A stretch of DNA of 64,000 nucleotides, from the NCBI GenBank assembly GCA_958299035.1, contig CATQJL010000305.1, positions 72,694,792 through 72,758,791 on the forward strand, written 5' to 3'. The notes beneath the pieces were generated by a model, which was not told the DNA's origin, made no database searches, and worked only from the letters and a program-made list of their open reading frames with translations. This stretch comes from Cylicocyclus nassatus. Taxonomy: Eukaryota; Nematoda; Chromadorea; Rhabditida; Strongylidae. Of the stretch, positions 1-64,000 are shown one piece after another; position 1 is the stretch's first letter; every line of letters starts with the position of its first letter. A program made the position numbers and the translations under genes.

Positions 1-767
1 CTCATTAGAGGCGCGATTTGCTCCGATCGCAAACCCACCCCTAAGCAAACCGACGCGCAAAGCTCTAACTCAATGTTCGTTCTCACTAACATTTCTTTCT
101 TCGATCTTTACTATGCTTTTCCGACTATCTTAGAGTGGTCAATAAAAAAGTTTTGTTACAGTTGTGAGAATTTTTGGCTCATATCCATTCTCACTTTATG
201 AACATTGCTGTTACTTAACATTATATGGCCTTGGAGATTTGCTAGCTAATCATTTCGTCACCCTCTTGGCATTTTCCGCTGCACTGCCCTGAAGCTTGAA
301 TATTTCTTTGCTACTTTGCCATTATTTAAGGTAGTTGTGGAGGAGATCGAGGGGAAAAGGAAAAAAAGAAAAATAGAGGATGTATGAAGAAGTGTGGAAG
401 AAGTGGAACTAGCCGGTAGGTAGCAGGCTTCGACTTTTCAAAATGTGTTCGGCGCATGGAGCAAAAAGTAACAAAAGTTTTTGAATTTCTTGTCTTAACC
501 TATATACCATCTGCTCTGAAATGAGCTACAAGGACGGGGGGTTGAAGAAGACATGCCTTTAAGGCAAGTCAACAAGTAAAGCAAATTAAACATGCAAGGC
601 CATCTGAGTATGGGAATGATTTGAGCTTAGAATGCGGATTTTATATGGCATCAAAAAATATGCTTCATTTCGCATGCTTATATTGAATGCTTATATTGTT
701 CCAAAAGTAAACCGTTTTAAGTAAATTAAATTGTTCTTGCTTTTCTAGGAGACCTGGAGTATTATTT
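1..767. other. No gene recognised
   Basis: I see no coding signal, RNA gene or terminal repeat here. The stretch is AT-rich, with short purine-rich runs near 340-400. A TTAA inside GCCTTTAAGGCAAG near 556-570 resembles the right-hand junction of the TTAA MITE at 41.8 kb, but no second end was found. Confidence 0.4.
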
Positions 768-1450
768 GATAGAGCGAAGCAAGCTCTACAAAGCGACCAC
801 CATAGATTTGTCTAAATCGTGATCCAGGTGAAATGTAGATCCAAAAATTTTTTCAACTATTCTAGGAATCGGATCTCCTTTCGAAAAATCCTTACGGGAT
901 TTGACTTGGATATTATACAGCATCCCTTTAACTTGGTTGTTTTATACAGGAGGCACATATTAGTACTTAAAAATGTACTTGGTGGATTTTATCCGGGGCT
1001 CAAAATTGAGTGAGTTAAAGTAGCTCGAAAATGCAAACATGTTACGTTTTGGGGGAAGAGGGTTGATAATAAACTTGGTATTTATTGCGTCACAAACAAA
1101 GGTAAAGTTTTAAAGTTTGTATTTATGTTTATATTTATATTATTATTATCATATTTATTAAGGCCTGCAGTGTACAATGACATATGTGGGAGAGGCTGAA
1201 AGCCGAGTTCGCCACTTTCAGACCATCTCCTTTTCCTCGCTTTCTAAATGCGGAAAAAATCCAGTAAAGGCATATTTGAGTACTACACTGTGTCTCTGCA
1301 TAATGGCTAAGTTTGAGGTTTGTAGGCTTTTTCTTACCAAAAAATCCAATTTTCAGATAAATTTCTTTTAGTTTTTGCTCCAAACATTACCTTGATTATG
1401 ACTTAGGCGGATCTTCAGTGACCTTTTTGTAGAGCTTGCTTCGCTCTATC
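768..1450. repeat. Inverted-repeat-bounded segment
   Basis: A 22-bp sequence at 768-789 is repeated exactly, in reverse complement, at 1429-1450. The similarity extends a few bases outward with one mismatch. Each arm is itself partly palindromic (TAGAGC and GCTCTA flanking a 7-bp centre). The 640 bases between carry no convincing coding region. This fits a MITE or foldback element, but I could not define a target-site duplication, so the class is open. Confidence 0.45.
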
Positions 1451-1658
1451 GAATGGCACCATGTGTTTGCTAGAAAGACAAAAACAGTTTGAATTTTTCA
1501 AAAATACGTTTTATTTCTGGGACAACATAATGAAAATGTTTGCAGTCTCATAATAACCTTCTCGTGTTAAGATAGAGAATGTCGTCCTTCACTTCGTCTG
1601 CCTGCATTTTGGTATTTTGTTCAATCGTCATAACAGGCTTGAGCTCAGGACTTTGCAG

Positions 1659-1925
1659 TCAAGCTTTGAACCGGCTAGCGGACATGGTTTTAGGTGAGCA
1701 ACGCAGTGAAAGCCTCTCCGTAGTTGTCAAAAAGTGTTCCTGTCTGCCTTTATAGTCCGTCCGCATCTTTCGCATTTCATCGCGCGACCACCAGTGTTCT
1801 GTTTTGTTCAAATCACCTGCAAGATAAACTGCAATAGGTAAGCTGAATGCTCTTTTATCTTTGAATCCGGGCATGATAGAATGTGTCAGTAAGTATTGTG
1901 CTCGCCAATCAGATTCTGATTTCAT
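1659..1925 (-). CDS. Candidate coding fragment, duplicated at 6.8 kb
   Basis: An 88-codon open frame on the minus strand. Its first ~30 residues (starting near ESDWRAQYLLTHSI) are matched by translated plus-strand sequence at about 6780-6868, with conservative replacements such as A/T, M/V and K/E. That pattern suggests once-coding sequence rather than a random frame. A pyrimidine tract and a TTGCAG acceptor lie near 1813, so the downstream half (DLNKTEHWWSRDE) may be a separate exon. I do not recognise the family. Being present in two inverted copies, it may belong to a repeat or a duplicated gene fragment rather than a working gene. Confidence 0.3.
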   Translation of the reverse strand: MKSESDWRAQYLLTHSIMPGFKDKRAFSLPIAVYLAGDLNKTEHWWSRDEMRKMRTDYKGRQEHFLTTTERLSLRCSPKTMSASRFKA

Positions 1926-2003
1926 TGACCTAACGTTTCGAGTGTCATTCGTAAATCAAGGCCTTTTATGTGCGTCACTAAGCCCAAATAATGATATGAA
2001 TGG
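1847..2003 (+). repeat. Dispersed repeat, copy 1 (continuous)
   Basis: Sequence from about 1847 to 1950 matches the reverse complement of 6749-6862. Sequence from about 1958 to 2003 matches the reverse complement of 6480-6525. In this copy the two blocks are adjacent. In the second copy about 220 bases separate them, so one copy has gained or lost an internal segment. Confidence 0.7.
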
Positions 2004-2250
2004 AGCTAAGTCACTACTTACAGACAAGCATTTTGTACGGCTTGTTCAGTACTGTGTATTTGCTGCCACGCGGGACTTCTTCGGGCTTGGTTTGGGGCAC
2101 AGTGGACTGCGACACCTCAAACTTAAGTAAATGAACTTCATTTTGCAATACTAAACGATCTACACAAAAGTATGACTACCAAACAAATGCAAATTACGAT
2201 TACCAAGCAAATACTATTATGGAATTCAAGTATTCTGTGTGAGATACGTT

Positions 2251-2330
2251 CTGTGGAACTGTGATAAAACCTGTGACACTGTGATAGAGTCTGTGACACT
2301 GTGATAGATTCTTTGGGACTGCGATGTGAA
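2251..2330. repeat. 20-bp tandem repeat, four units
   Basis: Four consecutive 20-bp units of the type CTGTGACACTGTGATAGANT, starting at 2251, 2271, 2291 and 2311. The middle two units differ only at their last bases; the outer two are more diverged. No gene overlaps it convincingly. Confidence 0.85.
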
Positions 2331-2370
2331 GCAATAGAGAAAAAGCAGGCAACAAATAATAAATGAAAAA

Positions 2371-2442
2371 AACATAAAAGCAAGAAGGCAAGCATGGCAG
2401 CTAAGGAACATAAAAGCAACTGAAGGCAAGCATGGCAGCTAA
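2371..2442. repeat. 34-36 bp tandem duplication
   Basis: Two near-identical units beginning AACATAAAAGCAA and ending GCATGGCAGCTAA at 2371-2404 and 2407-2442. The second has two extra bases. It lies just beyond the 3' side of the minus-strand gag remnant. Confidence 0.8.
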
Positions 2443-2689
2443 CTGACATCATCTACTTATACACGTGATGGGACATAAACAAGTGCCAATGCGCTCAAGA
2501 ATCTCCGACGAGCCTACTGATAAGCATAAACATAACATAAGCTGTGAGAAACTGCTGATCGGACGCGCAACGCATCCGTTCTTCGTGCGCGGCGCAGTGA
2601 ATACGAACGCAAAGGGTTCGTATACTCCGGCCTCAGCGTCGAGAAGAGGGACCAGGATCCCCCTTGCTGTGAGTTGATTTTCTGTGATC

Positions 2690-4130
2690 CATCGTTTGCC
2701 CTTTTTCGATTTTCTTCATATCCCTTTTGCACTCCTGATCCGTGCTTGAATTTGTTCGTAGTGCAGGCGTAAGCGCTTGACTTCATCCGGCAGAGTGCAA
2801 ATAGCAGCATGATGGTCGTCTGCCGCTCCTTGTTTGCTGTTCTTGCAATAGAAACTGAAAGTCCGCCTGATGCAGCCATGGAGGTGCCACTCCAAACAAC
2901 GGTGGCATCTTTGTTCGCTGTTAAGTAGAGCCACTCGATCCTTGATGGCTGTCACCCTTGGACAAGCGTCTGAATAGTGGTTACCGTGCTCCTTGCAGAA
3001 CACACACATGGGTAGTCCACTTCCGTTTTCCTTGTCGCCCAGTGTCTTTTCGGGGGCACGAGAAGACTGTATTTGTCGCTGTAGTCTCTCCCGTTCCTCT
3101 GTGTACTCGACGATGAGTTTTTTATACTTCTATTTGGAATCTGCTGTGATCGTCGCTTCCGGGATTGACCGTTTTCGCTTCTGTGCTTCCCTCTGGTCCT
3201 GGATATCTCCCCGTTCATCAATGTCTTCCCCGCGAGCTTGGTTCTTGGGAGCGCGTGTGGCGCGTTTACGAGCTGCGTTTGGCTGAACACTTCCATCCGT
3301 GCTGCTGTCTCGTTGTGACTCTTCTGTGGTGATCGGCCTCGCTCTCGTGATCTTGTCTTCCATTCGCTTCAATATTTTGGCGGTTTCCTTGCTCTTGTTC
3401 AGCTTCTTCTTTAATCTGTGATGTTAAGCGCAACTCCGTTTCGAGTGCTGCGACGGCGTTGTACATCTCCCGGAGCATCTGGCAATCGCTCTCCTTACCT
3501 TTTCTTATCTCTTGTTCGACTTCGTATACTTTCTTTGCTTCATCGTCGAGGAGAGCGTCGTAATCTGTGCGTATTCTTTGTAGAATCGGTCCAATCGAGT
3601 CCTTTTTGTATTTTCGAAAAACTTGCTGTGGTTGTGGGTATTCATAATCCGTGGAGCTGTGGGTACCATGATCACAGTTTGTTCCAGCTCGTCCAGGAAC
3701 ATGACTCGGTCAATTTCCTCAGCTTCGCACTGTGCAAGATGTTTCCCAGCTCTTTTGCTTGAGAGCAATGAGCTCCAGCTTTGCCTGTGCTAGCCGATCA
3801 TCAAATTCGCTGCATTTGTCACCACAGAACTGTATTTTTTGCTGAATCTGTGCTTTTGTTTATTTTGATGGTGACTACTCGATAATGAAAGTCTTTCTCT
3901 CTTCTGCCTTCACTCTTCTTTCGAGTTCTGCGATCTTGCTTGGGCTCCAGTTTTCCATATTTCCTGTGAAGACACTCATTCTTGACATTCAGCTCTGGAT
4001 TTTTGACACTAATCCACGCGGCTTCGAAAATTTTCCTGGAGCATATCTCGGTTTCATAGGTCAGAATCGTACACTTCACTACATAATCATTTCCGCCACG
4101 TGCCTCAATCTTACGTCGTCTCACGGTGCT
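2690..4130 (-). pseudogene. BEL/Pao-type gag remnant with zinc knuckles
   Basis: A run of minus-strand open frames, broken by frameshifts, reads as a charged, Lys/Arg/Glu-rich, coiled-coil-like protein (about 4124 down to 3010) followed by a cysteine/histidine-rich end (3009 down to 2716). The end holds CVFCKEHGNHYSDAC, then CHRCLEWHLHGC, then a third C/H cluster finishing HHAAIC. In nematode BEL/Pao LTR elements the gag nucleocapsid has this kind of consecutive atypical knuckle cluster, which is why I prefer BEL/Pao over Ty3. No protease, RT or integrase follows on the minus strand below 2690, and no LTR pair was recognised, so this is a gag-only fragment. The frame changes at least four times, so it cannot encode one protein as it stands. 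Confidence 0.6.
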
Positions 4131-4136
4131 GTTTGA

Positions 4137-4814
4137 GTCCCTCGTCTTTTGCTGGCTAAATGTTCGTCTAACCTTACATCATTTCTATCCTTTCTCCGAT
4201 AAAACGGTCTTGAAAAGTCAAAGCTGGTATACCACACCTGCCTTTGCATAATCTCCTACTCTGCCATAGGAAGAAACCATACAATGCTCCATTATGCAAT
4301 CGCTATCATAAAGTCTGTTTCGCACCTACTGCTTCTTTATATCGCATTCCGGGATTTTGATAAGCATCACATCATCCTGCGGTTGGGCTCTATAAATGCA
4401 TGTCTGATTGCCTTGCTAACTTCTTCTGATATTGATATCATTATATCATCTATATATAAATAAAACTCAATCTCTGTAAATTGGTTAGTATGTAAGTATG
4501 TGGCTTATAGACTCCTTTGTTTGTGAACCGATGAGGCTGAAATTTGCTCCCCCATAAATGAGGCCAGGCGCAGAAGATAGGCTACTTTTTGCGACGATTC
4601 ATTGGGTCCTTCTATCGATTTATGTTCATTTGCAACCTAAGTAGAGAAATGAAGCGGCACTGTCATATCATTTTCATCGAATCATGTAGCAAGAGCAGTA
4701 TGTTTCATTCTCCTCTGTCACCAAAGCAGGGTGAAAAGCGTTTGGAAATGTAGGTTCTACTTTCATGTCTTTTGCAAAATACATTGACTTTATGGTGCGA
4801 GTGGCTATAACGCA
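4137..4814. other. No gene recognised
   Basis: AT-rich sequence with a TATATATAAATAAAA-type tract near 4450-4465. No open frame with protein-like composition and no splice-bounded exon was found. Confidence 0.4.
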
Positions 4815-4818
4815 TTAA

Positions 4819-5171
4819 AGGCAGCGTTCAGGCAAGTCTGGACACATGGGGATCTCACGTGGATAGTAGTTTTGGGGCCCTAACTAAGCCACTGCCCAGC
4901 CGGCAGCTCAGACAGTGCTCTAACGGCTGAGATATTCTCCTCGGAACGGACCCCGGGATCGTACTTCGCATGGATTCATGGCGCAAAACTGGGTCCTCGG
5001 GCGAAACTGCCATGGATCCATGCTAACAGTTCCTGGGGTCCACTTTGAAGGCGCATATCTCTGCCGTTAGTGATTTACCTGTGCTGTGGCTTGGGCAGTG
5101 CCTTAGTTAGGGCCCCAAAATTACTTTCCACGTAAAATCCCCATAGGTCCAGATCTGCCTGGGCGCTGCCT
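4819..5171. mobile_element. TTAA-flanked MITE, copy 1
   Basis: The element begins AGGCAGCGTTCAGGC and ends with the inverted counterpart GCCTGGGCGCTGCCT. It is flanked directly by TTAA at 4815-4818 and 5172-5175. The terminal inverted repeats run for roughly 90-130 bases with scattered mismatches (for example a shared GGGGCCCTAACTAAG block). There is no coding capacity. TTAA duplication is the hallmark of piggyBac-type transposition, so a piggyBac-mobilised non-autonomous family is the likeliest class. Two relatives lie at 17058-17512 and 41509-41820. Confidence 0.8.
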
Positions 5172-5175
5172 TTAA

Positions 5176-6474
5176 AAGAACTGTTGTGATGTCAGCGTGA
5201 GCCAATCAATATTCGTCATACTTTTGTTCGCCAAAACAGCGTTCACAAAAGTGAAGGCTTTGAATTTTGTAGTGAACAAATGACTGTAAAAACAGTCAAA
5301 CGATTATCTCATAAGACAGGGAGCGTTAATTCTATGTCATGCACAAAGTGGAGAAAAGGTTATAAAGTATTTACTCTTTGAAACAAAGACAAGACAAGCG
5401 ATAACTCACTTACATTCGCTATAGTTGATCCCTGGGACCAGGAAAGTGCGCGAGTGCAAAATACTGCCGACTCCACAAAAATTGACGGCAAGCAGTGAAC
5501 GAAGATGAAGTAGCCGGTTAGCGGCAGTGTCACAAAAAATGATCCTCATAATAACAATGAGCGCTGCTATCAATTAACTCGCGCTGCTTGCTTAGGTTTT
5601 GCATGTTGAACTTGATTTGGAGAAAGAGAGATATGCTACTGACTAATAAGTGTTCACATTTTGTTTTTGTTCTTTACATAGTTTCTACAATGCCACCGAA
5701 TACCTTATCTTCATTCCCGATCAGTGATCATTCCCGGGCTGGACCGGGCAGATCAGCTAGTCATAGATATAATGAGGCTTCGCAGAGACTCGCACTTGCT
5801 CCTCTATCTATATGCCTTCCTCTTGCTCGCTTGAAATTCATTCTGCAATTCACTTTGCGATGCTGGCCATCATGAACGAATTGTAAACAACTACTCATTC
5901 CATGAGCTTTTCCATGTAGGAGCGGTAAATTGGGAAGAGGAAGTTTTTTTTCTAGAAGATCAAAAGATTCGATCATTTATTGAAGTTATTAATGTCGTGT
6001 AGCTTCCACAAAAAAAGTTACTGTTGTCCCCAACATTTCGAGCAGGAACCTCCTCAAAAAATTGGATGAAACTTTGGCAAATTAATGATCCACGCAAGCA
6101 CTCCTTTTTGGCGCTGATTTTGCGTAAAAATAATTATTTTGCTCATTTTTTTCGACTTAAGCCTATGGTCTGCACATTTACTTGTTAAGCAAATTTACAA
6201 CTTCGCAAAAAGTACAGTCACCGACCCACATTGGTCGGCCAAAAGTCGCGTGGATCCGTTTGACGTGCAGTTTCTGAAGGTTCCAATTATCGTATCGGCT
6301 TGTGCTTTTGCACAGTTTACCTACATGCTGACAAAGTGTTATGACAAAAATTTCAGTTCAAAATCTTGGCTACAACACGCTCTATGAATTTCGTGACAGG
6401 CAGAGACAGGCAGATATACACCCAGACAAACAGACAGACGCTTAGCGCTTTTTGTTAAGTAATGATATCAAATT
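5176..6474. other. No gene recognised
   Basis: Only short open frames of uneven composition, no splice-bounded exon and no repeat pair. Around 6395-6440 there is a short CAGACAGGCAGA-like simple-sequence patch. Confidence 0.4.
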
Positions 6475-6479
6475 TCATA

Positions 6480-6862
6480 CCATTCATATCATTATGTGGG
6501 CTTAGTGACGCACATAAAAGGCCTTCACTCACTGAATGACACTCAGTGACGTCCGTTACCATCACATGTGCGGGCTTGTCGCTAGCTGGTGGAATTGAGA
6601 TTTGTTCGTTTTTTAGCTTTGAGGTCTCATGGCTGTGAGTCTCAAACTACATCTAGACTGACACAGTGGGAAGAGGCGCTTGAGGGCTTGGTGAGCAAAT
6701 CAAAAAGCCTACAATCCGTTTTCAGACCTCTGATGATGACGCCGATGTCGAAATGTTAGGTCAATAAATTCTCCACCTCAGAATCTGATTGGCGAACACA
6801 ATACTTTCTGACACATTCTATCGTGCCCAAACTCGAAGATAAAAAAGCATTTAACTTACTTA
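6480..6862 (-). repeat. Dispersed repeat, copy 2 (split)
   Basis: Inverted relative of 1847-2003. The matching blocks are 6480-6525 and about 6749-6862. The 220 bases between them have no counterpart in copy 1. The two copies face each other across the gag remnant and the TTAA MITE, about 4.5 kb apart. Confidence 0.7.
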
Positions 6863-7105
6863 CTGATGGACCGCCACACATGCTCTTGCTGGTGCGCGAA
6901 GCAGTCTCGCTTTGACAGAAGATTGTAGAGCTACGACAATTCTTCCGCTTTCTTCGAAGGTGCAAGAAGACGAACACTATACCGGCATTCAAATCAAGGA
7001 AGAAGATTGGACTAACTCGTGGAGTGTCTGATAATGATCCAAGAGTACGAAAGATTTACCGGTCGATATTGAGCATTATCATCAAAGAGGAGGAACATGC
7101 TCAGA
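6780..7105 (+). pseudogene. Coding-like fragment of unknown family
   Basis: Plus-strand translation from 6780 matches the minus-strand fragment at 1925 downward for about 30 residues. After a stop near 6918 a second frame stays open for over 50 codons to about 7105, with a basic, helix-like composition (for example KIVELRQFFRFLRR). A GT...AG pair, GTGCGCGAAG to TTTGACAG, brackets the stop and would join the frames, but it is only about 27 bases long, below normal nematode intron length. This may therefore be a decayed repeat-encoded protein rather than a gene. I do not recognise it. Confidence 0.25.
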
Positions 7106-7109
7106 CACC

Positions 7110-7729
7110 GCGGACGAGCCGCAGCCCCAAAAAGGCCTTTCCGGCCCGTCCGCGGCCTTAATTTGTGGACGTGGCCGGAGTACGGCCGAGTCGCGGCCCT
7201 TAATTCATGTCAACATCATTGCCTCGACAGAGCCGCGGCCTTAATGATGGGGGTAGAGCATTGCAGCGGCTGAGTGCGGACCAAAATCTCTATAATGAAA
7301 CTCCGGTCGAACGGCGGCTCATGTCCGGCTCGGCCGCTCCCAGCATCTGAGCGTGAAGAATACTTGGTCAGGCTGCCCTCAGTGTCTATAGCTTTGGGTG
7401 TCTTTCCAGTCTCCAAGGCGGGAAGAAGATCAATATGTTGTACAATCTTAGATAGCATCTTGTGTTGTCCAATTCTGAAATTGGACTTGGTTTCCGAAGC
7501 CGCTTAGGTGGCTTTTGTTTTTTTACTGTGTATTTTTTGTGTGCCAGTGAATGAAACAGTTCTATTACATCCAAGCTAGAATGAACTAGACGGCCTGAAC
7601 AGCCAGCTTCGGCTGAGCCAAGGCCTAAAAGCGGACGAGCCGAGGCTGCCGGCCGAGCCGCGGCCCATTCTCTGGCCGGGCCGCGGACGCTGCGAAATTC
7701 CAGCAGGAAAAAGGCCGTGGCTCGTCCGC
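7110..7729. repeat. GC-rich motif cluster, possible TIR element
   Basis: The 11-mer GCGGACGAGCC occurs at 7110-7120 and 7631-7641, and inverted at 7719-7729. It is embedded in GC-rich GGCCGAGCCGCGGCC-like blocks that contrast with the AT-rich surroundings. The outermost copies are inverted and each lies beside AAAAAGGCC or its complement, which suggests terminal inverted repeats of an element of about 620 bp. I could not define a target duplication. Confidence 0.4.
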
Positions 7730-7745
7730 TCCCAATGTCTAAGTG

Positions 7746-8510
7746 TATTGTATAATTGCATTTTGAAATGTAATGCAAAAGAATTAGCATGTAAACGACT
7801 TTTGCTAGACGTGACTTGGAAGAGGATTGAGGACGAATCGCGCAAGATATGGGACTTGACATTTTCTCCAGTGAAAACATCGGTCCCTCAGTTTATCGCA
7901 AGGTCGTAGCAAACTTGTACCGCTTACGTTATTCTGCGACGTCGAGTCAGAAACAATAGCGACTCTCACATAACCATGCACAACTTACTAGAAATTCTTT
8001 ACCAACAATGCCGTTCCCTCGATCTTTTTATAGAGAACCCGAACCTACCCTAGATGCTGACAACAGATTCCGAATTCTTTCAATGGGAATCCATAAAGTC
8101 TTGAAAAGGTTCGAACACAACCGCAAGACTAACTTGATACCATACGAATGGAAGGGTTAGAAGAGTTACGTCAATCCGCTGAAAAAATTTCATCCAAATA
8201 TCTGTGAGCGACAAAGGGGCGAATTTGTCGTGATGCCGCATTCTGTTCAAGATTACGGTAATTTTTTGGGGCCTTCTGCTTTTGATTTCGAAAGTGAATG
8301 GATCACGATGAAATAGCAGTCATTACACAGTAAAATACAATACGTAAATATATGCGGATTCGAAATTTTTTTCTGGAATAATTCTATACTCTAAAAGTGA
8401 AGATGAACACGTTATCAACGTATTAGTTCTTGTAATTCCCAAAAATTTCCTCGGAAATCCTTATGGCACACATCTCCGCTCTTGCTAAGAACTATAATTT
8501 AGTCCTAAGC
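7746..8510. other. No gene recognised
   Basis: No open frame, exon or repeat that I can support. It ends at the target-site duplication of the LINE. Confidence 0.35.
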
Positions 8511-8767
8511 AAAGGATTGCCCTACCATTGCCCCCCACAATGGTCGGTCGCCTCATCGTGGAGTGGGAGTGACACTCGGTGTCGAACTGCGATGCACAGC
8601 CGAGTGTATACTCTGGTAGGGCCTCCCAAGCTGTGAAGGAGTTCGACGTTTCCGGTTTCGGCCGGATGCCTAGCTAAGAACTGGCCACGCCAGATCCTCC
8701 GCCGTCTGGCTTCTTCTGGTCGCTAGGCGGTTCTCCCCGCTCCAAGTCCGAGGTCAGCGATCGCCCC

Positions 8768-9718
8768 GTGGAAATCAAGAGTAGGCCAAGTAAGTCTGCT
8801 CTTGTAGGGGAACAAATCATATTACTCAGTCAGCAAGAAGATATAGAAAAAACCCTGCACATCGGATCCCACCTACGGCGCCGGGCGGTGCAAGAAAGAT
8901 GTCAGGGTGGGCGTCGGAACGAAAACGGCAACCATCTCGTTGGGCTTCTCTCCGCCGCACGAACTCTTCTATGGAAATTCCATCTTCATGAAGAAAGAAC
9001 ATGGGAATCGCCCAACGGAACGATTCACGCGAAGATCGACCACATTCTCACCAACCGAAGGTGGAGCTTGCTCGATGTCTCAGTAGTTCCATCCTTCTGC
9101 AGTGGCTGCGATCACCGCCTCCTTCGAGCGAAGGTACGATTCAGTCGAAGGCGGGAAAAGAAGGTCTGCCACAGTACCGCAAGAAGGAAGAATGTCGTTT
9201 ATGACGGTAACAGGGTGAAAAAGCTCATATCAAGTTGTGACTGGCCCATCGAGGAGGACCCAACGTACGACTACGACCGGCTTCTGAAAGGATTGCGAGC
9301 CTGCGGAGAGTGCGCCTCAGTGACTTCCGAAAAGAGCGTGGAACGCATTCCGAATACCACCAAGGAAATGCTCGAAAGAAGAAGATTTCTGAGGCAGGAT
9401 TCGAATGCAACCCATCTCGAGCGACTGATGCCGACGCCAGTTGCAGAACAGCTTTGCAGGAGGATCTCAGGAAATACAGGCAAGCCAAGATACTGGAAGC
9501 AGCGAAGGAAGCGAAGTCTCAAGAAGTGCCGAAGGGACCTCTGTGAATATCACGTACCGCTGGCTGCACTATTAAAAAGACCGGACTCCGACTTCTTCCC
9601 GATACAAGATGGAATCTATCGCGAAGAACTTCTATACCAATCTCTTCCGCTCATCAACACCCGTGCCAATGCCCGTCGTTTCCACTGGAGAAGTACCACC
9701 ACAAATTCTACCTGCTGA
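8768..9718 (+). pseudogene. LINE endonuclease C-terminal part and linker
   Basis: A 316-codon open frame. About residues 85-130 carry the apurinic endonuclease C-terminal signatures: TWESPNGTIHAKIDHILTNR, followed by a SDHR-type site written here as GCDHRLLRAKVRFSRR. In intact elements the N-terminal catalytic region, with its metal-binding Glu and Asp residues, lies upstream. That region is absent or unrecognisable, so the nuclease could not work. The following basic linker leads toward the RT. The frame ends in a stop at 9716-9718 and the protein continues in another frame, so this is one fragment of a disrupted single ORF. The first ATG is probably not the original start. Confidence 0.7.
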
Positions 9719-9879
9719 AGTGCGCGCAGCGATTCAGACCATGTAGACGACCAGCTCCAGGACCAGACCATCTTTCCGTCGAATTTCTGCGAGCCGGAGG
9801 ACAACGTCTACACGAGATTCTCGCGTCGCACCTAACATCTTACCTTCAGAAGGAAAGGAAACCCGACCAGTGGAAAACG

Positions 9880-10711
9880 TCAAGAACCGTCCTTCTTTTC
9901 AAGAAGGGTGAACGGAAGGATCTTCGGAACTATCGTCCAACATGCCTGCTGAGTGTGCTGTACAAGCTCTTCACGAAGATTATCCTCGCTCGCATATCTA
10001 GGATACTGGATGAAGCTCAACCCCAAGAACAAGCTGGATTTCGCAAAAGATTCAGCTGCATGGACCACATCCAGACGGTTTCGAGGGTCATAGAAGTCTG
10101 CCAGGAGTACCGACTGCCTCTCGTCCTAACCTTCGTCGACTACGAAAAAGCCTTTGACAGCGTCGAAACCAACGCCATCCTGTCAGCGCTAGTCGATAAG
10201 GAGTGGACCCAGCTTACGTGAGGACATTAGCCGACTGTTACAAGGACTGTAGAACGACGATGCAGCTGTTCCATAGCCCCCTGACCATCCCAATTGGAAA
10301 GGGGTTCCGACAAGGCGACACAATCTCACCGAGCTGTTCACCGCGGCCCTGCAGTGGGTGATGAAGTCACTGGACTGGGACGAGAGAGGCATACGAGTTG
10401 ATGGGAGATTCCTGTCGAACATTCGTTTTGCGGACAACATCGTTCTCTTTTCGAGCAGTATCACTGAAGCAGAGACGATGCTGAAGGAACTGAACGAAGT
10501 AGGGAAGAAGATCGGATTGCGAATAAATTGGAAGAAGACTCAAATCGTGAAGAGCGCCCTTTGTGAAGATGCAGAAATGGAATCGGAAGGCACCCCCATC
10601 ATGGAAATATCTTCTAACGTGTATTTCGGACGTTCGATGAACATGGAGGACGACTTGAAGGAAGAACATAACAGGAGAAGAAGAACCCTTGGGCCGCCTT
10701 CGGGCCTCTGA
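9880..10711 (+). pseudogene. LINE reverse transcriptase, broken
   Basis: RT blocks appear in order but in shifted frames. KGERKDLRNYRPTCLLSVLY lies near 9905-9965. FRKRFSCMDHIQTVSRVIEV and the catalytic-A block LTFVDYEKAFDSVETNAIL lie in the 9955-10221 frame. A conserved GKGFRQGDTISP-like stretch lies near 10299-10330. The catalytic-C block at about 10426-10446 reads FADNIVLF, where active elements have FADD, so the second catalytic Asp is Asn. Frameshifts near 10200 and 10340 separate the blocks. Enzyme function is lost. Confidence 0.75.
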
Positions 10712-10728
10712 AGGAAGCCACGGAACAA

Positions 10729-11274
10729 TTGACGGACCCGGAGCTTCGTGCCCACCTGTTCGACTCAACCGTTCTCCTGGCGCTTTGTTACGCAGCTGAG
10801 ACTTGGGCTGACACCGTAGCCACTTCGAAAGCTTTAAGGACCACCCACAGAGCGCTAGAGCGTAGTCTTCTTAAGATGACCCAACACAAACTACATTTTG
10901 TCGGACTTCGCAGTACGGATATGAGAAGAATGTCCCGTCTTCTTGACCCAGCGGATTTCGTTGCGAAAGCGAAGCATCGATGGGCCGATCACATTATGAG
11001 AAGAACAGACGACAGATGGACACTAAGAACAACGGAGTGGATTCCTCGCGAAGCAAAACGTCCCCGAGGAAGACCTCCAACGAGATGGGCAGACGTGTTC
11101 GTGGAATGGACGGACCAGCTGAGAAATCAGCTGGATACGATTATTGCACTTGGAACTCGTGGACGCAGCCACCGACGACGACCAAGAAGATCGTGGATGT
11201 CCAAAGCGAGAGACAAGTATCAATGGGAACTTCTTTGCTGGGGCCCGCACGTGCCGGGCCATCTAAGTATCTAA
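10729..11274 (+). pseudogene. LINE C-terminal domain
   Basis: A 181-codon frame containing the conserved post-RT region of RTE-type elements: LCYAAETWADTVATSKALRT, KAKHRWADHIMRRTDDRW and AKRPRGRPPTRWADVF (about residues 19-125). The last marks the basic RPRGRPPxRW motif found near the end of many RTE proteins. The frame runs into the octamer tail. An overlapping +1 frame (10980-11348) is a shadow of it. Upstream it is separated from the RT by a frameshift near 10710. Confidence 0.75.
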
Positions 11275-11409
11275 GTAAAGGATTGCCCATTAGCACGTAC
11301 AAAAGGATTACCCTCACTGCTCTTCAACCGCTCGCGCTATATAGATAACAGTTGCTCGAATGTCAAACGCTATCACATATCAGGACTTATCAAATGTCTT
11401 GTTACTTTT

Positions 11410-11862
11410 TTAAACACCCACCTTCCTCATCGGTGAATACGGAGTGACTGGAGCCTCCAAATTTGCTATTGCTGCGTCTTTATCCGGTAAAGTTTTGGGG
11501 CTGGGAACAGTCAAGCTCTGTGACTTGGTCAATTGTTCTCGATTATCCGCTATGACCTCAGCTTTAAATCTTCTTCTTCTTCTTCGTCTTCTTCTTGATT
11601 TTCTGCTTTTTGATCTTCTGCTCCTCCTCGACTTTCTCCTTCTCGACCTTCTACTTCTCGACTTTCTACTTCGTCCTCTTCTTTTCCTTGATTTTCTTAA
11701 TCTTCTACGACTTCTTCTGCTTCTTCCGCCCTTCCCACTCTTTCTGCCTCTCCTGCTTCTTCTGCGCGATCGCCTGGACTTTTTGCTTCGCTTTTTTCTA
11801 CTTCTGCTACGCCTTTTTCTCGATCTAGACCTAGATTTGCGCGAACGAGATCGCCTTGAACG
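11410..11862 (-). CDS. Terminal exon of an Arg/Ser-rich (RS domain) protein
   Basis: Reading the minus strand from 11862, directly after a TTCTTCAG acceptor, gives 150 uninterrupted codons and a TAA at 11410-11412. The first ~95 residues are RS-type sequence (for example RSRRSRSRKSRSRSRKRR), with RG and KS variants. The last ~52 residues are non-repetitive, from FKAEVIADNREQLTKSQSL to a PVTPYSPMRKVGV end. RS domains mediate protein contacts in pre-mRNA splicing and nuclear speckles, so a nuclear RNA-processing role is likely, but no RNA-binding domain is visible here and I cannot name the gene. The exon starts in phase 0. Upstream exons should lie above 11862 on the minus strand; I found no confident partner. 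The poly-Leu frame on the plus strand is its antisense shadow. Confidence 0.6.
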   Translation of the reverse strand, partial: RSRRSRSRKSRSRSRKRRSRSRKKRSKKSRRSRRRSRRGRKSGKGGRSRRSRRRLRKSRKRRGRSRKSRSRRSRRRKSRRSRRSKSRKSRRRRRRRRRFKAEVIADNREQLTKSQSLTVPSPKTLPDKDAAIANLEAPVTPYSPMRKVGV

Positions 11863-12583
11863 CTGAAGAACGCGAAATTAGGCATCTGTGTCTAAACGAA
11901 AGCTGTTCACCTTTACCCCCTTCTCTCTAGAAGCCCTTCTTCTTGAAACCCTCTTCACATCTTGCTTTCTCCGAAACAGGAAAGCGACATTTTAGTGTCT
12001 TTCTCTTCTTCCACGTCTCTTTCCATATCCATGACCAACTAAATGCAGAAGAGAAGTAAGAGCCTAGGACCGCAACTCACTGACCCTCCTCTTCGTCCTT
12101 CTTTCGCCCTGTCCAGGGCCTTTGTTCTTCTGTAATGCTTGTTGATTCATCACAATGAAGTAAGTCTTGACGAATTGAGTTGAGATTCAAAAATGATGCA
12201 CATCTCTTTTTCGATTGTTGTGATGGAAGAGAATGGGAAGATTTATTGATGTCGTATGCATAAATTTATTGGTAAGCTCCATTTCAAAGTGAGCTTTAAA
12301 AAAATTTGAGATAGTTGCTTTAATTATCGTTCCTCTCCAAACTCTCCATCTCTTTTTTCCCTTTCAAAAACTCTTATCTCTCATCTCTGTAGAAACAGAC
12401 ACAGTATAAGATAATTTTTATTATTTTTTCTTTGACAATATCAGCTCGAATTCTCATCAAGTCTTGAGGGATAAACTGCTTTGTGTTTTTCCAGCACTTG
12501 AGCGCGAGCAAATGACAGATTACAGTGGACACATCTAGATACACATTGCCTTAAAAACACTTTTTGACAATGGGACGAGAAAT

Positions 12584-14687
12584 TTACATATGTTTCCTTT
12601 GCGGAAAATGTGTTTGTTCATGTGCTCTGAGATTGCTACGATCAGCGAAATACCGGCCACAGAACGAACAAGAGTACGGTTTCTCACCTGAATGACATTT
12701 TATAACGAACAATAAATTACTTAAAATATCTCTAACACTATTATCGAACAATTTCAAAAACTATTGAGCAAATTATAGGAGAAAAATCTGCTATTAGATA
12801 CCTGTATGTGTTCGCTGATGACCTTTTAATAACCACGGTCTACTGAAGCTTTTTCCACATTTTTCACAAACGCATGGTAAAGAATGCGTTTTGAGATGCA
12901 TCTTCAATGCACCGGACGATCTGGAAAAGTACAACTTAAGCGAATTAATTTCAGGCTCCTCTCAATCGTTCAGTTGGAGTGTTTTGAACGAAAATCCAGA
13001 ATTTACTTACTTAAAAATGCTTTAGTGAGAATGCAAACGAGTAGGCCACTCAATAGCAAAGGTATATTGTTTCCTACATGTGTCGAGTGAGTGTCTAATA
13101 ATACATTTCTATGAAGTTGACTGAAATATAGTGCATGAGAGAGGTCAAAATGGTAAATCTCAATCTTTCAGAGTTCTATAAATCTTGCTGGGATAGCAAC
13201 CAATTCAAAAGCAGTGTTAATCATTGGAAAATTGACTACAAAATCAATTGCACCATAATTAAGAAAATACGTGATTTGTACGGCACACCAAGTGTACGGT
13301 GATTTTAGGTAATCTTCTTTTGAAAAAAATAATGATGAGAAAAAACTACTTACAACGACTACTTTGGTAAGTTCACCAAGATTGCAAAACTGGTAAAAAG
13401 GGTTTAGAACGTTAAAAGGGCAAAAAGAGCAGCTAGAAAGTGTACATCAGTACAAGTCATCAGTACATACAGTAGAACATCTTTTCTCTGATCCGCCCAT
13501 TAAAGACCTAATCGAGGGTTCCGCTCACTAGAACAGGGCTCGTCACAAGCTGGCACCAGGGAAATTTCAAAACGAAGTCTCCTTTGATCCTGAGAATTCT
13601 GTGCGAGATCCCCTTTAAACTTTGAGCCCTAAACACCGAAAAACACTCGAAAAAACGAGAATTCGATTGAAAAGTGTTTTCTTCGACTTTTCGTGTCTTC
13701 TCGGCCACAAAACGATATTCTCTGTTTTCTGTTCCAAAAGCGATATTCAGCTTGACTCTTTGCCTGCACTATAATACAGTTTTACAAAAGAAAAATTATA
13801 ACTTGATTCTATGTTTGAAGTTTGGAATAGTGATTTATTATTAGAAGAGATGTTTTACAACCTAGAAAAAGTCAAAATCCTGCGCGATGCAAAAAAAAGT
13901 TTTACCTGCAGAAACGATACAGTTGATTTCCACAAATATTCTGTCGAAATTTGCTATCATTTCCCCCAACAGGAACTCAAAATCCCCACAAATCACTAAA
14001 ATCAAGTTCGGCTACACTCACGGCACCTGTTTCAGAGCTTTCCGGTTTTCTTTGCGTTTGTAACACCCAGACGAACAGGTGCGCGCAGGTGTGCTCTCTT
14101 GCATCAAAATATTGCCACCCGGAAAAGACGAATCGAGGCGCTCCTATCGGAAAAACTTCAGCTTTTTTCCGTAGCTGACTACATCTACAGTATCTGATGT
14201 CCATCTTTGATCTTTGCGAAAAATATGTTTTTCAAGTCAGGAGCTGTGTACAATAGGGAGTCAAAATGATGAAAGAAGATTAAGAAATTAAGGAAAACTT
14301 ATAGAGGAGCTCATAGTTTGGGAAGGTTGAGAGACTCAGAACTGTATAGCGAACAATTTATACTGATAAACAACCCTCCACCAGCCTGTATCTCTGATTT
14401 CAACTTTTTTCCTTCTAAACAGATACTAAGGCTTTAGTTTGTACTCTTATTTGTAATGCTTCTGGCAATGAACACATGTTTGATCTACTCGACCGTCCTG
14501 ATGACATTGCATATGCCTTCGAAGGCCAAAAAATGTGAGGTAGGATTTTGAGCAGAGCGGACACTAAAAATATTATGTTAGCAGTGATTCAAAGAATGGA
14601 GGAAGGACTTACTTGCATTCTGTCCATTGCATTTGAAGCTTGTGAAGTTTCGGGAGAAATGAGGTCTTCTATGTATGAAAGCAAAAT
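12584..14687 (-). CDS. Snail-family C2H2 zinc-finger transcription factor (partial)
   Basis: Four minus-strand exons: 14687-14613 (start less certain), 14563-14451, 12920-12802 and 12687-12584 (stop TAA 12584-12586). Finger 1 is [21 protein letters not shown]. Finger 2 starts with CVHCQKHY and is completed across the intron by [12 protein letters not shown]. Finger 3 is [21 protein letters not shown]. Finger 4, after a TGEKPY linker, is [21 protein letters not shown]. The [16 protein letters not shown] and [10 protein letters not shown] strings are diagnostic of Snail/Slug proteins, which bind E-box DNA and usually repress transcription. Phases agree at the junctions (0, 2, 1). There is no fifth finger; the protein stops about seven residues after finger 4. 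The donor after 14451 reads ATAAGAG instead of GTAAGAG. The N-terminal exons and any repressor (SNAG) motif are not identified. Confidence 0.8.
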
Positions 14688-17053
14688 CTAGATAAAATAA
14701 CTGAGTGAAGCTTTCTGTGAAGAAGGTTACATATTCTGCTACAATTTTTTTGGGATGGACTTCATTTATTTTGTTAAAAATTGTGTTTTTTTTTCACGAT
14801 TTTAGATATACATATTCGTAAACTGAGTAATTTAGTATCATCTCGTTTTTTTTGTTCGAGAAAATTAGCACACTAGCACAAAAACTTGCAAGAAGCGTAA
14901 TTCTAACTAAGTAGTTTAAAAGATTTTCCACTCCTTTAGATTGCGAAAATTAAATTGTATAACAAACTAGTATTATTACTCTAGTTAGCTTACTATTTTC
15001 CTTGTTTCAAACTCATGTATCAAATTTTCGTACATAGGTATACTGTAGGTGTCAAGGCAATTCAATTTATTGTATTTACCCGTGATCAACATGACGCAAG
15101 ACTTAGAAATAAGAACGAATTATGTTTGATTTATGCACGGGCCTGCTGAATATTTGAAAAAAAAACAATGTAGAAGCGGCAAAATACAGTAAAGATTATA
15201 TAGGAATATATAGGGGAGAAGAAAGAATATAGAATATATAGGGAAGAAGAAAGCATGTGCCTAATTTCGTCGTGCTATTGTCAGGTCAAAAAGCATTAGC
15301 TACCTTTTTAAACAGACATTGCTTGAGCAGAAAAAGCAAACTCACTTTCAAATATGGATCGTTTACGTAAGGAGGCCATAGCTTTGATGAGATGGTGTTA
15401 TCACAACGTACACTCACACTCACAAACCGAACAAGTGGTTGAAGACAGCTGAGGTGATCAAGTAATCTGTTTCGCACTCACCTGTGCAACCTGATGGCCA
15501 CAGGTGCTTTACACTGTGTGTGTCTCAGTGCTTTCCCTCATTTCCCTTTGCCTTTATCGTGGGCATACGGTAGTCGTCAATGTTTCTACCCACACGGCTG
15601 TGTTTACATCGTTGAGATATGTTGCTGGGCTTTTTTTGAGAGAAAAGCTTTTCTTATTCTTTTCATCACTGATATGGACCATTTTTTTACAGTAAACCTA
15701 AACTTTCAATAATTCTTGCTCATCTAAAATCCACTTCTCAAATCATTATGCGATTGCTCTCATGCAATGCCCTGGGAGGCAGCCAATATGGACTAAAGTG
15801 ATGCCAGCCAAATGCATTGCGTAGATTTCTCCAGTTCTAAGATATTTGAAAATTTGGAAAAAATTTTGTTTAGGATTATCTTAGCACACTATGCCTCTGA
15901 AGTTGAGTCGTCCTAGACATATCAAACTTTTTCACTCGAATTATTTATGCCTGCTGGTTCAAAAAGCCAAAACATACAGTTTTTTTGCAGCACTTGCGCA
16001 AAATGAGCCAGTTTCAATAACTGTATCCAAATCGCACAAACCATCAAAATTCCTAAAGCCGATTTTGACGCTTAACCTTCACACAAAAGTTTTGACAAAG
16101 AAGTTTGCTTCCACCAGAGTATGCAAACTTTTAACACAATAAAGATATGCTAAAAACATTGGCAGATTGATCAGCTTTTTTGGTATAATGGTTTTGATTG
16201 CGTACCTTTCTATTAATGAAGGTAATGTTCTGCCGATAAACATTGTTGATCGTAATTATAATTGCATATTGAAAATGACCGTATTATATTTTCATGTTGA
16301 TGAAACATGGTGATGTTCAGCAATTTTAAACGTCAACGTAGCATTGTTGTTCAGCACGGTTGATTTTGGCCAGGGAAGAAGTAGACAAATTTGACAAGGC
16401 TGCACTAAAGCTGGTCGCTACTATAAATTGTTTACCACTACTTTTTCAGAAGGTATTGTAAGCTATGTTTTGTTGTGATATTGTAATATTTAACTGTGAT
16501 TTTAAATTTGCGACATTTAAGGCTTTGACATTTTTGCTCGATTTCACCAAGCGTTACCTTTTCTAGGAATGAGCTGCTTACAGAGTCTTCAATTATTTCC
16601 CCCGGTAGATAGGCGCTTGGATAACTTTGCGTCACTTCATAGGCGCTCGGCCTCACCCTTAGTTGAGCAAATCGAGGTTTTGCTGAAGCGCTGCTCTAGA
16701 AGGCCATATCGGCAAGAGGTGCAATACGGAAAAATCTCAGCAAGTACAGGCCCTGTAAAGCACTCAAATCAAACAATCTCTCGGACCCCACCGTAGGTAA
16801 CTGTGAAATTTCTGGGGTTGCGGGGGACACTCTCAACTACTGCGGCTGCCATATAAGGCGGAGCTTGAGGCGGTCCCCTCGAGGTGACGTCACAAAATTC
16901 GAGGCACGGTGTTCTCAGGGGAATTTAGTAAAGTCTTTCTCGGCAATTTTCCAAATTTCCAGACTGCCGGGGAAACTAATAGCAGCCAATTATAATTATA
17001 CGGCTATAGCCATCAAGCTGACACACAGCTTGCGCTATTTTCGAGCTCCCGTG
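14688..17053. other. Upstream of the Snail-family gene; no exon supported
   Basis: N-terminal exons of the zinc-finger gene are expected here on the minus strand. A GTGAGT donor after CTTGTTCGGTTT near 15423 follows an open stretch, but I cannot fix its frame. The rest is AT-rich with short open frames. Confidence 0.3.
15205..15253. repeat. Short tandem duplication
   Basis: AATATATAGGGGAGAAGAAAG at 15205-15225 is followed by a near copy at 15233-15253. Low-complexity, AG-rich. Confidence 0.6.
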
Positions 17054-17057
17054 TTAA

Positions 17058-17512
17058 AGGCAGTGTCCGGGCAAGAACTCGATTTTGAGATTTTGTGCTT
17101 ACCCGGACCTATTCGCTATGCTGAACCCGAAAATCCACATTGGAGAGCGCGAAAACGACGAAAAAGGGCTTTAACACTGGAGGGAAATCAGCAAGTGGGC
17201 GGGATCTTCCCCACTGTGAATTCATGCTTCCAGCTTCCAGAGCAATTCTCTCGAATCCGTTAGCCGCTCTGACATCACCACCGATCAAGTGCAAGCGAAT
17301 GACTCGAAACCGGAATCAAAAAGATCGCCCCCGAAGCTGGGAGCGTGAATTCACAGTGGGGAAGACCCCGCCCACTTGCTGATTTCCCTCCAGTGTTAGA
17401 GCCCTTTTTCGTCGTTTTCGCGCTCTACGATGTGGATTTTCGGATTCAGCATAGCGAATAGGCCCGGGTAAGCACAAAATCTCAAAATCGAGTTTTTGCC
17501 CGGACACTGCCT
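17058..17512. mobile_element. TTAA-flanked MITE, copy 2
   Basis: Begins AGGCAGTGTCCGGGCAA and ends with the reverse complement. It is flanked by TTAA at 17054-17057 and 17513-17516. The terminal inverted repeats are about 190 bases long and nearly identical, leaving a short unique centre, so the element would fold into one long hairpin. The open frames across it read through both arms and are not genes. Its high arm identity suggests it is younger than copy 1. Confidence 0.85.
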
Positions 17513-17516
17513 TTAA

Positions 17517-18080
17517 GAATACTTCAAATCGTTTTTGCCACTTTCTTCTCCGCGTTTTTTTCCTCTCGTGCTTTGGTTTCTACTTCGCTTTATTTTTCTC
17601 CGTTCAGGTAGACATTGCGGGCAATCTCAAACCAACACCACGGGAAACCGCACTGCTTCAAAGAAGGAGAAGCTATGGCTTTTTGATTGAGTTGAAGGAC
17701 AAGCGTGTTAGGACTCGATAGCTTCACCAGAACATTCCACATTAAGGAGTTGAACGTTCGTATACTCAAGGTATCGATATAAGTTGAGACAACACATATT
17801 TTTGTTTATATGTGTTCCTATATTCTGATTCGATTTCTCATACGTGTTTACAGGAGGGGCTCTTTATCACCGCAACTTTTGGTCTCGCTTGCGCTTCTAC
17901 CATACTTTTTCTCGAGTCAGCAAACCACTTCAAACTCCTTGTAAGTTTGTTATCTGTCATCACATTCGAATCGAGCTGCTTCAGTCTTCAGTTAAACCGC
18001 ATGTCAAAGCTATCGATATGGAGTTTTGCCAACAATTTTTGAGTTTAACGCTAGTTCAGCTTCTCATATCTGTTTCCAAA
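17517..18080. other. No gene recognised
   Basis: T-rich sequence with short open frames and no supported exon. It ends at the left LTR. The base composition resembles the other intergenic stretches. Confidence 0.3.
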
Positions 18081-18491
18081 TGTAAATAGAAGTTTATGTT
18101 TGTATATATCCGGTATGTAAACCTACACTTATTCTTTTCCTTTCCTTTTTGCTGTTTCCCATTATCACTAGTACAATACCGTACACTTTCTTCTTTCCCA
18201 TACTCTTTGTTTACAGATGGCACAACGATAGCTCGCCGCGCAACTATGCCAAGCAAAGGAGGAGTCTGGCGAATCAGTGAAGAACGTACGACCAGCGAGC
18301 CACCACGTCTTTGGGCTCCAATCTCTCTTTCTTGTTGTGTTTCTGTTTTTTGCATTGCCGGCTTGGTATATTTGCGAGTTGTTCATGTTTACTGAGATAA
18401 ACACATGTCGTGAGATTGTGTTAGGTGCACCTTAAGGCGTTCTCTCGCGCTAATATGGTATCGTTCATGTGAGAGGGTGACACGATATCCA
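18081..18491 (+). repeat. 5' LTR of the composite element
   Basis: Direct repeat of 38856-39267, beginning TG and ending CA. The copies are roughly 94% alike by hand count, which implies an old insertion. Short open frames on both strands within it are shared by both LTRs and are not genes. Confidence 0.85.
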
Positions 18492-18494
18492 TAA

Positions 18495-18512
18495 ATGGTA
18501 GCAGCGAGTGCG
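18495..18512 (+). other. Candidate primer-binding site
   Basis: TGGTAGCAGCGAGTGCGG lies three bases after the end of the 5' LTR. A leading TGG pairs with the CCA end of a tRNA. The tRNA species cannot be named without a comparison set. Confidence 0.55.
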
Positions 18513-19339
18513 GCCTCGTAGTAGCCCGCGACCCAAACCGACCTTACCTCTTGTAGGAATTGAATTCCTTATGAGAGTAGCTCATGAGATGACCGGTTTA
18601 GCCTCAGCCGGGGGTGATTTGATTGGAAAACTGTGCAGCGTAGAGTCTGGGGGATGGCCACCTACTAAATTCAAAATCTCTCTCAATTTTCTCTTCAAAT
18701 TATCTGTCTTTTTAATGTCTTTTGTTGGAATTTTGTCGCTGCATGGTAACACACAAGAAATGAATGATTTTGTTCTTCACTCAAACCTCGTCGCCTATTT
18801 GGGTGGAATCTGGGATCCAGACAAGTTGAAATAATTGGTCCTTGTTGGCCATTATTCACCAAAAATGTGTGATTTGCAATTGAAAAGACTATTCCAAAAA
18901 AATGGTGATATTTCTGTTGATAATGTTGTTTCCTTATTACTCTGAGTGTCCTGAGAAACATATCGTTTGTTCCCCAGCAAGATTCCCATAGGTACCACGT
19001 CATCTCGCTGCCTTTCGCACTTTTGAATGTGTTAACTTCGGGCACTTCCGTTGAAATTTCACGAGAAACGCGTCAAAAAGAGCAAAAGGCAGTGTCGCAC
19101 CACGTACGCACGCTGGTTCACATGGGAACCTCTCTGGGGCGCAGACAGTACGTTACATCACTCTCATATCATCCAAAAGCCCTAGTCTTTTTTATAATCA
19201 CGAGTCCCCCCCCCCCTACCCCCGTTTCCGAGAGGCAGGAGGGCCAAGAGAACCCCCCATAAGCGACGGATACGGCGCATCCCACCTTGCAAGAAGGTTT
19301 TTGATGGAGGGTAGGCAAGGAAATCCTTGCAGTAGTTGG
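18513..19339 (+). other. 5' leader of the LTR element
   Basis: Between the primer-binding site and the inserted TIR element. There is an open frame at 18508-18834 without recognisable domains. The leader resumes after 20449. A GTGAGT donor-like site at about 20755 may be the 5' splice site for subgenomic messages; this is inference. Confidence 0.35.
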
Positions 19340-19345
19340 CTGGAA

Positions 19346-20449
19346 CCAGGGTCGAGCGTGGGGTCAGGCGCGCCCGACCTGGGGAGTCGTATTGAGGGCA
19401 GGACTGAGGGGGGGGGGGGGCGTAATTAAGAATCGAATTTGTTAACTTGGGGAGATACTGCGAAGGTGAAGAAGAAATGCGCTAGCCCGGTGGCTATCGC
19501 GATCACATGAAGGAATGACGGTCATAAACAGCATACTGATTGTCTCCACAATGGAAGTTTCAGCCAAAATTCAAATCTTCATCTCTTTTACCTTAACATA
19601 TGAGGTCGACAAGGAAGCTTGCTGTGTGAAATGGGTATCATTTCCATAATTAGCATATCAAATTACCTCTATTCGCTCTACTACTGCAGTTTCTAGTGTT
19701 TCGCAACGTCTAAAAAGCGTGATTTTCAAACATGATCAACTTGGTCTCAGAAGTGAAAAAAGTCATTTGTATACTCATAACAAAGTAATGTTCTCTACAA
19801 GTCTATGCTACAAATCGGGCTTCATATCGCTTTCATACAGTGAAGTAGAAGTGCTGCCAAAATTCCAACCGGCGCGTTTTTCACGTTGAGTGCTTCAACT
19901 CCTCGAATTGACACAAAGCCGAAACAAGTCAAATCAAGCTCGAACACTTACTGTGGAATCTTCGAGGGTTGAGCTAGCGAATCGCATAAAACTTGAGTAG
20001 AAAAGCTTTTTCGGAAATAAAGTTAATGAGGTCAGGCGCAACCCCTCAAAAGGTCAGGCCGCCTGAGCTTTTGAGGGGTTGCGCCTGACCCTCTTAACGT
20101 GCCTTTAAAATTCAAAAATCGCCCCTTTCTTGATATGAGTATTGAGCGCAAAGCCTTTTCTTGCTATATTGAAAATTTGGAGCCAAACACTCCACCCCTG
20201 CGAAAATTATGGCCTTGAAAAGAGGACAATCCAGATCTATAAACTTGCCGTCAAGGTGCGTGTGGTTGTGCAATCGCAAAAAGTCGGGCCTACAGACGTT
20301 AAAAAATAGAAACCTGCAGTAGGCTGGTCTTCTTCAAAATATAACACCCTGAGGACTTGGAGGTGAAGCGGAGGGTCGCTTAGGGGCTTTCACAGGGGGG
20401 GGGGGGGCGTTTTTGGGAGACTTGTGCCTGACCTCTTGCTCAACCCTGG
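19346..20449. mobile_element. TIR DNA transposon, non-autonomous, 6-bp duplication
   Basis: Terminal inverted repeats of about 26 bp (left start CCAGGGTCGAGCGTGGGGTC; right end is its inverted counterpart with four differences) bound 1.1 kb. Each end is directly flanked by CTGGAA (19340-19345 and 20450-20455). No transposase frame is visible. The element carries a perfect 23-bp hairpin at 20030-20090 that repeats the GGTCAGGC motif of its termini, plus two 13-base G tracts. It sits in the leader of the LTR element. Confidence 0.7.
20030..20090. repeat. Perfect 23-bp hairpin
   Basis: The arms 20030-20052 and 20068-20090 are perfect reverse complements around a 15-base loop. The stem contains GGTCAGGCGCAACCCCTC. 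Position and stability resemble a rho-independent terminator only superficially, and the setting is eukaryotic. It is more likely an internal foldback of the surrounding TIR element. Confidence 0.8.
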
Positions 20450-20465
20450 CTGGAACGTTTGCAGA

Positions 20466-20545
20466 GCTTTGGCCCGGGAGGGGAATTGAACCCTCCCTGG
20501 ACTAGCGAGAAACAGACTCGATCGCCTTGCACCATCCGCCGCTTA
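20466..20545 (-). other. tRNA-like sequence, probable SINE or tRNA relic
   Basis: On the minus strand a TGGTGCAAGG A-box-like motif is followed about 45 bases later by GGTTCAATTCC, a B-box match, within a GGGAGG...CCTCCC stem. The T loop appears one base too long and I could not form a proper acceptor stem, so it is not called as a working tRNA. It sits just outside the TIR element and could be a tRNA-derived SINE head. Confidence 0.4.
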
Positions 20546-21484
20546 TCAACAGGTACCTTCCTGAGCTAATTGATCCTGGTGGCGCCGGTGACCTGACGTG
20601 GCGATACATGTTAATAGCTGGCAGGAACCGGCAAGCTCAGCGAACCGGTCAATACATGGTAAGAAATGTGGCACTCAACAGATATCGACCGTTCTACTCC
20701 AGCCACTTACTTTTCTGCCATCCGATCCACCACGAGGACCTCCAGGATTAGGTGAGTTTTTATCATATAATAGATCCATTTTTTCCCATAGAACGCTGCT
20801 TTTTCTCACTTCTTGTTTAGTTGCGTTTTTGAGAGGAATGCACCATTTTTGCATAATCTTACTTTCTGCTCATTCATGATGCATTCTCGCTACTAATTGT
20901 TCATAACATTAGACCTATCCTTGTGCAAGTCTTTTTCACGTGTTGTTTTCGCTATGACCTTTCTTTCTCGTGCACTTTCTATATTCTTGATCGCAAGCTC
21001 TCGCATAGCTTACAATCAACAAACTTTACACAAACTCTGCGTATAATTTTCTTACGTTTCTTTCCCCAAACTGCTCAGAATTTCAAATTCGCAGGCGTAA
21101 AATTTTTCTTTATGCACATTTTTCTTTGTCCGTGCCCCAAACGGAGTTTCATTCATTCCATCTCGGTTTTTCGCGGCTAAATCACGCAACAAATTTCTCT
21201 TTGTCTATCATAAACATAGTCTGCGTGCAATCTCAAGCATTCCCATTCAATGTTTGAATTCCCATTCATGATCTCACGCGAACTTTAGTATGTTTTCAAG
21301 CGCGATAGCATCTTTGTCCCTTTGTGTGAGAAACTCTCATACAAAGCTTTCCCCTATCTTGGCTTTCATCGAGCACATGTTGCCGATGGCAGAAACAAAG
21401 ATGCAGTGCGCACAAAGAGTACATACCATCGGGGATAGTATATAATAAGCCGACTTAGGAGACGAGTACCCACTCCAACGCTAA

Positions 21485-22495
21485 GGATCTGGAGGAGCAA
21501 CGCCTTCTCCATACTCAAGCCAACATCGCTCGCATCAACACCCGATCTCGGACTACAACACAGGACAACTACGACTCTGCTCGATCATCACCTCCAGAGA
21601 CGGTAAGTCCAGTTGATTCGGCATTGACTACCGGTGAAGGTATGTTTCCAACGGAAGTTAATGTTCTAAGTCAAGCTTATAGCGGCCTTGCCCTCGGGAA
21701 GCTCGCGCCCAAATATGTTGAATACTTCTTTATAGACCCAAGATTTTAATGAGTGGCATCGCCAGTTTGAAGACATTATGCGCAATTCTGTCGTACCTCT
21801 GCCGGAACAACTCAAAGTTAATGCACTTCACGCTATTTTGAGGGGCGACGCGCACGATATCATTGAAGAAATGGTCTGAGGACAGAAACAATTATGATAA
21901 GGTAGTTTCGTTTCTACGCTCGCATTTTGAGTTGCCATACTCTCGCGAAATAGCAAGACAAGAACTGGCGGAATGCAAGCAAAGAGCCAACGAAGATGTG
22001 GACTCTTTTAGTAAGCGCGTCCGAAAAGTGGTCCAAATTCTAATGAAATGGGCGCCTAAGAACATTGTGCAAGATAAACTTTTGGAAGAGTTTGTTAATC
22101 GCCTAAAACCAGATGTGAAATGGCACGTTAAAGCGCAAAACCCCAAAACTTTCGAAGATGCTCTGGTAAAAGCAATCACATATGAGTCTTTATGCAACGA
22201 AATGTCAGATCTAATGGTATTTAATCCAGATCTGCGTACATACGTCGCAAGGAGAGCAACCGATGACGTCAGGAGAGACTTCAACCGTGAAAGGAGAGAC
22301 CATCCAACCAACAATTCCGACCGAGAGAGGTAAGATCATTTTCTAATAGATCTAATAGACCATCTTGGCCGCGTTCATCGACTGCGAATGTGACTTGTTA
22401 CAAGTGCGGAAAAATCGGTCATTTTGCTAATGTTTGTCGCTCTAGTATGCCTCCCCCTAACAAATTTTCAACAGCGGCGTCAATTTCCAATAAGA
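21485..22495 (+). pseudogene. Ty3-like Gag with CCHC knuckle, frameshifted
   Basis: The Gag reads in three frames. An N-terminal part from about 21485 ends at a stop near 21750. The frame then shifts to TQDFNEWHRQFEDIMRNSV and continues to a TGA at 21878-21880. The 21863-22333 frame then encodes the capsid-like region (REIARQELAECKQRANEDVD). A final frame carries the nucleocapsid knuckle CYKCGKIGHFANVC at 22396-22437, a perfect CX2CX4HX4C. The helical capsid followed by one CCHC motif is typical of Ty3/metavirus Gag, which packages element RNA. A TATA-like AGTATATAATAAGCC lies just upstream near 21435. Frameshifts mean no intact Gag can be made. Confidence 0.75.
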
Positions 22496-22614
22496 AATAA
22501 ATCCCCGCCAAATTCGAATGCTAGACAAAATCCAAGAGAGCGTATAGATTTAGACCCCTTGCGCAACGTAATTCAATCCTGCATCAGCGATCAGATAGTT
22601 ATGACAGATCGAAT

Positions 22615-24133
22615 GTGCTAGCAGTAGAGCAGACTCCAGCGCCGGATATCACTAATGCGCGCACTCAATCTCTGCTAGAGGAAAAAGATGCTTATGTTGC
22701 GGCGCTAATCGCCAGAAATAACGCGTTGGCAGACATTGCGTTTGCAACCCGTGAACAGTTCTACAGACGGCGGAGAGATAACTCCTCGCACATTCTCTTC
22801 CACACCCAATCCTTCTAAACTCACATCCACATGCATGTTAGTTCTCGCTTTGACTGGTCACGCATCTGCATACGAATTACCTCCTGCGTACTTATGTTCT
22901 AACAAATCACCTGTCACATACTGGAAAATACCATCTGGGATCAATTGTACTAAAATTTTGCCTAGCTGGTCTGCGATAGCACGCCCAACGGAAATCAATG
23001 TGTTTAGACCAAACAGAATTAGGTATAAGAGCACAGCCAACGTTTGTAGAATAATTACCCAAACAGCCATTTATTTCGTAAACTTTTTTGGTGCTCGCTC
23101 ACAGGATACTGTAACGAAAGAGCAGACCGTCTCAAAAGGGGTGCGTCAGCACATGATCAATCACAAAGCTTGCGCTCATGGCGAACTTTCAGCAGTAGAT
23201 AACGTTTGGAAAACTTTGAATAAAATTGAAATTGTTTGGCCTTCCGCTCCTTTCCATTGTTGTTCGGGCTATACAATGACCGTTTCAAATTGTATTATAT
23301 TCCAGGCAATGGTATATGGTTACCACGGATCTCCTACGATCGAAAGCTCTATAGGACCACTGGAGGGATGCCGATATGAGGACGAAGCCTGTACAACGAA
23401 GGATGGAGCAGCCGTATTATGGACACCGGAATCAGAAAGGGATGTAAGTACGTTTTGGTTTCGCTCATGAAAGGCACTTTGGTGGATAGGGTATGGCTAA
23501 GCGACTCTAAAGAATTTGCTCTATCCTTTCCTTCATTTGATTATAAATTTCTTGATTGTGGTCGCTCTCTTGTTCCTACTAAACTGACCAGGGATACGCT
23601 GCTCAATTCTATTCTCCCATGCCTCGTCAAAAAAGACACATTAAGCCGACAGATTTGCAACAAGTTGGCCTCGCAACTTCTGACCAACTAGCCGCGCAGT
23701 TATTAGCAGTCGAGGACAATATGCAAGATTCACTGACTATATCTTTTCATCATACCATTCTGTCCTTGTGCAAATCTATGAATTCTTTAAGCATGTCTTC
23801 TGCAGCCGCTATCCTTGCTAATCCTACTGTAGCAATGCGAAATATTTTACAGCGTTCTGATATCAAAGCGAACTTTATGGGCGAAAACATTGTCGCTACG
23901 CAAGCTTGCGCTGTAATTCCTCCGTCATTATATTATTTGGTAAAATTTAACTCTTCTTGCTTTTCACATCCCTTCGTCATTGTTAACTTGCCTAATAAAT
24001 CTTAATGGAAAACATTTATCGATCCCACAACGGGAGTTTTGACCAATAAGGTAGACTCTATTCCTTGCTCTGAACATTTATCATTTAAAACCCCTTGTAA
24101 CAACTCTATTCTCAAATTCTATCCATCTACATA
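22615..24133 (+). pseudogene. Env-like glycoprotein region between gag and pol
   Basis: After gag, several frames read as a secreted, cysteine-rich protein. A signal-peptide-like start at ATG 22835 (MLVLALTGHASA) leads into a Cys-rich ectodomain with N-glycosylation sequons (for example NCTK) and the pair HCC. Further Cys and Ser/Thr-rich sequence continues through 23419-24005, in two more frames, to 24133, where a nested element interrupts it. The sequence resumes at 27979, and a hydrophobic membrane-anchor-like segment follows at about 28263-28345. Signal, ectodomain and anchor together are what is expected of an envelope protein. Its position upstream of protease and RT is unusual. The viral family of origin cannot be settled by eye. 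Several frameshifts and stops leave it non-functional. Confidence 0.55.
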
Positions 24134-24510
24134 TGTAACCGGGGGTGTCTAGTGGTATAACGGTTTTAACCGGATCGATAGAACAACAACGACTACACGG
24201 ATTGAACGACTAATATTTTATCTCAGAAAACGGTAATAAACAACAAGAAACAAGAATCGTAACTTGAACAAGGCTTACAACGAAACGACGGGCTTTACCC
24301 TCTTGGCCACTTCGGCGGGCTTACTAGTTACTTTCTATCTAAGGGGGAGATCCGCCTCTCTTCGACGGAGTTAGCTCCCGCTAGCGCTTCCTCAGCGCTG
24401 ACTCAGAGACTCCTCCTGACTCTCGGTATTTATACCCTGCCGAAGGGGTCAGCGCGGGCTTTTCTTTCCGCCACTGAAGATCGGTAGGTCGGTGATCCGC
24501 GCCCTCTGAC
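24134..24510 (-). repeat. 3' LTR of the nested element
   Basis: Matches 27416 onward with few differences. Its last base differs from the expected CA end (CTCTGAC then C rather than A). The reading frame of the third ORF runs about 130 bases into it. Confidence 0.85.
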
Positions 24511-25328
24511 CTCCGGGGAGCCGACGTCCTCGGCGGCTGCTGCAACTTGCTGAGCTTTGCACCGGGAACTCTCCTGCGGATGTCGTCGTAGAGGTAGCTC
24601 GCATATCCGTCCCTGAAATGCGTGTCGTATACCTGAAAAGAATTGTGGGGTCCATCTGCTTCCATGGTCACTCTCCTATTTTCTGTCCTTGAGGGAGCCA
24701 GCGTGAACAACTGATTTGGGTTTGCCCATTTTTTCAGTACTGATTCGATCACCGTCCACACTTTTGACTTCGTTTTCCACATATCAATCTTTTTGAACAA
24801 TGGTGGCGGCCACACGGTTACAATCTTTCCCCCTTCTTCGAGGTACTTCTTGCATATCCGCAAAGTCTCAATGATAGCCTCATCCTCCCTTCTTGGGTTC
24901 ATGGGCCATACTATGATCCACATACGACAGTTCTTCAAGTATTTCAACGCTTCTTTGAGTTGACTGAAGGATACTGCCACCTTGGTCAGTACTCCACACT
25001 GTTTCAGCTCAACTTCCTCAATTGATGTTGCACATCTTGGTGCAATAAACGCAACAAGACGTTCCTTCTCAGAACTTTGTCCTTTCTTACTGCTTGTCTT
25101 CTGAACCTTGACTCCTTTCTGGTCCTCTCCGCACATTTTCCGATCACTTCTGGAAGGGCTGTGCTTCTTGTTACCCATCCTACATGTCGACTTCCGACTG
25201 TCCGACTTCTTCCACTTGCGCTCACAAGCTTCCTCCGGCCAGATTCCTTTGGCTTTGACATCTCTTCTCTCAATGAAAGATTTCTTGCTAACAGCAGACC
25301 TGTCCTTCTCTGATATAGATCTGTTCAC
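24381..25328 (-). CDS. Extra ORF of the nested element, unknown function
   Basis: A 315-codon frame occupying the place where RT should be. The first ~90 residues are Lys/Arg/Ser-rich. A compact central region (about residues 90-225) has alternating hydrophobic segments such as KNCRMWIIVWPMNP and GGKIVTVWPPPLFKKIDMW, consistent with a folded alpha/beta domain. An SGNH-hydrolase-like fold is one possibility, but I see no clear catalytic triad and make no functional claim. The tail is basic and enters the LTR. It begins 50 bases after the protease frame stops, in a different frame, so it may be expressed by frameshifting or as part of a once-continuous polyprotein. No stop interrupts it, which suggests recent coding constraint. 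Confidence 0.5.
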   Translation of the reverse strand: MNRSISEKDRSAVSKKSFIERRDVKAKGIWPEEACERKWKKSDSRKSTCRMGNKKHSPSRSDRKMCGEDQKGVKVQKTSSKKGQSSEKERLVAFIAPRCATSIEEVELKQCGVLTKVAVSFSQLKEALKYLKNCRMWIIVWPMNPRREDEAIIETLRICKKYLEEGGKIVTVWPPPLFKKIDMWKTKSKVWTVIESVLKKWANPNQLFTLAPSRTENRRVTMEADGPHNSFQVYDTHFRDGYASYLYDDIRRRVPGAKLSKLQQPPRTSAPRRSEGADHRPTDLQWRKEKPALTPSAGYKYRESGGVSESALRKR

Positions 25329-25377
25329 AGTTATGGTACCTTGTTGGATCTTTGCTCTTACTGAGGCGGTGTTTCTC

Positions 25378-26049
25378 TTAGAGCACCATCTTATCCTTTG
25401 CTTTTACTTTGACTTCAGGCTTCTTGTGTATCACTACTTCCACCCCTAAACTCTTCAATGCATTTGTGCCAATGAGTACTTCCTCATTTTTATCGTCAAA
25501 AACATGGGAGGCAACTTTCTTCTTGCATCCTCCTTCTAGTTCCACTTCTACATTTACACCTCCGAGAAAACTCATCACATGGTTGGAAGCATCGTATATG
25601 CTTCCTTCCACAATGTCGAAAGTCTGAGGTGACTCGACATCGTACCCATCATTCCTCGCCTCTATAAGCACGCTCACGGGTAGTATACTTATCTCTGAGC
25701 CAGTGTTTAGAAGTGTCGAAACCGTTCTTCCCAACATTCTCGCTTGAGTCAATGTGATCCTGCCAACAAGTCCGATTGCTTTAAATTGGAAGCTCTTTAC
25801 GACCATGTTCCTGCCCCTACTTATCATTGATGTCACTCCATTCGAAGTCTTGATGACGCCTTCCTTCTCCGTTTTCCTGTGCTTACAATCTCTCATCGCA
25901 TGTCCGAAATGATCACATTTGAAGCATCTTTTGTCTTCCTGATCCTCATCACAGGCACTCGAGCTACTCGTTGGCTCCTGCCTTCTCATGTCAATTTCCC
26001 TTTCGCCTCTCTCCGCTGAGCTGCCGCGGCTTTGCGTCCTGGCTGGCAC
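25378..26049 (-). CDS. Nucleocapsid and aspartic-protease ORF, active site altered
   Basis: A 223-codon frame overlapping the end of gag by 64 bases in another frame, as in gag/pro frameshift arrangements. It contains one knuckle, CFKCDHFGHAMRDC (about residues 41-54), a Ser-rich patch before it, and a retropepsin-like domain (about 85-205). The active-site loop reads LLNTGSEISILP where retropepsins have DTGS. The codon at 25705-25707 encodes Asn, so the catalytic Asp is lost in this copy. Further along, a DDKNEEVLIGTNALKSLGV segment matches the C-terminal retropepsin I/LG motif. The frame is otherwise open. Confidence 0.7.
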   Translation of the reverse strand: MPARTQSRGSSAERGEREIDMRRQEPTSSSSACDEDQEDKRCFKCDHFGHAMRDCKHRKTEKEGVIKTSNGVTSMISRGRNMVVKSFQFKAIGLVGRITLTQARMLGRTVSTLLNTGSEISILPVSVLIEARNDGYDVESPQTFDIVEGSIYDASNHVMSFLGGVNVEVELEGGCKKKVASHVFDDKNEEVLIGTNALKSLGVEVVIHKKPEVKVKAKDKMVL

Positions 26050-27056
26050 ATACCCGTTTCTACTTGCTTTCCTCCAGGACGGAGCTTGCTGTTCGCTCCT
26101 CCTCTCAAATTTGCAAAATCTTCGCGACTGTTCAATTTAATCGCGACTTCTTTTACCCTGTTATATGCCTCAGCTGGGTCCACTTGGTGTAGGATTCCCA
26201 CCAGCTGCACGTATTCCGGCCATGACGTCAGATTCTCCAGCAGAATATGTGCGTACTCCATCGATCTTTCCTCAATGGTACATTGAGGATTGGCCTTCCT
26301 TGCTAGGTTCTCGAGGGCGACACAGAAGTCCGCGACCTCTTGGCCTGGCCTCAAGCGCATGTTCCTTAAGGCTGTCAGCGCCTTCAATCTAGCTGCTGTG
26401 GAGTCACAAGCCAGTAGTGAAGCCATCTCCCTTACTACTCTGTCAAAGCCTTGCTGTCTTACCCCCATGGGTATGCTCAGAAATAAGGACTTTGCCCTTT
26501 CTTCCAAGTGTTCATCACCCGGGACCTCTATTAGCAACTGTTCATCCCGGACCATGGTACCATACTTCCTTTTGAACTTTCGAATGAACCTGTCAAAGTC
26601 TTCATTCTCATAGCCCTTGAAGACTCCAGGATGAGGAAAAGTCATGCTTTGAAAATAGCTAAGCAATTGATCTTCCACACCTCGATGATTGTCGAGTGAT
26701 CCGACATCCGACCCTCTCAACACACTGCCTTCCCTCACTGCAACTGCCGTTGCTCTGGGACCGAGTATCTGGTTCAACTCTGCTGTGAGGTTCTCCAGCC
26801 TACCTAACACTGTGGCTACCTTAGCCTCTAACTCTTCTTCAAGTGGCAATCCATCAACTGGTATCCTACATCGGCTAAGGACCTTGCTTACCATCCCAGG
26901 TAGCATTTCCACTTCTTTTCTGATGAGGTTTATCTCCTCCATCATCAAGTGTGCTTTCCTCTTATGGATATCATCTGCACATCTTTGCTTCCGACCCATA
27001 TTCACGAACATTAATGTATTCGGCAGCGAAACGCTTCGCCTTGCTTTTACATTCAT
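25986..27056 (-). CDS. Gag polyprotein of the nested element
   Basis: A 356-codon uninterrupted frame. An N-terminal helical part (HLMMEEINLIRKEVEMLPGM) is followed by a capsid-like domain from about residue 130 (FPHPGVFKGYENEDFDRFIR) to about 310, with the REMASLL and QEVADFCVALENLARKA helices expected of Ty3-type capsids. It packages element RNA into cytoplasmic particles. No knuckle is present in this frame; it lies in the overlapping downstream frame. It reads away from the 5' LTR at 27416 with a short leader. Intact length supports a young copy. Confidence 0.75.
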   Translation of the reverse strand: MNVKARRSVSLPNTLMFVNMGRKQRCADDIHKRKAHLMMEEINLIRKEVEMLPGMVSKVLSRCRIPVDGLPLEEELEAKVATVLGRLENLTAELNQILGPRATAVAVREGSVLRGSDVGSLDNHRGVEDQLLSYFQSMTFPHPGVFKGYENEDFDRFIRKFKRKYGTMVRDEQLLIEVPGDEHLEERAKSLFLSIPMGVRQQGFDRVVREMASLLACDSTAARLKALTALRNMRLRPGQEVADFCVALENLARKANPQCTIEERSMEYAHILLENLTSWPEYVQLVGILHQVDPAEAYNRVKEVAIKLNSREDFANLRGGANSKLRPGGKQVETGMCQPGRKAAAAQRREAKGKLT

Positions 27057-27395
27057 TGGTAATCAACGCCGCACGCAAAATCGCGCGTCTCAGCTGATCG
27101 AAGAGAGTCAGTTACAATCGATACACACGCCTCTATTAAGCGAGGATGATTTAATCAATAATCACTTCTCCCTTATACCTTAACTGCCTGCTCTGTATGA
27201 TATGATAGTGACTTTTTTCCAGGTGATCTTAGATATGACCTTCTTGGCCTGTTACGTACATCACCTGCTTGATGACGTATAGATTTCCAACCTTTTTGGT
27301 CTTTTGGTTTCGCCTTCTTGGCTCGTTCTACGCGTTCTATGCTGTCTTGCCTCTGAGACAGTCGATATCAGTCGCCCGTGTGTATTTCAATCGAT

Positions 27396-27415
27396 CCAGG
27401 TCGGCTCGGCCCCCA
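27396..27415 (-). other. Primer-binding site of the nested element
   Basis: On the minus strand TGGGGGCCGAGCCGACCTGG immediately follows the ACA end of the 5' LTR, the expected position and TGG start for tRNA priming. Confidence 0.65.
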
Positions 27416-27974
27416 TGTAACCGGGGGTGTCTAGTGGTATAACGGTTTTAACCGGATCGATAGAACAACAACGACTACACGGATCGAACGACTAATATTT
27501 TATCTCAGAAAACGGCAATAAACAACAAGAAACAAGAATGCGTAACTTGAACAAGGCTTACAACGAAACGACGGGCTTTACCCTCTTGAGCACTTCGGCA
27601 GGCTTACTAGTTACTTTCTATCTAAGGGGGAGATCCGCCTCTCTTCGACGGAGTTAGCTCCCGCTAGCGCTTCCTCAGCGCGGACTCAGAGACTCCTCCT
27701 GACTCTCGGTAGTATTTATACCCTGCCGAAGGGGTCAGCGCGGGCTTTTCTTCCCGCCACTGAAGATCGGTAGGTCGGTGATCCATGATCTTACAATTTA
27801 CGAGTTGTTGTGCCATTAACTCTGATCTTCCATTGAGTTCAGGTGATCTTTGATATTTATGTGTTGTTGTTGTGGTTTTTTGTTGATGTTTTATAGTTCG
27901 TGTTGTTGAAACATAGGGTTATGCCTATGAATAGATGAAATGAAATGAAATGAAATGATCCGCGCCCTCTGACA
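27416..27974 (-). repeat. 5' LTR of the nested element, with insertion
   Basis: Same sequence as the LTR at 24134, but split by a 171-bp insertion at 27785-27955. It ends TGACA, followed by the CATA target duplication. Confidence 0.85.
27785..27955 (+). mobile_element. Short retroposon with GAAAT tail inside the LTR
   Basis: Absent from the other LTR copy and flanked by TGATCC on both sides (27779-27784 and 27956-27961). It is T/G-rich and ends in four repeats of GAAAT-type pentamer. A short tandem tail plus target duplication indicates LINE-mediated retroposition, either a SINE or a truncated LINE 3' end. Confidence 0.75.
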
Positions 27975-27978
27975 CATA

Positions 27979-28928
27979 TACCTTCGAATCTATGTCTTCC
28001 TCCGATATCACCACTCTGCAACTCTCTAGTGATCATTCACCTAATTTCGCGAAGCCAGCTCTTACTCTAATTCATAATTTGGTTATTACTAATCTAAGTG
28101 AGTTCATACCTGAACAAAAAAAAATACTGAATTGTGGGCAGCAATCGAAATCATGACGCAGTTTTGAACGCACACTTGAGCTCCTCTAATCCTAATCCTG
28201 TACAAAAGGTTTCAAACGTTAATTTCATTACTGCAACACCGTGTAAATTACTCAGTTACGTATTGGAGTACATCTATCATCCCTGGGTAGTGTTCTGTTG
28301 TACCATTGTTACCTTTCAAATACTTTCACGCGCTCTCATATTTTATCTTTCGACCCAAATTCCAACCAACCTTTTGCAATATTTTCGCAACTTCCAACCT
28401 AATAATCAAAGTAATCCTTCAAATAACCAAGCCAATGGCTCCAATGCAATGCAACTAACAACGATTAAGCGTTATGATTTCCCTAAAGTTTGCCATGTAT
28501 CCCTAACACACCCGATTACAGCCGCACATATTAGGACAAAAATCAATGACATAAGCGTATCAGCATTGATTGACACGGGTTCAACCATAACATTAGCTTC
28601 GGATGGGATATGCGCAGCTCTAGGAATATTCCATCTTGACAAACCCCACATGTTCGCAGCATTAGGCATGGGAGGCACTCCTATCCCAATGGCTGGTTCT
28701 AAAACTGTCAAATTCGACATAGGTAACACACAGTTACACGCGGTTTTCCATTTCATTAAAGGCCATTGTGTAACTAATGTAGACTCCAATTATGAAGTAA
28801 TTCTGGGTCAAGACGTTTTTTCCAAGCTACTCCCAATGACCATCAACTATCAAACAAAGCAAGTGCATTTCGGTAGTACCGTACCCCCCCCCCCCCTGGT
28901 GCAACCCCTAAAAAGAAAAGCGATCTGA
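27979..28928 (+). pseudogene. Env-like C-terminus joined to aspartic protease
   Basis: Env-like sequence resumes after the nested element. The 264-codon frame at 28134-28928 starts in it, passes through a strongly hydrophobic membrane segment (about residues 44-66), then an Asn-rich linker (NNQSNPSNNQANGS-like), and ends with a retropepsin domain. The protease active site, ALIDTGSTITLAS, is at about 28561-28599 with the catalytic Asp intact. An EVILGQDVFSKL motif follows near its C-terminus. One open frame spanning the membrane anchor and the protease suggests both came from one polyprotein. A run of 13 C at 28884-28896 encodes prolines just before the frame ends and may be the site of a frameshift. 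Confidence 0.65.
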
Positions 28929-29267
28929 GCGAGTTAGAGTACCCGATTAGAGTGAGGGATACGATATGCCTGCAACCTAATAGCGAAAGTTTTGTAGTGT
29001 GCACAGCCCCGCCCACAAACTCAAAGAATGACTTTGTCTTGGTGTAACAATGTACAAAATTAAATGAAAAAGACCTCGTAGTAGCTCCGGCCATAATCAA
29101 TTCCGAGACACCATATATTTTGGTGTCTAATCCAAGCAATCAGCCGGCAACCCTATATGCAGGCATGCATATAGCTAATGCCGCTGAGGTGGCTCAAGAG
29201 GGTCTTACGGTAACTGAAGCAGATGATACGCAAATTACTCCCGCAATCTCATGTGCCGGCGAATTAT
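28929..29267 (+). pseudogene. Pol linker between protease and RT
   Basis: Frames continue pol beyond the poly-C tract, including NPSNQPATLYAGMHIANAAE before the break at 29268. Stops and a frameshift are present. It is interrupted by a mariner-type MITE. Confidence 0.5.
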
Positions 29268-29269
29268 TA

Positions 29270-30184
29270 GGTTGTTGCAAAAATAATGTCCGTTTTTCTA
29301 GACCTATATTTCAAACAACTTTTTTCCCATCAGACTTTCTTTTTCGATATAATATCTGCATATCATTGGAAAGCTCTCTTCATGTACTTTCTCACGGTTG
29401 TGAAATTAAGCTGCTATCTTCACTTGTGAGAATTTCATCAGCATTTTCCACATCCGCACTCAGAATCAGAATTTCATAGCTTCCACTCTCTTGACCACAA
29501 TTCAGGAGCAAATAAACGAATTCTCCTGAAAACATAGCAAGTGTATTGAATGAAGATTGTTTACCTACTGCGTGCTTATGCAGATTTTTGGAGAAATGTG
29601 GACTGAGAAATTGACGCGTCAAAATAGATACTCGCTGCTGGCATTCTATGGGTCAAAAATTTCTCATAATTAAGGCAATCGCCAAAGCTTCGACCATTTC
29701 TGTAAGCTTGAAGTTAGCACACCTTAAATATATTATTTGCAGAGAAACTTAGCTATTCAGTGCACGAAGAATTCCAAATTTTCATAATTAGGCATTTACA
29801 AGCCTACAACAAATAGGCTCAAAAGAGTGAACATTTTTGAATTTTTATCTTTCCTTTTCGCAGAATTCCTTCGTTGGAGTTTCTTCTATACACACCTATA
29901 CTATTGGCCTGCGGCTACAAAATAAGTTAATTAGCAGACAAAGGGACAAAGCTTGAAGAGAGTTGTAAGCTCTTGAAGACGAGGCTTTCAAGAGAAAAAC
30001 TTTCAGTTTTTTGACGCATGGTTTTCTTCCCGTTTGCGATATCAGTATGTGCAGGGGCGCGCTAAGTTAAGAAAGGTTTGATGTTTTTGATGGTCTTGAC
30101 TGCTTTCAAAAATATGGAGACTGAACGAAGTTATGGCCTTCCAAAGTGAAAATTTGCAAAACGGACATTATTTTTGCAACAACC
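29270..30184. mobile_element. Mariner-type MITE in pol
   Basis: Ends GGTTGTTGCAAAAATAATGT and its exact inverse (27-bp inverted repeats), flanked by TA dinucleotides (29268-29269 and 30185-30186). TA targets and this kind of terminus are typical of Tc1/mariner. There is no transposase frame. Pol coding resumes immediately after the right TA. Confidence 0.85.
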
Positions 30185-30186
30185 TA

Positions 30187-31142
30187 ATACCTTCCGATGA
30201 CCCAAGTTATAGAATTGATCTTGACGATAACGACCTAACGGAAGCCGAGCGAGACCAACTCTCAGAACTTCTTATAGAGTTTGCTGATGTTTTCTCTAGG
30301 CACCAGTACGACATAGGTATCTAGCTGCACTGCAGGCAAGGTACATATATATACTAACAGTGACCCGCCCGCACGCATTCGCCCTTACCGCGTTCCAGTA
30401 AAGTATCGCGAAGGATCACAAAAGCACGTAAATATGCTTCTAAAATGTGGCGTAATGAAGCAATCGCATACTCCATGGGTTCATAATTTAGTTGCAGTGC
30501 GTAAAAAAGACAATTCCCTGCGCATCTGTTTAGACATGCGCCGCCCAATTAATAAAGTAACTTAACACTCCCCGATCCTTATCCAATCCCTCGTATCGAT
30601 GACGTGTTAGAGAAAATTGGGGAAACAAGCACTACACTACACTAGATCTAGCTAGCAGTTACCTACAACTCCCACTAGATGACAAAAGTAGCTATAAATG
30701 TGGCGTAATAACTGAGAATCGGGTGTATCAGATGACACATCTGCCATTTGGTCTAAAATCAGCTAGTAGTTATTTTACTCGCATAATGACCCGCGTGTTA
30801 GGAGGTTTAGAGGATAACGTGCTTGAATATATTGGTGACATTCTAATCTATAGCAAAGACTTCCCATCACACCTCAGCGCCATCCGAAAAGTGTTAACCC
30901 GCTTGCGCGAATTTCACCTAAAAGCATCGCCGAAAAAGTGCGTCTTTGCCAGACCTCAAATCACTTTCCTGGGTCATACGGTAAACATGCATAGCTACTC
31001 ACCTGCAGAGGCAAATACCCGATTCATAAGAGAATTTCCCACTCCGCGCAACGTCAAGGAAGTCAAGCGTTTTGTGGTTATGGTAGGATTCCTTCGAAAA
31101 TTTATTCCAAATTTTGCAAATATTGCTGAGCCGCTCACTTGA
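30187..31142 (+). pseudogene. Ty3-like reverse transcriptase, broken
   Basis: RT blocks in order: an upstream acidic segment (LTEAERDQLSELLIEFADVF, about 30230-30300), a DPPARIRPYRV-like block near 30362, and then QMTHLPFGLKSASSYFTRIM. The catalytic-C block reads YIGDILIYS at 30828-30854. The usual motif is Y-x-D-D, so the first catalytic Asp is Gly. ITFLGHTVN follows near 30960. Stops near 30322 and 30562 and frameshifts interrupt the early blocks. Motif content and the FGLKSASSYFTRIM string place it with Ty3/metaviruses rather than BEL/Pao. Confidence 0.75.
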
Positions 31143-31790
31143 CTAACGCGTAAGGATAATAAATTCTAATAGACCGACAAGCAGGACGCCGCCTTTAGAG
31201 CTTAGGGACGCGTTATTGCAAAAACCCATCCTTGGATATCCAAATTAGATAGACCGTTTCACATTTTTACGGATGCCAGTCAGGTAGCTCAAGCGGGCGC
31301 TCTAATGCAGGAGCACGAAACAGGGCCAAGTAAATACTATGTCATAGCATACTGTAGCCGCACTTTGAGCGATAGCAAGCGTCGCTGGCCCGCGGTACAA
31401 GTAAAACTAGGTGCGATTATATTTGCGTTACGCCAATTCAACCCATATATCTGCATGTCCGAGGTAGTTCTACATAGTGACCATAAGCCGCTCACATTTT
31501 TACCAAATAAAAGTAAAAGCATGACAACCTGGCAAGGTGGATAATTGAGCTGCAGAGTTACCATATCAAAGTTGTACACGTAAAAGGTGAAAAGATTACG
31601 GTAGCCGACGACAAAAATGGAATCCCAACAGTTAGGAACGAACTGCAAGACATCATCGAGTTTACAGTTTACATCCTGTTGACTTTGCAGATGAAGAAAA
31701 ATCTGATAGGTTAGTTTTCCAGCTAAAAACCACTGAAAACTTAGAGCCCTCTACTGATGAGCAAATCAAAAAAGAAGTACCAGAAATGCA
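31143..31790 (+). pseudogene. RNase H and connection region
   Basis: Downstream of RT. FHIFTDASQVAQAGALMQ at about 31258-31311 carries the first RNase H acidic residue; YCSRTLSDSKRRWPAVQ and VVLHSDHKPLTFL follow in frame to 31544. In-frame stops at 31141 and about 31203 and a frameshift near 31544 disable it. RNase H would remove the RNA strand during reverse transcription. The region ends where a hAT-type MITE is inserted. Confidence 0.7.
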
Positions 31791-31827
31791 AACAAAACAA
31801 CTATAAAATTCGATGGTTGCTTATACT

Positions 31828-32814
31828 CAGGGCCCGGACGGAGTGGCGCTTTCACAAGCTGGATATCGTTTTTGGCCCGAAAAAGCAAAGAGGAAGTTGT
31901 ATTTTGGGGTCCGGGGCTCCGCCCCGGACCCCAAAAACGACTTCCCCTTTGTTTATCGATAAACAATGCACATACCATTCTTTATTCATCATTCCTTGTC
32001 GATGCTACTGTCCTGTGAACTTAGATTCCAGCAATGTGAAGATTCTGTGCTCCGATCGCTAGCCTGCCCGCAGGCGGGAATTCAAATCGCAATTCTTGTA
32101 AGAGGAAAATAACAAAATAGGCTCGTTTTCAATGCACAATTAACGATATGACACCAAATTTGCTGTGTAGTTGGAGGACCATGAGCACAAAAAAAGTTTG
32201 AAAAATTATGAGAAACTTATGTAAATTTAAAAAATGGTGAGTGTTTTTCGAAATTAGGTGGCTCCCGCGCCACCTGGGAGCCACCTGGGGTGGCTCCCTG
32301 TTTACCCTCACATAATTTCCCGGATTTCTTTACATAAATGTGGACTAGGTCGAGAGTATTACTACATGTTTAAATCCGCTTCCAAAACCACCAAGGCACC
32401 GCTTCGATACAGCCCCAAATAGGGTTCACAGCGTTATGATCGGCCTCGGAAAGCGCGCTCCAATCGCAATCGGTTATTGTAAATTGTAAAGTTTCGCAGT
32501 TGACTAATAAATGAGTAGTATCTTAGATATATAAACGTCAAAGTTTGTGCAAAGCTTGACCCTATGTTTTTTTATAGATTCCTTTGCGGATGAACCCATT
32601 GGCTGAAACCTTGATGACCCGGGCTGGACCAGGAAAGCCAGGTAGTACTACTATAATAAGCGCTGAGGCCGCCCATCTTATTATTTGTGTATATCTGTTT
32701 GTCAGGGACTTACGGGGGTCAAAAATAGGGTCAAAGGGGAAGTTGTAAGAAATTTTGGCTTCAAAGGGGATATCGTTTTCAAAATTCTGAAATGCCACCT
32801 CCTGCCGGGCCCTG
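31828..32814. mobile_element. hAT-type MITE with 8-bp duplication
   Basis: Ends CAGGGCCCGG and inverse, flanked exactly by CTTATACT (31820-31827 and 32815-32822). An 8-bp duplication with CAGGG-type ends fits the hAT superfamily. Inside is a near-perfect hairpin around GGGGTCCGGGGCTCCGCCCC (about 31895-31945). No transposase. A related fragment is seen at 57727-57778. Confidence 0.85.
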
Positions 32815-32829
32815 CTTATACTATCGATT

Positions 32830-34861
32830 TAAACGAAAAGATGCGGTAAACCTGTTTTATTGGTACCCCGATCGTTGCGACAATTGCTCTTTGAAGCTCA
32901 TCATTCTAGCTCACTTTCAGAAGGCCATGTCAGCTGGCGAAAAATATTAGCCAAAATCTTGCGTAAGTACTATTGGCCTACAATCTATAGTGATATACAT
33001 AAATGGTGTGAAAGCTGTCTCACATGCCAAATGCGCAGAAAACCTAAACCAGCTTATAAAGAAGAACTTATTCCAGTTCACAGCGAAGCTGTTTTCGCCA
33101 AAGTTGGACTCGATCTATGTGGACCTCTCAACACGGATAGAGGTAACAAGTACATCTTGAACATAGTATGCTGGTTCACCAGGGGCGGTATGCAACAATC
33201 GCCCGTCCGGGTAAGTTACCCGGACAGGTAGTTCCCGCTTCATAGCTTGGTGCTCTGTGGATCTGTGCTCTTCTTTGTTTGTTCATCTTTTGGAGGTTCT
33301 ACTACCCTAAATTGTAGCACAATGGATAGAGCACTCTGCTGTATAAGCTGAGATAATTCGTTATTTGTATGATCCCGAACGGGATCTCCCACTGATTGCG
33401 CTTATTTTCAAAGTTATTTATAACCGCAAAAACTCAATGAAAACGTCACAGAGTTTTGCTGTCAATTTATTGAGACAGTGCTACGCATGTTTGCGAGAGA
33501 AATATGTGAAAAATCAAGTTGACAAAATCTTCGCTGAACCTGTGCTCGCGAATTGGGCTCTATCGAAAAACTCAAAACTTGTACAATTCATCTGTGCTAC
33601 TAAAAACATGCCTAGCATGTCGTAATAGGTCGACAGCAAAACTCTGTGACGTTTTCATTGAGTTTTTCGGATATAAATAACTTTGAAAATGGGCGTGATC
33701 AGTGGGGGATCCGTTCGGGATCATACAAATAACGAATTATTCCAGCTTATACATCAAAGTGCTGCTAGTCATTGTGCTACAATATTAGGTTAGTAGAGCC
33801 TCCAGTAGATGAACAAACAAGGAAGAACACAGATTCCCAGAGCACCGAGCTATGAAGCGGAAACTACCTGTCCGGGTAACTTACCCGGACGGGCGATTGT
33901 TGCATACCGCCCCAGGTATGTCATTTCCACTCCGTTACCAAACGCAAGAGCACTCACAGTCGCTCATGCACTTCTCACAGAATGCGTCTTAAAATATGGA
34001 ACTATGACCGAATTGGTTTCTGGCCAGGCTTCTAGTTTTACCTCTCATTTTTATCAGGAATTCTGTAATTTCCTCAACATACAGCAAAAATTAGCAACCC
34101 CTTATCATTCCATGGGAAATGACGCTACAGAAAGAACATTTGGTATTTTCCAGGCAATGCTATCCAAATTCATCAACGAAAAACAAAAGGATTGGGACCT
34201 ATTCATTCCCTGCGTTACTTTCTGCTACAAATGCTACAATACTTTCTACTACCATAAATGAAGCGACAGGTGAGAGTCTCCTTTCTTTCTAATGTTCGGT
34301 AGAGATCCCTCACCATAGACAGAATTTTGCTGCCGCAAGCACGCGCACAAATTCCTAATTTCGACGAAACCTAGGAATATAAAGCGCAATTAGTTTCTGC
34401 ATTACATCTTGCTTGCTCTAATGCTGCAGAGCACGCACGTTCGTATAAGCAGAAAATGAAGGAGCAGTACGGCAAAACAGCGCGACCTACGCAAATTAGG
34501 GAAGGCGATCGCGTTTTGTTTCGTAATTACACAAATAAGCAAGACTTAGCGCGTAAACTCTGCTTTCCGTGGATTGGACAGTTCAGAGTCGTAAAATTGG
34601 AACATCCGCACGCTGTAATTGTTAGCATAACTGCGCCGCAATCAAAGCCGCGCAAAGTCCGTCTGAACTAAATAAAAAAGTAGTGGATTATACGGGCCCA
34701 GCATCCACGCTTCCAACGATTTCAGAAGAAGAAAATTTGGCAAAAGACAGTCCTGAGCAAGCACTTATAGGGCATAATCATGCTGTCACAAGAACGACAG
34801 AAAACACGCCAGTAGAAGTAGCAGAATCGCATAATTACAATTTACGCTCAAGAAAACCATA
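32830..34861 (+). pseudogene. Ty3-like integrase, split by a foldback element
   Basis: The zinc-binding part and start of the core lie at 32860-33180 (KYYWPTIYSDIHKWCESCLT with HHCC residues, then VGLDLCGPLNTD holding the first catalytic Asp). A 730-bp foldback element follows. The core resumes at about 33914 and runs to 34261. The second catalytic position reads LVSGQASSF where the motif should be SDxG, so the Asp is lost. The ATERTFG segment holds the final Glu. The C-terminal DNA-binding part is at 34456-34671 (REGDRVLFRNYTNKQDLARK), and a short tail ends near 34861. At least two frameshifts are present. Integrase would have joined element DNA to the chromosome. Confidence 0.75.
33183..33912. 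mobile_element. Foldback element, copy A
   Basis: Termini GGGCGGTATGCAACAATCGC and inverse. The arms are about 280-300 bp each, nearly identical, around a ~150-bp centre. CAG sits at each edge and may be a 3-bp duplication. It interrupts the integrase core. A related element lies at 51301-52021. Confidence 0.8.
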
Positions 34862-35200
34862 AATATCAGTATCGTAAAAATCCAACTTAACATATTATCA
34901 CTATTTCAGGTATTTCAGCCTTATCGCTACAACGACGCTTTTTTCTTCACATTTTCCTCACCATTCCATGACGAATTCTCTATCTGTTGAAAATTTCCAT
35001 TTTTTCCCATTACACACCATATTATCCTCACATTCTCATCCTTAATATTTCTGCGATTCATCAATGTTTTGTGTTTTTCACCCGGTTTTCGGAAATCGTC
35101 GTGTTCGCTAGATCGCTCGTTTGCACATAAAAATCATCAAAATTTCGAAATTTCGCATTTCAGATGAAATGTAGAAACTGTGGCTTCCAGCCAAGCGAAC
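34862..35200 (+). other. Spacer between pol and helicase, with splice acceptor
   Basis: AT-rich, no domain. It ends in a strong pyrimidine-poor but canonical acceptor GCATTTCAG at 35155-35163, 37 bases before the helicase start codon. Such an acceptor would allow the helicase to be made from a spliced subgenomic message; this is inference. Confidence 0.45.
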
Positions 35201-38200
35201 ATGGGCGTTGCCTCATCTGAGGAACCCCCGAAGCAAATCGAAAATGAGCCGGATCTTTGCGGTATGTACCGGAACTTCCAACTTAACGAAAAGCGATTTT
35301 GCAGGTGCCCTGACATCACAGGGTGATGCCCATCTGGAGGAGGAGCGCGAAGAAAAGGACATGGAGACGTCCTTAACAACATCTAGCGCCTATGCTCCGA
35401 TGGACGAGGATACGCCCCAAGGAGAACAGGTACCGCTCGTCGCCTCTTCGGAGGGACCTGCAAAACAAAAAATTCCAAATATATGCGGGGACTCGTCGGA
35501 TGACGAATCCGCTCATAGTGTTGAGTCAAAAAATCAAAAGCTCGTCACCGTAAAGGGACCTGCGAAGAAAACTAGAGTTCGAAGAGAGGGAGTTACTTGC
35601 GCTCTTCTTCTGAGTCAGACTCGGAGGACCAGCAGTGTCCCTCTAAAATGTCCAAAATGAGCGAAGAGGTAGAGGGAGTTTTAGCATCATTGGTGCAAAA
35701 CGCAACACTAACGCCACCCGTAGTCGTCGGAGAGACATGGTCGGAGCCTAAAAAACTTTTTTACCGACGCGAGGACACCGAAAAAAGGCGCAAGGATCCC
35801 AGAAGGGAGATCGAGTGTTTTAGTAATCATCCCTTTGCAGCCTTGTTGGACGGAAAACTAGCACCGGTGGAGTCGCCATACTATAATACGAACCTGGACG
35901 CGGACGATTTCGAACGTATCCCAACTTCAGGTTATAGCGGATTGGTCGAAGGACTGTTTCCAGAAGTGGAAGAAGGCATTCCAAGATTGCTTCGATTCAA
36001 GGTGACCATCTTGGAGGCAGTTGGATCGAAGGCAATTGAGGAATTCCGCGAAAGGCACAGGTATGATGAAATAGTGCAGATTCGGAACAATCAAGAGAAA
36101 CCTCCACCGCTGCCGGCACTCAACATGGCCACAAAGGAGGAAATGACCAAAGCAGTGCATGGCCTGGTATACGACGGTGAGATCAAACCTGTACTTTATC
36201 GCGTAAAAAGTCATTTTGGTAACAGAGCTAAGCTCGAAATAGTGCCCTTCGAGACGGGATAGGCTCGACTTGTTTCTAATAACAATCGATCCATGCGCGA
36301 TCAATATCGCAACAGGTAAGAACGGCGTCGACACGTCAAAAATGATAATTGGCGACCCAATTTGGGTTTATTCGCTTAGAGAGACCGTCAAATTCTCTAC
36401 CACCAAGCTTCGAGCGCCGCGAAATTACCAAGAAGCATGCAAAGTGCGTAGGCCGAAAGTTTGGCGCGTTGCAAGATTTGCTCTAGTACACCGCGAGTTG
36501 GCACAAACGCTAGGATTCGTAGTGAGCATAGGATCCTCCAGGTCGTCCCTACGTATCTGCATGCAGGGTCATCGGCAGCTGGTTTCCATCACGAAAGCCC
36601 GCATGGAAAATCCGCAGGAATTTTCTAACGCAGAACCCAACTCATTTATTGTCGCACCTTTCAAAGCGCGTCAGTTGGACTATAGTTTTCGCTTGCCAGC
36701 CCAAAAATTTCAACGAATTGGCAGCTCATGTAGCGGAAATTCCTTATTACGCCAGTCCAGCGCCAGTTCCATTTGACGTGCGAAGAACGAGTAACGACCA
36801 CCGTGAAAGCAAGCTGTCAAACTTTAAGCTCTTTAGGACAGCCCAGCTGAAGTTTTAGAGTTCCTGGAGCCACTCTACAGCACCGCCTGTGGAGCAGTTT
36901 CGGCAGACATAACAGATGCAACGGACACCGATCTGCACCCATGCGTGTGGGAATCGCCAGATTTGAACGGCATCCCGATCATGGCTAAGTTTTCCGTCCC
37001 CATCAGTCAAAAGACTGGGTGGGCTGTAGGTAGGACAATTAGAGGAGCGTACATGTCCGATTTTCTTGAAGGTCAGATCGACCAAATAGAAATAGGCACC
37101 GAATTTTTTGAAGTGAAAGCAAAGCTCCAAGACTAGCTTCGGAGTGCGATCCGCACGTACGTAGTCAACTTTAGGACAGGACGCATTGCAGTTGGCACAT
37201 CATTGCACACGATGGAAGAGCGCGCCAATCCTGGTCTGAAGATGCTGAACGCTTCGACACTGTCCAATCTCTTCCATCCAGGTACGTTCGGCTGGAACTC
37301 AGCCAGAGCTCTACTTGCAGGAGACATTGACGTGGAAGGAATCGATACGCCGAACAAAGAAAGCATTACCGTCAATGTGGCAGGGACCTCTGTACAGCTA
37401 AATGACCATCAAGTCCATGCGGTGAACACTTCCAACAAAAACTACCCGCTGGTTGCCGACAGCTCGTACGGAGCGGGTAAGTCCCTTTGCACCGCAGTAA
37501 TGGCGTTAGAAGCAGTCAATAATGACGAAAAGATCCTCGTCACCGCAGTACAAAACAGTGCACTGGACGTAATGGATCGAAAAGTGCGCAATTGCAAGCA
37601 GAAAATGTCCGACCAGTGCGCTATGTTAACGACATCATGTCAGCGGATCCCGAAAACACATCGCCCTACGCATTGCACACGGAGAATTTCCACGTTACTC
37701 ATGGTCATCTTCTAACCAAGGCTTAGTGTAATAGGTTCAAACGCTTTTCAGAAGCTTGTCAGAAAATGAGAAACTTCGTCTTCACCGGCACGGAAAGACA
37801 AGTGGTTTCAAGCGAGCATAGAAAATTGCTCGTCTTGAAACAGAACTCGTCCGAGCAGGTAACGATTTTGGCTGCTCATTTCTTGAGGATTTACGAGCCA
37901 AATGTGTACCTCTGCACGATAGCAGCAGCCATCAATCTAACAAAAAAAGGCTTATGGCGCACGATCGGTAACTCGTGGAAGTGCATCTTGCTGGACGAAG
38001 CGTCCATGATTCCAGAGGCAGCACTTATGGCCATGCTTTCGCGATTCCAGCACGCGCGATTCACACTAATCGGGGACAGCATACAGGTGCCGCCATATAT
38101 CGGCGTGCACACGATCCCACTAGCGGTGGAGGTAAGTTCCCGCTCAGTGTTGGACGTGGCACACAAGAATGGGAACGTACCCATCTGTACGGTGAGTGCG

Positions 38201-38822
38201 GTTTATAGACCCCACGCCGAGATGATGCGGCTCAATTCGGAGCTCTTCTATGATGGAGAGCTCGTTTGCGGCACTCCGACACATCAAAGAAGAGGACTGC
38301 TATTGAGGCTGAGGATGCCGAACAGCCGGGTGCCAGTAGCTTTGGTCAATGTACCAAGCTTTTCGGCGCAATCCATCACGGGATCGCACTCTAACGATCT
38401 AGAGGCAAAAGCAGTGGTAGTTCTGGTACGTCTGCTCATGGCGGTAGGCATGAACGCGGGCGACATCTTAGTCATTTGTCTTTATCGCGACCAGAAATTC
38501 CTCTGCCAATCGCTATCACAGGGCACCGGAGTGACAGTCGGAACGGTCGACAGCGCCCAAGGATCGGAGAGATCGGTCATCATTCTGTTGCACAACTCGC
38601 ACACAGATGGAGCAAAGGGACCGGGCCACCTTCTTTTCCGACGCAAAGAGGATGAGTGTGGCTCTCTCCCGAGGTAAAGATGGCCTATTTATCATAGGTT
38701 CACTCAATTTCTTGCAGGACGTCCACACATGGTCGGCAGTGGTGCGATGGTGCGAAAGGACAGGCGTAATTACCGATCTGGGCTTTTTCCATCAACACAT
38801 GAGGCCGGCAGTTCGACTCTGA
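35201..38822 (+). pseudogene. SF1 (UPF1-like) helicase inside the LTR element
   Basis: Start ATG 35201. A 43-base intron (GTATGT...TTTTGCAG, 35262-35304) joins in phase to an acidic Ser/Glu-rich N-terminus. Helicase motifs follow in order. Walker A (GAGKSL) is near 37470-37487. Motif II (LLDEASMIPEAAL) is near 37988-38026. Motif III (GDSIQVPPYIG) is near 38074-38106. A VYRPHAEMMRLN block is near 38200. Motif V (GTVDSAQGSERSVIIL) is near 38541-38588. Motif VI (SVALSRGKDGLFIIG) is near 38653-38700. The AQGSE and ALSRGK strings place it in the UPF1/AAA_12 branch of SF1, not the Pif1 branch carried by Helitrons. Frameshifts near 35590, 36260, 36700, 37640 and 38660 and stops (for example TAG near 37134) mean it is no longer translatable. 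It ends about 20 bases before the polypurine tract, so it lies within the LTR unit. Confidence 0.7.
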
Positions 38823-38843
38823 GTCCGAGGACGGACTCTTGGT

Positions 38844-38855
38844 GAAGGGGGGAGG
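38844..38855 (+). other. Polypurine tract
   Basis: GAAGGGGGGAGG directly abuts the 3' LTR start, the expected site and composition for plus-strand priming. Confidence 0.75.
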
Positions 38856-39267
38856 TGTAAATAGAAGTTTATGTCTGTATATATCCGGTATGTAAACCTA
38901 CACTTATTCTTTTCCTTTCGTTTTTGCCTTTTCCCATTATCACTACTACAATACCGTACACTTGCTTCTTTCCCATACTCTTTGTTCACAGATGGCACAA
39001 CGATAGCTCGCCTCGCAACTATGCCAAGCAGAGGAGGAGTCTGGCAAATCAGTGAAGAACCTACGACCAACGAGCCACCACGTCTTTGGGCTCCAATCTC
39101 TCTTTCTCGTTGTGTTTCTGTTGTTTTGTATTGCCGGCTTGGTATATTTGCGAGTTGTTCATGTTTATTGAGATAAACACATCCTGTGAGATTGTGTTAG
39201 GTGCGCCTTGAGGCGTTCTTTCGCGTTAATATGGTATCGTTCATGTGAGAGAGTGACACGATATCCA
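38856..39267 (+). repeat. 3' LTR of the composite element
   Basis: Direct copy of 18081-18491. It is followed by TAAGTC, which is neither a primer-binding site nor a match to the left flank. Confidence 0.85.
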
Positions 39268-41504
39268 TAAGTCAAAGTTCCAAAGAAGTGGCTCTCAGCC
39301 TCCACATTTTCAATTTCGACTCTCCTTGTTTTTGACTGATTTACTTTGCTGCCGATCTAGATAAGTGCACGCTCCATTACTGCTGCTGCGCCAAGCCGCT
39401 ATCGCGTACATGGACAATTAACACGTTTTAAATCGCGAAATCGCGCGCGGCAAATCTTCGTGTTACACAATGTTAACGCGAGGGACGTGGGGACCCACTT
39501 TTTTCACTACATAAATCCGAATTAGGTTCATGCATGCCTTATGCGTATCTTCACACTGTTTATTATTCGAGGTCATGGTCCTAGATTTTGTAATGAAAGC
39601 GGGAGGTAAAGGTTACTGCATGATGAATGCGCGGAAGCGATACTGGTTAAGCGGGCGATGCGGCGCGCGCGTATCTTCACCGTTGTAACTCCTGCTCCTA
39701 ATGCGCCCTGCGGCTAATAAAGCCGCGTTTGCGTCCAAAGATATTGCGCCTTCGTCGTGCAGCAGCCTTTATATGGCTACTCTAAAATCCAGGCCCCAAA
39801 AGTCAAAGTCGTGGATTTCTTTCGAACTTGGTGCATCGGGATTATCTGACATATTGATCACAAATATCACACTTTCCTCACATAAAAACGCTTTAATGTG
39901 TGGTTAAGGAACGATACATAGAACGTGTGTCGAAACCTCTAATTTGCTCATAACTTCTTTCAGGGAGCTTGTTTCAGCATTTATAACAACTATGGTCTCG
40001 GTTGTGCCTGAAAGAATCTTTTTGTGCGCTTCAAGTGATTGATATACAGTAGGTCTGACCAGTCTTGAAGTTTTGATCTAATCGGGGACCATATACACTG
40101 TAACATTAGAAAAATCGCACCTCTTTAGCAAAATCAACACCATATTCGTGTTCAGTGTGCTGATTGATCCCTATGGACAAAAAAATAGCCAGCTATGTGA
40201 TTTTGTCACCCAAGATTTCGTCATTTTGCAACATGCCTCGCTATTATGTTCATTTTAGAGACTTCTAGCGCGGTTGCGCTCTCTTCAACCCGCCATAGGA
40301 CACTGTCTCTTCGGACTTCATCGAGGCAAGCCCTCGATTTTGTATGTTTTTGTATGTCTTCCCTGAGTAACTTATGCGAGGGTTTAAGAATAGCTTTATA
40401 AATGTATGGTAAATGGTTCAAGTAAGCTTTTCTTGTTGAAGAGCGCCTCACTGAACATGAGAATGAAAAGTAATGACTTAATGTGAATTTCCATCCTCAT
40501 TTGTCTTTTGTCTTCTTCATCTCTGTTCTGTCTCAATGTTTAGATCTTTTGTTTTCCGTCCAGGAAGAGATTTTGGCAATGTCTGTAATCCTATTTACAT
40601 GAACAACATTTCTGGAATTTTGACTTAAGAGAAGTATTGTTTAAAACTTTGTATGTATCTCTCCATTGTGGACTCATACACTATGACAAACTTTCTCATT
40701 AATTTATCACTACATCTTCTCATTTTTCGCTGTCAACTTGCTCTGGCAAAGGAATAACCTGGTGTCGAACTGGCCGTTTTAGATGTGAGGCATAATTTTT
40801 TGTGGAGCATTGAATACTTCCTCCAAATTTCTTTTTTTCTTATCTGCGGTGTGCTTATGGGCTGGAGTCATTTTTTGTAGCGAAATTTAAGCGTGTGTTT
40901 GAAATGGAATCATTCGTAAAGGTCTCTCATGAGCTCATATGGAAAAGCGGTGACTGTTTAACCACTTTAAACGAAGAATAGCTCTCACTCGCTGCACACA
41001 TATAAATCTTGTAGTTAGAAACAGGTCTTTCCTATGGTAAGCTTAGAACTTTTATGTAGAACTGGTCGGATCTGTGTATGTATTTGCTGTTCTATACCAT
41101 GCGGTATTAACAAGAAACTGTTTGATGTGCTTCTACTCCTGTTCTATTTATAATAGTTGAAGCTGCATATACAGAAAAAAATTTGTTGTTGAGTATTATT
41201 AGTCTTTTATGGTGCATCTGTCTCTCAGCTTTCACATATTTTACAATGTCAGTTATAGGCTGTTGGTACTGCACTACCATCAGCGAGGAACCTCTATCAA
41301 TAAAAAAAACAATGAGGAGTGACGGGCACAAGAATGGGAGGCCGGAGTCACGCTAATGAAGGTATCTGTCTGTGTTTTATTGCTAATGATATCGACATAT
41401 AACAGTAATCAATGTCTTCAAACCACTGACCTTCTTTTTTCTAATCTAAAGCTTTTCCAAAGTACCTTCAATGTTGTGCTTGTTTTCAGGGGGGGGGGGG
41501 AACA
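39268..41504. other. No gene recognised
   Basis: Contains GC-richer patches with CGCGCGCGG near 39455 and 39660, and an open frame on the minus strand at 40221-40451 without recognisable domain. No splice-supported exon. A 12-base G tract at 41489-41500 abuts the TTAA MITE. Confidence 0.35.
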
Positions 41505-41508
41505 TTAA

Positions 41509-41820
41509 GGGCACCGTCCATCCAAATTGGGGTCGATTAAGAGATTTTGATGCCTAACAATGACGGTCCCCTCAACTGTATATTTGCCCAACTCGCACTG
41601 CCAAGAATTGCTTCAGACATCGCTTCCGATAACGGAGCCGTCACGTTGGCACCTTCAATTTGAGTGGGCATCAATTCGTCCCGCCTATCCGTGCGCACAG
41701 CCAATCACCATTTCGATGAACTTGCCTTGCGGTTTCTGCGGAACGGGGTTTCGGAATCAAGCACATGAGAAGGTCTCGAAAGACAAAATCTTGGCAGCCG
41801 GGATTGAGTGTACGCTGCCT
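41509..41820. mobile_element. TTAA-flanked MITE, copy 3
   Basis: Left end GGGCACCGTCCATCC, right end ACGCTGCCT, flanked by TTAA (41505-41508 and 41821-41824). The ends match the AGGCAGYGTCC family less well than copies 1 and 2, so this is the most diverged copy. No coding capacity. Confidence 0.65.
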
Positions 41821-41824
41821 TTAA

Positions 41825-44800
41825 GGCAAGTACCTTTGTTTCACGTGGTTCTAATAAGACCAGACCAGTTACCATTCCCAAATTTCTGCCGTAAGTGGTT
41901 TGTACTCTTCTCATAAGTTGTCCAAAACCAAGCTGTTTGGTTTATTAAGCTGATTAAAGAATTCTCAGTGAAGCATGGAGATCCAAAACCGCTTTGAGGC
42001 AAGACAAAGCATCCATGTTGAGATTGCAATCCATCTGAGTACCGCCCCCCCCCCCCCTTTTCCGTTATTCGCTGCTGCGTCAAGCTTCTGGCACATGGTG
42101 ACATCTGAACCTCTGGTTTGCCTTGTGCGCCCACCTGTTCTCATTCCTTTTTATTTAACACCATATGTACACCTATTTGCATAATCACTTTGATCTCGAT
42201 AGTTATAGCGTTACTCTTGGATGTGTTTGCTACTTTATTAGATGAATAAATGATATTAGGTCTAGAAATATTTCCTTTTTTCAGGCAAAATCTAATTTTG
42301 AGTGCGTTTTTGGTGTCTAGAGCTGGTTTAAGTAGGTTTAGAGCCTATAATTGGGGCTTTAGAGCTCAATTAAGGCTATTGATTCTGGAAAACTGCGGAG
42401 CAAAAATCTGGAAAGGTTTTGGGTAACAATTGGGATACCCACTGCAGGAGGGGCGTCCTTAAATGATCCCGAGGTCTCAACATCCACTATGCATGCGCAT
42501 ACTTTCAGATTCCAACGCGCGGGGCGGCTGAAAAGGTCGGTTTCGAAGCGCTACAGACTTATTACAAGCAACAATGAGGAGCGTTCTCTCTTTCCCAAGT
42601 ATTTTTTGAATTTTTGAAGCAATCGTTGGAACATATTCACTGTTGAAAACAACACGTGCGTTGGCAGAGGCCTGTTTACGCTGGCGCTCAAGGCACGGCG
42701 TAGACACTTAGGTTTCAAGAAGCCAGTAATTTACAAACTTTTGCAAAACCATATATGGTGAATTTTTCTCGAAAAAGTAGCAGTTTTACAAAGAGAGTTT
42801 CATTTATTTTTCAAACACTCCATACCTTCTCCTAAAACAATCATCAATTTTCTCAGTCCTTTGAAGAACGAAATTACGAGTTTATTGTTTAAGAGCTGAT
42901 TAAAAATTTATTTTAAGTCATTGATTCTTTAAGTAAAATTTCACATGAAAGCCAAGGAACACTATGTAAACATCGTCAGCGATAGCCGAATGAAGTTTTC
43001 ATAAAAAAAATCAATAAAGGAATTTTTTTAGACTAAGTAATCGTCCGAAAGTATAGGAAAAACCTTACAGATGACCTAATATGTCTAAATGACTTTTATT
43101 TTTTTTCTTGTTATGCAAATTCTATTAAGTAGTCGCAGATCTCCGCGCATTTTGAAGAAACCGTACCGCTGCACAAACTTCTTCATGAGATGGAAGCGGT
43201 GATAATGTTGCGATGCTTATGAACTTTACTGCACCGATATCTAAACGCATCTCGTCCGCAACTTTTTGCACAAGTTTTTGAATTATTGTTTCGTTTAGCT
43301 CATCGATTTTCTAAGCTAAGGTTGGTGCAGGGTGTCCTAAAAAATGTACACACTTTTCAAGCTTCAGTAACCCGCTTGCTTCGATTTCTTTTGTCGACTT
43401 TTAGTTACCATTCTATGGAGATGGCTTATCTAGATCTATAGTGTTGAGCAGATTACAGTACAATTTCTGATTCTTTCGTGTTACTGTAGGATCACGGTAG
43501 GAAGTTTCAGCATACTGCGCCATGGTATATTGAACCGTTTGATGAGAAATTTGCAAAAAATAGAAAGTTTTGTATCAGGGAAACCTTGCTGACTTCATTA
43601 GCAACTTTTTAAAAGATTTCTAAGCTTTTTTGGAGGTGTAATCATATTTTTGAAAACAATGGAAGGGCAATGTTTTTTTGGTATAACTAGAAGGAAGCAT
43701 GACCCTGGTGTGCAAATTTTATATCTGAAATCAGCGACTCCTATCAGTTCAGCATGAGAGTTTTTGGCCTCTTTGGTTTTACTTTGAGGCAAAATGGGAT
43801 TTTTAACGGTTTGAAACACTCTTTAAAGTTCTTAACATCTTCAGTTACGGAAAAATACCATATATTTGTGCTGTACGTCATGGGGTCTCACCCTAAACAA
43901 GGAAAAAGGCGTTGGTTTAACAAATGAATATGATCGCGTTCGGCAGGTCAAATAACCTTATTATTTAAAGTCTCGGCGAATTTGAGCTTCGGACTCTTTA
44001 GTCATTGATGGTCGCCCCCAGCAGCTTTTGCGTACATCGACTCGTTCGTTTAGTGAGGACGCCAAATCTCGACATGCCCCTGAATTTTATTCCTTCTTTC
44101 TAGACCAAAGGAGTCAACCTCCAGCAATAATTTGTAGATGAATCCGGATTACTGCGCATGGTCTAGGCTGCTAAAGGCTTCATTTTAGCTTGAAACCCCA
44201 AAAATTCCCAAATTTCACTAGTTTTCGAAAAATGCCTAAAACTTTTCTATTTCGAGTTAAAAATTTAGACAATTTGTGCTCACTTTTTTTTCACATTGCA
44301 TTCTACATAACGCCAACGTTTGAGTGCGCCATGTTGAATGAGAGTGAAGTTATGAAACCAGTTGCAAAACTTAGTATTCAACCTAATACATATCTCCATT
44401 TCATCTTCAAAAAACTACTAGTTTTTTACCCAACAACCTACATACCTTTAGAAAGCCCACGAAAAAGACATTTGACATAGACCGTCTCTTTTTGTCTAGC
44501 TTTCCTCTACCTAGAGATACCTGGCATTCTAGCTAAAAACATATGTGTTTTTATCAAGAAATTCCTGCGTGAAGAATGAATGAAGGTGCCTGATTGTCTA
44601 ACAGTATCACAGAGCAAGACCTTGCCAGTAGTCGTGGACCGTCTTTTTTGCTTTCCTCTTTTTTCGGAAATGGAGCTTAAAGTGATTGCATTGAATCAGC
44701 TGATGCTGGAGCTAGATATGATTTTTTGTACTTGAATTTACAGGAGAGCTGGAAAAAGAGACAGTCTACGTCGATTTTGTATGTTCCAAGCTTTCGAATG

Positions 44801-45555
44801 ATATGTTGACTGATGAGACATAAAGCTTTCCTGAGCCAAAAAAGTCTCTGTTGGATGACCAACAGAGATTACATTACACCTCTGTACCATTTATTTTCCT
44901 TCTTTTCTCTCCCACTCTTAGACCTGTAAGCTTGCTCAGCATTCATCTCAGACCCAGGTACCTCTTTCACTTTTCTATGTAAGAAATTAGACAGAACCCC
45001 TTCACCTGGAGGGGACCCTGCTCCCCCTATCGCACCTATGATTTACCACAACTGATGTCCACGAGTAAAGATTACGATGTAATTAACATAGCGTTCCGAT
45101 TGTACACAATTGCCTAAGAAAATCGTTGCATTATTATAATTACCAGCAAAGTTTTTTTGAATTCCACTCATTATCGTGGTACAGAACGTTAATTTGAGAA
45201 CAGTTTATATGCTTCTTATAGGCCAAATCACTAGATCATTCAATCTTAAAATAATGTGTTAATAGACTCCAAAGCCACCATCTTTATATCTAAGCATTAT
45301 GAGAAATTTAGAATTTGCCATCAGAATTTTCCGTAGATATTGGTATTTTACTCCCCGCAACATCAACTTTTTTATAAACAGACCTTCTCTTAGGACGGCC
45401 AAAAGTGTTGCAGTAGTTTGCTGCCTGTGATGTGTCTCGTTTGGTGAAGAGAACTGCTTCTGCTTGTAAAACGAATCTTGCAATGAATGTATTAGATTCA
45501 AACACTTTTACAACCAATTTGTGAATAAGTGAACTGAGTTTGCTTGAGTCTAAGC
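41825..45555. other. Gene-poor spacer
   Basis: AT-rich with a 13-base C tract at 42045-42057. At about 43329 GCAGGGTGTCCTAAAAAATG resembles a Tc1/mariner-type terminus, but no inverse end was found. Several unrelated short open frames; no exon supported. The 3' UTR of the ShKT gene should begin at 45555 on the minus strand, though no clear AATAAA was seen close by. Confidence 0.35.
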
Positions 45556-48500
45556 TCAACATATACCGCAATCTTTGCCACAGAATCTCCTCTTGTACTC
45601 ATAAGGATAGAAGGTATTATTACAGAATCCATTTCTATTCCATATCGCACATCTAAATTGAATTTGTGAGTACAAAATTGATGTTTTTTGACTTGCCTCT
45701 GGTGTGCTCCACAAGGGATAGTTGTGTCGGACTCCTTTGAAGCGGAAGTAGGAACTAGAAAAATGCACATACAGGCATGACTTTTGCTGTGGACATTCGA
45801 ATAACAGAAAATTGGTTTTTATGAGACAAAGCTGATTTCTCGCTTTCGTTGGTATTTTTTCTGGACTGTGTGTTTTCTTGATTTTTGGTAATTTCTCTGA
45901 AAACTGAAGGCATATTTGAACGAATATGAAGTACACAGAATTCCATTGGTTTAGATGCTGGTGATGCGTAAAGAATGACTTTGGGCAGCAAAGTGTTGGA
46001 CCTCTTCATTCGTAGTGAGAAAATCCTATCACAAAGCATTAGGCCTCCCATAGTTCAAGAGCGATTTCATCGCCTCGCGGTTCTTCATGACAACTGCTAC
46101 GAGTTCATTGTATGCCGATCCTCAAGCATTTCGGTTGTGATAGTTTTCCTGCACGAGTCATCACGACTAACTATCATAACCGAAATGCAAGTTGACTCGC
46201 TTGCAATGGACTTGTAATAGTTGTCTTGACGCGAAAATTGCAGGCGATGAAATCGAGTGAAGTATGCCCGATGCTAAGATAACATTTTTATCGTCCACAT
46301 AACTAGCGTTAATCATGTCTTTCATGAGAATTTATCGCTATACATCGTCCACACCCTTCACACTTAAGAACCATCACCATAATCAGCTGCTATGTCCGCC
46401 ATCGACAGTTAATAAACTAGAGATTTTCTAGACTTAACGCAAAAAAAAAACTCTTTTCATAAACTTCTTGTGAGCGATTCCGTTACAAAACTGATCACTG
46501 GAATAGAATTATAGGGTCAGAAAATTTAAGGGAGGGGGGGGCAAAATACGAATGGCAGCCGTCTGGTTGCATATCTTTTCATAGCACGCCTTTTCTATAG
46601 AGAATTCATCCAAATGCAAAGGTGAAACACGGTAAAACACGGTTGCCTTAAGAAGTGTTGCAATGAACTCTGACAAGGGAAGGCTATTTGGTTGAAGTGG
46701 TGTTTCCGTACAAGATGTGCACCATCTTATAGAACACAAAACGCTGATTTCAAACCTGCTTTCATTATCTGAAAAGCGATTCTGGGAGGGGAATTATGGA
46801 AATTTTATGCGCAAATTTGAAAGCACCGCTACAATAAAATCATCCAGAGCTTTAGTCCGTGAGTTCACATGGGGCATACCCTCGATACATAGAGCCACGT
46901 ACTCTGGTAACCTTCACGTTGAGGGCTATGAGGGGCACGACCTTCACCTGGAAAAAATATAGAAGTCATCCGGGGCTTCGCCCCGGATGTTATTATCCTA
47001 ACTATTGGAACGAATGTTAATGAAGCAAATATAGGGAGTAATATCTTTAGCTTATCTGAGCGAAACCGAGAATTGCGTTTTCATAGCTTTTGCGTTAAAA
47101 AGAAGGTTTCTGTGGAATTTTCGCCAGAATTCAGGACAAAATATCTCAGTTAACCTGTCATTTGAACAAAAATCGAGTTTCAAAAGATTAGGAAAGCTAT
47201 TGGATTTAAATGAGAACGAGAAACTGCGCTTAAATTTCGCGCAGAGAGTCGCGCACCAAAACGCTGGTCTGTCTCATTAATGAGTGATTTTCAGAGCTTG
47301 GGACGTTGTCAGTTCTCCTCGTCGTGTCGTGACGATCAGAATGATATATAACGTTGCAGGGTTTCGTTGAGACCCCGCGGAGATCTACGACCAGAGCCAA
47401 ATGCCCCTTCGGCTCTGGTCTGTCTCCGCTGCTTGTCTGCGCCTCCGCGCGCTGCGCGCTACCTCGCTACCCCAAACGCGGGGCGCGGGCATTTGGCTCT
47501 GGTGCCCTTTTCTTCGCTGTTTCGAATCCAAATTTAGCAAGCTATATATCATTTTGAAGCTCTTGATCTCTATTTTCACGCTGACAACGTCCCAAAACCA
47601 CATTTTTTGATTTGACCGAGAAATCCGGCAAGAACCTTGTTTTCGAAAATCTCTTGTTTTTCTCTTAGTTTAACTATTTTCACGCGGTTTTTTCGTGCAT
47701 TCTATAGATCTTGCTTCTGTTCATAATGCAGACAACCACCCATCCTTTATCTCTTCAATTATTGTGGAATTTTTTGCGAAAAATCGTAAAAAGTGCGTTT
47801 TTCTTCACCTTGTTCTGTTTCAGTGCTTTCGCACCGATTTTTTCCAACTTGGGAGACTGTTAGAACAATAAGCGCAACAATCCAGACAACGTCCCAGGAA
47901 ACAGGAACGTCAATGCGGGGGTAAAATTTCAAAGGACGCATCAAAAATCAAAACCCCGTCTTGCGAATAGCTGGTCCTGGAGCGAAAACTTGCACTTTGA
48001 AAAGCCGCCAAATGAAAGATTTCAAATTTCATTGCAGCGTTTTTATCCAGTTTTCAGCAGTTTCGTATGCTTTTTAAGACTGTTTTACGTCATTTTCTCC
48101 CCTCTAGTCTTCTTCAAACAACCTTCACTATTTATGATGTCAGATGTTCAAACAACCTTCACTTTTGACGCCCTGTCTCTAGATTATAGAAGGTAAGACA
48201 TGGGGCCATGACCACCACCGGGTGCTTTATGCAATGAATACCTAGAATTTGTAAACTTATGTCAGTCATTACTCCTTTCAAGCGCAGGAAAGAACTCAAC
48301 AATTGTTTTCACCTAGCCAAATCAATGTGCATTTTAGCTCAAAAAATTCCTAGTACTTTCCTTCCGAAAACGCTTTGCAGATAAAGAAAGCAGATTTGGT
48401 ATTAGCGTTCCATGCTTTATAAAATGGTACACATTTTATATGGAAACGCCATCAACAAAGTACCCTTCCTTTGTAAGACTGATCACTGACAGTCCATCCC

Positions 48501-51500
48501 GCTGAGAACTTTACTGAACGCCGAGCCTCTCCATATTTGGCGCATTTCAATCTTAAAACCGTCCTTGACTTGTACAATAGAAAGGCGAACAAAAGAACTT
48601 CAAGAAAACAGTTTGGTTTGCCAACTGAACATGCTGTGCAAGTACACAAAGACGATTTTACATAGCTGATTGAAGCTAAACTGGAACAAGCTGATTCGCA
48701 AAAAATAGCTGCGTGCTTTCATACAAATGGTTTTATAATGGGTGCAAAAAGCAACTCTTCTAAAAAGCAACTCTTCTTCTCTCTTCTAAAACTTCAACTA
48801 CAACAAAGCCTCCCACAGCGTCAATCATCGCATTATCAATAATGTACTCTAGCAACGCGGTTCAGTATCAACAAATTCCTGTTCAGAGCGAGTTACACTT
48901 CTTGTAAAGCGCATGATTTCGGGACATAACGTATTCATGTTTCCTTGCAGTAGCCAGATTAACATCTGTCAGCATATCTCCGTACATACCTTCGATAGTC
49001 AAGAGACAGAGGCTAGAAAGTGATAGTTGTTTGAGTTCCTGCCCTCTATGAAAAGTGAAAGTTGTTTCAGAAAGATAGATGGAAATTTAGAGATATGAAT
49101 TAAGCCAGGAAACTTGAAAAATTCATAGCAGAGGTCAGCACATCACCAAATTTGAAATCTTAACTTGGTGGTTTCCTATGCACAGTTTTGTCGTCAGGAT
49201 TGCCGGTTAAGTTGGGTGGCAACAAGAACAAAGTTCATTTTCAAGTGGAAAAACGCGCTGTTCAGCTGTGGCGGTAGTTGGGAGAGACCGAAAGAAGGAA
49301 AACTTGTCAACAAGTGAATTGAACATGTTAAACATGTATGAAAACTTATGTTGCACATCGACGCCAATCTGATTTTTGATGCGTCCTTTGAATTTTCGCC
49401 CCCGCATAGTCGTTTCGTATCCTACGACGTTGTCTGGATTCTTCCTCTCATCATTCTGAGCAAGTATCGTCCAAGCTGGAGATAATTCGTTGCAAAGCAT
49501 TGAAAGGGAACAAGGTAAAGAAAAACGCACTTTTTAGTAATTTTCACAAAAAAAACCGGCATAAGCAAAGAAGTAGGCTCGGCGACATTGTCTACATCAT
49601 AGACAGAAACAAAACCTATCGAATACACAAAAAAAACCGAGTGAAAAGAGTTAAATTGAAGAAGAAACAAAAGGTTTTCGAAAACGCCCTTTTTCCCAGA
49701 TTTCTCGTTTAAATCATAAAAAGGAGTTTTGCGACGTTGTCAGAGTGAAAATAGAGATCAAGAGCTGTAATATGATATATAGATTGTCGAAATTGTGCTC
49801 CGAACACCGAAGAAAAGGGTACCAGAGCCAAATGCCCCGCGCCCCGCGTTTGGGGTAGCGAGGTAGCGCGCAGCGCGCGGAGACGCAGACGAGCAGCGGA
49901 GACAGATCAGAGCCGACGGGGCATTTGGCTCTCGTAGTAGACCTCCGCGGGATCTTAACGAAACCCTACAACATTATATATCATTCTGATCGTCATGACA
50001 CGACGAGGAGTACTGACAACGTCGCGGGTCTTGAAAATCACTCCATAACGCGATAGACCAGCATTTATGTGGCGACTCTCTGCGCAAGATTTGAGCGCAG
50101 TTTCTCGTTTTCGTTGAACTCCATCGGCTTTCATAAACTTCCAACGCTCAATCGCAGTTTAGAGAAAGGTTGATTGAAAAATTTTGTCCTAGTTTTTAAT
50201 TGAATTTTTAAATAAAACTCTTCTTTTCAGCAAAAAAGGCCCTAAAAACGCAATCTTTCGGTTTTTTGAGCTTCTTTTGACTGTCACTATTATATTTGGT
50301 CTTACTCACATTCATTCCTATAGGTTATGTCATTCCTTATGTCATATATCCGGGGCTTCGTCTCAAATGACTTCTGTACTTCCAGGTGAGGGTTGTGTTC
50401 TATCATGACGGTCAAAGTGAAGGTTACCAGAGTACATGGCTCTATGTATCGAAGGTATGTCTCCGTATCATGTCATTCAACCACGCTCCAGCTCTGTTTC
50501 AAAAAGCTCAAGAGTTGCTGTTTCGCCCTTGAAGAGGAGTATGTTGAAGTCCGATACTTACCAGAACCATTTCAAACAGTGGTAGTCGGTTTCTAACAAT
50601 AAGTAATGGTAGTTGAATTAAGCCGTTTGATACTAACCAAGTCCATTTTGAGTAGTGGCAATTGGCTTTTCAGTAGTGGTGTTTGCTGGAGTAGTGGTGT
50701 TTGTTATATCACAGTAACCGCATGTTTTCTTGCACTGTTCCTGGAAATATCGTTTGAAGTTTAATTTTTCAACTTCTTTCGTAACTCTACTTTTTTGGAT
50801 ATGGCCCATTCAGACTCTGGCAATGTGTAGATCGTGATGTATGCTACAACTGCTCACAAACCGAGGAATTTCAAACACGAACTGGAAGAATTCCAGACAT
50901 TTTTCGAAAGCTATGATTTTCGAGATTTTTCCGGTCAAAATGAGCAGGAAAGTCAAAATGAAGCCGCTAGCAGCCTAGACCATGCACATAATCTGAAGCT
51001 GTGTAGGAATCTGCTAAATTTTACTCCGTCCGGGTAAGAAGGCAATCAGATTTTGAGGCAAGTCGAGATTTGTCGCCCTCATAAAATCGAACGAGCCTCT
51101 TTTCTTGTTAAAGGTGAGAAGACCCTATACCGTGAACCTACAGCAATCTTGCAAAAAAAAACCACCACTATGCAACTTCAGTACCGTTTTCGCAATCAGC
51201 ATGACGGAGATCAGCATCTGCTAAGTTTCAGTAAAATCGCTATATGTTACAAGTTTCTCCGCTATATCAAATACCTGCCGTAACCTTCACTGCGACTTGA
51301 GTAGCGGTATGTATCAATCGCTCGTTCGGGGATTGGTTCCCATTTAGGTAGTATCGCTTTATAGCTCGGTGCTCTGGGAATCTGTGTCTTTACTTTTTCG
51401 CCCATCTTTTGTAGTCCTACTACCCCTATATTGTAACATAATAAATAGCAGCACTTTGCTATATAAGCTGAGAATTTCGGTATTTTGTATGATTTCGAAC

Positions 51501-54500
51501 GGGATCCTCAGAGATCATGGCTCATTTTCAGAGTCATTTATTTTTAAAAAACACAATGAAAACATCGTGAATTGTGCTGAAGACTTATTATAACATTGCT
51601 AAGCATGTCTCCAGTAGCACAGATGAAATGTGTCTTAAGTTTTTCGATAATTCCCCAACTCGCGAGCAGAGATTCATTGAAGATTTCAACTATACTTTCA
51701 CCTATTACTTCAACAAAAATGTTTAGCACTGTCATAATATGTCTTCAGCATAGCTTTACGACAATTTTTGAGTTTTTGCGATGATAAATGACTTTAAAAA
51801 TGAGCCTGCCTGAGAATCTCGTTGGTATTGTACAAAAACGCGAAAGTCTCAGCTTATACAGCAAGTGCAGCTATTCATTATGCTACAATATTAGGGTAGT
51901 GGGACCTCCAAAAGGTGGACAAACAAGTAAGACACAGATCCCCAAAGAACCGAGCTATGAAGCGGATACTACCTGAATGGGAACCCTTGCCCGGAGACGG
52001 GCGATTGATACATACCGCCCCAGAATTTGACAGAACAGCAGCTGCAATAGTCACGTCATACCCTACATATCGGCAAAATTTGAGCGCGAAATGTTGAAAG
52101 GGAGCTAATTTATCGAAAAAGTTGTAAAACTCGTTTTCAACCTGGTAAATGCATGGTTTATTTAAATTTCTCATAGTTGAAAAGAGCATGTAGCGGTCAT
52201 GATTTTTTTCTCGGAATTCTAAAAACTCAAACTTTTTGGGTTATTCGTCCAAACAAAGTGACAACAACTTTTTTATTTTAGCGGCACTAAAGTTTAAGAA
52301 CGTTTTGTAATAGGCGTGATTACTTATCAAGACATCCTTGCCTGTATACGAATAACTAACAATACTTTCTAGGTGAATAAGAACCGAGGTTCCTACCTAG
52401 ATTTAACAAATTCCTACGACTTTGAGATTTGTAAATGAAATATCACGCCAGAATCCCCTGCATAAGATGAGTTTTAAAGCGAACAGAATTGCTAAAGAAA
52501 AAAACCTACTGATAAATTTGGCTTACCCATCGACGTGAGCGATCTAGAATCAATGTGTGCTAAACTAGATTTCAAATATTTAGAGATGTCAAAAATTTCA
52601 TGTTTTGCCGATTTTATACACAACACTTTCGAGTCGCCATTTTGATGGCGGGACGAACGTACGAGCAGGTACATTCTAAAGGGAGTTTCTCGCTTCGGAC
52701 TCCGTTTTTGACTTGGCGATACTTGGTTAGTATCTCGTTATAAGCAGCATTAAAATCTCACCAATTTTTGGTGGGCGGTGTCTTTGAGTCCATGGCAAAT
52801 CATCATTTCAGTATCACTTGAGTTTTTTTGATGAATAAACAGAGATTCAAGCACACTCATTTGTAAGTTATTCCCACCTTCATTATATCCGCAATTTCCA
52901 CCATTCCGCACAGAGTTTTGTCGCAGTTCTTTGCTACATCCTTGCACCCTAGAATGTTACATGAAAGTGGTTTGGAAGGAGAAAGAATCTACGTGAGATT
53001 TCCTAAATTACTGCTTAGAAATCTTGAAACTGATAGAGAAAAGTTGCAGCCTGCCTGATGCCGCTGTTCGCATCTAGGTCTAGAAACCGGTACCTGCACC
53101 AGTTGCCAATGCGTCGATGATTACATTAAAATACGTTTTCATTCGAAAATGTTTACTGTAACTAGAGAAAGGAAAACAAAGCGTCTAAAATCCTTGTTCA
53201 GAAAAATCTTATCTAAGATTGACGGATTAGAGCAATTTGTATACTTTGGAGATTTTGCTCATTTTCAGCTGGAGTGTGATTAATCTCTCACACAATGTTA
53301 TCTTACCTTTTTCACAAAAAGTAAGCGTGGTTACAGGTGATAATTGCCTGTTCTGACTAATTCAATAACGCGTCTTTGTATTATGTTGCCCGGAATTAAT
53401 GCAAGTTCCTTACGCGCGCGGCGGTGTTAATATAAAATTGTGGAAAACACATCATTCGATAAAGCAAAGAAGTCTCTATAGGAATGCATTAGAACGATCG
53501 CAATAAGTCTGATAAATTCAAAAAAATTGAAATACTCAAAAATAAGATCTCCATCTAAAAAAAATTTCTGCGGAACTTCATCCCCATATAAACATTTACA
53601 TGTGCACTTTCCGCGTTTTCTCAATGGCTGGAAAGTGAAAATTCAAAATTGCCCAAAATGAGAAAACATCGCCTTTTTGTATATTCATGCTAAATTCAAT
53701 ATTTCTCGGAAACTAGCCTTCGGAGAGAGCTGAAAAACTATGATTGGACTTTTAGATTTTTATGGTATAGAACTACCTATCTCAGAATGGCTCAGCATTG
53801 CGTTCGCTAAGGCATGCCAACATTCATTTTCTCAAATTCTAACCGCGATAAATATTAGGTTGATGCATAATTCCTGCACCAAAATAGGTACAGACCGCAA
53901 TAACTCGGAATAATCCTATATCCCAAGTAGGATTCGATATAGCATTTGATAGCGCAAACCTAGCTCTACAAGATGGTGCTCAAATATCTACAGCAGCTTT
54001 GATCCACGCGAGGTTTTGAACCAAAAACTGAAAAAAACCATGCGTCCGAAAGAGACAGATCTTAAAAAAATTGTAACTTCGTTCAAAAAGCTCATACAAA
54101 TTTTCTTTCTTGCTCACGCATAGACGTGCCACGCAAAACATTATCCGTGCGGTTGCTGTATTTTTTTCTCAACTAGACGATGAGAAAACGAAGTTTTTCA
54201 TGTTTTTTCCAAAACAATGCTGAGATGTTCCAGCACTGACAGTTGTATAGTATAGAACCTTAGAAGCGTGAATGTGAATTTTCAGCTCTTTAGAGCAGCT
54301 GGTTTACGAGAAATACCGAATTTTTAGCAACTAGGCAAGAAAAATTTGGATAAGGAGAGCTAGATTCGTTATTTCTCGTGAACTAGCTGTTCTAGAAGGC
54401 TGAAAAAGTAAAGTTTCACTGCTAACGGCATGTACTATACAACTGTTAATACTAGAACATCTCAGCACTAATTTGGCAAAAACATGAAAAACTTCAAAAA

Positions 54501-57500
54501 ACTTCGTGTTTTCATCGCCTAGTTGAGGAAAAAATACAGCAACCGCACGGATAAATGTCTTACGTGGAACGTCACGCGTGAGCAAGAAAGAAAATTTATA
54601 TGAGCTTTTTGAACGAAGTTACAATTTTTTTGAGAATTTGTCTTAAGGTTTTCGGACGCATGGTTTTTTTCAGTTTTTGGTTCAAAACTTCGCGTGGATC
54701 AGAGCTGGTGTAGATATTTGAGCACTATCTCGTAGAGCTAGGTTTGCGCTATCAAATGATTTATCGAATCCTACTTGGAATATAGGATTATTCCGAGCTA
54801 TTGCGGTCTGTACCTATTTTGGTGCAGGAGTTATGCATCAACCTAATATATCGCAATTTTACATATTTATGAATGTTTGATGAAGACAGTATATGTCGAA
54901 CCAGGTTGTAAGTCCGCAAGATCTTCTTGAACGTAGTTTGTAAATTTTTTAGGTTTTGCTTTCGAACTTCACGTGGTTTAAACTTTTTGCGATCGTTCTA
55001 ATGCAAACATGTTGAGGATGCTTTGCCCTATCGAATGATATGTTTCCCACAAATTTAGATTTACAATGCTGCGATCGACCAAGAACCTACATTAATTTCC
55101 GGAAAACCCTATAGCAACTGGCTAACGTTTTGAAATTATGTCGATCTGGATGCACTTGCTGTTTTTGAATTAGGGTTACGTCAGAGCTAGGGCCTTGCAG
55201 CTTCAGTTTTAATTATCAAATTACATAAGTTCGTTCCATGGAGTTCATATCGAGTTACATAAGTTGGAAATCTCAATCGTGTTTTGAAAAAAAGTCAAGA
55301 ATTTACCTGGAATCTCTTCTTCGCACAGTCCACACGTTTTTGGACACTTATAAGCCAAATCAAGGATCTTCACCCACTCTTGGTCCTTGCATTGATTTTT
55401 CCACTGGGCGCATCCAATGCCTGATGTGTATCATTATTCTTATATTTTACGTATAACATTTTACTTCTAACAAGGGGAGGACACGAAGTCGAAATCGACT
55501 TCTCGTATGAATTTTACATCAATCTGAAGAACATCAAATGCTGATTCCAAAGCTGTTTTTGCTATTTGCCAAGCGCCTCTAGAAGAGTTATGAGCGGTTT
55601 TTGGCTCAAAAAATTGAACGTGCAACTGGTACAAATTTGTCCAAGTTTGCAAATGGCCCAACACTGGGTATCAGACCACTCCATGCATAGAAAACCCTTT
55701 ATCTAATATACTCATACTCAACACTTCTTTGTTTGAATGCTGGAAAGACCATAACCATTAATTTTACCAAGATTCTCTGTCATTTTTCTCTCCAAAAACA
55801 CTCATAACTCAGCGTCAAGAGGAGCTTGGTTGTATATTCCATTTGGTAAAGTTATTCACTTTGGGTCTTCTCCCGGTAAGATCGCATATATTCAAAAACC
55901 TGTAGATCTGAGTACTTCTTATAGGGCGTGTGAAAGTGTGCGCACAGTGAATACCTTATTCACTACAGCACTGATAATCTAGCTAGACTCGTTGAATACT
56001 GGTAAACTAACTCATGACTGTTTTTGTACTGTAAAGGCCGCTTCCCTGCATTGAGACCCCCCCCCCCCAGCAAAAAACTTCTGACGAGTTGCGTCAAACT
56101 AAATAACCTTTACAATCTAATGAAAGCTGTTGGCAGAAAATTGTAAGGGATGCTTTGGCGGCGCACTATGTTCTAATTTACCTCCTTGTGTTTGACTTAC
56201 TTGATTTAAAGCTTGGGAATACGCGCAATTTTTTTACAGGGGAATAAAGCTACAATCAAATAAATCTATGCTGTTACACTTACTTCTGTCTTCACAGTCA
56301 TAAATGGGTGACTTGCAGCATAAGGCACATGTTTTTGGACAGTTTTCCACAGCCATTTTGAGAATGTCTTTGTCAACTTTCTGTGGCGTTGCAGACGATG
56401 GATCACTCTGAAAATGATGTTTGTCGCTGTCGCTGCTGAAGTAATACTTAGTTAGAAGATAAAAGTAGATACTCCTATTTATTGTGATTTTGAAGGTCTT
56501 AAAGGCATATCATTCAAATAATTCATATGGAAATAAAACAATAATCTCGAAGCATACTAGAATACTTTAGCGAAATACACAATGAGAAGGTCCTAAGCAT
56601 TGCTGCTGCAGTATGTGAGCTTACTCTACATCGTGTGGCACTAGAGCAATTGATACTTAACATTTGTCAGTTTCAGTGACAGAGTTCGCACTTCTGTGTA
56701 ACTTTCACATAATTTCTTTGGAACCTTATGTTGATTGAGCTTTTTACATGCCAAATTACGTAAAAATTCACGACTACTTCAGAAAATTGACGTACCGTCC
56801 AACAATTTGAACTCCTATCGTCATCCTTTCCAATTTCCGGGTCATTTCCAGGGGGTTTGTACAGTACTTTGCAACTTGCTTCTGGAAGTTTGTCCTGGCA
56901 AGCGAACGCCTTTTCTTTATACTGGAATGTGATGTATCAACTAACTACCGTAGGAATCCCATAGCTGACGATTCCTTTGCTTTTGCATAATTTTCAATAG
57001 ACATCTTGAACTGCATGCTACGTGCCACGCCTTGAGATGAGTTGGATGACAAGCAGCATGGTGCGACGTGTTCAGAAGTGGTCTCCAATTTGCAAAGGAT
57101 CAATTACCCTAATACAAGTGAGAGTGCGGAGAGATTTTTTTCTAAAATCGAACAGCACAGACAAGCCGGAGGACATCGCGACCAAAAAACTGTGAATAGT
57201 GCTGCATACTGCCTGGTAGAGCTCGGCACGAGGTGGCTTCTCGTGCAAAAAACAAAATCCCCTTTGACTCCATAATGAAAGTACGATCCTTTATGAGATA
57301 TTGAAAGGGAAAACACATGAAAGGGAACGGAATCAAGCAAAACAAAAAAGCACTAAAGAAGCGTTAATCAAACGCGATACCATTCGTATTCTCCGGATTG
57401 GCGGCATAATGTATCCAGATCGCAACACTAGCGCCCGAAGCAGCGTTGCCGCTGCCATTCAAAATTTTCAAGAGACTATAGCTAAGCGAGGAGGAGGAGG

Positions 57501-58286
57501 TTTGAGGCCTTCGAGAAGAAGTTGAGCACGCCTATAGTTCACATAATTATTTCATAATTTTTCATACTTAGTCTTGACTTCCCATTGCCCATCTACACGC
57601 CTATTTTAATGTCATTTTATCTTCACTTCGCTGTAAAAACCTCTTGTTTGTTTGGGAGAGCCTGCTGCCGAGATGTCAGCAGCGTACCGGCGGCAGATCA
57701 AAAGACAGCGGTATGCTCTTCCGCAAAAATAATATCCCCTTTGCTTTTCCCCCGAAAACGATATCCAGCTTGCTTGTTAAGCCACCCGTGCCTTGCCTTG
57801 TTGCCTAAGGGTATCATTCGGCATAAGTCTCGTTTTCCGAAGTAGAGTGAGAGGGCTGAGCAGATCGCTTGAAAAAAAAGGTGCGTCCTATACTTGTGAA
57901 ATAAGAGTACACCGTGATTCTAGGAGCAGAAGCGATTTGCATGAAGAAAACAGCTGTAAAACCGTTTCCAGCTTTTGCATTTGTATCTTTTGAAATACCG
58001 TTGTTCAATATAGGTTGATGTGCTTTGCGACTGATAAATTTTACAGTATGAAAGTGTTTTGTTCCCAACAATTTTCATATTCTAAAGTTGTCTTCGTAGC
58101 ATGCAATCCTTCGAAAGCGAAGCAAATGACTCGTATTTGGATAACATCGGCTATCGAGAATATGATAAGCAATATGATGCTCAAAATACATACCTTTTTA
58201 TTCTTGTCCAAGCATACTTCGTATGTGACTGCACCATGGACTGCAAAGCACATGGAAACAATGACAACTACTTGAAGCATCTCCAT
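45556..58286 (-). CDS. Secreted protein with four ShKT domains, eight exons
   Basis: Exons on the minus strand: 58286-58218, 56921-56796, 56407-56284, 55420-55307, 52948-52878, 50740-50638, 45754-45697 and 45652-45556 (TGA 45556-45558). Phases match at every junction and the sum is 762 bases, 253 residues. Exon 1 is a signal peptide (residues 1-18, ending CFAVHG). Six-cysteine ShKT domains lie at about 31-95 (unusually long, with an acidic insert), 103-139 (ending CPKTCGLC), 146-178 (ending CKKTCGYC) and 217-253 (ending CGKDCGIC, the protein's last residue). A Thr/Pro-rich, probably O-glycosylated linker (179-216) precedes the last. ShKT is a disulphide-rich fold common in nematode secreted proteins and named after a sea-anemone channel blocker; channel activity here is not shown. 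The ATG follows TGTCAG directly, so spliced-leader addition is possible. Intron 7 uses a GC donor. Three introns hold large foldback elements. Confidence 0.85.
46058..46260. repeat. Small foldback in ShKT intron 6
   Basis: The outer arms CGATTTCATCGCCT (near 46062) and AGGCGATGAAATCG (near 46242) are inverted. Inner arms GCATTTCGGTTGTGATAGTT and inverse (about 46117-46176) match with one difference. It is probably a decayed short MITE. Confidence 0.55.
46848..50480. mobile_element. Large foldback element in ShKT intron 6
   Basis: The arms of about 1.1 kb (46848-47953 and 49370-50480) are inverted copies around a 1.4-kb centre. The arms contain a hairpin GATCCGGGG-type block near 46970 and a GC-rich inner element bounded by ACCAGAGCCAAATGCCC and its inverse (47390-47503; inverted copy about 49820-49935). 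Open frames in it occur in both arms or lack composition, and are not genes. The boundaries are approximate because the ends have diverged and no target duplication was found. Confidence 0.7.
51301..52021. mobile_element. Foldback element, copy B
   Basis: Relative of 33183-33912: it shares the GCGGTATGTATCAATCGC-type ends and much of each arm, but is more diverged. It lies inside intron 5 of the ShKT gene. Confidence 0.7.
53858..54843. mobile_element. Palindromic mariner-type element in ShKT intron 4
   Basis: Ends GGTTGATGCATAA and inverse, with TA at 53856-53857 and 54844-54845. The arms extend about 440 bases each, so nearly the whole 986 bp is one imperfect palindrome. No transposase frame. 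Confidence 0.85.
57727..57778 (-). repeat. Fragment related to the hAT-type MITE
   Basis: The reverse complement resembles the left end interior of 31828-32814 (CAAGCTGGATATCGTTTT followed by a GAAAAGCAAAG block). Its termini were not found, so it is a partial or deleted copy within ShKT intron 1. Confidence 0.45.
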
Positions 58287-59406
58287 CTGACACTCTACAA
58301 ATTACACCAGCGCTTGTCTTAATTCGATAATCAAATGATTATTGCTTTTAAGAGAAAGAAAGAGAAACGTGATGATCGCTCGTTTTGCAAAACATTCTCT
58401 GTATGCTCTGCCTTTTATTCAGAAAATAAATCCAAAATTCTTCTATACGTAGCTGATTGCACAAAGTTTTTCCATTGTGAGGTTGTCTCCATCTTGTGCG
58501 TATCGCAAATTTGCTGTAACATCGTTCGACTTCTAATATCAAAAACTGGTTTGAGGATACAGTATTTCTTCTTAGCAAAGTGTATCAAGACAAGCAAGAA
58601 GTTACAACATACGAAACCAAGTCTCTCAACTGCAATGAGAATGCATACATAAGCTGAACATGGGACTATGATTTGCAAGAATAGTGTTCCACTAAACTCG
58701 CTAGAATTTTTTATCTTTACAATTTTGCTATAATAAAGGCGTTTGTGGTTCTGTTACCTTCATCTCCTAATGAGATCATAGGAAAAGTGGTCCTCTAAAA
58801 TATTCTGCACAAAAAATACTCTGCTGAGCATAACTGCAAAACTTGCTCTAATGGTGGCACACCTTGGACTCTAGCAAAAATAGTTGGACATGGGCATCTA
58901 AAAAGTAATAGCTTTTTGTCTCGCAAAATCGCCGATCATAACTGCCAAACGCATGAATGTCAAACTACTTCCAATCAAATGTAAGAATTTTGAAGAGATT
59001 TACTTTTTCATGTTCAAGCACAGGTCGGAAATCTGCAACCTTCGGGATCTTGAACATCAAAAGGGACTTCGTATAAGAACGAAATATACACCTGTGTTGG
59101 GCTCAATGGGTGCTTTGTTGCTTCTTTTTGCGTAACAAATCTCACAAATTCTAGTTGAGCACAAACACCCATCACATCCATTCGATTTTTGCTCAGAGTT
59201 TTGCAAACTTATTCAGGAGATATTGCTAGTGCATATCAAATTTCTCACACACCTAGACCAAATAAAAGAATCTGTGTTCAAGCTTCTACTCTCATTTGAG
59301 AGCGTTGCGATAGAAGGAAGAGAAGTATGATAGGGTAAGTTTCCAGTACAGAGTGCTCGTTGAAAGGGAAGCACTTATCTTTTTGCATTTCATCCAAATT
59401 TTTCAG

Positions 59407-59904
59407 AGAAAAATCGTGATATATATAGGTACAAATCCGAGTGATAATCCATACTCTGTTAAAACATATTTTATTGCAAAGCGTGGCCATTTTTATCAGC
59501 TTGAGCAATTGAGATTCTTTTCCAATGAACGTATCCACTGCGGTTACTCATCAATCTCATGTCTTAAGCGTAATCTTCTTAAAAAACGGTTTGCAAATGC
59601 CATGCTTGTGAAATATCCAGAAAGATACGGTATAAGACTTGAGCAGGCTCCAAAGGCACTAGTTTTAATATTGGACCCATGCAACGGTGAGCGTTTAAAA
59701 CCGTAACTTATTTTCTTCCTTCTTTTCCCTTTTTTCTCAGTCATTTATATCATCAAAACGATTACCTTTGACCTCTTTAAACAGCTCAAACCTTTAACCG
59801 CTCAATCAAGGATTCGCGATTCAAGCGAGTACAAGGATCAGTACGAGAATCTTAATATGTGTGAACAGTTGACTACTCAATGTTTTCATCTGGAACTATT
59901 ATAA
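59407..59904 (+). CDS. Two 3' exons of an unrecognised gene
   Basis: Exon 59407-59686 follows a TTTTTCAG acceptor and ends at CAACG/GTGAGC. Exon 59741-59904 follows a very strong acceptor, CCCTTTTTTCTCAG, and ends with TAA at 59902-59904. The 54-base intron joins in phase 1. Together they give about 148 residues with ordinary globular composition (for example HFYQLEQLRFFSNERIHCGY, then FDLFKQLKPLTAQSRIRDSS). The first exon begins in phase 0. Upstream exons should lie below 59400, but none is certain; a GTAAGT donor near 59336 has stops in the preceding frames. I do not recognise the family. Confidence 0.45.
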
Positions 59905-60583
59905 TACGGAGCTCATACAAAAGCGGGTGGTTTAGTCGAGTTTTTGATTACCATTGCTCTTCCCAATCTTGGCTAGTATGTTCCCTCGTTGAAGTATTGT
60001 GAGATAAGAGGATGGCATTGATTACTGAATGATCATAAACAATTTGATTATGCTATCTTTAAAAACTTGACGGATTCATAAAGAGCCTCATGAGGCATAA
60101 CAATGAATCTACAAAATTACAATGCTGAATCTCTCCAAATGGCACTTTCAAGTAGGCTCTCAAAGTTGGCTAGCAGATTTTAGGGCCCATACACTAACAT
60201 CCGTGATGTGAAGAGAAGCACACCAGAAACTTCGGACCCTGATAACCCAGCAATCTTATCAGTCTTATATCTTATTAGTATTATATTCACCAACTTATCT
60301 TATAAGTCCTCTTCGGTGTATCTATTGTCCTTTACTATAAATGCACTGAACAAAACCATAAGCGCTTTCCAATAACCTGGGTAGACCGGTGATTCATTCA
60401 AAAATCTTATTGCTTTCTATATAATTTGTTTCCAAACATGCTCAGAACTTTTGTGTTAGATCATAAGCACAACGCGCAAATGACCCCGAAGACAAGGCAG
60501 TCGGCCGCTGAGGATCATCGGGAATCTTGCAAAGTGCTGGAAATCTTGTCCTAGGGATGCATTTGTGGCATCCGATGTGTTCA
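59905..60583. other. No gene recognised
   Basis: Downstream of the unrecognised gene. An ATTATAATACGG stretch follows the stop. No exon or repeat supported before the hAT-type element. Confidence 0.35.
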
Positions 60584-60591
60584 GGCGTGAT

Positions 60592-62996
60592 CAGAGGTGC
60601 GATAGGTGGAGCCGGGCCCCCCAAAAGTGAAGGTGGTTCCAGCTACCACTGGCCGGCCAAAAGTGAAGGTGGTAGTGCCGGACACTCACCTCCCAAAAAT
60701 GTCGGCCGGGGGGGGGGGTGGGGTGGTCGCAGGCTACCACTGGCCAGCAAAAGTGGGTGGTAATGCTGGACACTCACCTCTCAAAAACGTTGACCGGGGG
60801 GGGGGGTGGTCGCAGGCTACCACTGGCCAGCAAAAGTGGGTGGTAATGCTGGACACTCACCTCTCAAAAACGTTGACCGGGGGTATAGAGGGGGAGGGTA
60901 GGGAGGGGGGGGGGAAGCATAGAACTGAGCTATCCTTTCACGTCGTTGCCGGCCGCGAATGCCTTCACTTTTGGGTTTTGATTTTTTTTGCTGAAACTGA
61001 AAAAAAGGAAATTAAGCAAAACGAACGCAAAAGAAAGTATTGAGAGCATATTCTATGTAGTTTACTTTTAGGAAGTCGCCGTCGCCCACTGCGGCACCTG
61101 GAGGCCATCACCGACATGGACGCATATACGCCTCAGCACTTTCTCCGATAGAGCAAAGCTTCATGATGACTTCGAATAAATAAAGAGCTCTAACCCAACG
61201 GTCCTCTTTAGGGCCAATAACTGTAAAACTGTAACCCAACGGCCCTCTTTAGGGCCACAAATACGATGAACACAGCGGCATAAATATTCGAAATAAATGT
61301 GTCAATGAAATGGTGTATTTTGAAGTGAAACTCAACGACACTCTACAGATTTTATTAAGTAAATTTAGTTATGTCGTACTGCGAAGAAAGTAGGTCGATC
61401 CAGGAAGTATTTGCCGAGAACCAGAATTTTGAATGAAAAAATAACCAGAAATCACGCAAAATTGCCACTGTTATAAATTAAGTGGTTGAAGATGTCAGCA
61501 ACTGCGACTTCATAGGTTTTAAAGGGTAAGTGTTGCTCTAACAGATAGTGAAAAAATCGGGTCGATTTGAGCAGTGGTCGCTGAGAACGAGAATTTTGAA
61601 AAATTAGGCGATTTTAGGCTAATTTTTGACCGCTGACATTTGAACTCCTAAAACTCTTGATTGTGAAGATGTGTGATGTTGCGACTTCATAGGTTTTCTA
61701 GGGTAAGGTTTGCCCTACTAGAATATATCTTACACGTACCAATTCATCAAAGCACCGCCGAGATCCAGGCTCTTGGAAAAGCAGGTAAAAAACAGCTTTT
61801 TGAACTTCAACAGCTCGTAACTTCTCCAGAACTCCATGAATCATGTTGCGACTTCATAGGTTAGATTCCTTTCATCAAGAGCTTTCAAATGATATATAAT
61901 ATGTGGGGGTTTCGCGCCTTTCACGGCATATGCCCGGGGGGGGGAGACTTTTTAGGCCAAAGTCTCCCCTGGCGGCCTCCAGCCAATACATTAAAATGGG
62001 CGAGGGAGAGACTTTGGCCTAAAAAGTCTCCCCCCCGGTCATACGTCGAAGAAGGCCCCAAACCCCCATATGTCATATATCATCTGAAAGCCCTTGATGA
62101 GAGGAATCTAACCTATGAAGTCGCAACATGATTCATGGAGTTCTGGAGAAGTTACGAGCTGTTGAAGTTCAAAAAGCTGTTTTTTACCTGCTTTTCCAAG
62201 AGCCTGGATCTCGGCGGTGCTTTGATGAATTGGTACGTGTAAGATATATTCTAGTAGGGCAAACCTTACCCTAGAAAACCTATGAAGTCGCAACATCACA
62301 CATCTTCACAATCAAGAGTTTTAGGAGTTCAAATGTCAGCGGTCAAAAATTAGCCTAAATTCGCCTAATTTTTCAAAATTCTCGTTCTCAGCGACCACTG
62401 CTCTAATCGACCCGATTCTTTCACTATCTGTTAGAGCAACACTTACCCTTTAAAACCTATGAAGTCGCAGTTGCTGACATCTTCAACCACTTGGTTTATA
62501 ACAGTGGCAATTTTGCATGATTTCTGGTTATTTTTTCATTCAAAATTCTGGTTCTCGGCAAATACTTCCTGGATCGACCACTTTCTTCGCAGTACGACAT
62601 AACTAAATTTACTTAAAAAAATCTGTAGAGTGTCGTTGAGTTTCACTTCAAAATACACCATTTCATTGACACGTTTATTTCGGCCCTAAAGAGGACCGTT
62701 TGGTCATAGCTTTTTAAATCGAAATTCGTCCCGAAGCTATCTTCTCCGATTTCGTGGAAAGGCGGAAAAGTGGATGCGTCCATGGCGGTGATGGCCTTCG
62801 CTTCCGATGGGTGACGGCGAGTTCCTAAAACTGCAATACATATGTATATGCCTTCAATAATCCCTTTTGCGTTTGTTTTACTTATTTTCCTTCTTTATAT
62901 TCAACAAAAAAATTTTCGCAAAAGTGAAGGTGGTCACTCTGTATCAGCTCAAAAGTGAAGGTAGGGGGAGACTTGGCTCCCCCTATCGCACCTCTG
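60592..62996. mobile_element. Palindromic hAT-type element
   Basis: The ends CAGAGGTGCGATAGGTGGAGCC and inverse are flanked exactly by GGCGTGAT (60584-60591 and 62997-63004), an 8-bp duplication. Beyond the termini the arms stay inverted for about 1 kb (recognisable from about 60960 to 61935 and 62050 to 62930). Two identical 63-codon frames, 61673-61864 and 62108-62299 on opposite strands, are simply the same arm read twice. The left arm also holds a tandem repeat. No transposase is present, so the element depended on another. Confidence 0.85.
60632..60884. repeat. About 80-bp tandem repeat, three units
   Basis: Three units carrying GCTACCACTGGCC, GTGGTAATGCTGGACACTCACC and a G tract start near 60632, 60719 and 60804. 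The second and third are nearly identical; the first is diverged. They are present only in the left arm of the surrounding element. Confidence 0.75.
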
Positions 62997-63004
62997 GGCG
63001 TGAT

Positions 63005-63710
63005 GAAGTGTGAAGTCGCTCTATTGAAAAGTTGTCAGATTCTGTCACATAAAAGCAAAAAGTTTCTGGTACTGACCAGATTGCTATGAACAGTGGAGAA
63101 ATCCTGAAAAAAGAGATGAGCACGGAGCACTCCCAAACGCAAATTTGATATCTACTTTCTCTGTCTTTGAGACCATCTTTTATAGAGAAATATTACCAAA
63201 AGCCTTTACTCATCAAATCTCAGACAGCTTTGTTTATAAGCAGAATAATGCTTTGTAAGACGACATACCCCCTCGATTATGTAATTTTGAACTGAAACTT
63301 CAGCATCCATATATGTCCGGTCAAGGTGAAAAGTGGTAATTAAGGGTTTTCTAACGTGTTATTCGCGAATATTAGCAGCTCTGTTTTGATTTAGTTTTTT
63401 CAGTAGAGTTCATTGTTAATTTGGAAAGACTGGAAAACAAACAAAAAAATTTGCTTCAGTTATGAAGACTGATTGAATTCGACTATCAAACTATTGCATT
63501 TCAACATTTTTTAATTCAATAAACAAAAAGAATCAATACTCTGAAAATGGAAATGACTCCGGACTGATCAGCTATGCATAAGGTGCTGACTAGTGTTCCT
63601 GACAACTCATGATACCAAGGATACACTGCGGTAAGTCTTGGGCAGGTAAGTTCCCTCACTGAGGGGATGTGCACAAACACACAAACACACAGATTTTCTG
63701 CCTTATATAT
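63005..63710. other. No gene recognised
   Basis: AT-rich. A CACAAACACACAAACACACAG simple-sequence patch lies near 63672-63692. No exon supported. Confidence 0.35.
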
Positions 63711-63712
63711 TA

Positions 63713-64000
63713 GGTCATTCCGAAAGTAATTTCGCTTTTTCAAAGGGGCGCCACATTTGATGGAAGAAAGGTTTCTAAGAGCTCTTGGAAGCATTCGATG
63801 CAGAATTTCATTCTCTTTCCCAAGGTTATGGAAATGTTGCAAAGCATTCAATGAGCTTTCAGAAAATAACCAAAATCTGCGACCCATGCTTTTTGAGATG
63901 GTCAAGTTTCGCGATTTTTTCAAACTTTCATATCAGTCCTCAGAAGGAGATCAAGTAACGGCTCGATAGAGTAAACCTTACAGAATACAGTGTTACTTTT
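63713..64000 (+). mobile_element. Mariner-type element, left end, cut by the window
   Basis: After a TA at 63711-63712 the sequence GGTCATTCCGAAAGTAATTT is a classic mariner-type terminus. The element continues past 64000, so its other end and any transposase are unseen. The frame at 63757-63969 does not show DD34D-type motifs. Confidence 0.6.

Follow-up and report, generated by a model that had tools for sequence, protein, structure and literature searches.

The 64,000-nucleotide stretch analysed here, from the nematode Cylicocyclus nassatus, a strongylid of horses, and hereafter called the window, carries a Ty3-type retroelement whose last gene encodes a helicase (Table 1). A direct-repeat search placed its long terminal repeats (LTRs) at 18081-18494 and 38856-39270, identical at 391 of 414 aligned positions (94.4%, K2P 0.058), and the flanks of other copies shift the LTR end two bases outward (...CATAAGT). 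The element thus presents the hallmarks of Ty3/gypsy elements, namely an LTR pair, a target-site duplication, a primer-binding-site-like sequence and a purine tract. Matching LTRs, a primer-binding site and a purine tract had been noted in a first-pass annotation of this DNA, and all were found again, together with the CAAA target duplication. An independent LTR pair (C316 20864664/20878209) likewise has a 4-bp target duplication, GTAT. Among eight leaders compared, the primer-binding-site-like GGTAGCAGCGAGTGC directly follows the 5' LTR in six, including that of the window, and the remaining two leader stretches start within LTR-like sequence. No tRNA genes were found in the 64-kb window and an Rfam scan of it gave nothing at gathering score; an 83-base tandem repeat (2.8 copies) lies at 60642-60883.

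Table 1. Features of the element in the window (positions counted from the first base of the window).
Feature	Position	Strand	Basis or remark
Whole element with target duplications	18077-39276		
Target-site duplication CAAA (left)	18077..18080	.	sequence; boundaries set by other copies
5' LTR	18081..18496	+	direct repeat and comparison of flanks
Primer-binding-site-like TGGTAGCAGCGAGTGC	18496..18511	+	
Leader 5' splice donor-like GGTGAGT	20751..20757	+	comparison of leaders
Second donor-like GGTAAGT near gag start	21602..21608	+	comparison of leaders
gag (Ty3 capsid-like), in pieces	21736..22497	+	Pfam, alignment to relatives
Glycoprotein-like (env-like) part between gag and protease	22709..24149, again 27959-28153	+	
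Nested LTR element, foreign to the described element	24133..27784	-	LTRs 98.1% identical
Aspartyl protease region	28131..28925	+	
Insertion with inverted-repeat ends, foreign to the element	29265..30189	.	
Reverse transcriptase and RNase H, in pieces	30100..31711	+	
Integrase	32833..34668	+	interrupted by inverted-repeat-ended insertion 33182-33913
3' splice acceptor-like TTTCAG	35158..35163	+	just 5' of first ATG of helicase gene
43-base helicase-gene intron (GTATGT...TTTTGCAG)	35262..35304	+	comparison of copies
Helicase gene, main exon, frame-broken	35305..38822	+	helicase core ~37137-38819
Polypurine tract GGTGAAGGGGGGAGG	38841..38855	+	directly 5' of 3' LTR
3' LTR	38856..39272	+	direct repeat and comparison of flanks
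Target-site duplication CAAA (right)	39273..39276	.	flank comparison with other copies

The genes follow one another on the forward strand in the order gag, glycoprotein-like part, protease, reverse transcriptase/RNase H, integrase and helicase. A Pfam search run on the separate open pieces returned Ty3_capsid (1.4e-6) and rve (2.9e-6), each slightly short of its curated cut-off, as well as aspartyl protease (1.1e-6), RVT_1 (6.3e-15), Integrase_H2C2 (1e-19) and, for the helicase, AAA_12 (1.5e-22). Moreover, the predicted protein P0027 of Oesophagostomum dentatum (2345 aa) is collinear with positions 21676-38807, from gag to helicase, so that the gene order is no accident of one locus. The Pfam matches and the collinear P0027 agree with the earlier description of a Ty3-type gag and pol enclosed by the LTRs. 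The window copy is dead, since the helicase pieces lie in differing frames with stops, and the other genes are likewise in pieces whose frames differ. The nested LTR element is younger and sits inside the glycoprotein-like part; one of its three scanned frames is protease-like and none matches reverse transcriptase, and it looks non-autonomous. In relatives, the region homologous to the glycoprotein-like part matches the Pfam family Monjiviricetes_fusion. PF24664 scores 4e-8 and 6.4e-8 in the Caenorhabditis relatives P0023 and P0033 and is weak in P0018 and P0019; the window piece itself has no match, and the window pieces align to the relatives that do. The stretch between gag and protease is an unusual site for an env-like gene. 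Neither this part nor the small intron of the helicase gene (Table 1) had been noted in the first-pass annotation.

Helicase motifs I (YGAGKS), II (DEAS), V (TVDSAQG) and VI (ALSRG) were located in the window pieces, and motif III is present in an altered form (GDSIQVPP), which accounts for the five motifs listed previously. The stop codon (38820-38822) lies 18 bases 5' of the purine tract, close to the 20 or so first estimated, and the gene is inside the element. A family of 17 proteins was gathered from three protein searches, and the five motifs were all matched by pattern in nine of them; the other eight, several of which are cut or partial models, are without one or more. Both AAA_11 and AAA_12 were matched among the family proteins. 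Almost all of the UPF1 core is matched by residues 43-697 of a predicted structure model, and a core fold of UPF1 type is thus predicted for the helicase. A first model (P0002) was too poor to rely on, and its Foldseek list was still headed by UPF1. When the second model was compared with viral models, a giant-virus SDE3-like helicase and nidovirus helicases came out on top, a ranking that we do not take as evidence of viral origin.

The N-terminal CH zinc domain of UPF1 has several Cys/His zinc sites. This domain is absent from the element helicase, as before P0002 residue 575 just H30, H34, H168 and C322 are conserved among eight aligned N-terminal parts; a separate zinc-residue check was restricted to columns filled in at least five of the eight. 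The name UPF1-like fits the helicase core, and does not extend to the zinc domain. The protein has the core motifs of the SF1B helicases UPF1 and IGHMBP2 (SMUBP2) and, as modelled, the span of the UPF1 core, but it is encoded by a mobile element and has a long N-terminal region without a Pfam match. Other helicase types were considered and rejected. An SF1 helicase of virus type (PF01443, Viral_helicase1) is contradicted by the scores of P0001 (AAA_12 2.6e-34 vs Viral_helicase1 1.3e-5). When Pfam was searched with the helicase pieces (at E values up to 1) and with P0001-P0010 (up to 0.01), no Pif1 or Helitron family came up, in line with the distinction first drawn from the Pif1-type helicase of Helitrons. 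A scan of viral contigs for relatives gave 39 pattern matches and no relative. The donor gene was not found among the protein matches, where beyond ten nematode proteins the next ones (P0011-P0017) begin at E 1.1e-8. The helicase may be, as proposed at the outset, a captured RNA-surveillance-like gene that would protect or unwind element RNA.

The assembly searched (514,686,895 bases, 369 contigs) contains at least 41 matches to the LTR, and the upstream 6 kb were taken for 39, the window's own two being left out. A helicase was present in 12 of these stretches, corresponding to 11 elements, always on the strand of the LTR and never on the opposite one. It ends 25-73 bp before the LTR in nine of the 11 elements, 234 bp in one and 1646 bp in another, and pol is found directly 5' of it in seven. 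Among the 27 stretches without helicase, five contain no more than gag or glycoprotein pieces (three of these stretches belonging to one element) and 22 are blank, as expected for 5' or solo LTRs. By spacing, 11 LTR pairs including that of the window could be formed, and nine enclose a helicase (one of the nine without pol); the two others, of ~7 kb each, show gag only. A further LTR (C316:20906588), 28 kb from 20878209, was left uncounted and, if paired, adds a pair without helicase. The copy at C305:72435741-72450012, one of the nine, lies ~280 kb from that of the window; the two have both flanks in common and are duplicates of the same insertion. The pattern that the first-pass annotation had set against its own reading, most LTR copies enclosing only gag/pol or unrelated sequence, did not appear among these 11 pairs.

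As the window element contains several nested insertions, the helicase could be imagined as a separate transposon or host gene inserted by the 3' LTR of one element. Against this, it occupies the same position in 11 elements besides that of the window (one being its duplicate), and the order is collinear in P0027 of O. dentatum; we consider this explanation extremely improbable. The collinearity and the same-place copies also rule out a host gene beside one element and a nested transposon bearing the helicase.

Matches to the helicase core number at least 132 in the assembly. Twelve sites outside the LTR set (six close, six distant), which were picked by score and open frame and are not a random sample, were studied through the 1.1-1.5 kb upstream of each. 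In ten of these chosen sites a Ty3 integrase lies just upstream on the same strand, and a helicase existing mainly as a single-copy host gene, the other pattern that the first-pass annotation had set against its reading, was not seen at the sites covered. The exceptions are L062, with glycoprotein and protease pieces only, and L065, with no retroelement match. Integrases adjoining the close helicases (82-83% identity) match P0005 at 71-85%, those adjoining the mid helicases (60-61%) at 70-71%, and those adjoining the distant ones (29-32%) at 42-54%, L066 matching best with P0048 (70%). Since integrase identity falls with the helicase tiers, helicase and pol diverge together across them. Copies across the genome support, therefore, the original view of an LTR element with a UPF1-like helicase in its transcribed unit, and the helicase is almost certainly a gene of the element.

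Some of these sites are of interest in themselves. Distant helicase lineages (~30% identity, frames >1000 aa) stand behind distant Ty3 integrases, for example at C305:76131967, C1:83535079 and C1:29208642. At L065 there is a helicase-like frame of 1104 aa, the stretch fetched upstream (C223:85982238-85983038) being without retroelement match; this site is either a host gene or another layout. L034 and L062 have glycoprotein-like sequence close upstream of the helicase and no reverse transcriptase or integrase in the stretch, and are perhaps pol-less derivatives that retain the helicase.

One genome copy has both an open pol (645+ aa) and an open helicase (1199 aa), as separate frames, and four further open helicase frames have 1202-1224 aa. 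With the open copy L018 as reference, helicase dN/dS within the subfamily is 0.19-0.49 (six copies). For four copies of other subfamilies (L036, L039, L040 and L045), helicase pS is 0.77-0.79, near saturation, and pN 0.14-0.26. The helicase thus has fewer amino-acid-changing than silent changes, and its motifs are kept in relatives. The pol pS of the same four copies is 0.42-0.63, below that of the helicase. Its silent sites being more diverged, the helicase module looks older than pol or otherwise inherited, and recombination is one possible reason for this mismatch.

The leader donor TAG/GTGAGT (the slash marking the splice point) is kept in seven of eight leaders, and the second site near the gag start has a GT donor in six of eight (AGTGAGT in two). 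The region from the end of pol to the start of the helicase was aligned for the window and six other copies (L010, L013, L018, L039, L040 and L045). In all seven, an acceptor TTTCAG or TTCCAG directly precedes the first helicase exon, which is followed by a small intron; the intron donor reads G/GTATGTAC and its acceptor TTTTGCAG or ATTTCAG. Judged from the exons on each side, the place and phase of the intron are identical in both subfamilies. Its length is 43 bases in the window, 74 in L010, L013 and L018, 72 in L039, 80 in L040 and 79 in L045; not all of these are multiples of three, which, with coding sequence on either side, argues for real splicing. As regards the other five helicase copies, L022, L024, L029 and L034 have no match to this region, and the decayed L036 has it with donor and first acceptor lost, so the splice signals are kept in seven of the eight copies that have the region. 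A spliced message is thus the predicted source of the helicase, and the leader donor or, alternatively, a trans-spliced leader would feed it. Since the DNA copies retain the intron, the RNA that was reverse transcribed must have been unspliced there.

Retroelement parts are joined to the helicase, always ahead of it, in nine of the 17 family proteins. Five are from strongylids (P0005, P0010, P0018, P0027 and P0054, from Ancylostoma, Ostertagia, Cooperia and Oesophagostomum) and four from Caenorhabditis brenneri and C. japonica (P0026, P0038, P0050 and P0065). As six of them (P0018, P0026, P0027, P0038, P0050 and P0054) entered through the integrase search, this share is no fair sample; a helicase-first search gave joined parts in only two of ten nematode proteins, and a Caenorhabditis helicase query in three of three, the query counted. 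Since the family proteins are predicted gene models, a join tells of neighbourhood and not of a fusion protein. The lone helicase model P0004 and the gag-pol model P0049 are listed with contigs of equal length (215,890), and many Caenorhabditis pol models are without helicase.

In the helicase-core tree, 13 strongylid rows (the window piece included) and two Caenorhabditis rows split from 13 other SF1 helicases with support 99/99, both Caenorhabditis rows being on long branches. In the integrase tree, the window groups with strongylid rows, in a subclade of seven elements of which five are joined to a helicase; here the helicase label needs five changes, at least three of them forced. The helicase-joined rows of Caenorhabditis stand at two separate points of this tree, which calls for loss, exchange or missing annotation as an explanation there.

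It could be argued that the element acquired the helicase gene by accident and merely carries it along as a passenger of no use, given that the window copy is dead and two LTR pairs have no helicase. Such a gene would hardly stay at one place, retain its splice signals and motifs and show an excess of silent changes across subfamilies, or be present in both strongylid and Caenorhabditis elements, and we regard this explanation as very unlikely.

We propose instead that the window holds a decayed Ty3-type element whose last gene, a UPF1-like helicase made from a spliced message, acts on the genomic RNA of the element, a reading to which we give about an even chance. The genomic RNA, with its kept intron and long frames before the 3' end, should face nuclear retention, nonsense-mediated decay and small-RNA silencing. 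The helicase from the spliced message would bind this unspliced RNA and remodel its protein coat or block surveillance complexes, competing with host helicases of the UPF1 class, and full-length RNA would then be exported, translated and packaged. A working name for such a protein would be element-owned RNA-surveillance antagonist. The wider proposition that nematode retrovirus-like elements own a UPF1 counterpart, made by splicing from an RNA that must itself escape splicing and antagonising host RNA surveillance to let this intron-bearing RNA survive, that they are the first such LTR lineage and that the association predates the split of strongylids and Caenorhabditis is tentative, and we consider it less likely than not.

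There are two main rivals to a surveillance role. The principal one is help in reverse transcription, in which the SF1 motor would aid DNA synthesis by clearing structured RNA or displaced strands along a ~13 kb genome. With the window helicase piece alone as query, DNA2 was the best solved relative (9.4e-13, vs 6e-4 for UPF1), which makes a role on DNA strands possible, and several LTR pairs are spaced about 13-14 kb, an unusually long genome; we consider this role unlikely. The other is suppression of RNA silencing, in which the helicase would open up double-stranded RNA of the element. Nematodes silence retroelements through small RNAs, which counts in its favour. An analogy may also be drawn with what has been proposed, in the account cited, for the SF1 helicases that the insect LINEs TRAS and Jockey carry in ORF2 and ORF1, respectively (PMC5563155). 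These are of RNA-virus type, however, another branch of SF1, and silencing suppression also seems to us improbable. Action on genomic RNA against host surveillance remains the reading that we prefer.

Retroviruses and LTR elements use host helicases, and to our knowledge none encodes one of the UPF1 class. The window element resembles the Ty3/gypsy (Metaviridae) elements of nematodes in its LTRs, 4-bp duplication, gag, PR-RT-RNase H-IN order, primer-binding-site-like sequence and purine tract, and differs from them by the UPF1-type helicase after the integrase and the viral-glycoprotein-like part between gag and protease. TRAS and Jockey are also retrotransposons with an SF1 helicase, but non-LTR ones with a virus-type enzyme (PMC5563155). 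In bdelloid rotifer LTR elements, captured enzymes occupy the third-gene position (ORF3: DEDDy exonuclease, GDSL esterase), with no helicase among the enzymes named there; in that text the word occurs once, within a reference title (PMC5408684). The C. elegans LTR element Cer1 is likewise described as having a spliced accessory gene, CERV, which is needed for the intron-keeping RNA and handles its export; that report does not call CERV a helicase, a word absent from its main text (PMC10309623). No SF1 helicase of an LTR element was found described in the openly licensed literature searched (preprints and Repbase being outside this scope), in agreement with the first-pass annotation, which had stated that none was known. 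Captured third genes of LTR elements and virus-type helicases of LINEs are known, but one of UPF1 type as a regular gene of LTR elements was not found in that literature.

In the genome of Haemonchus contortus, a set of helicase domains is reported among the expanded groups (PMC4054779), and these may be the same genes as the element helicases. Families listed as 'DNA2/NAM7 helicase' in strongylid gene catalogues may then be genes of mobile elements. Moreover, a lineage with its own helicase would make it possible to test, through the removal of one gene, how retroelement RNA survives in the face of nonsense-mediated decay, nuclear retention and silencing.
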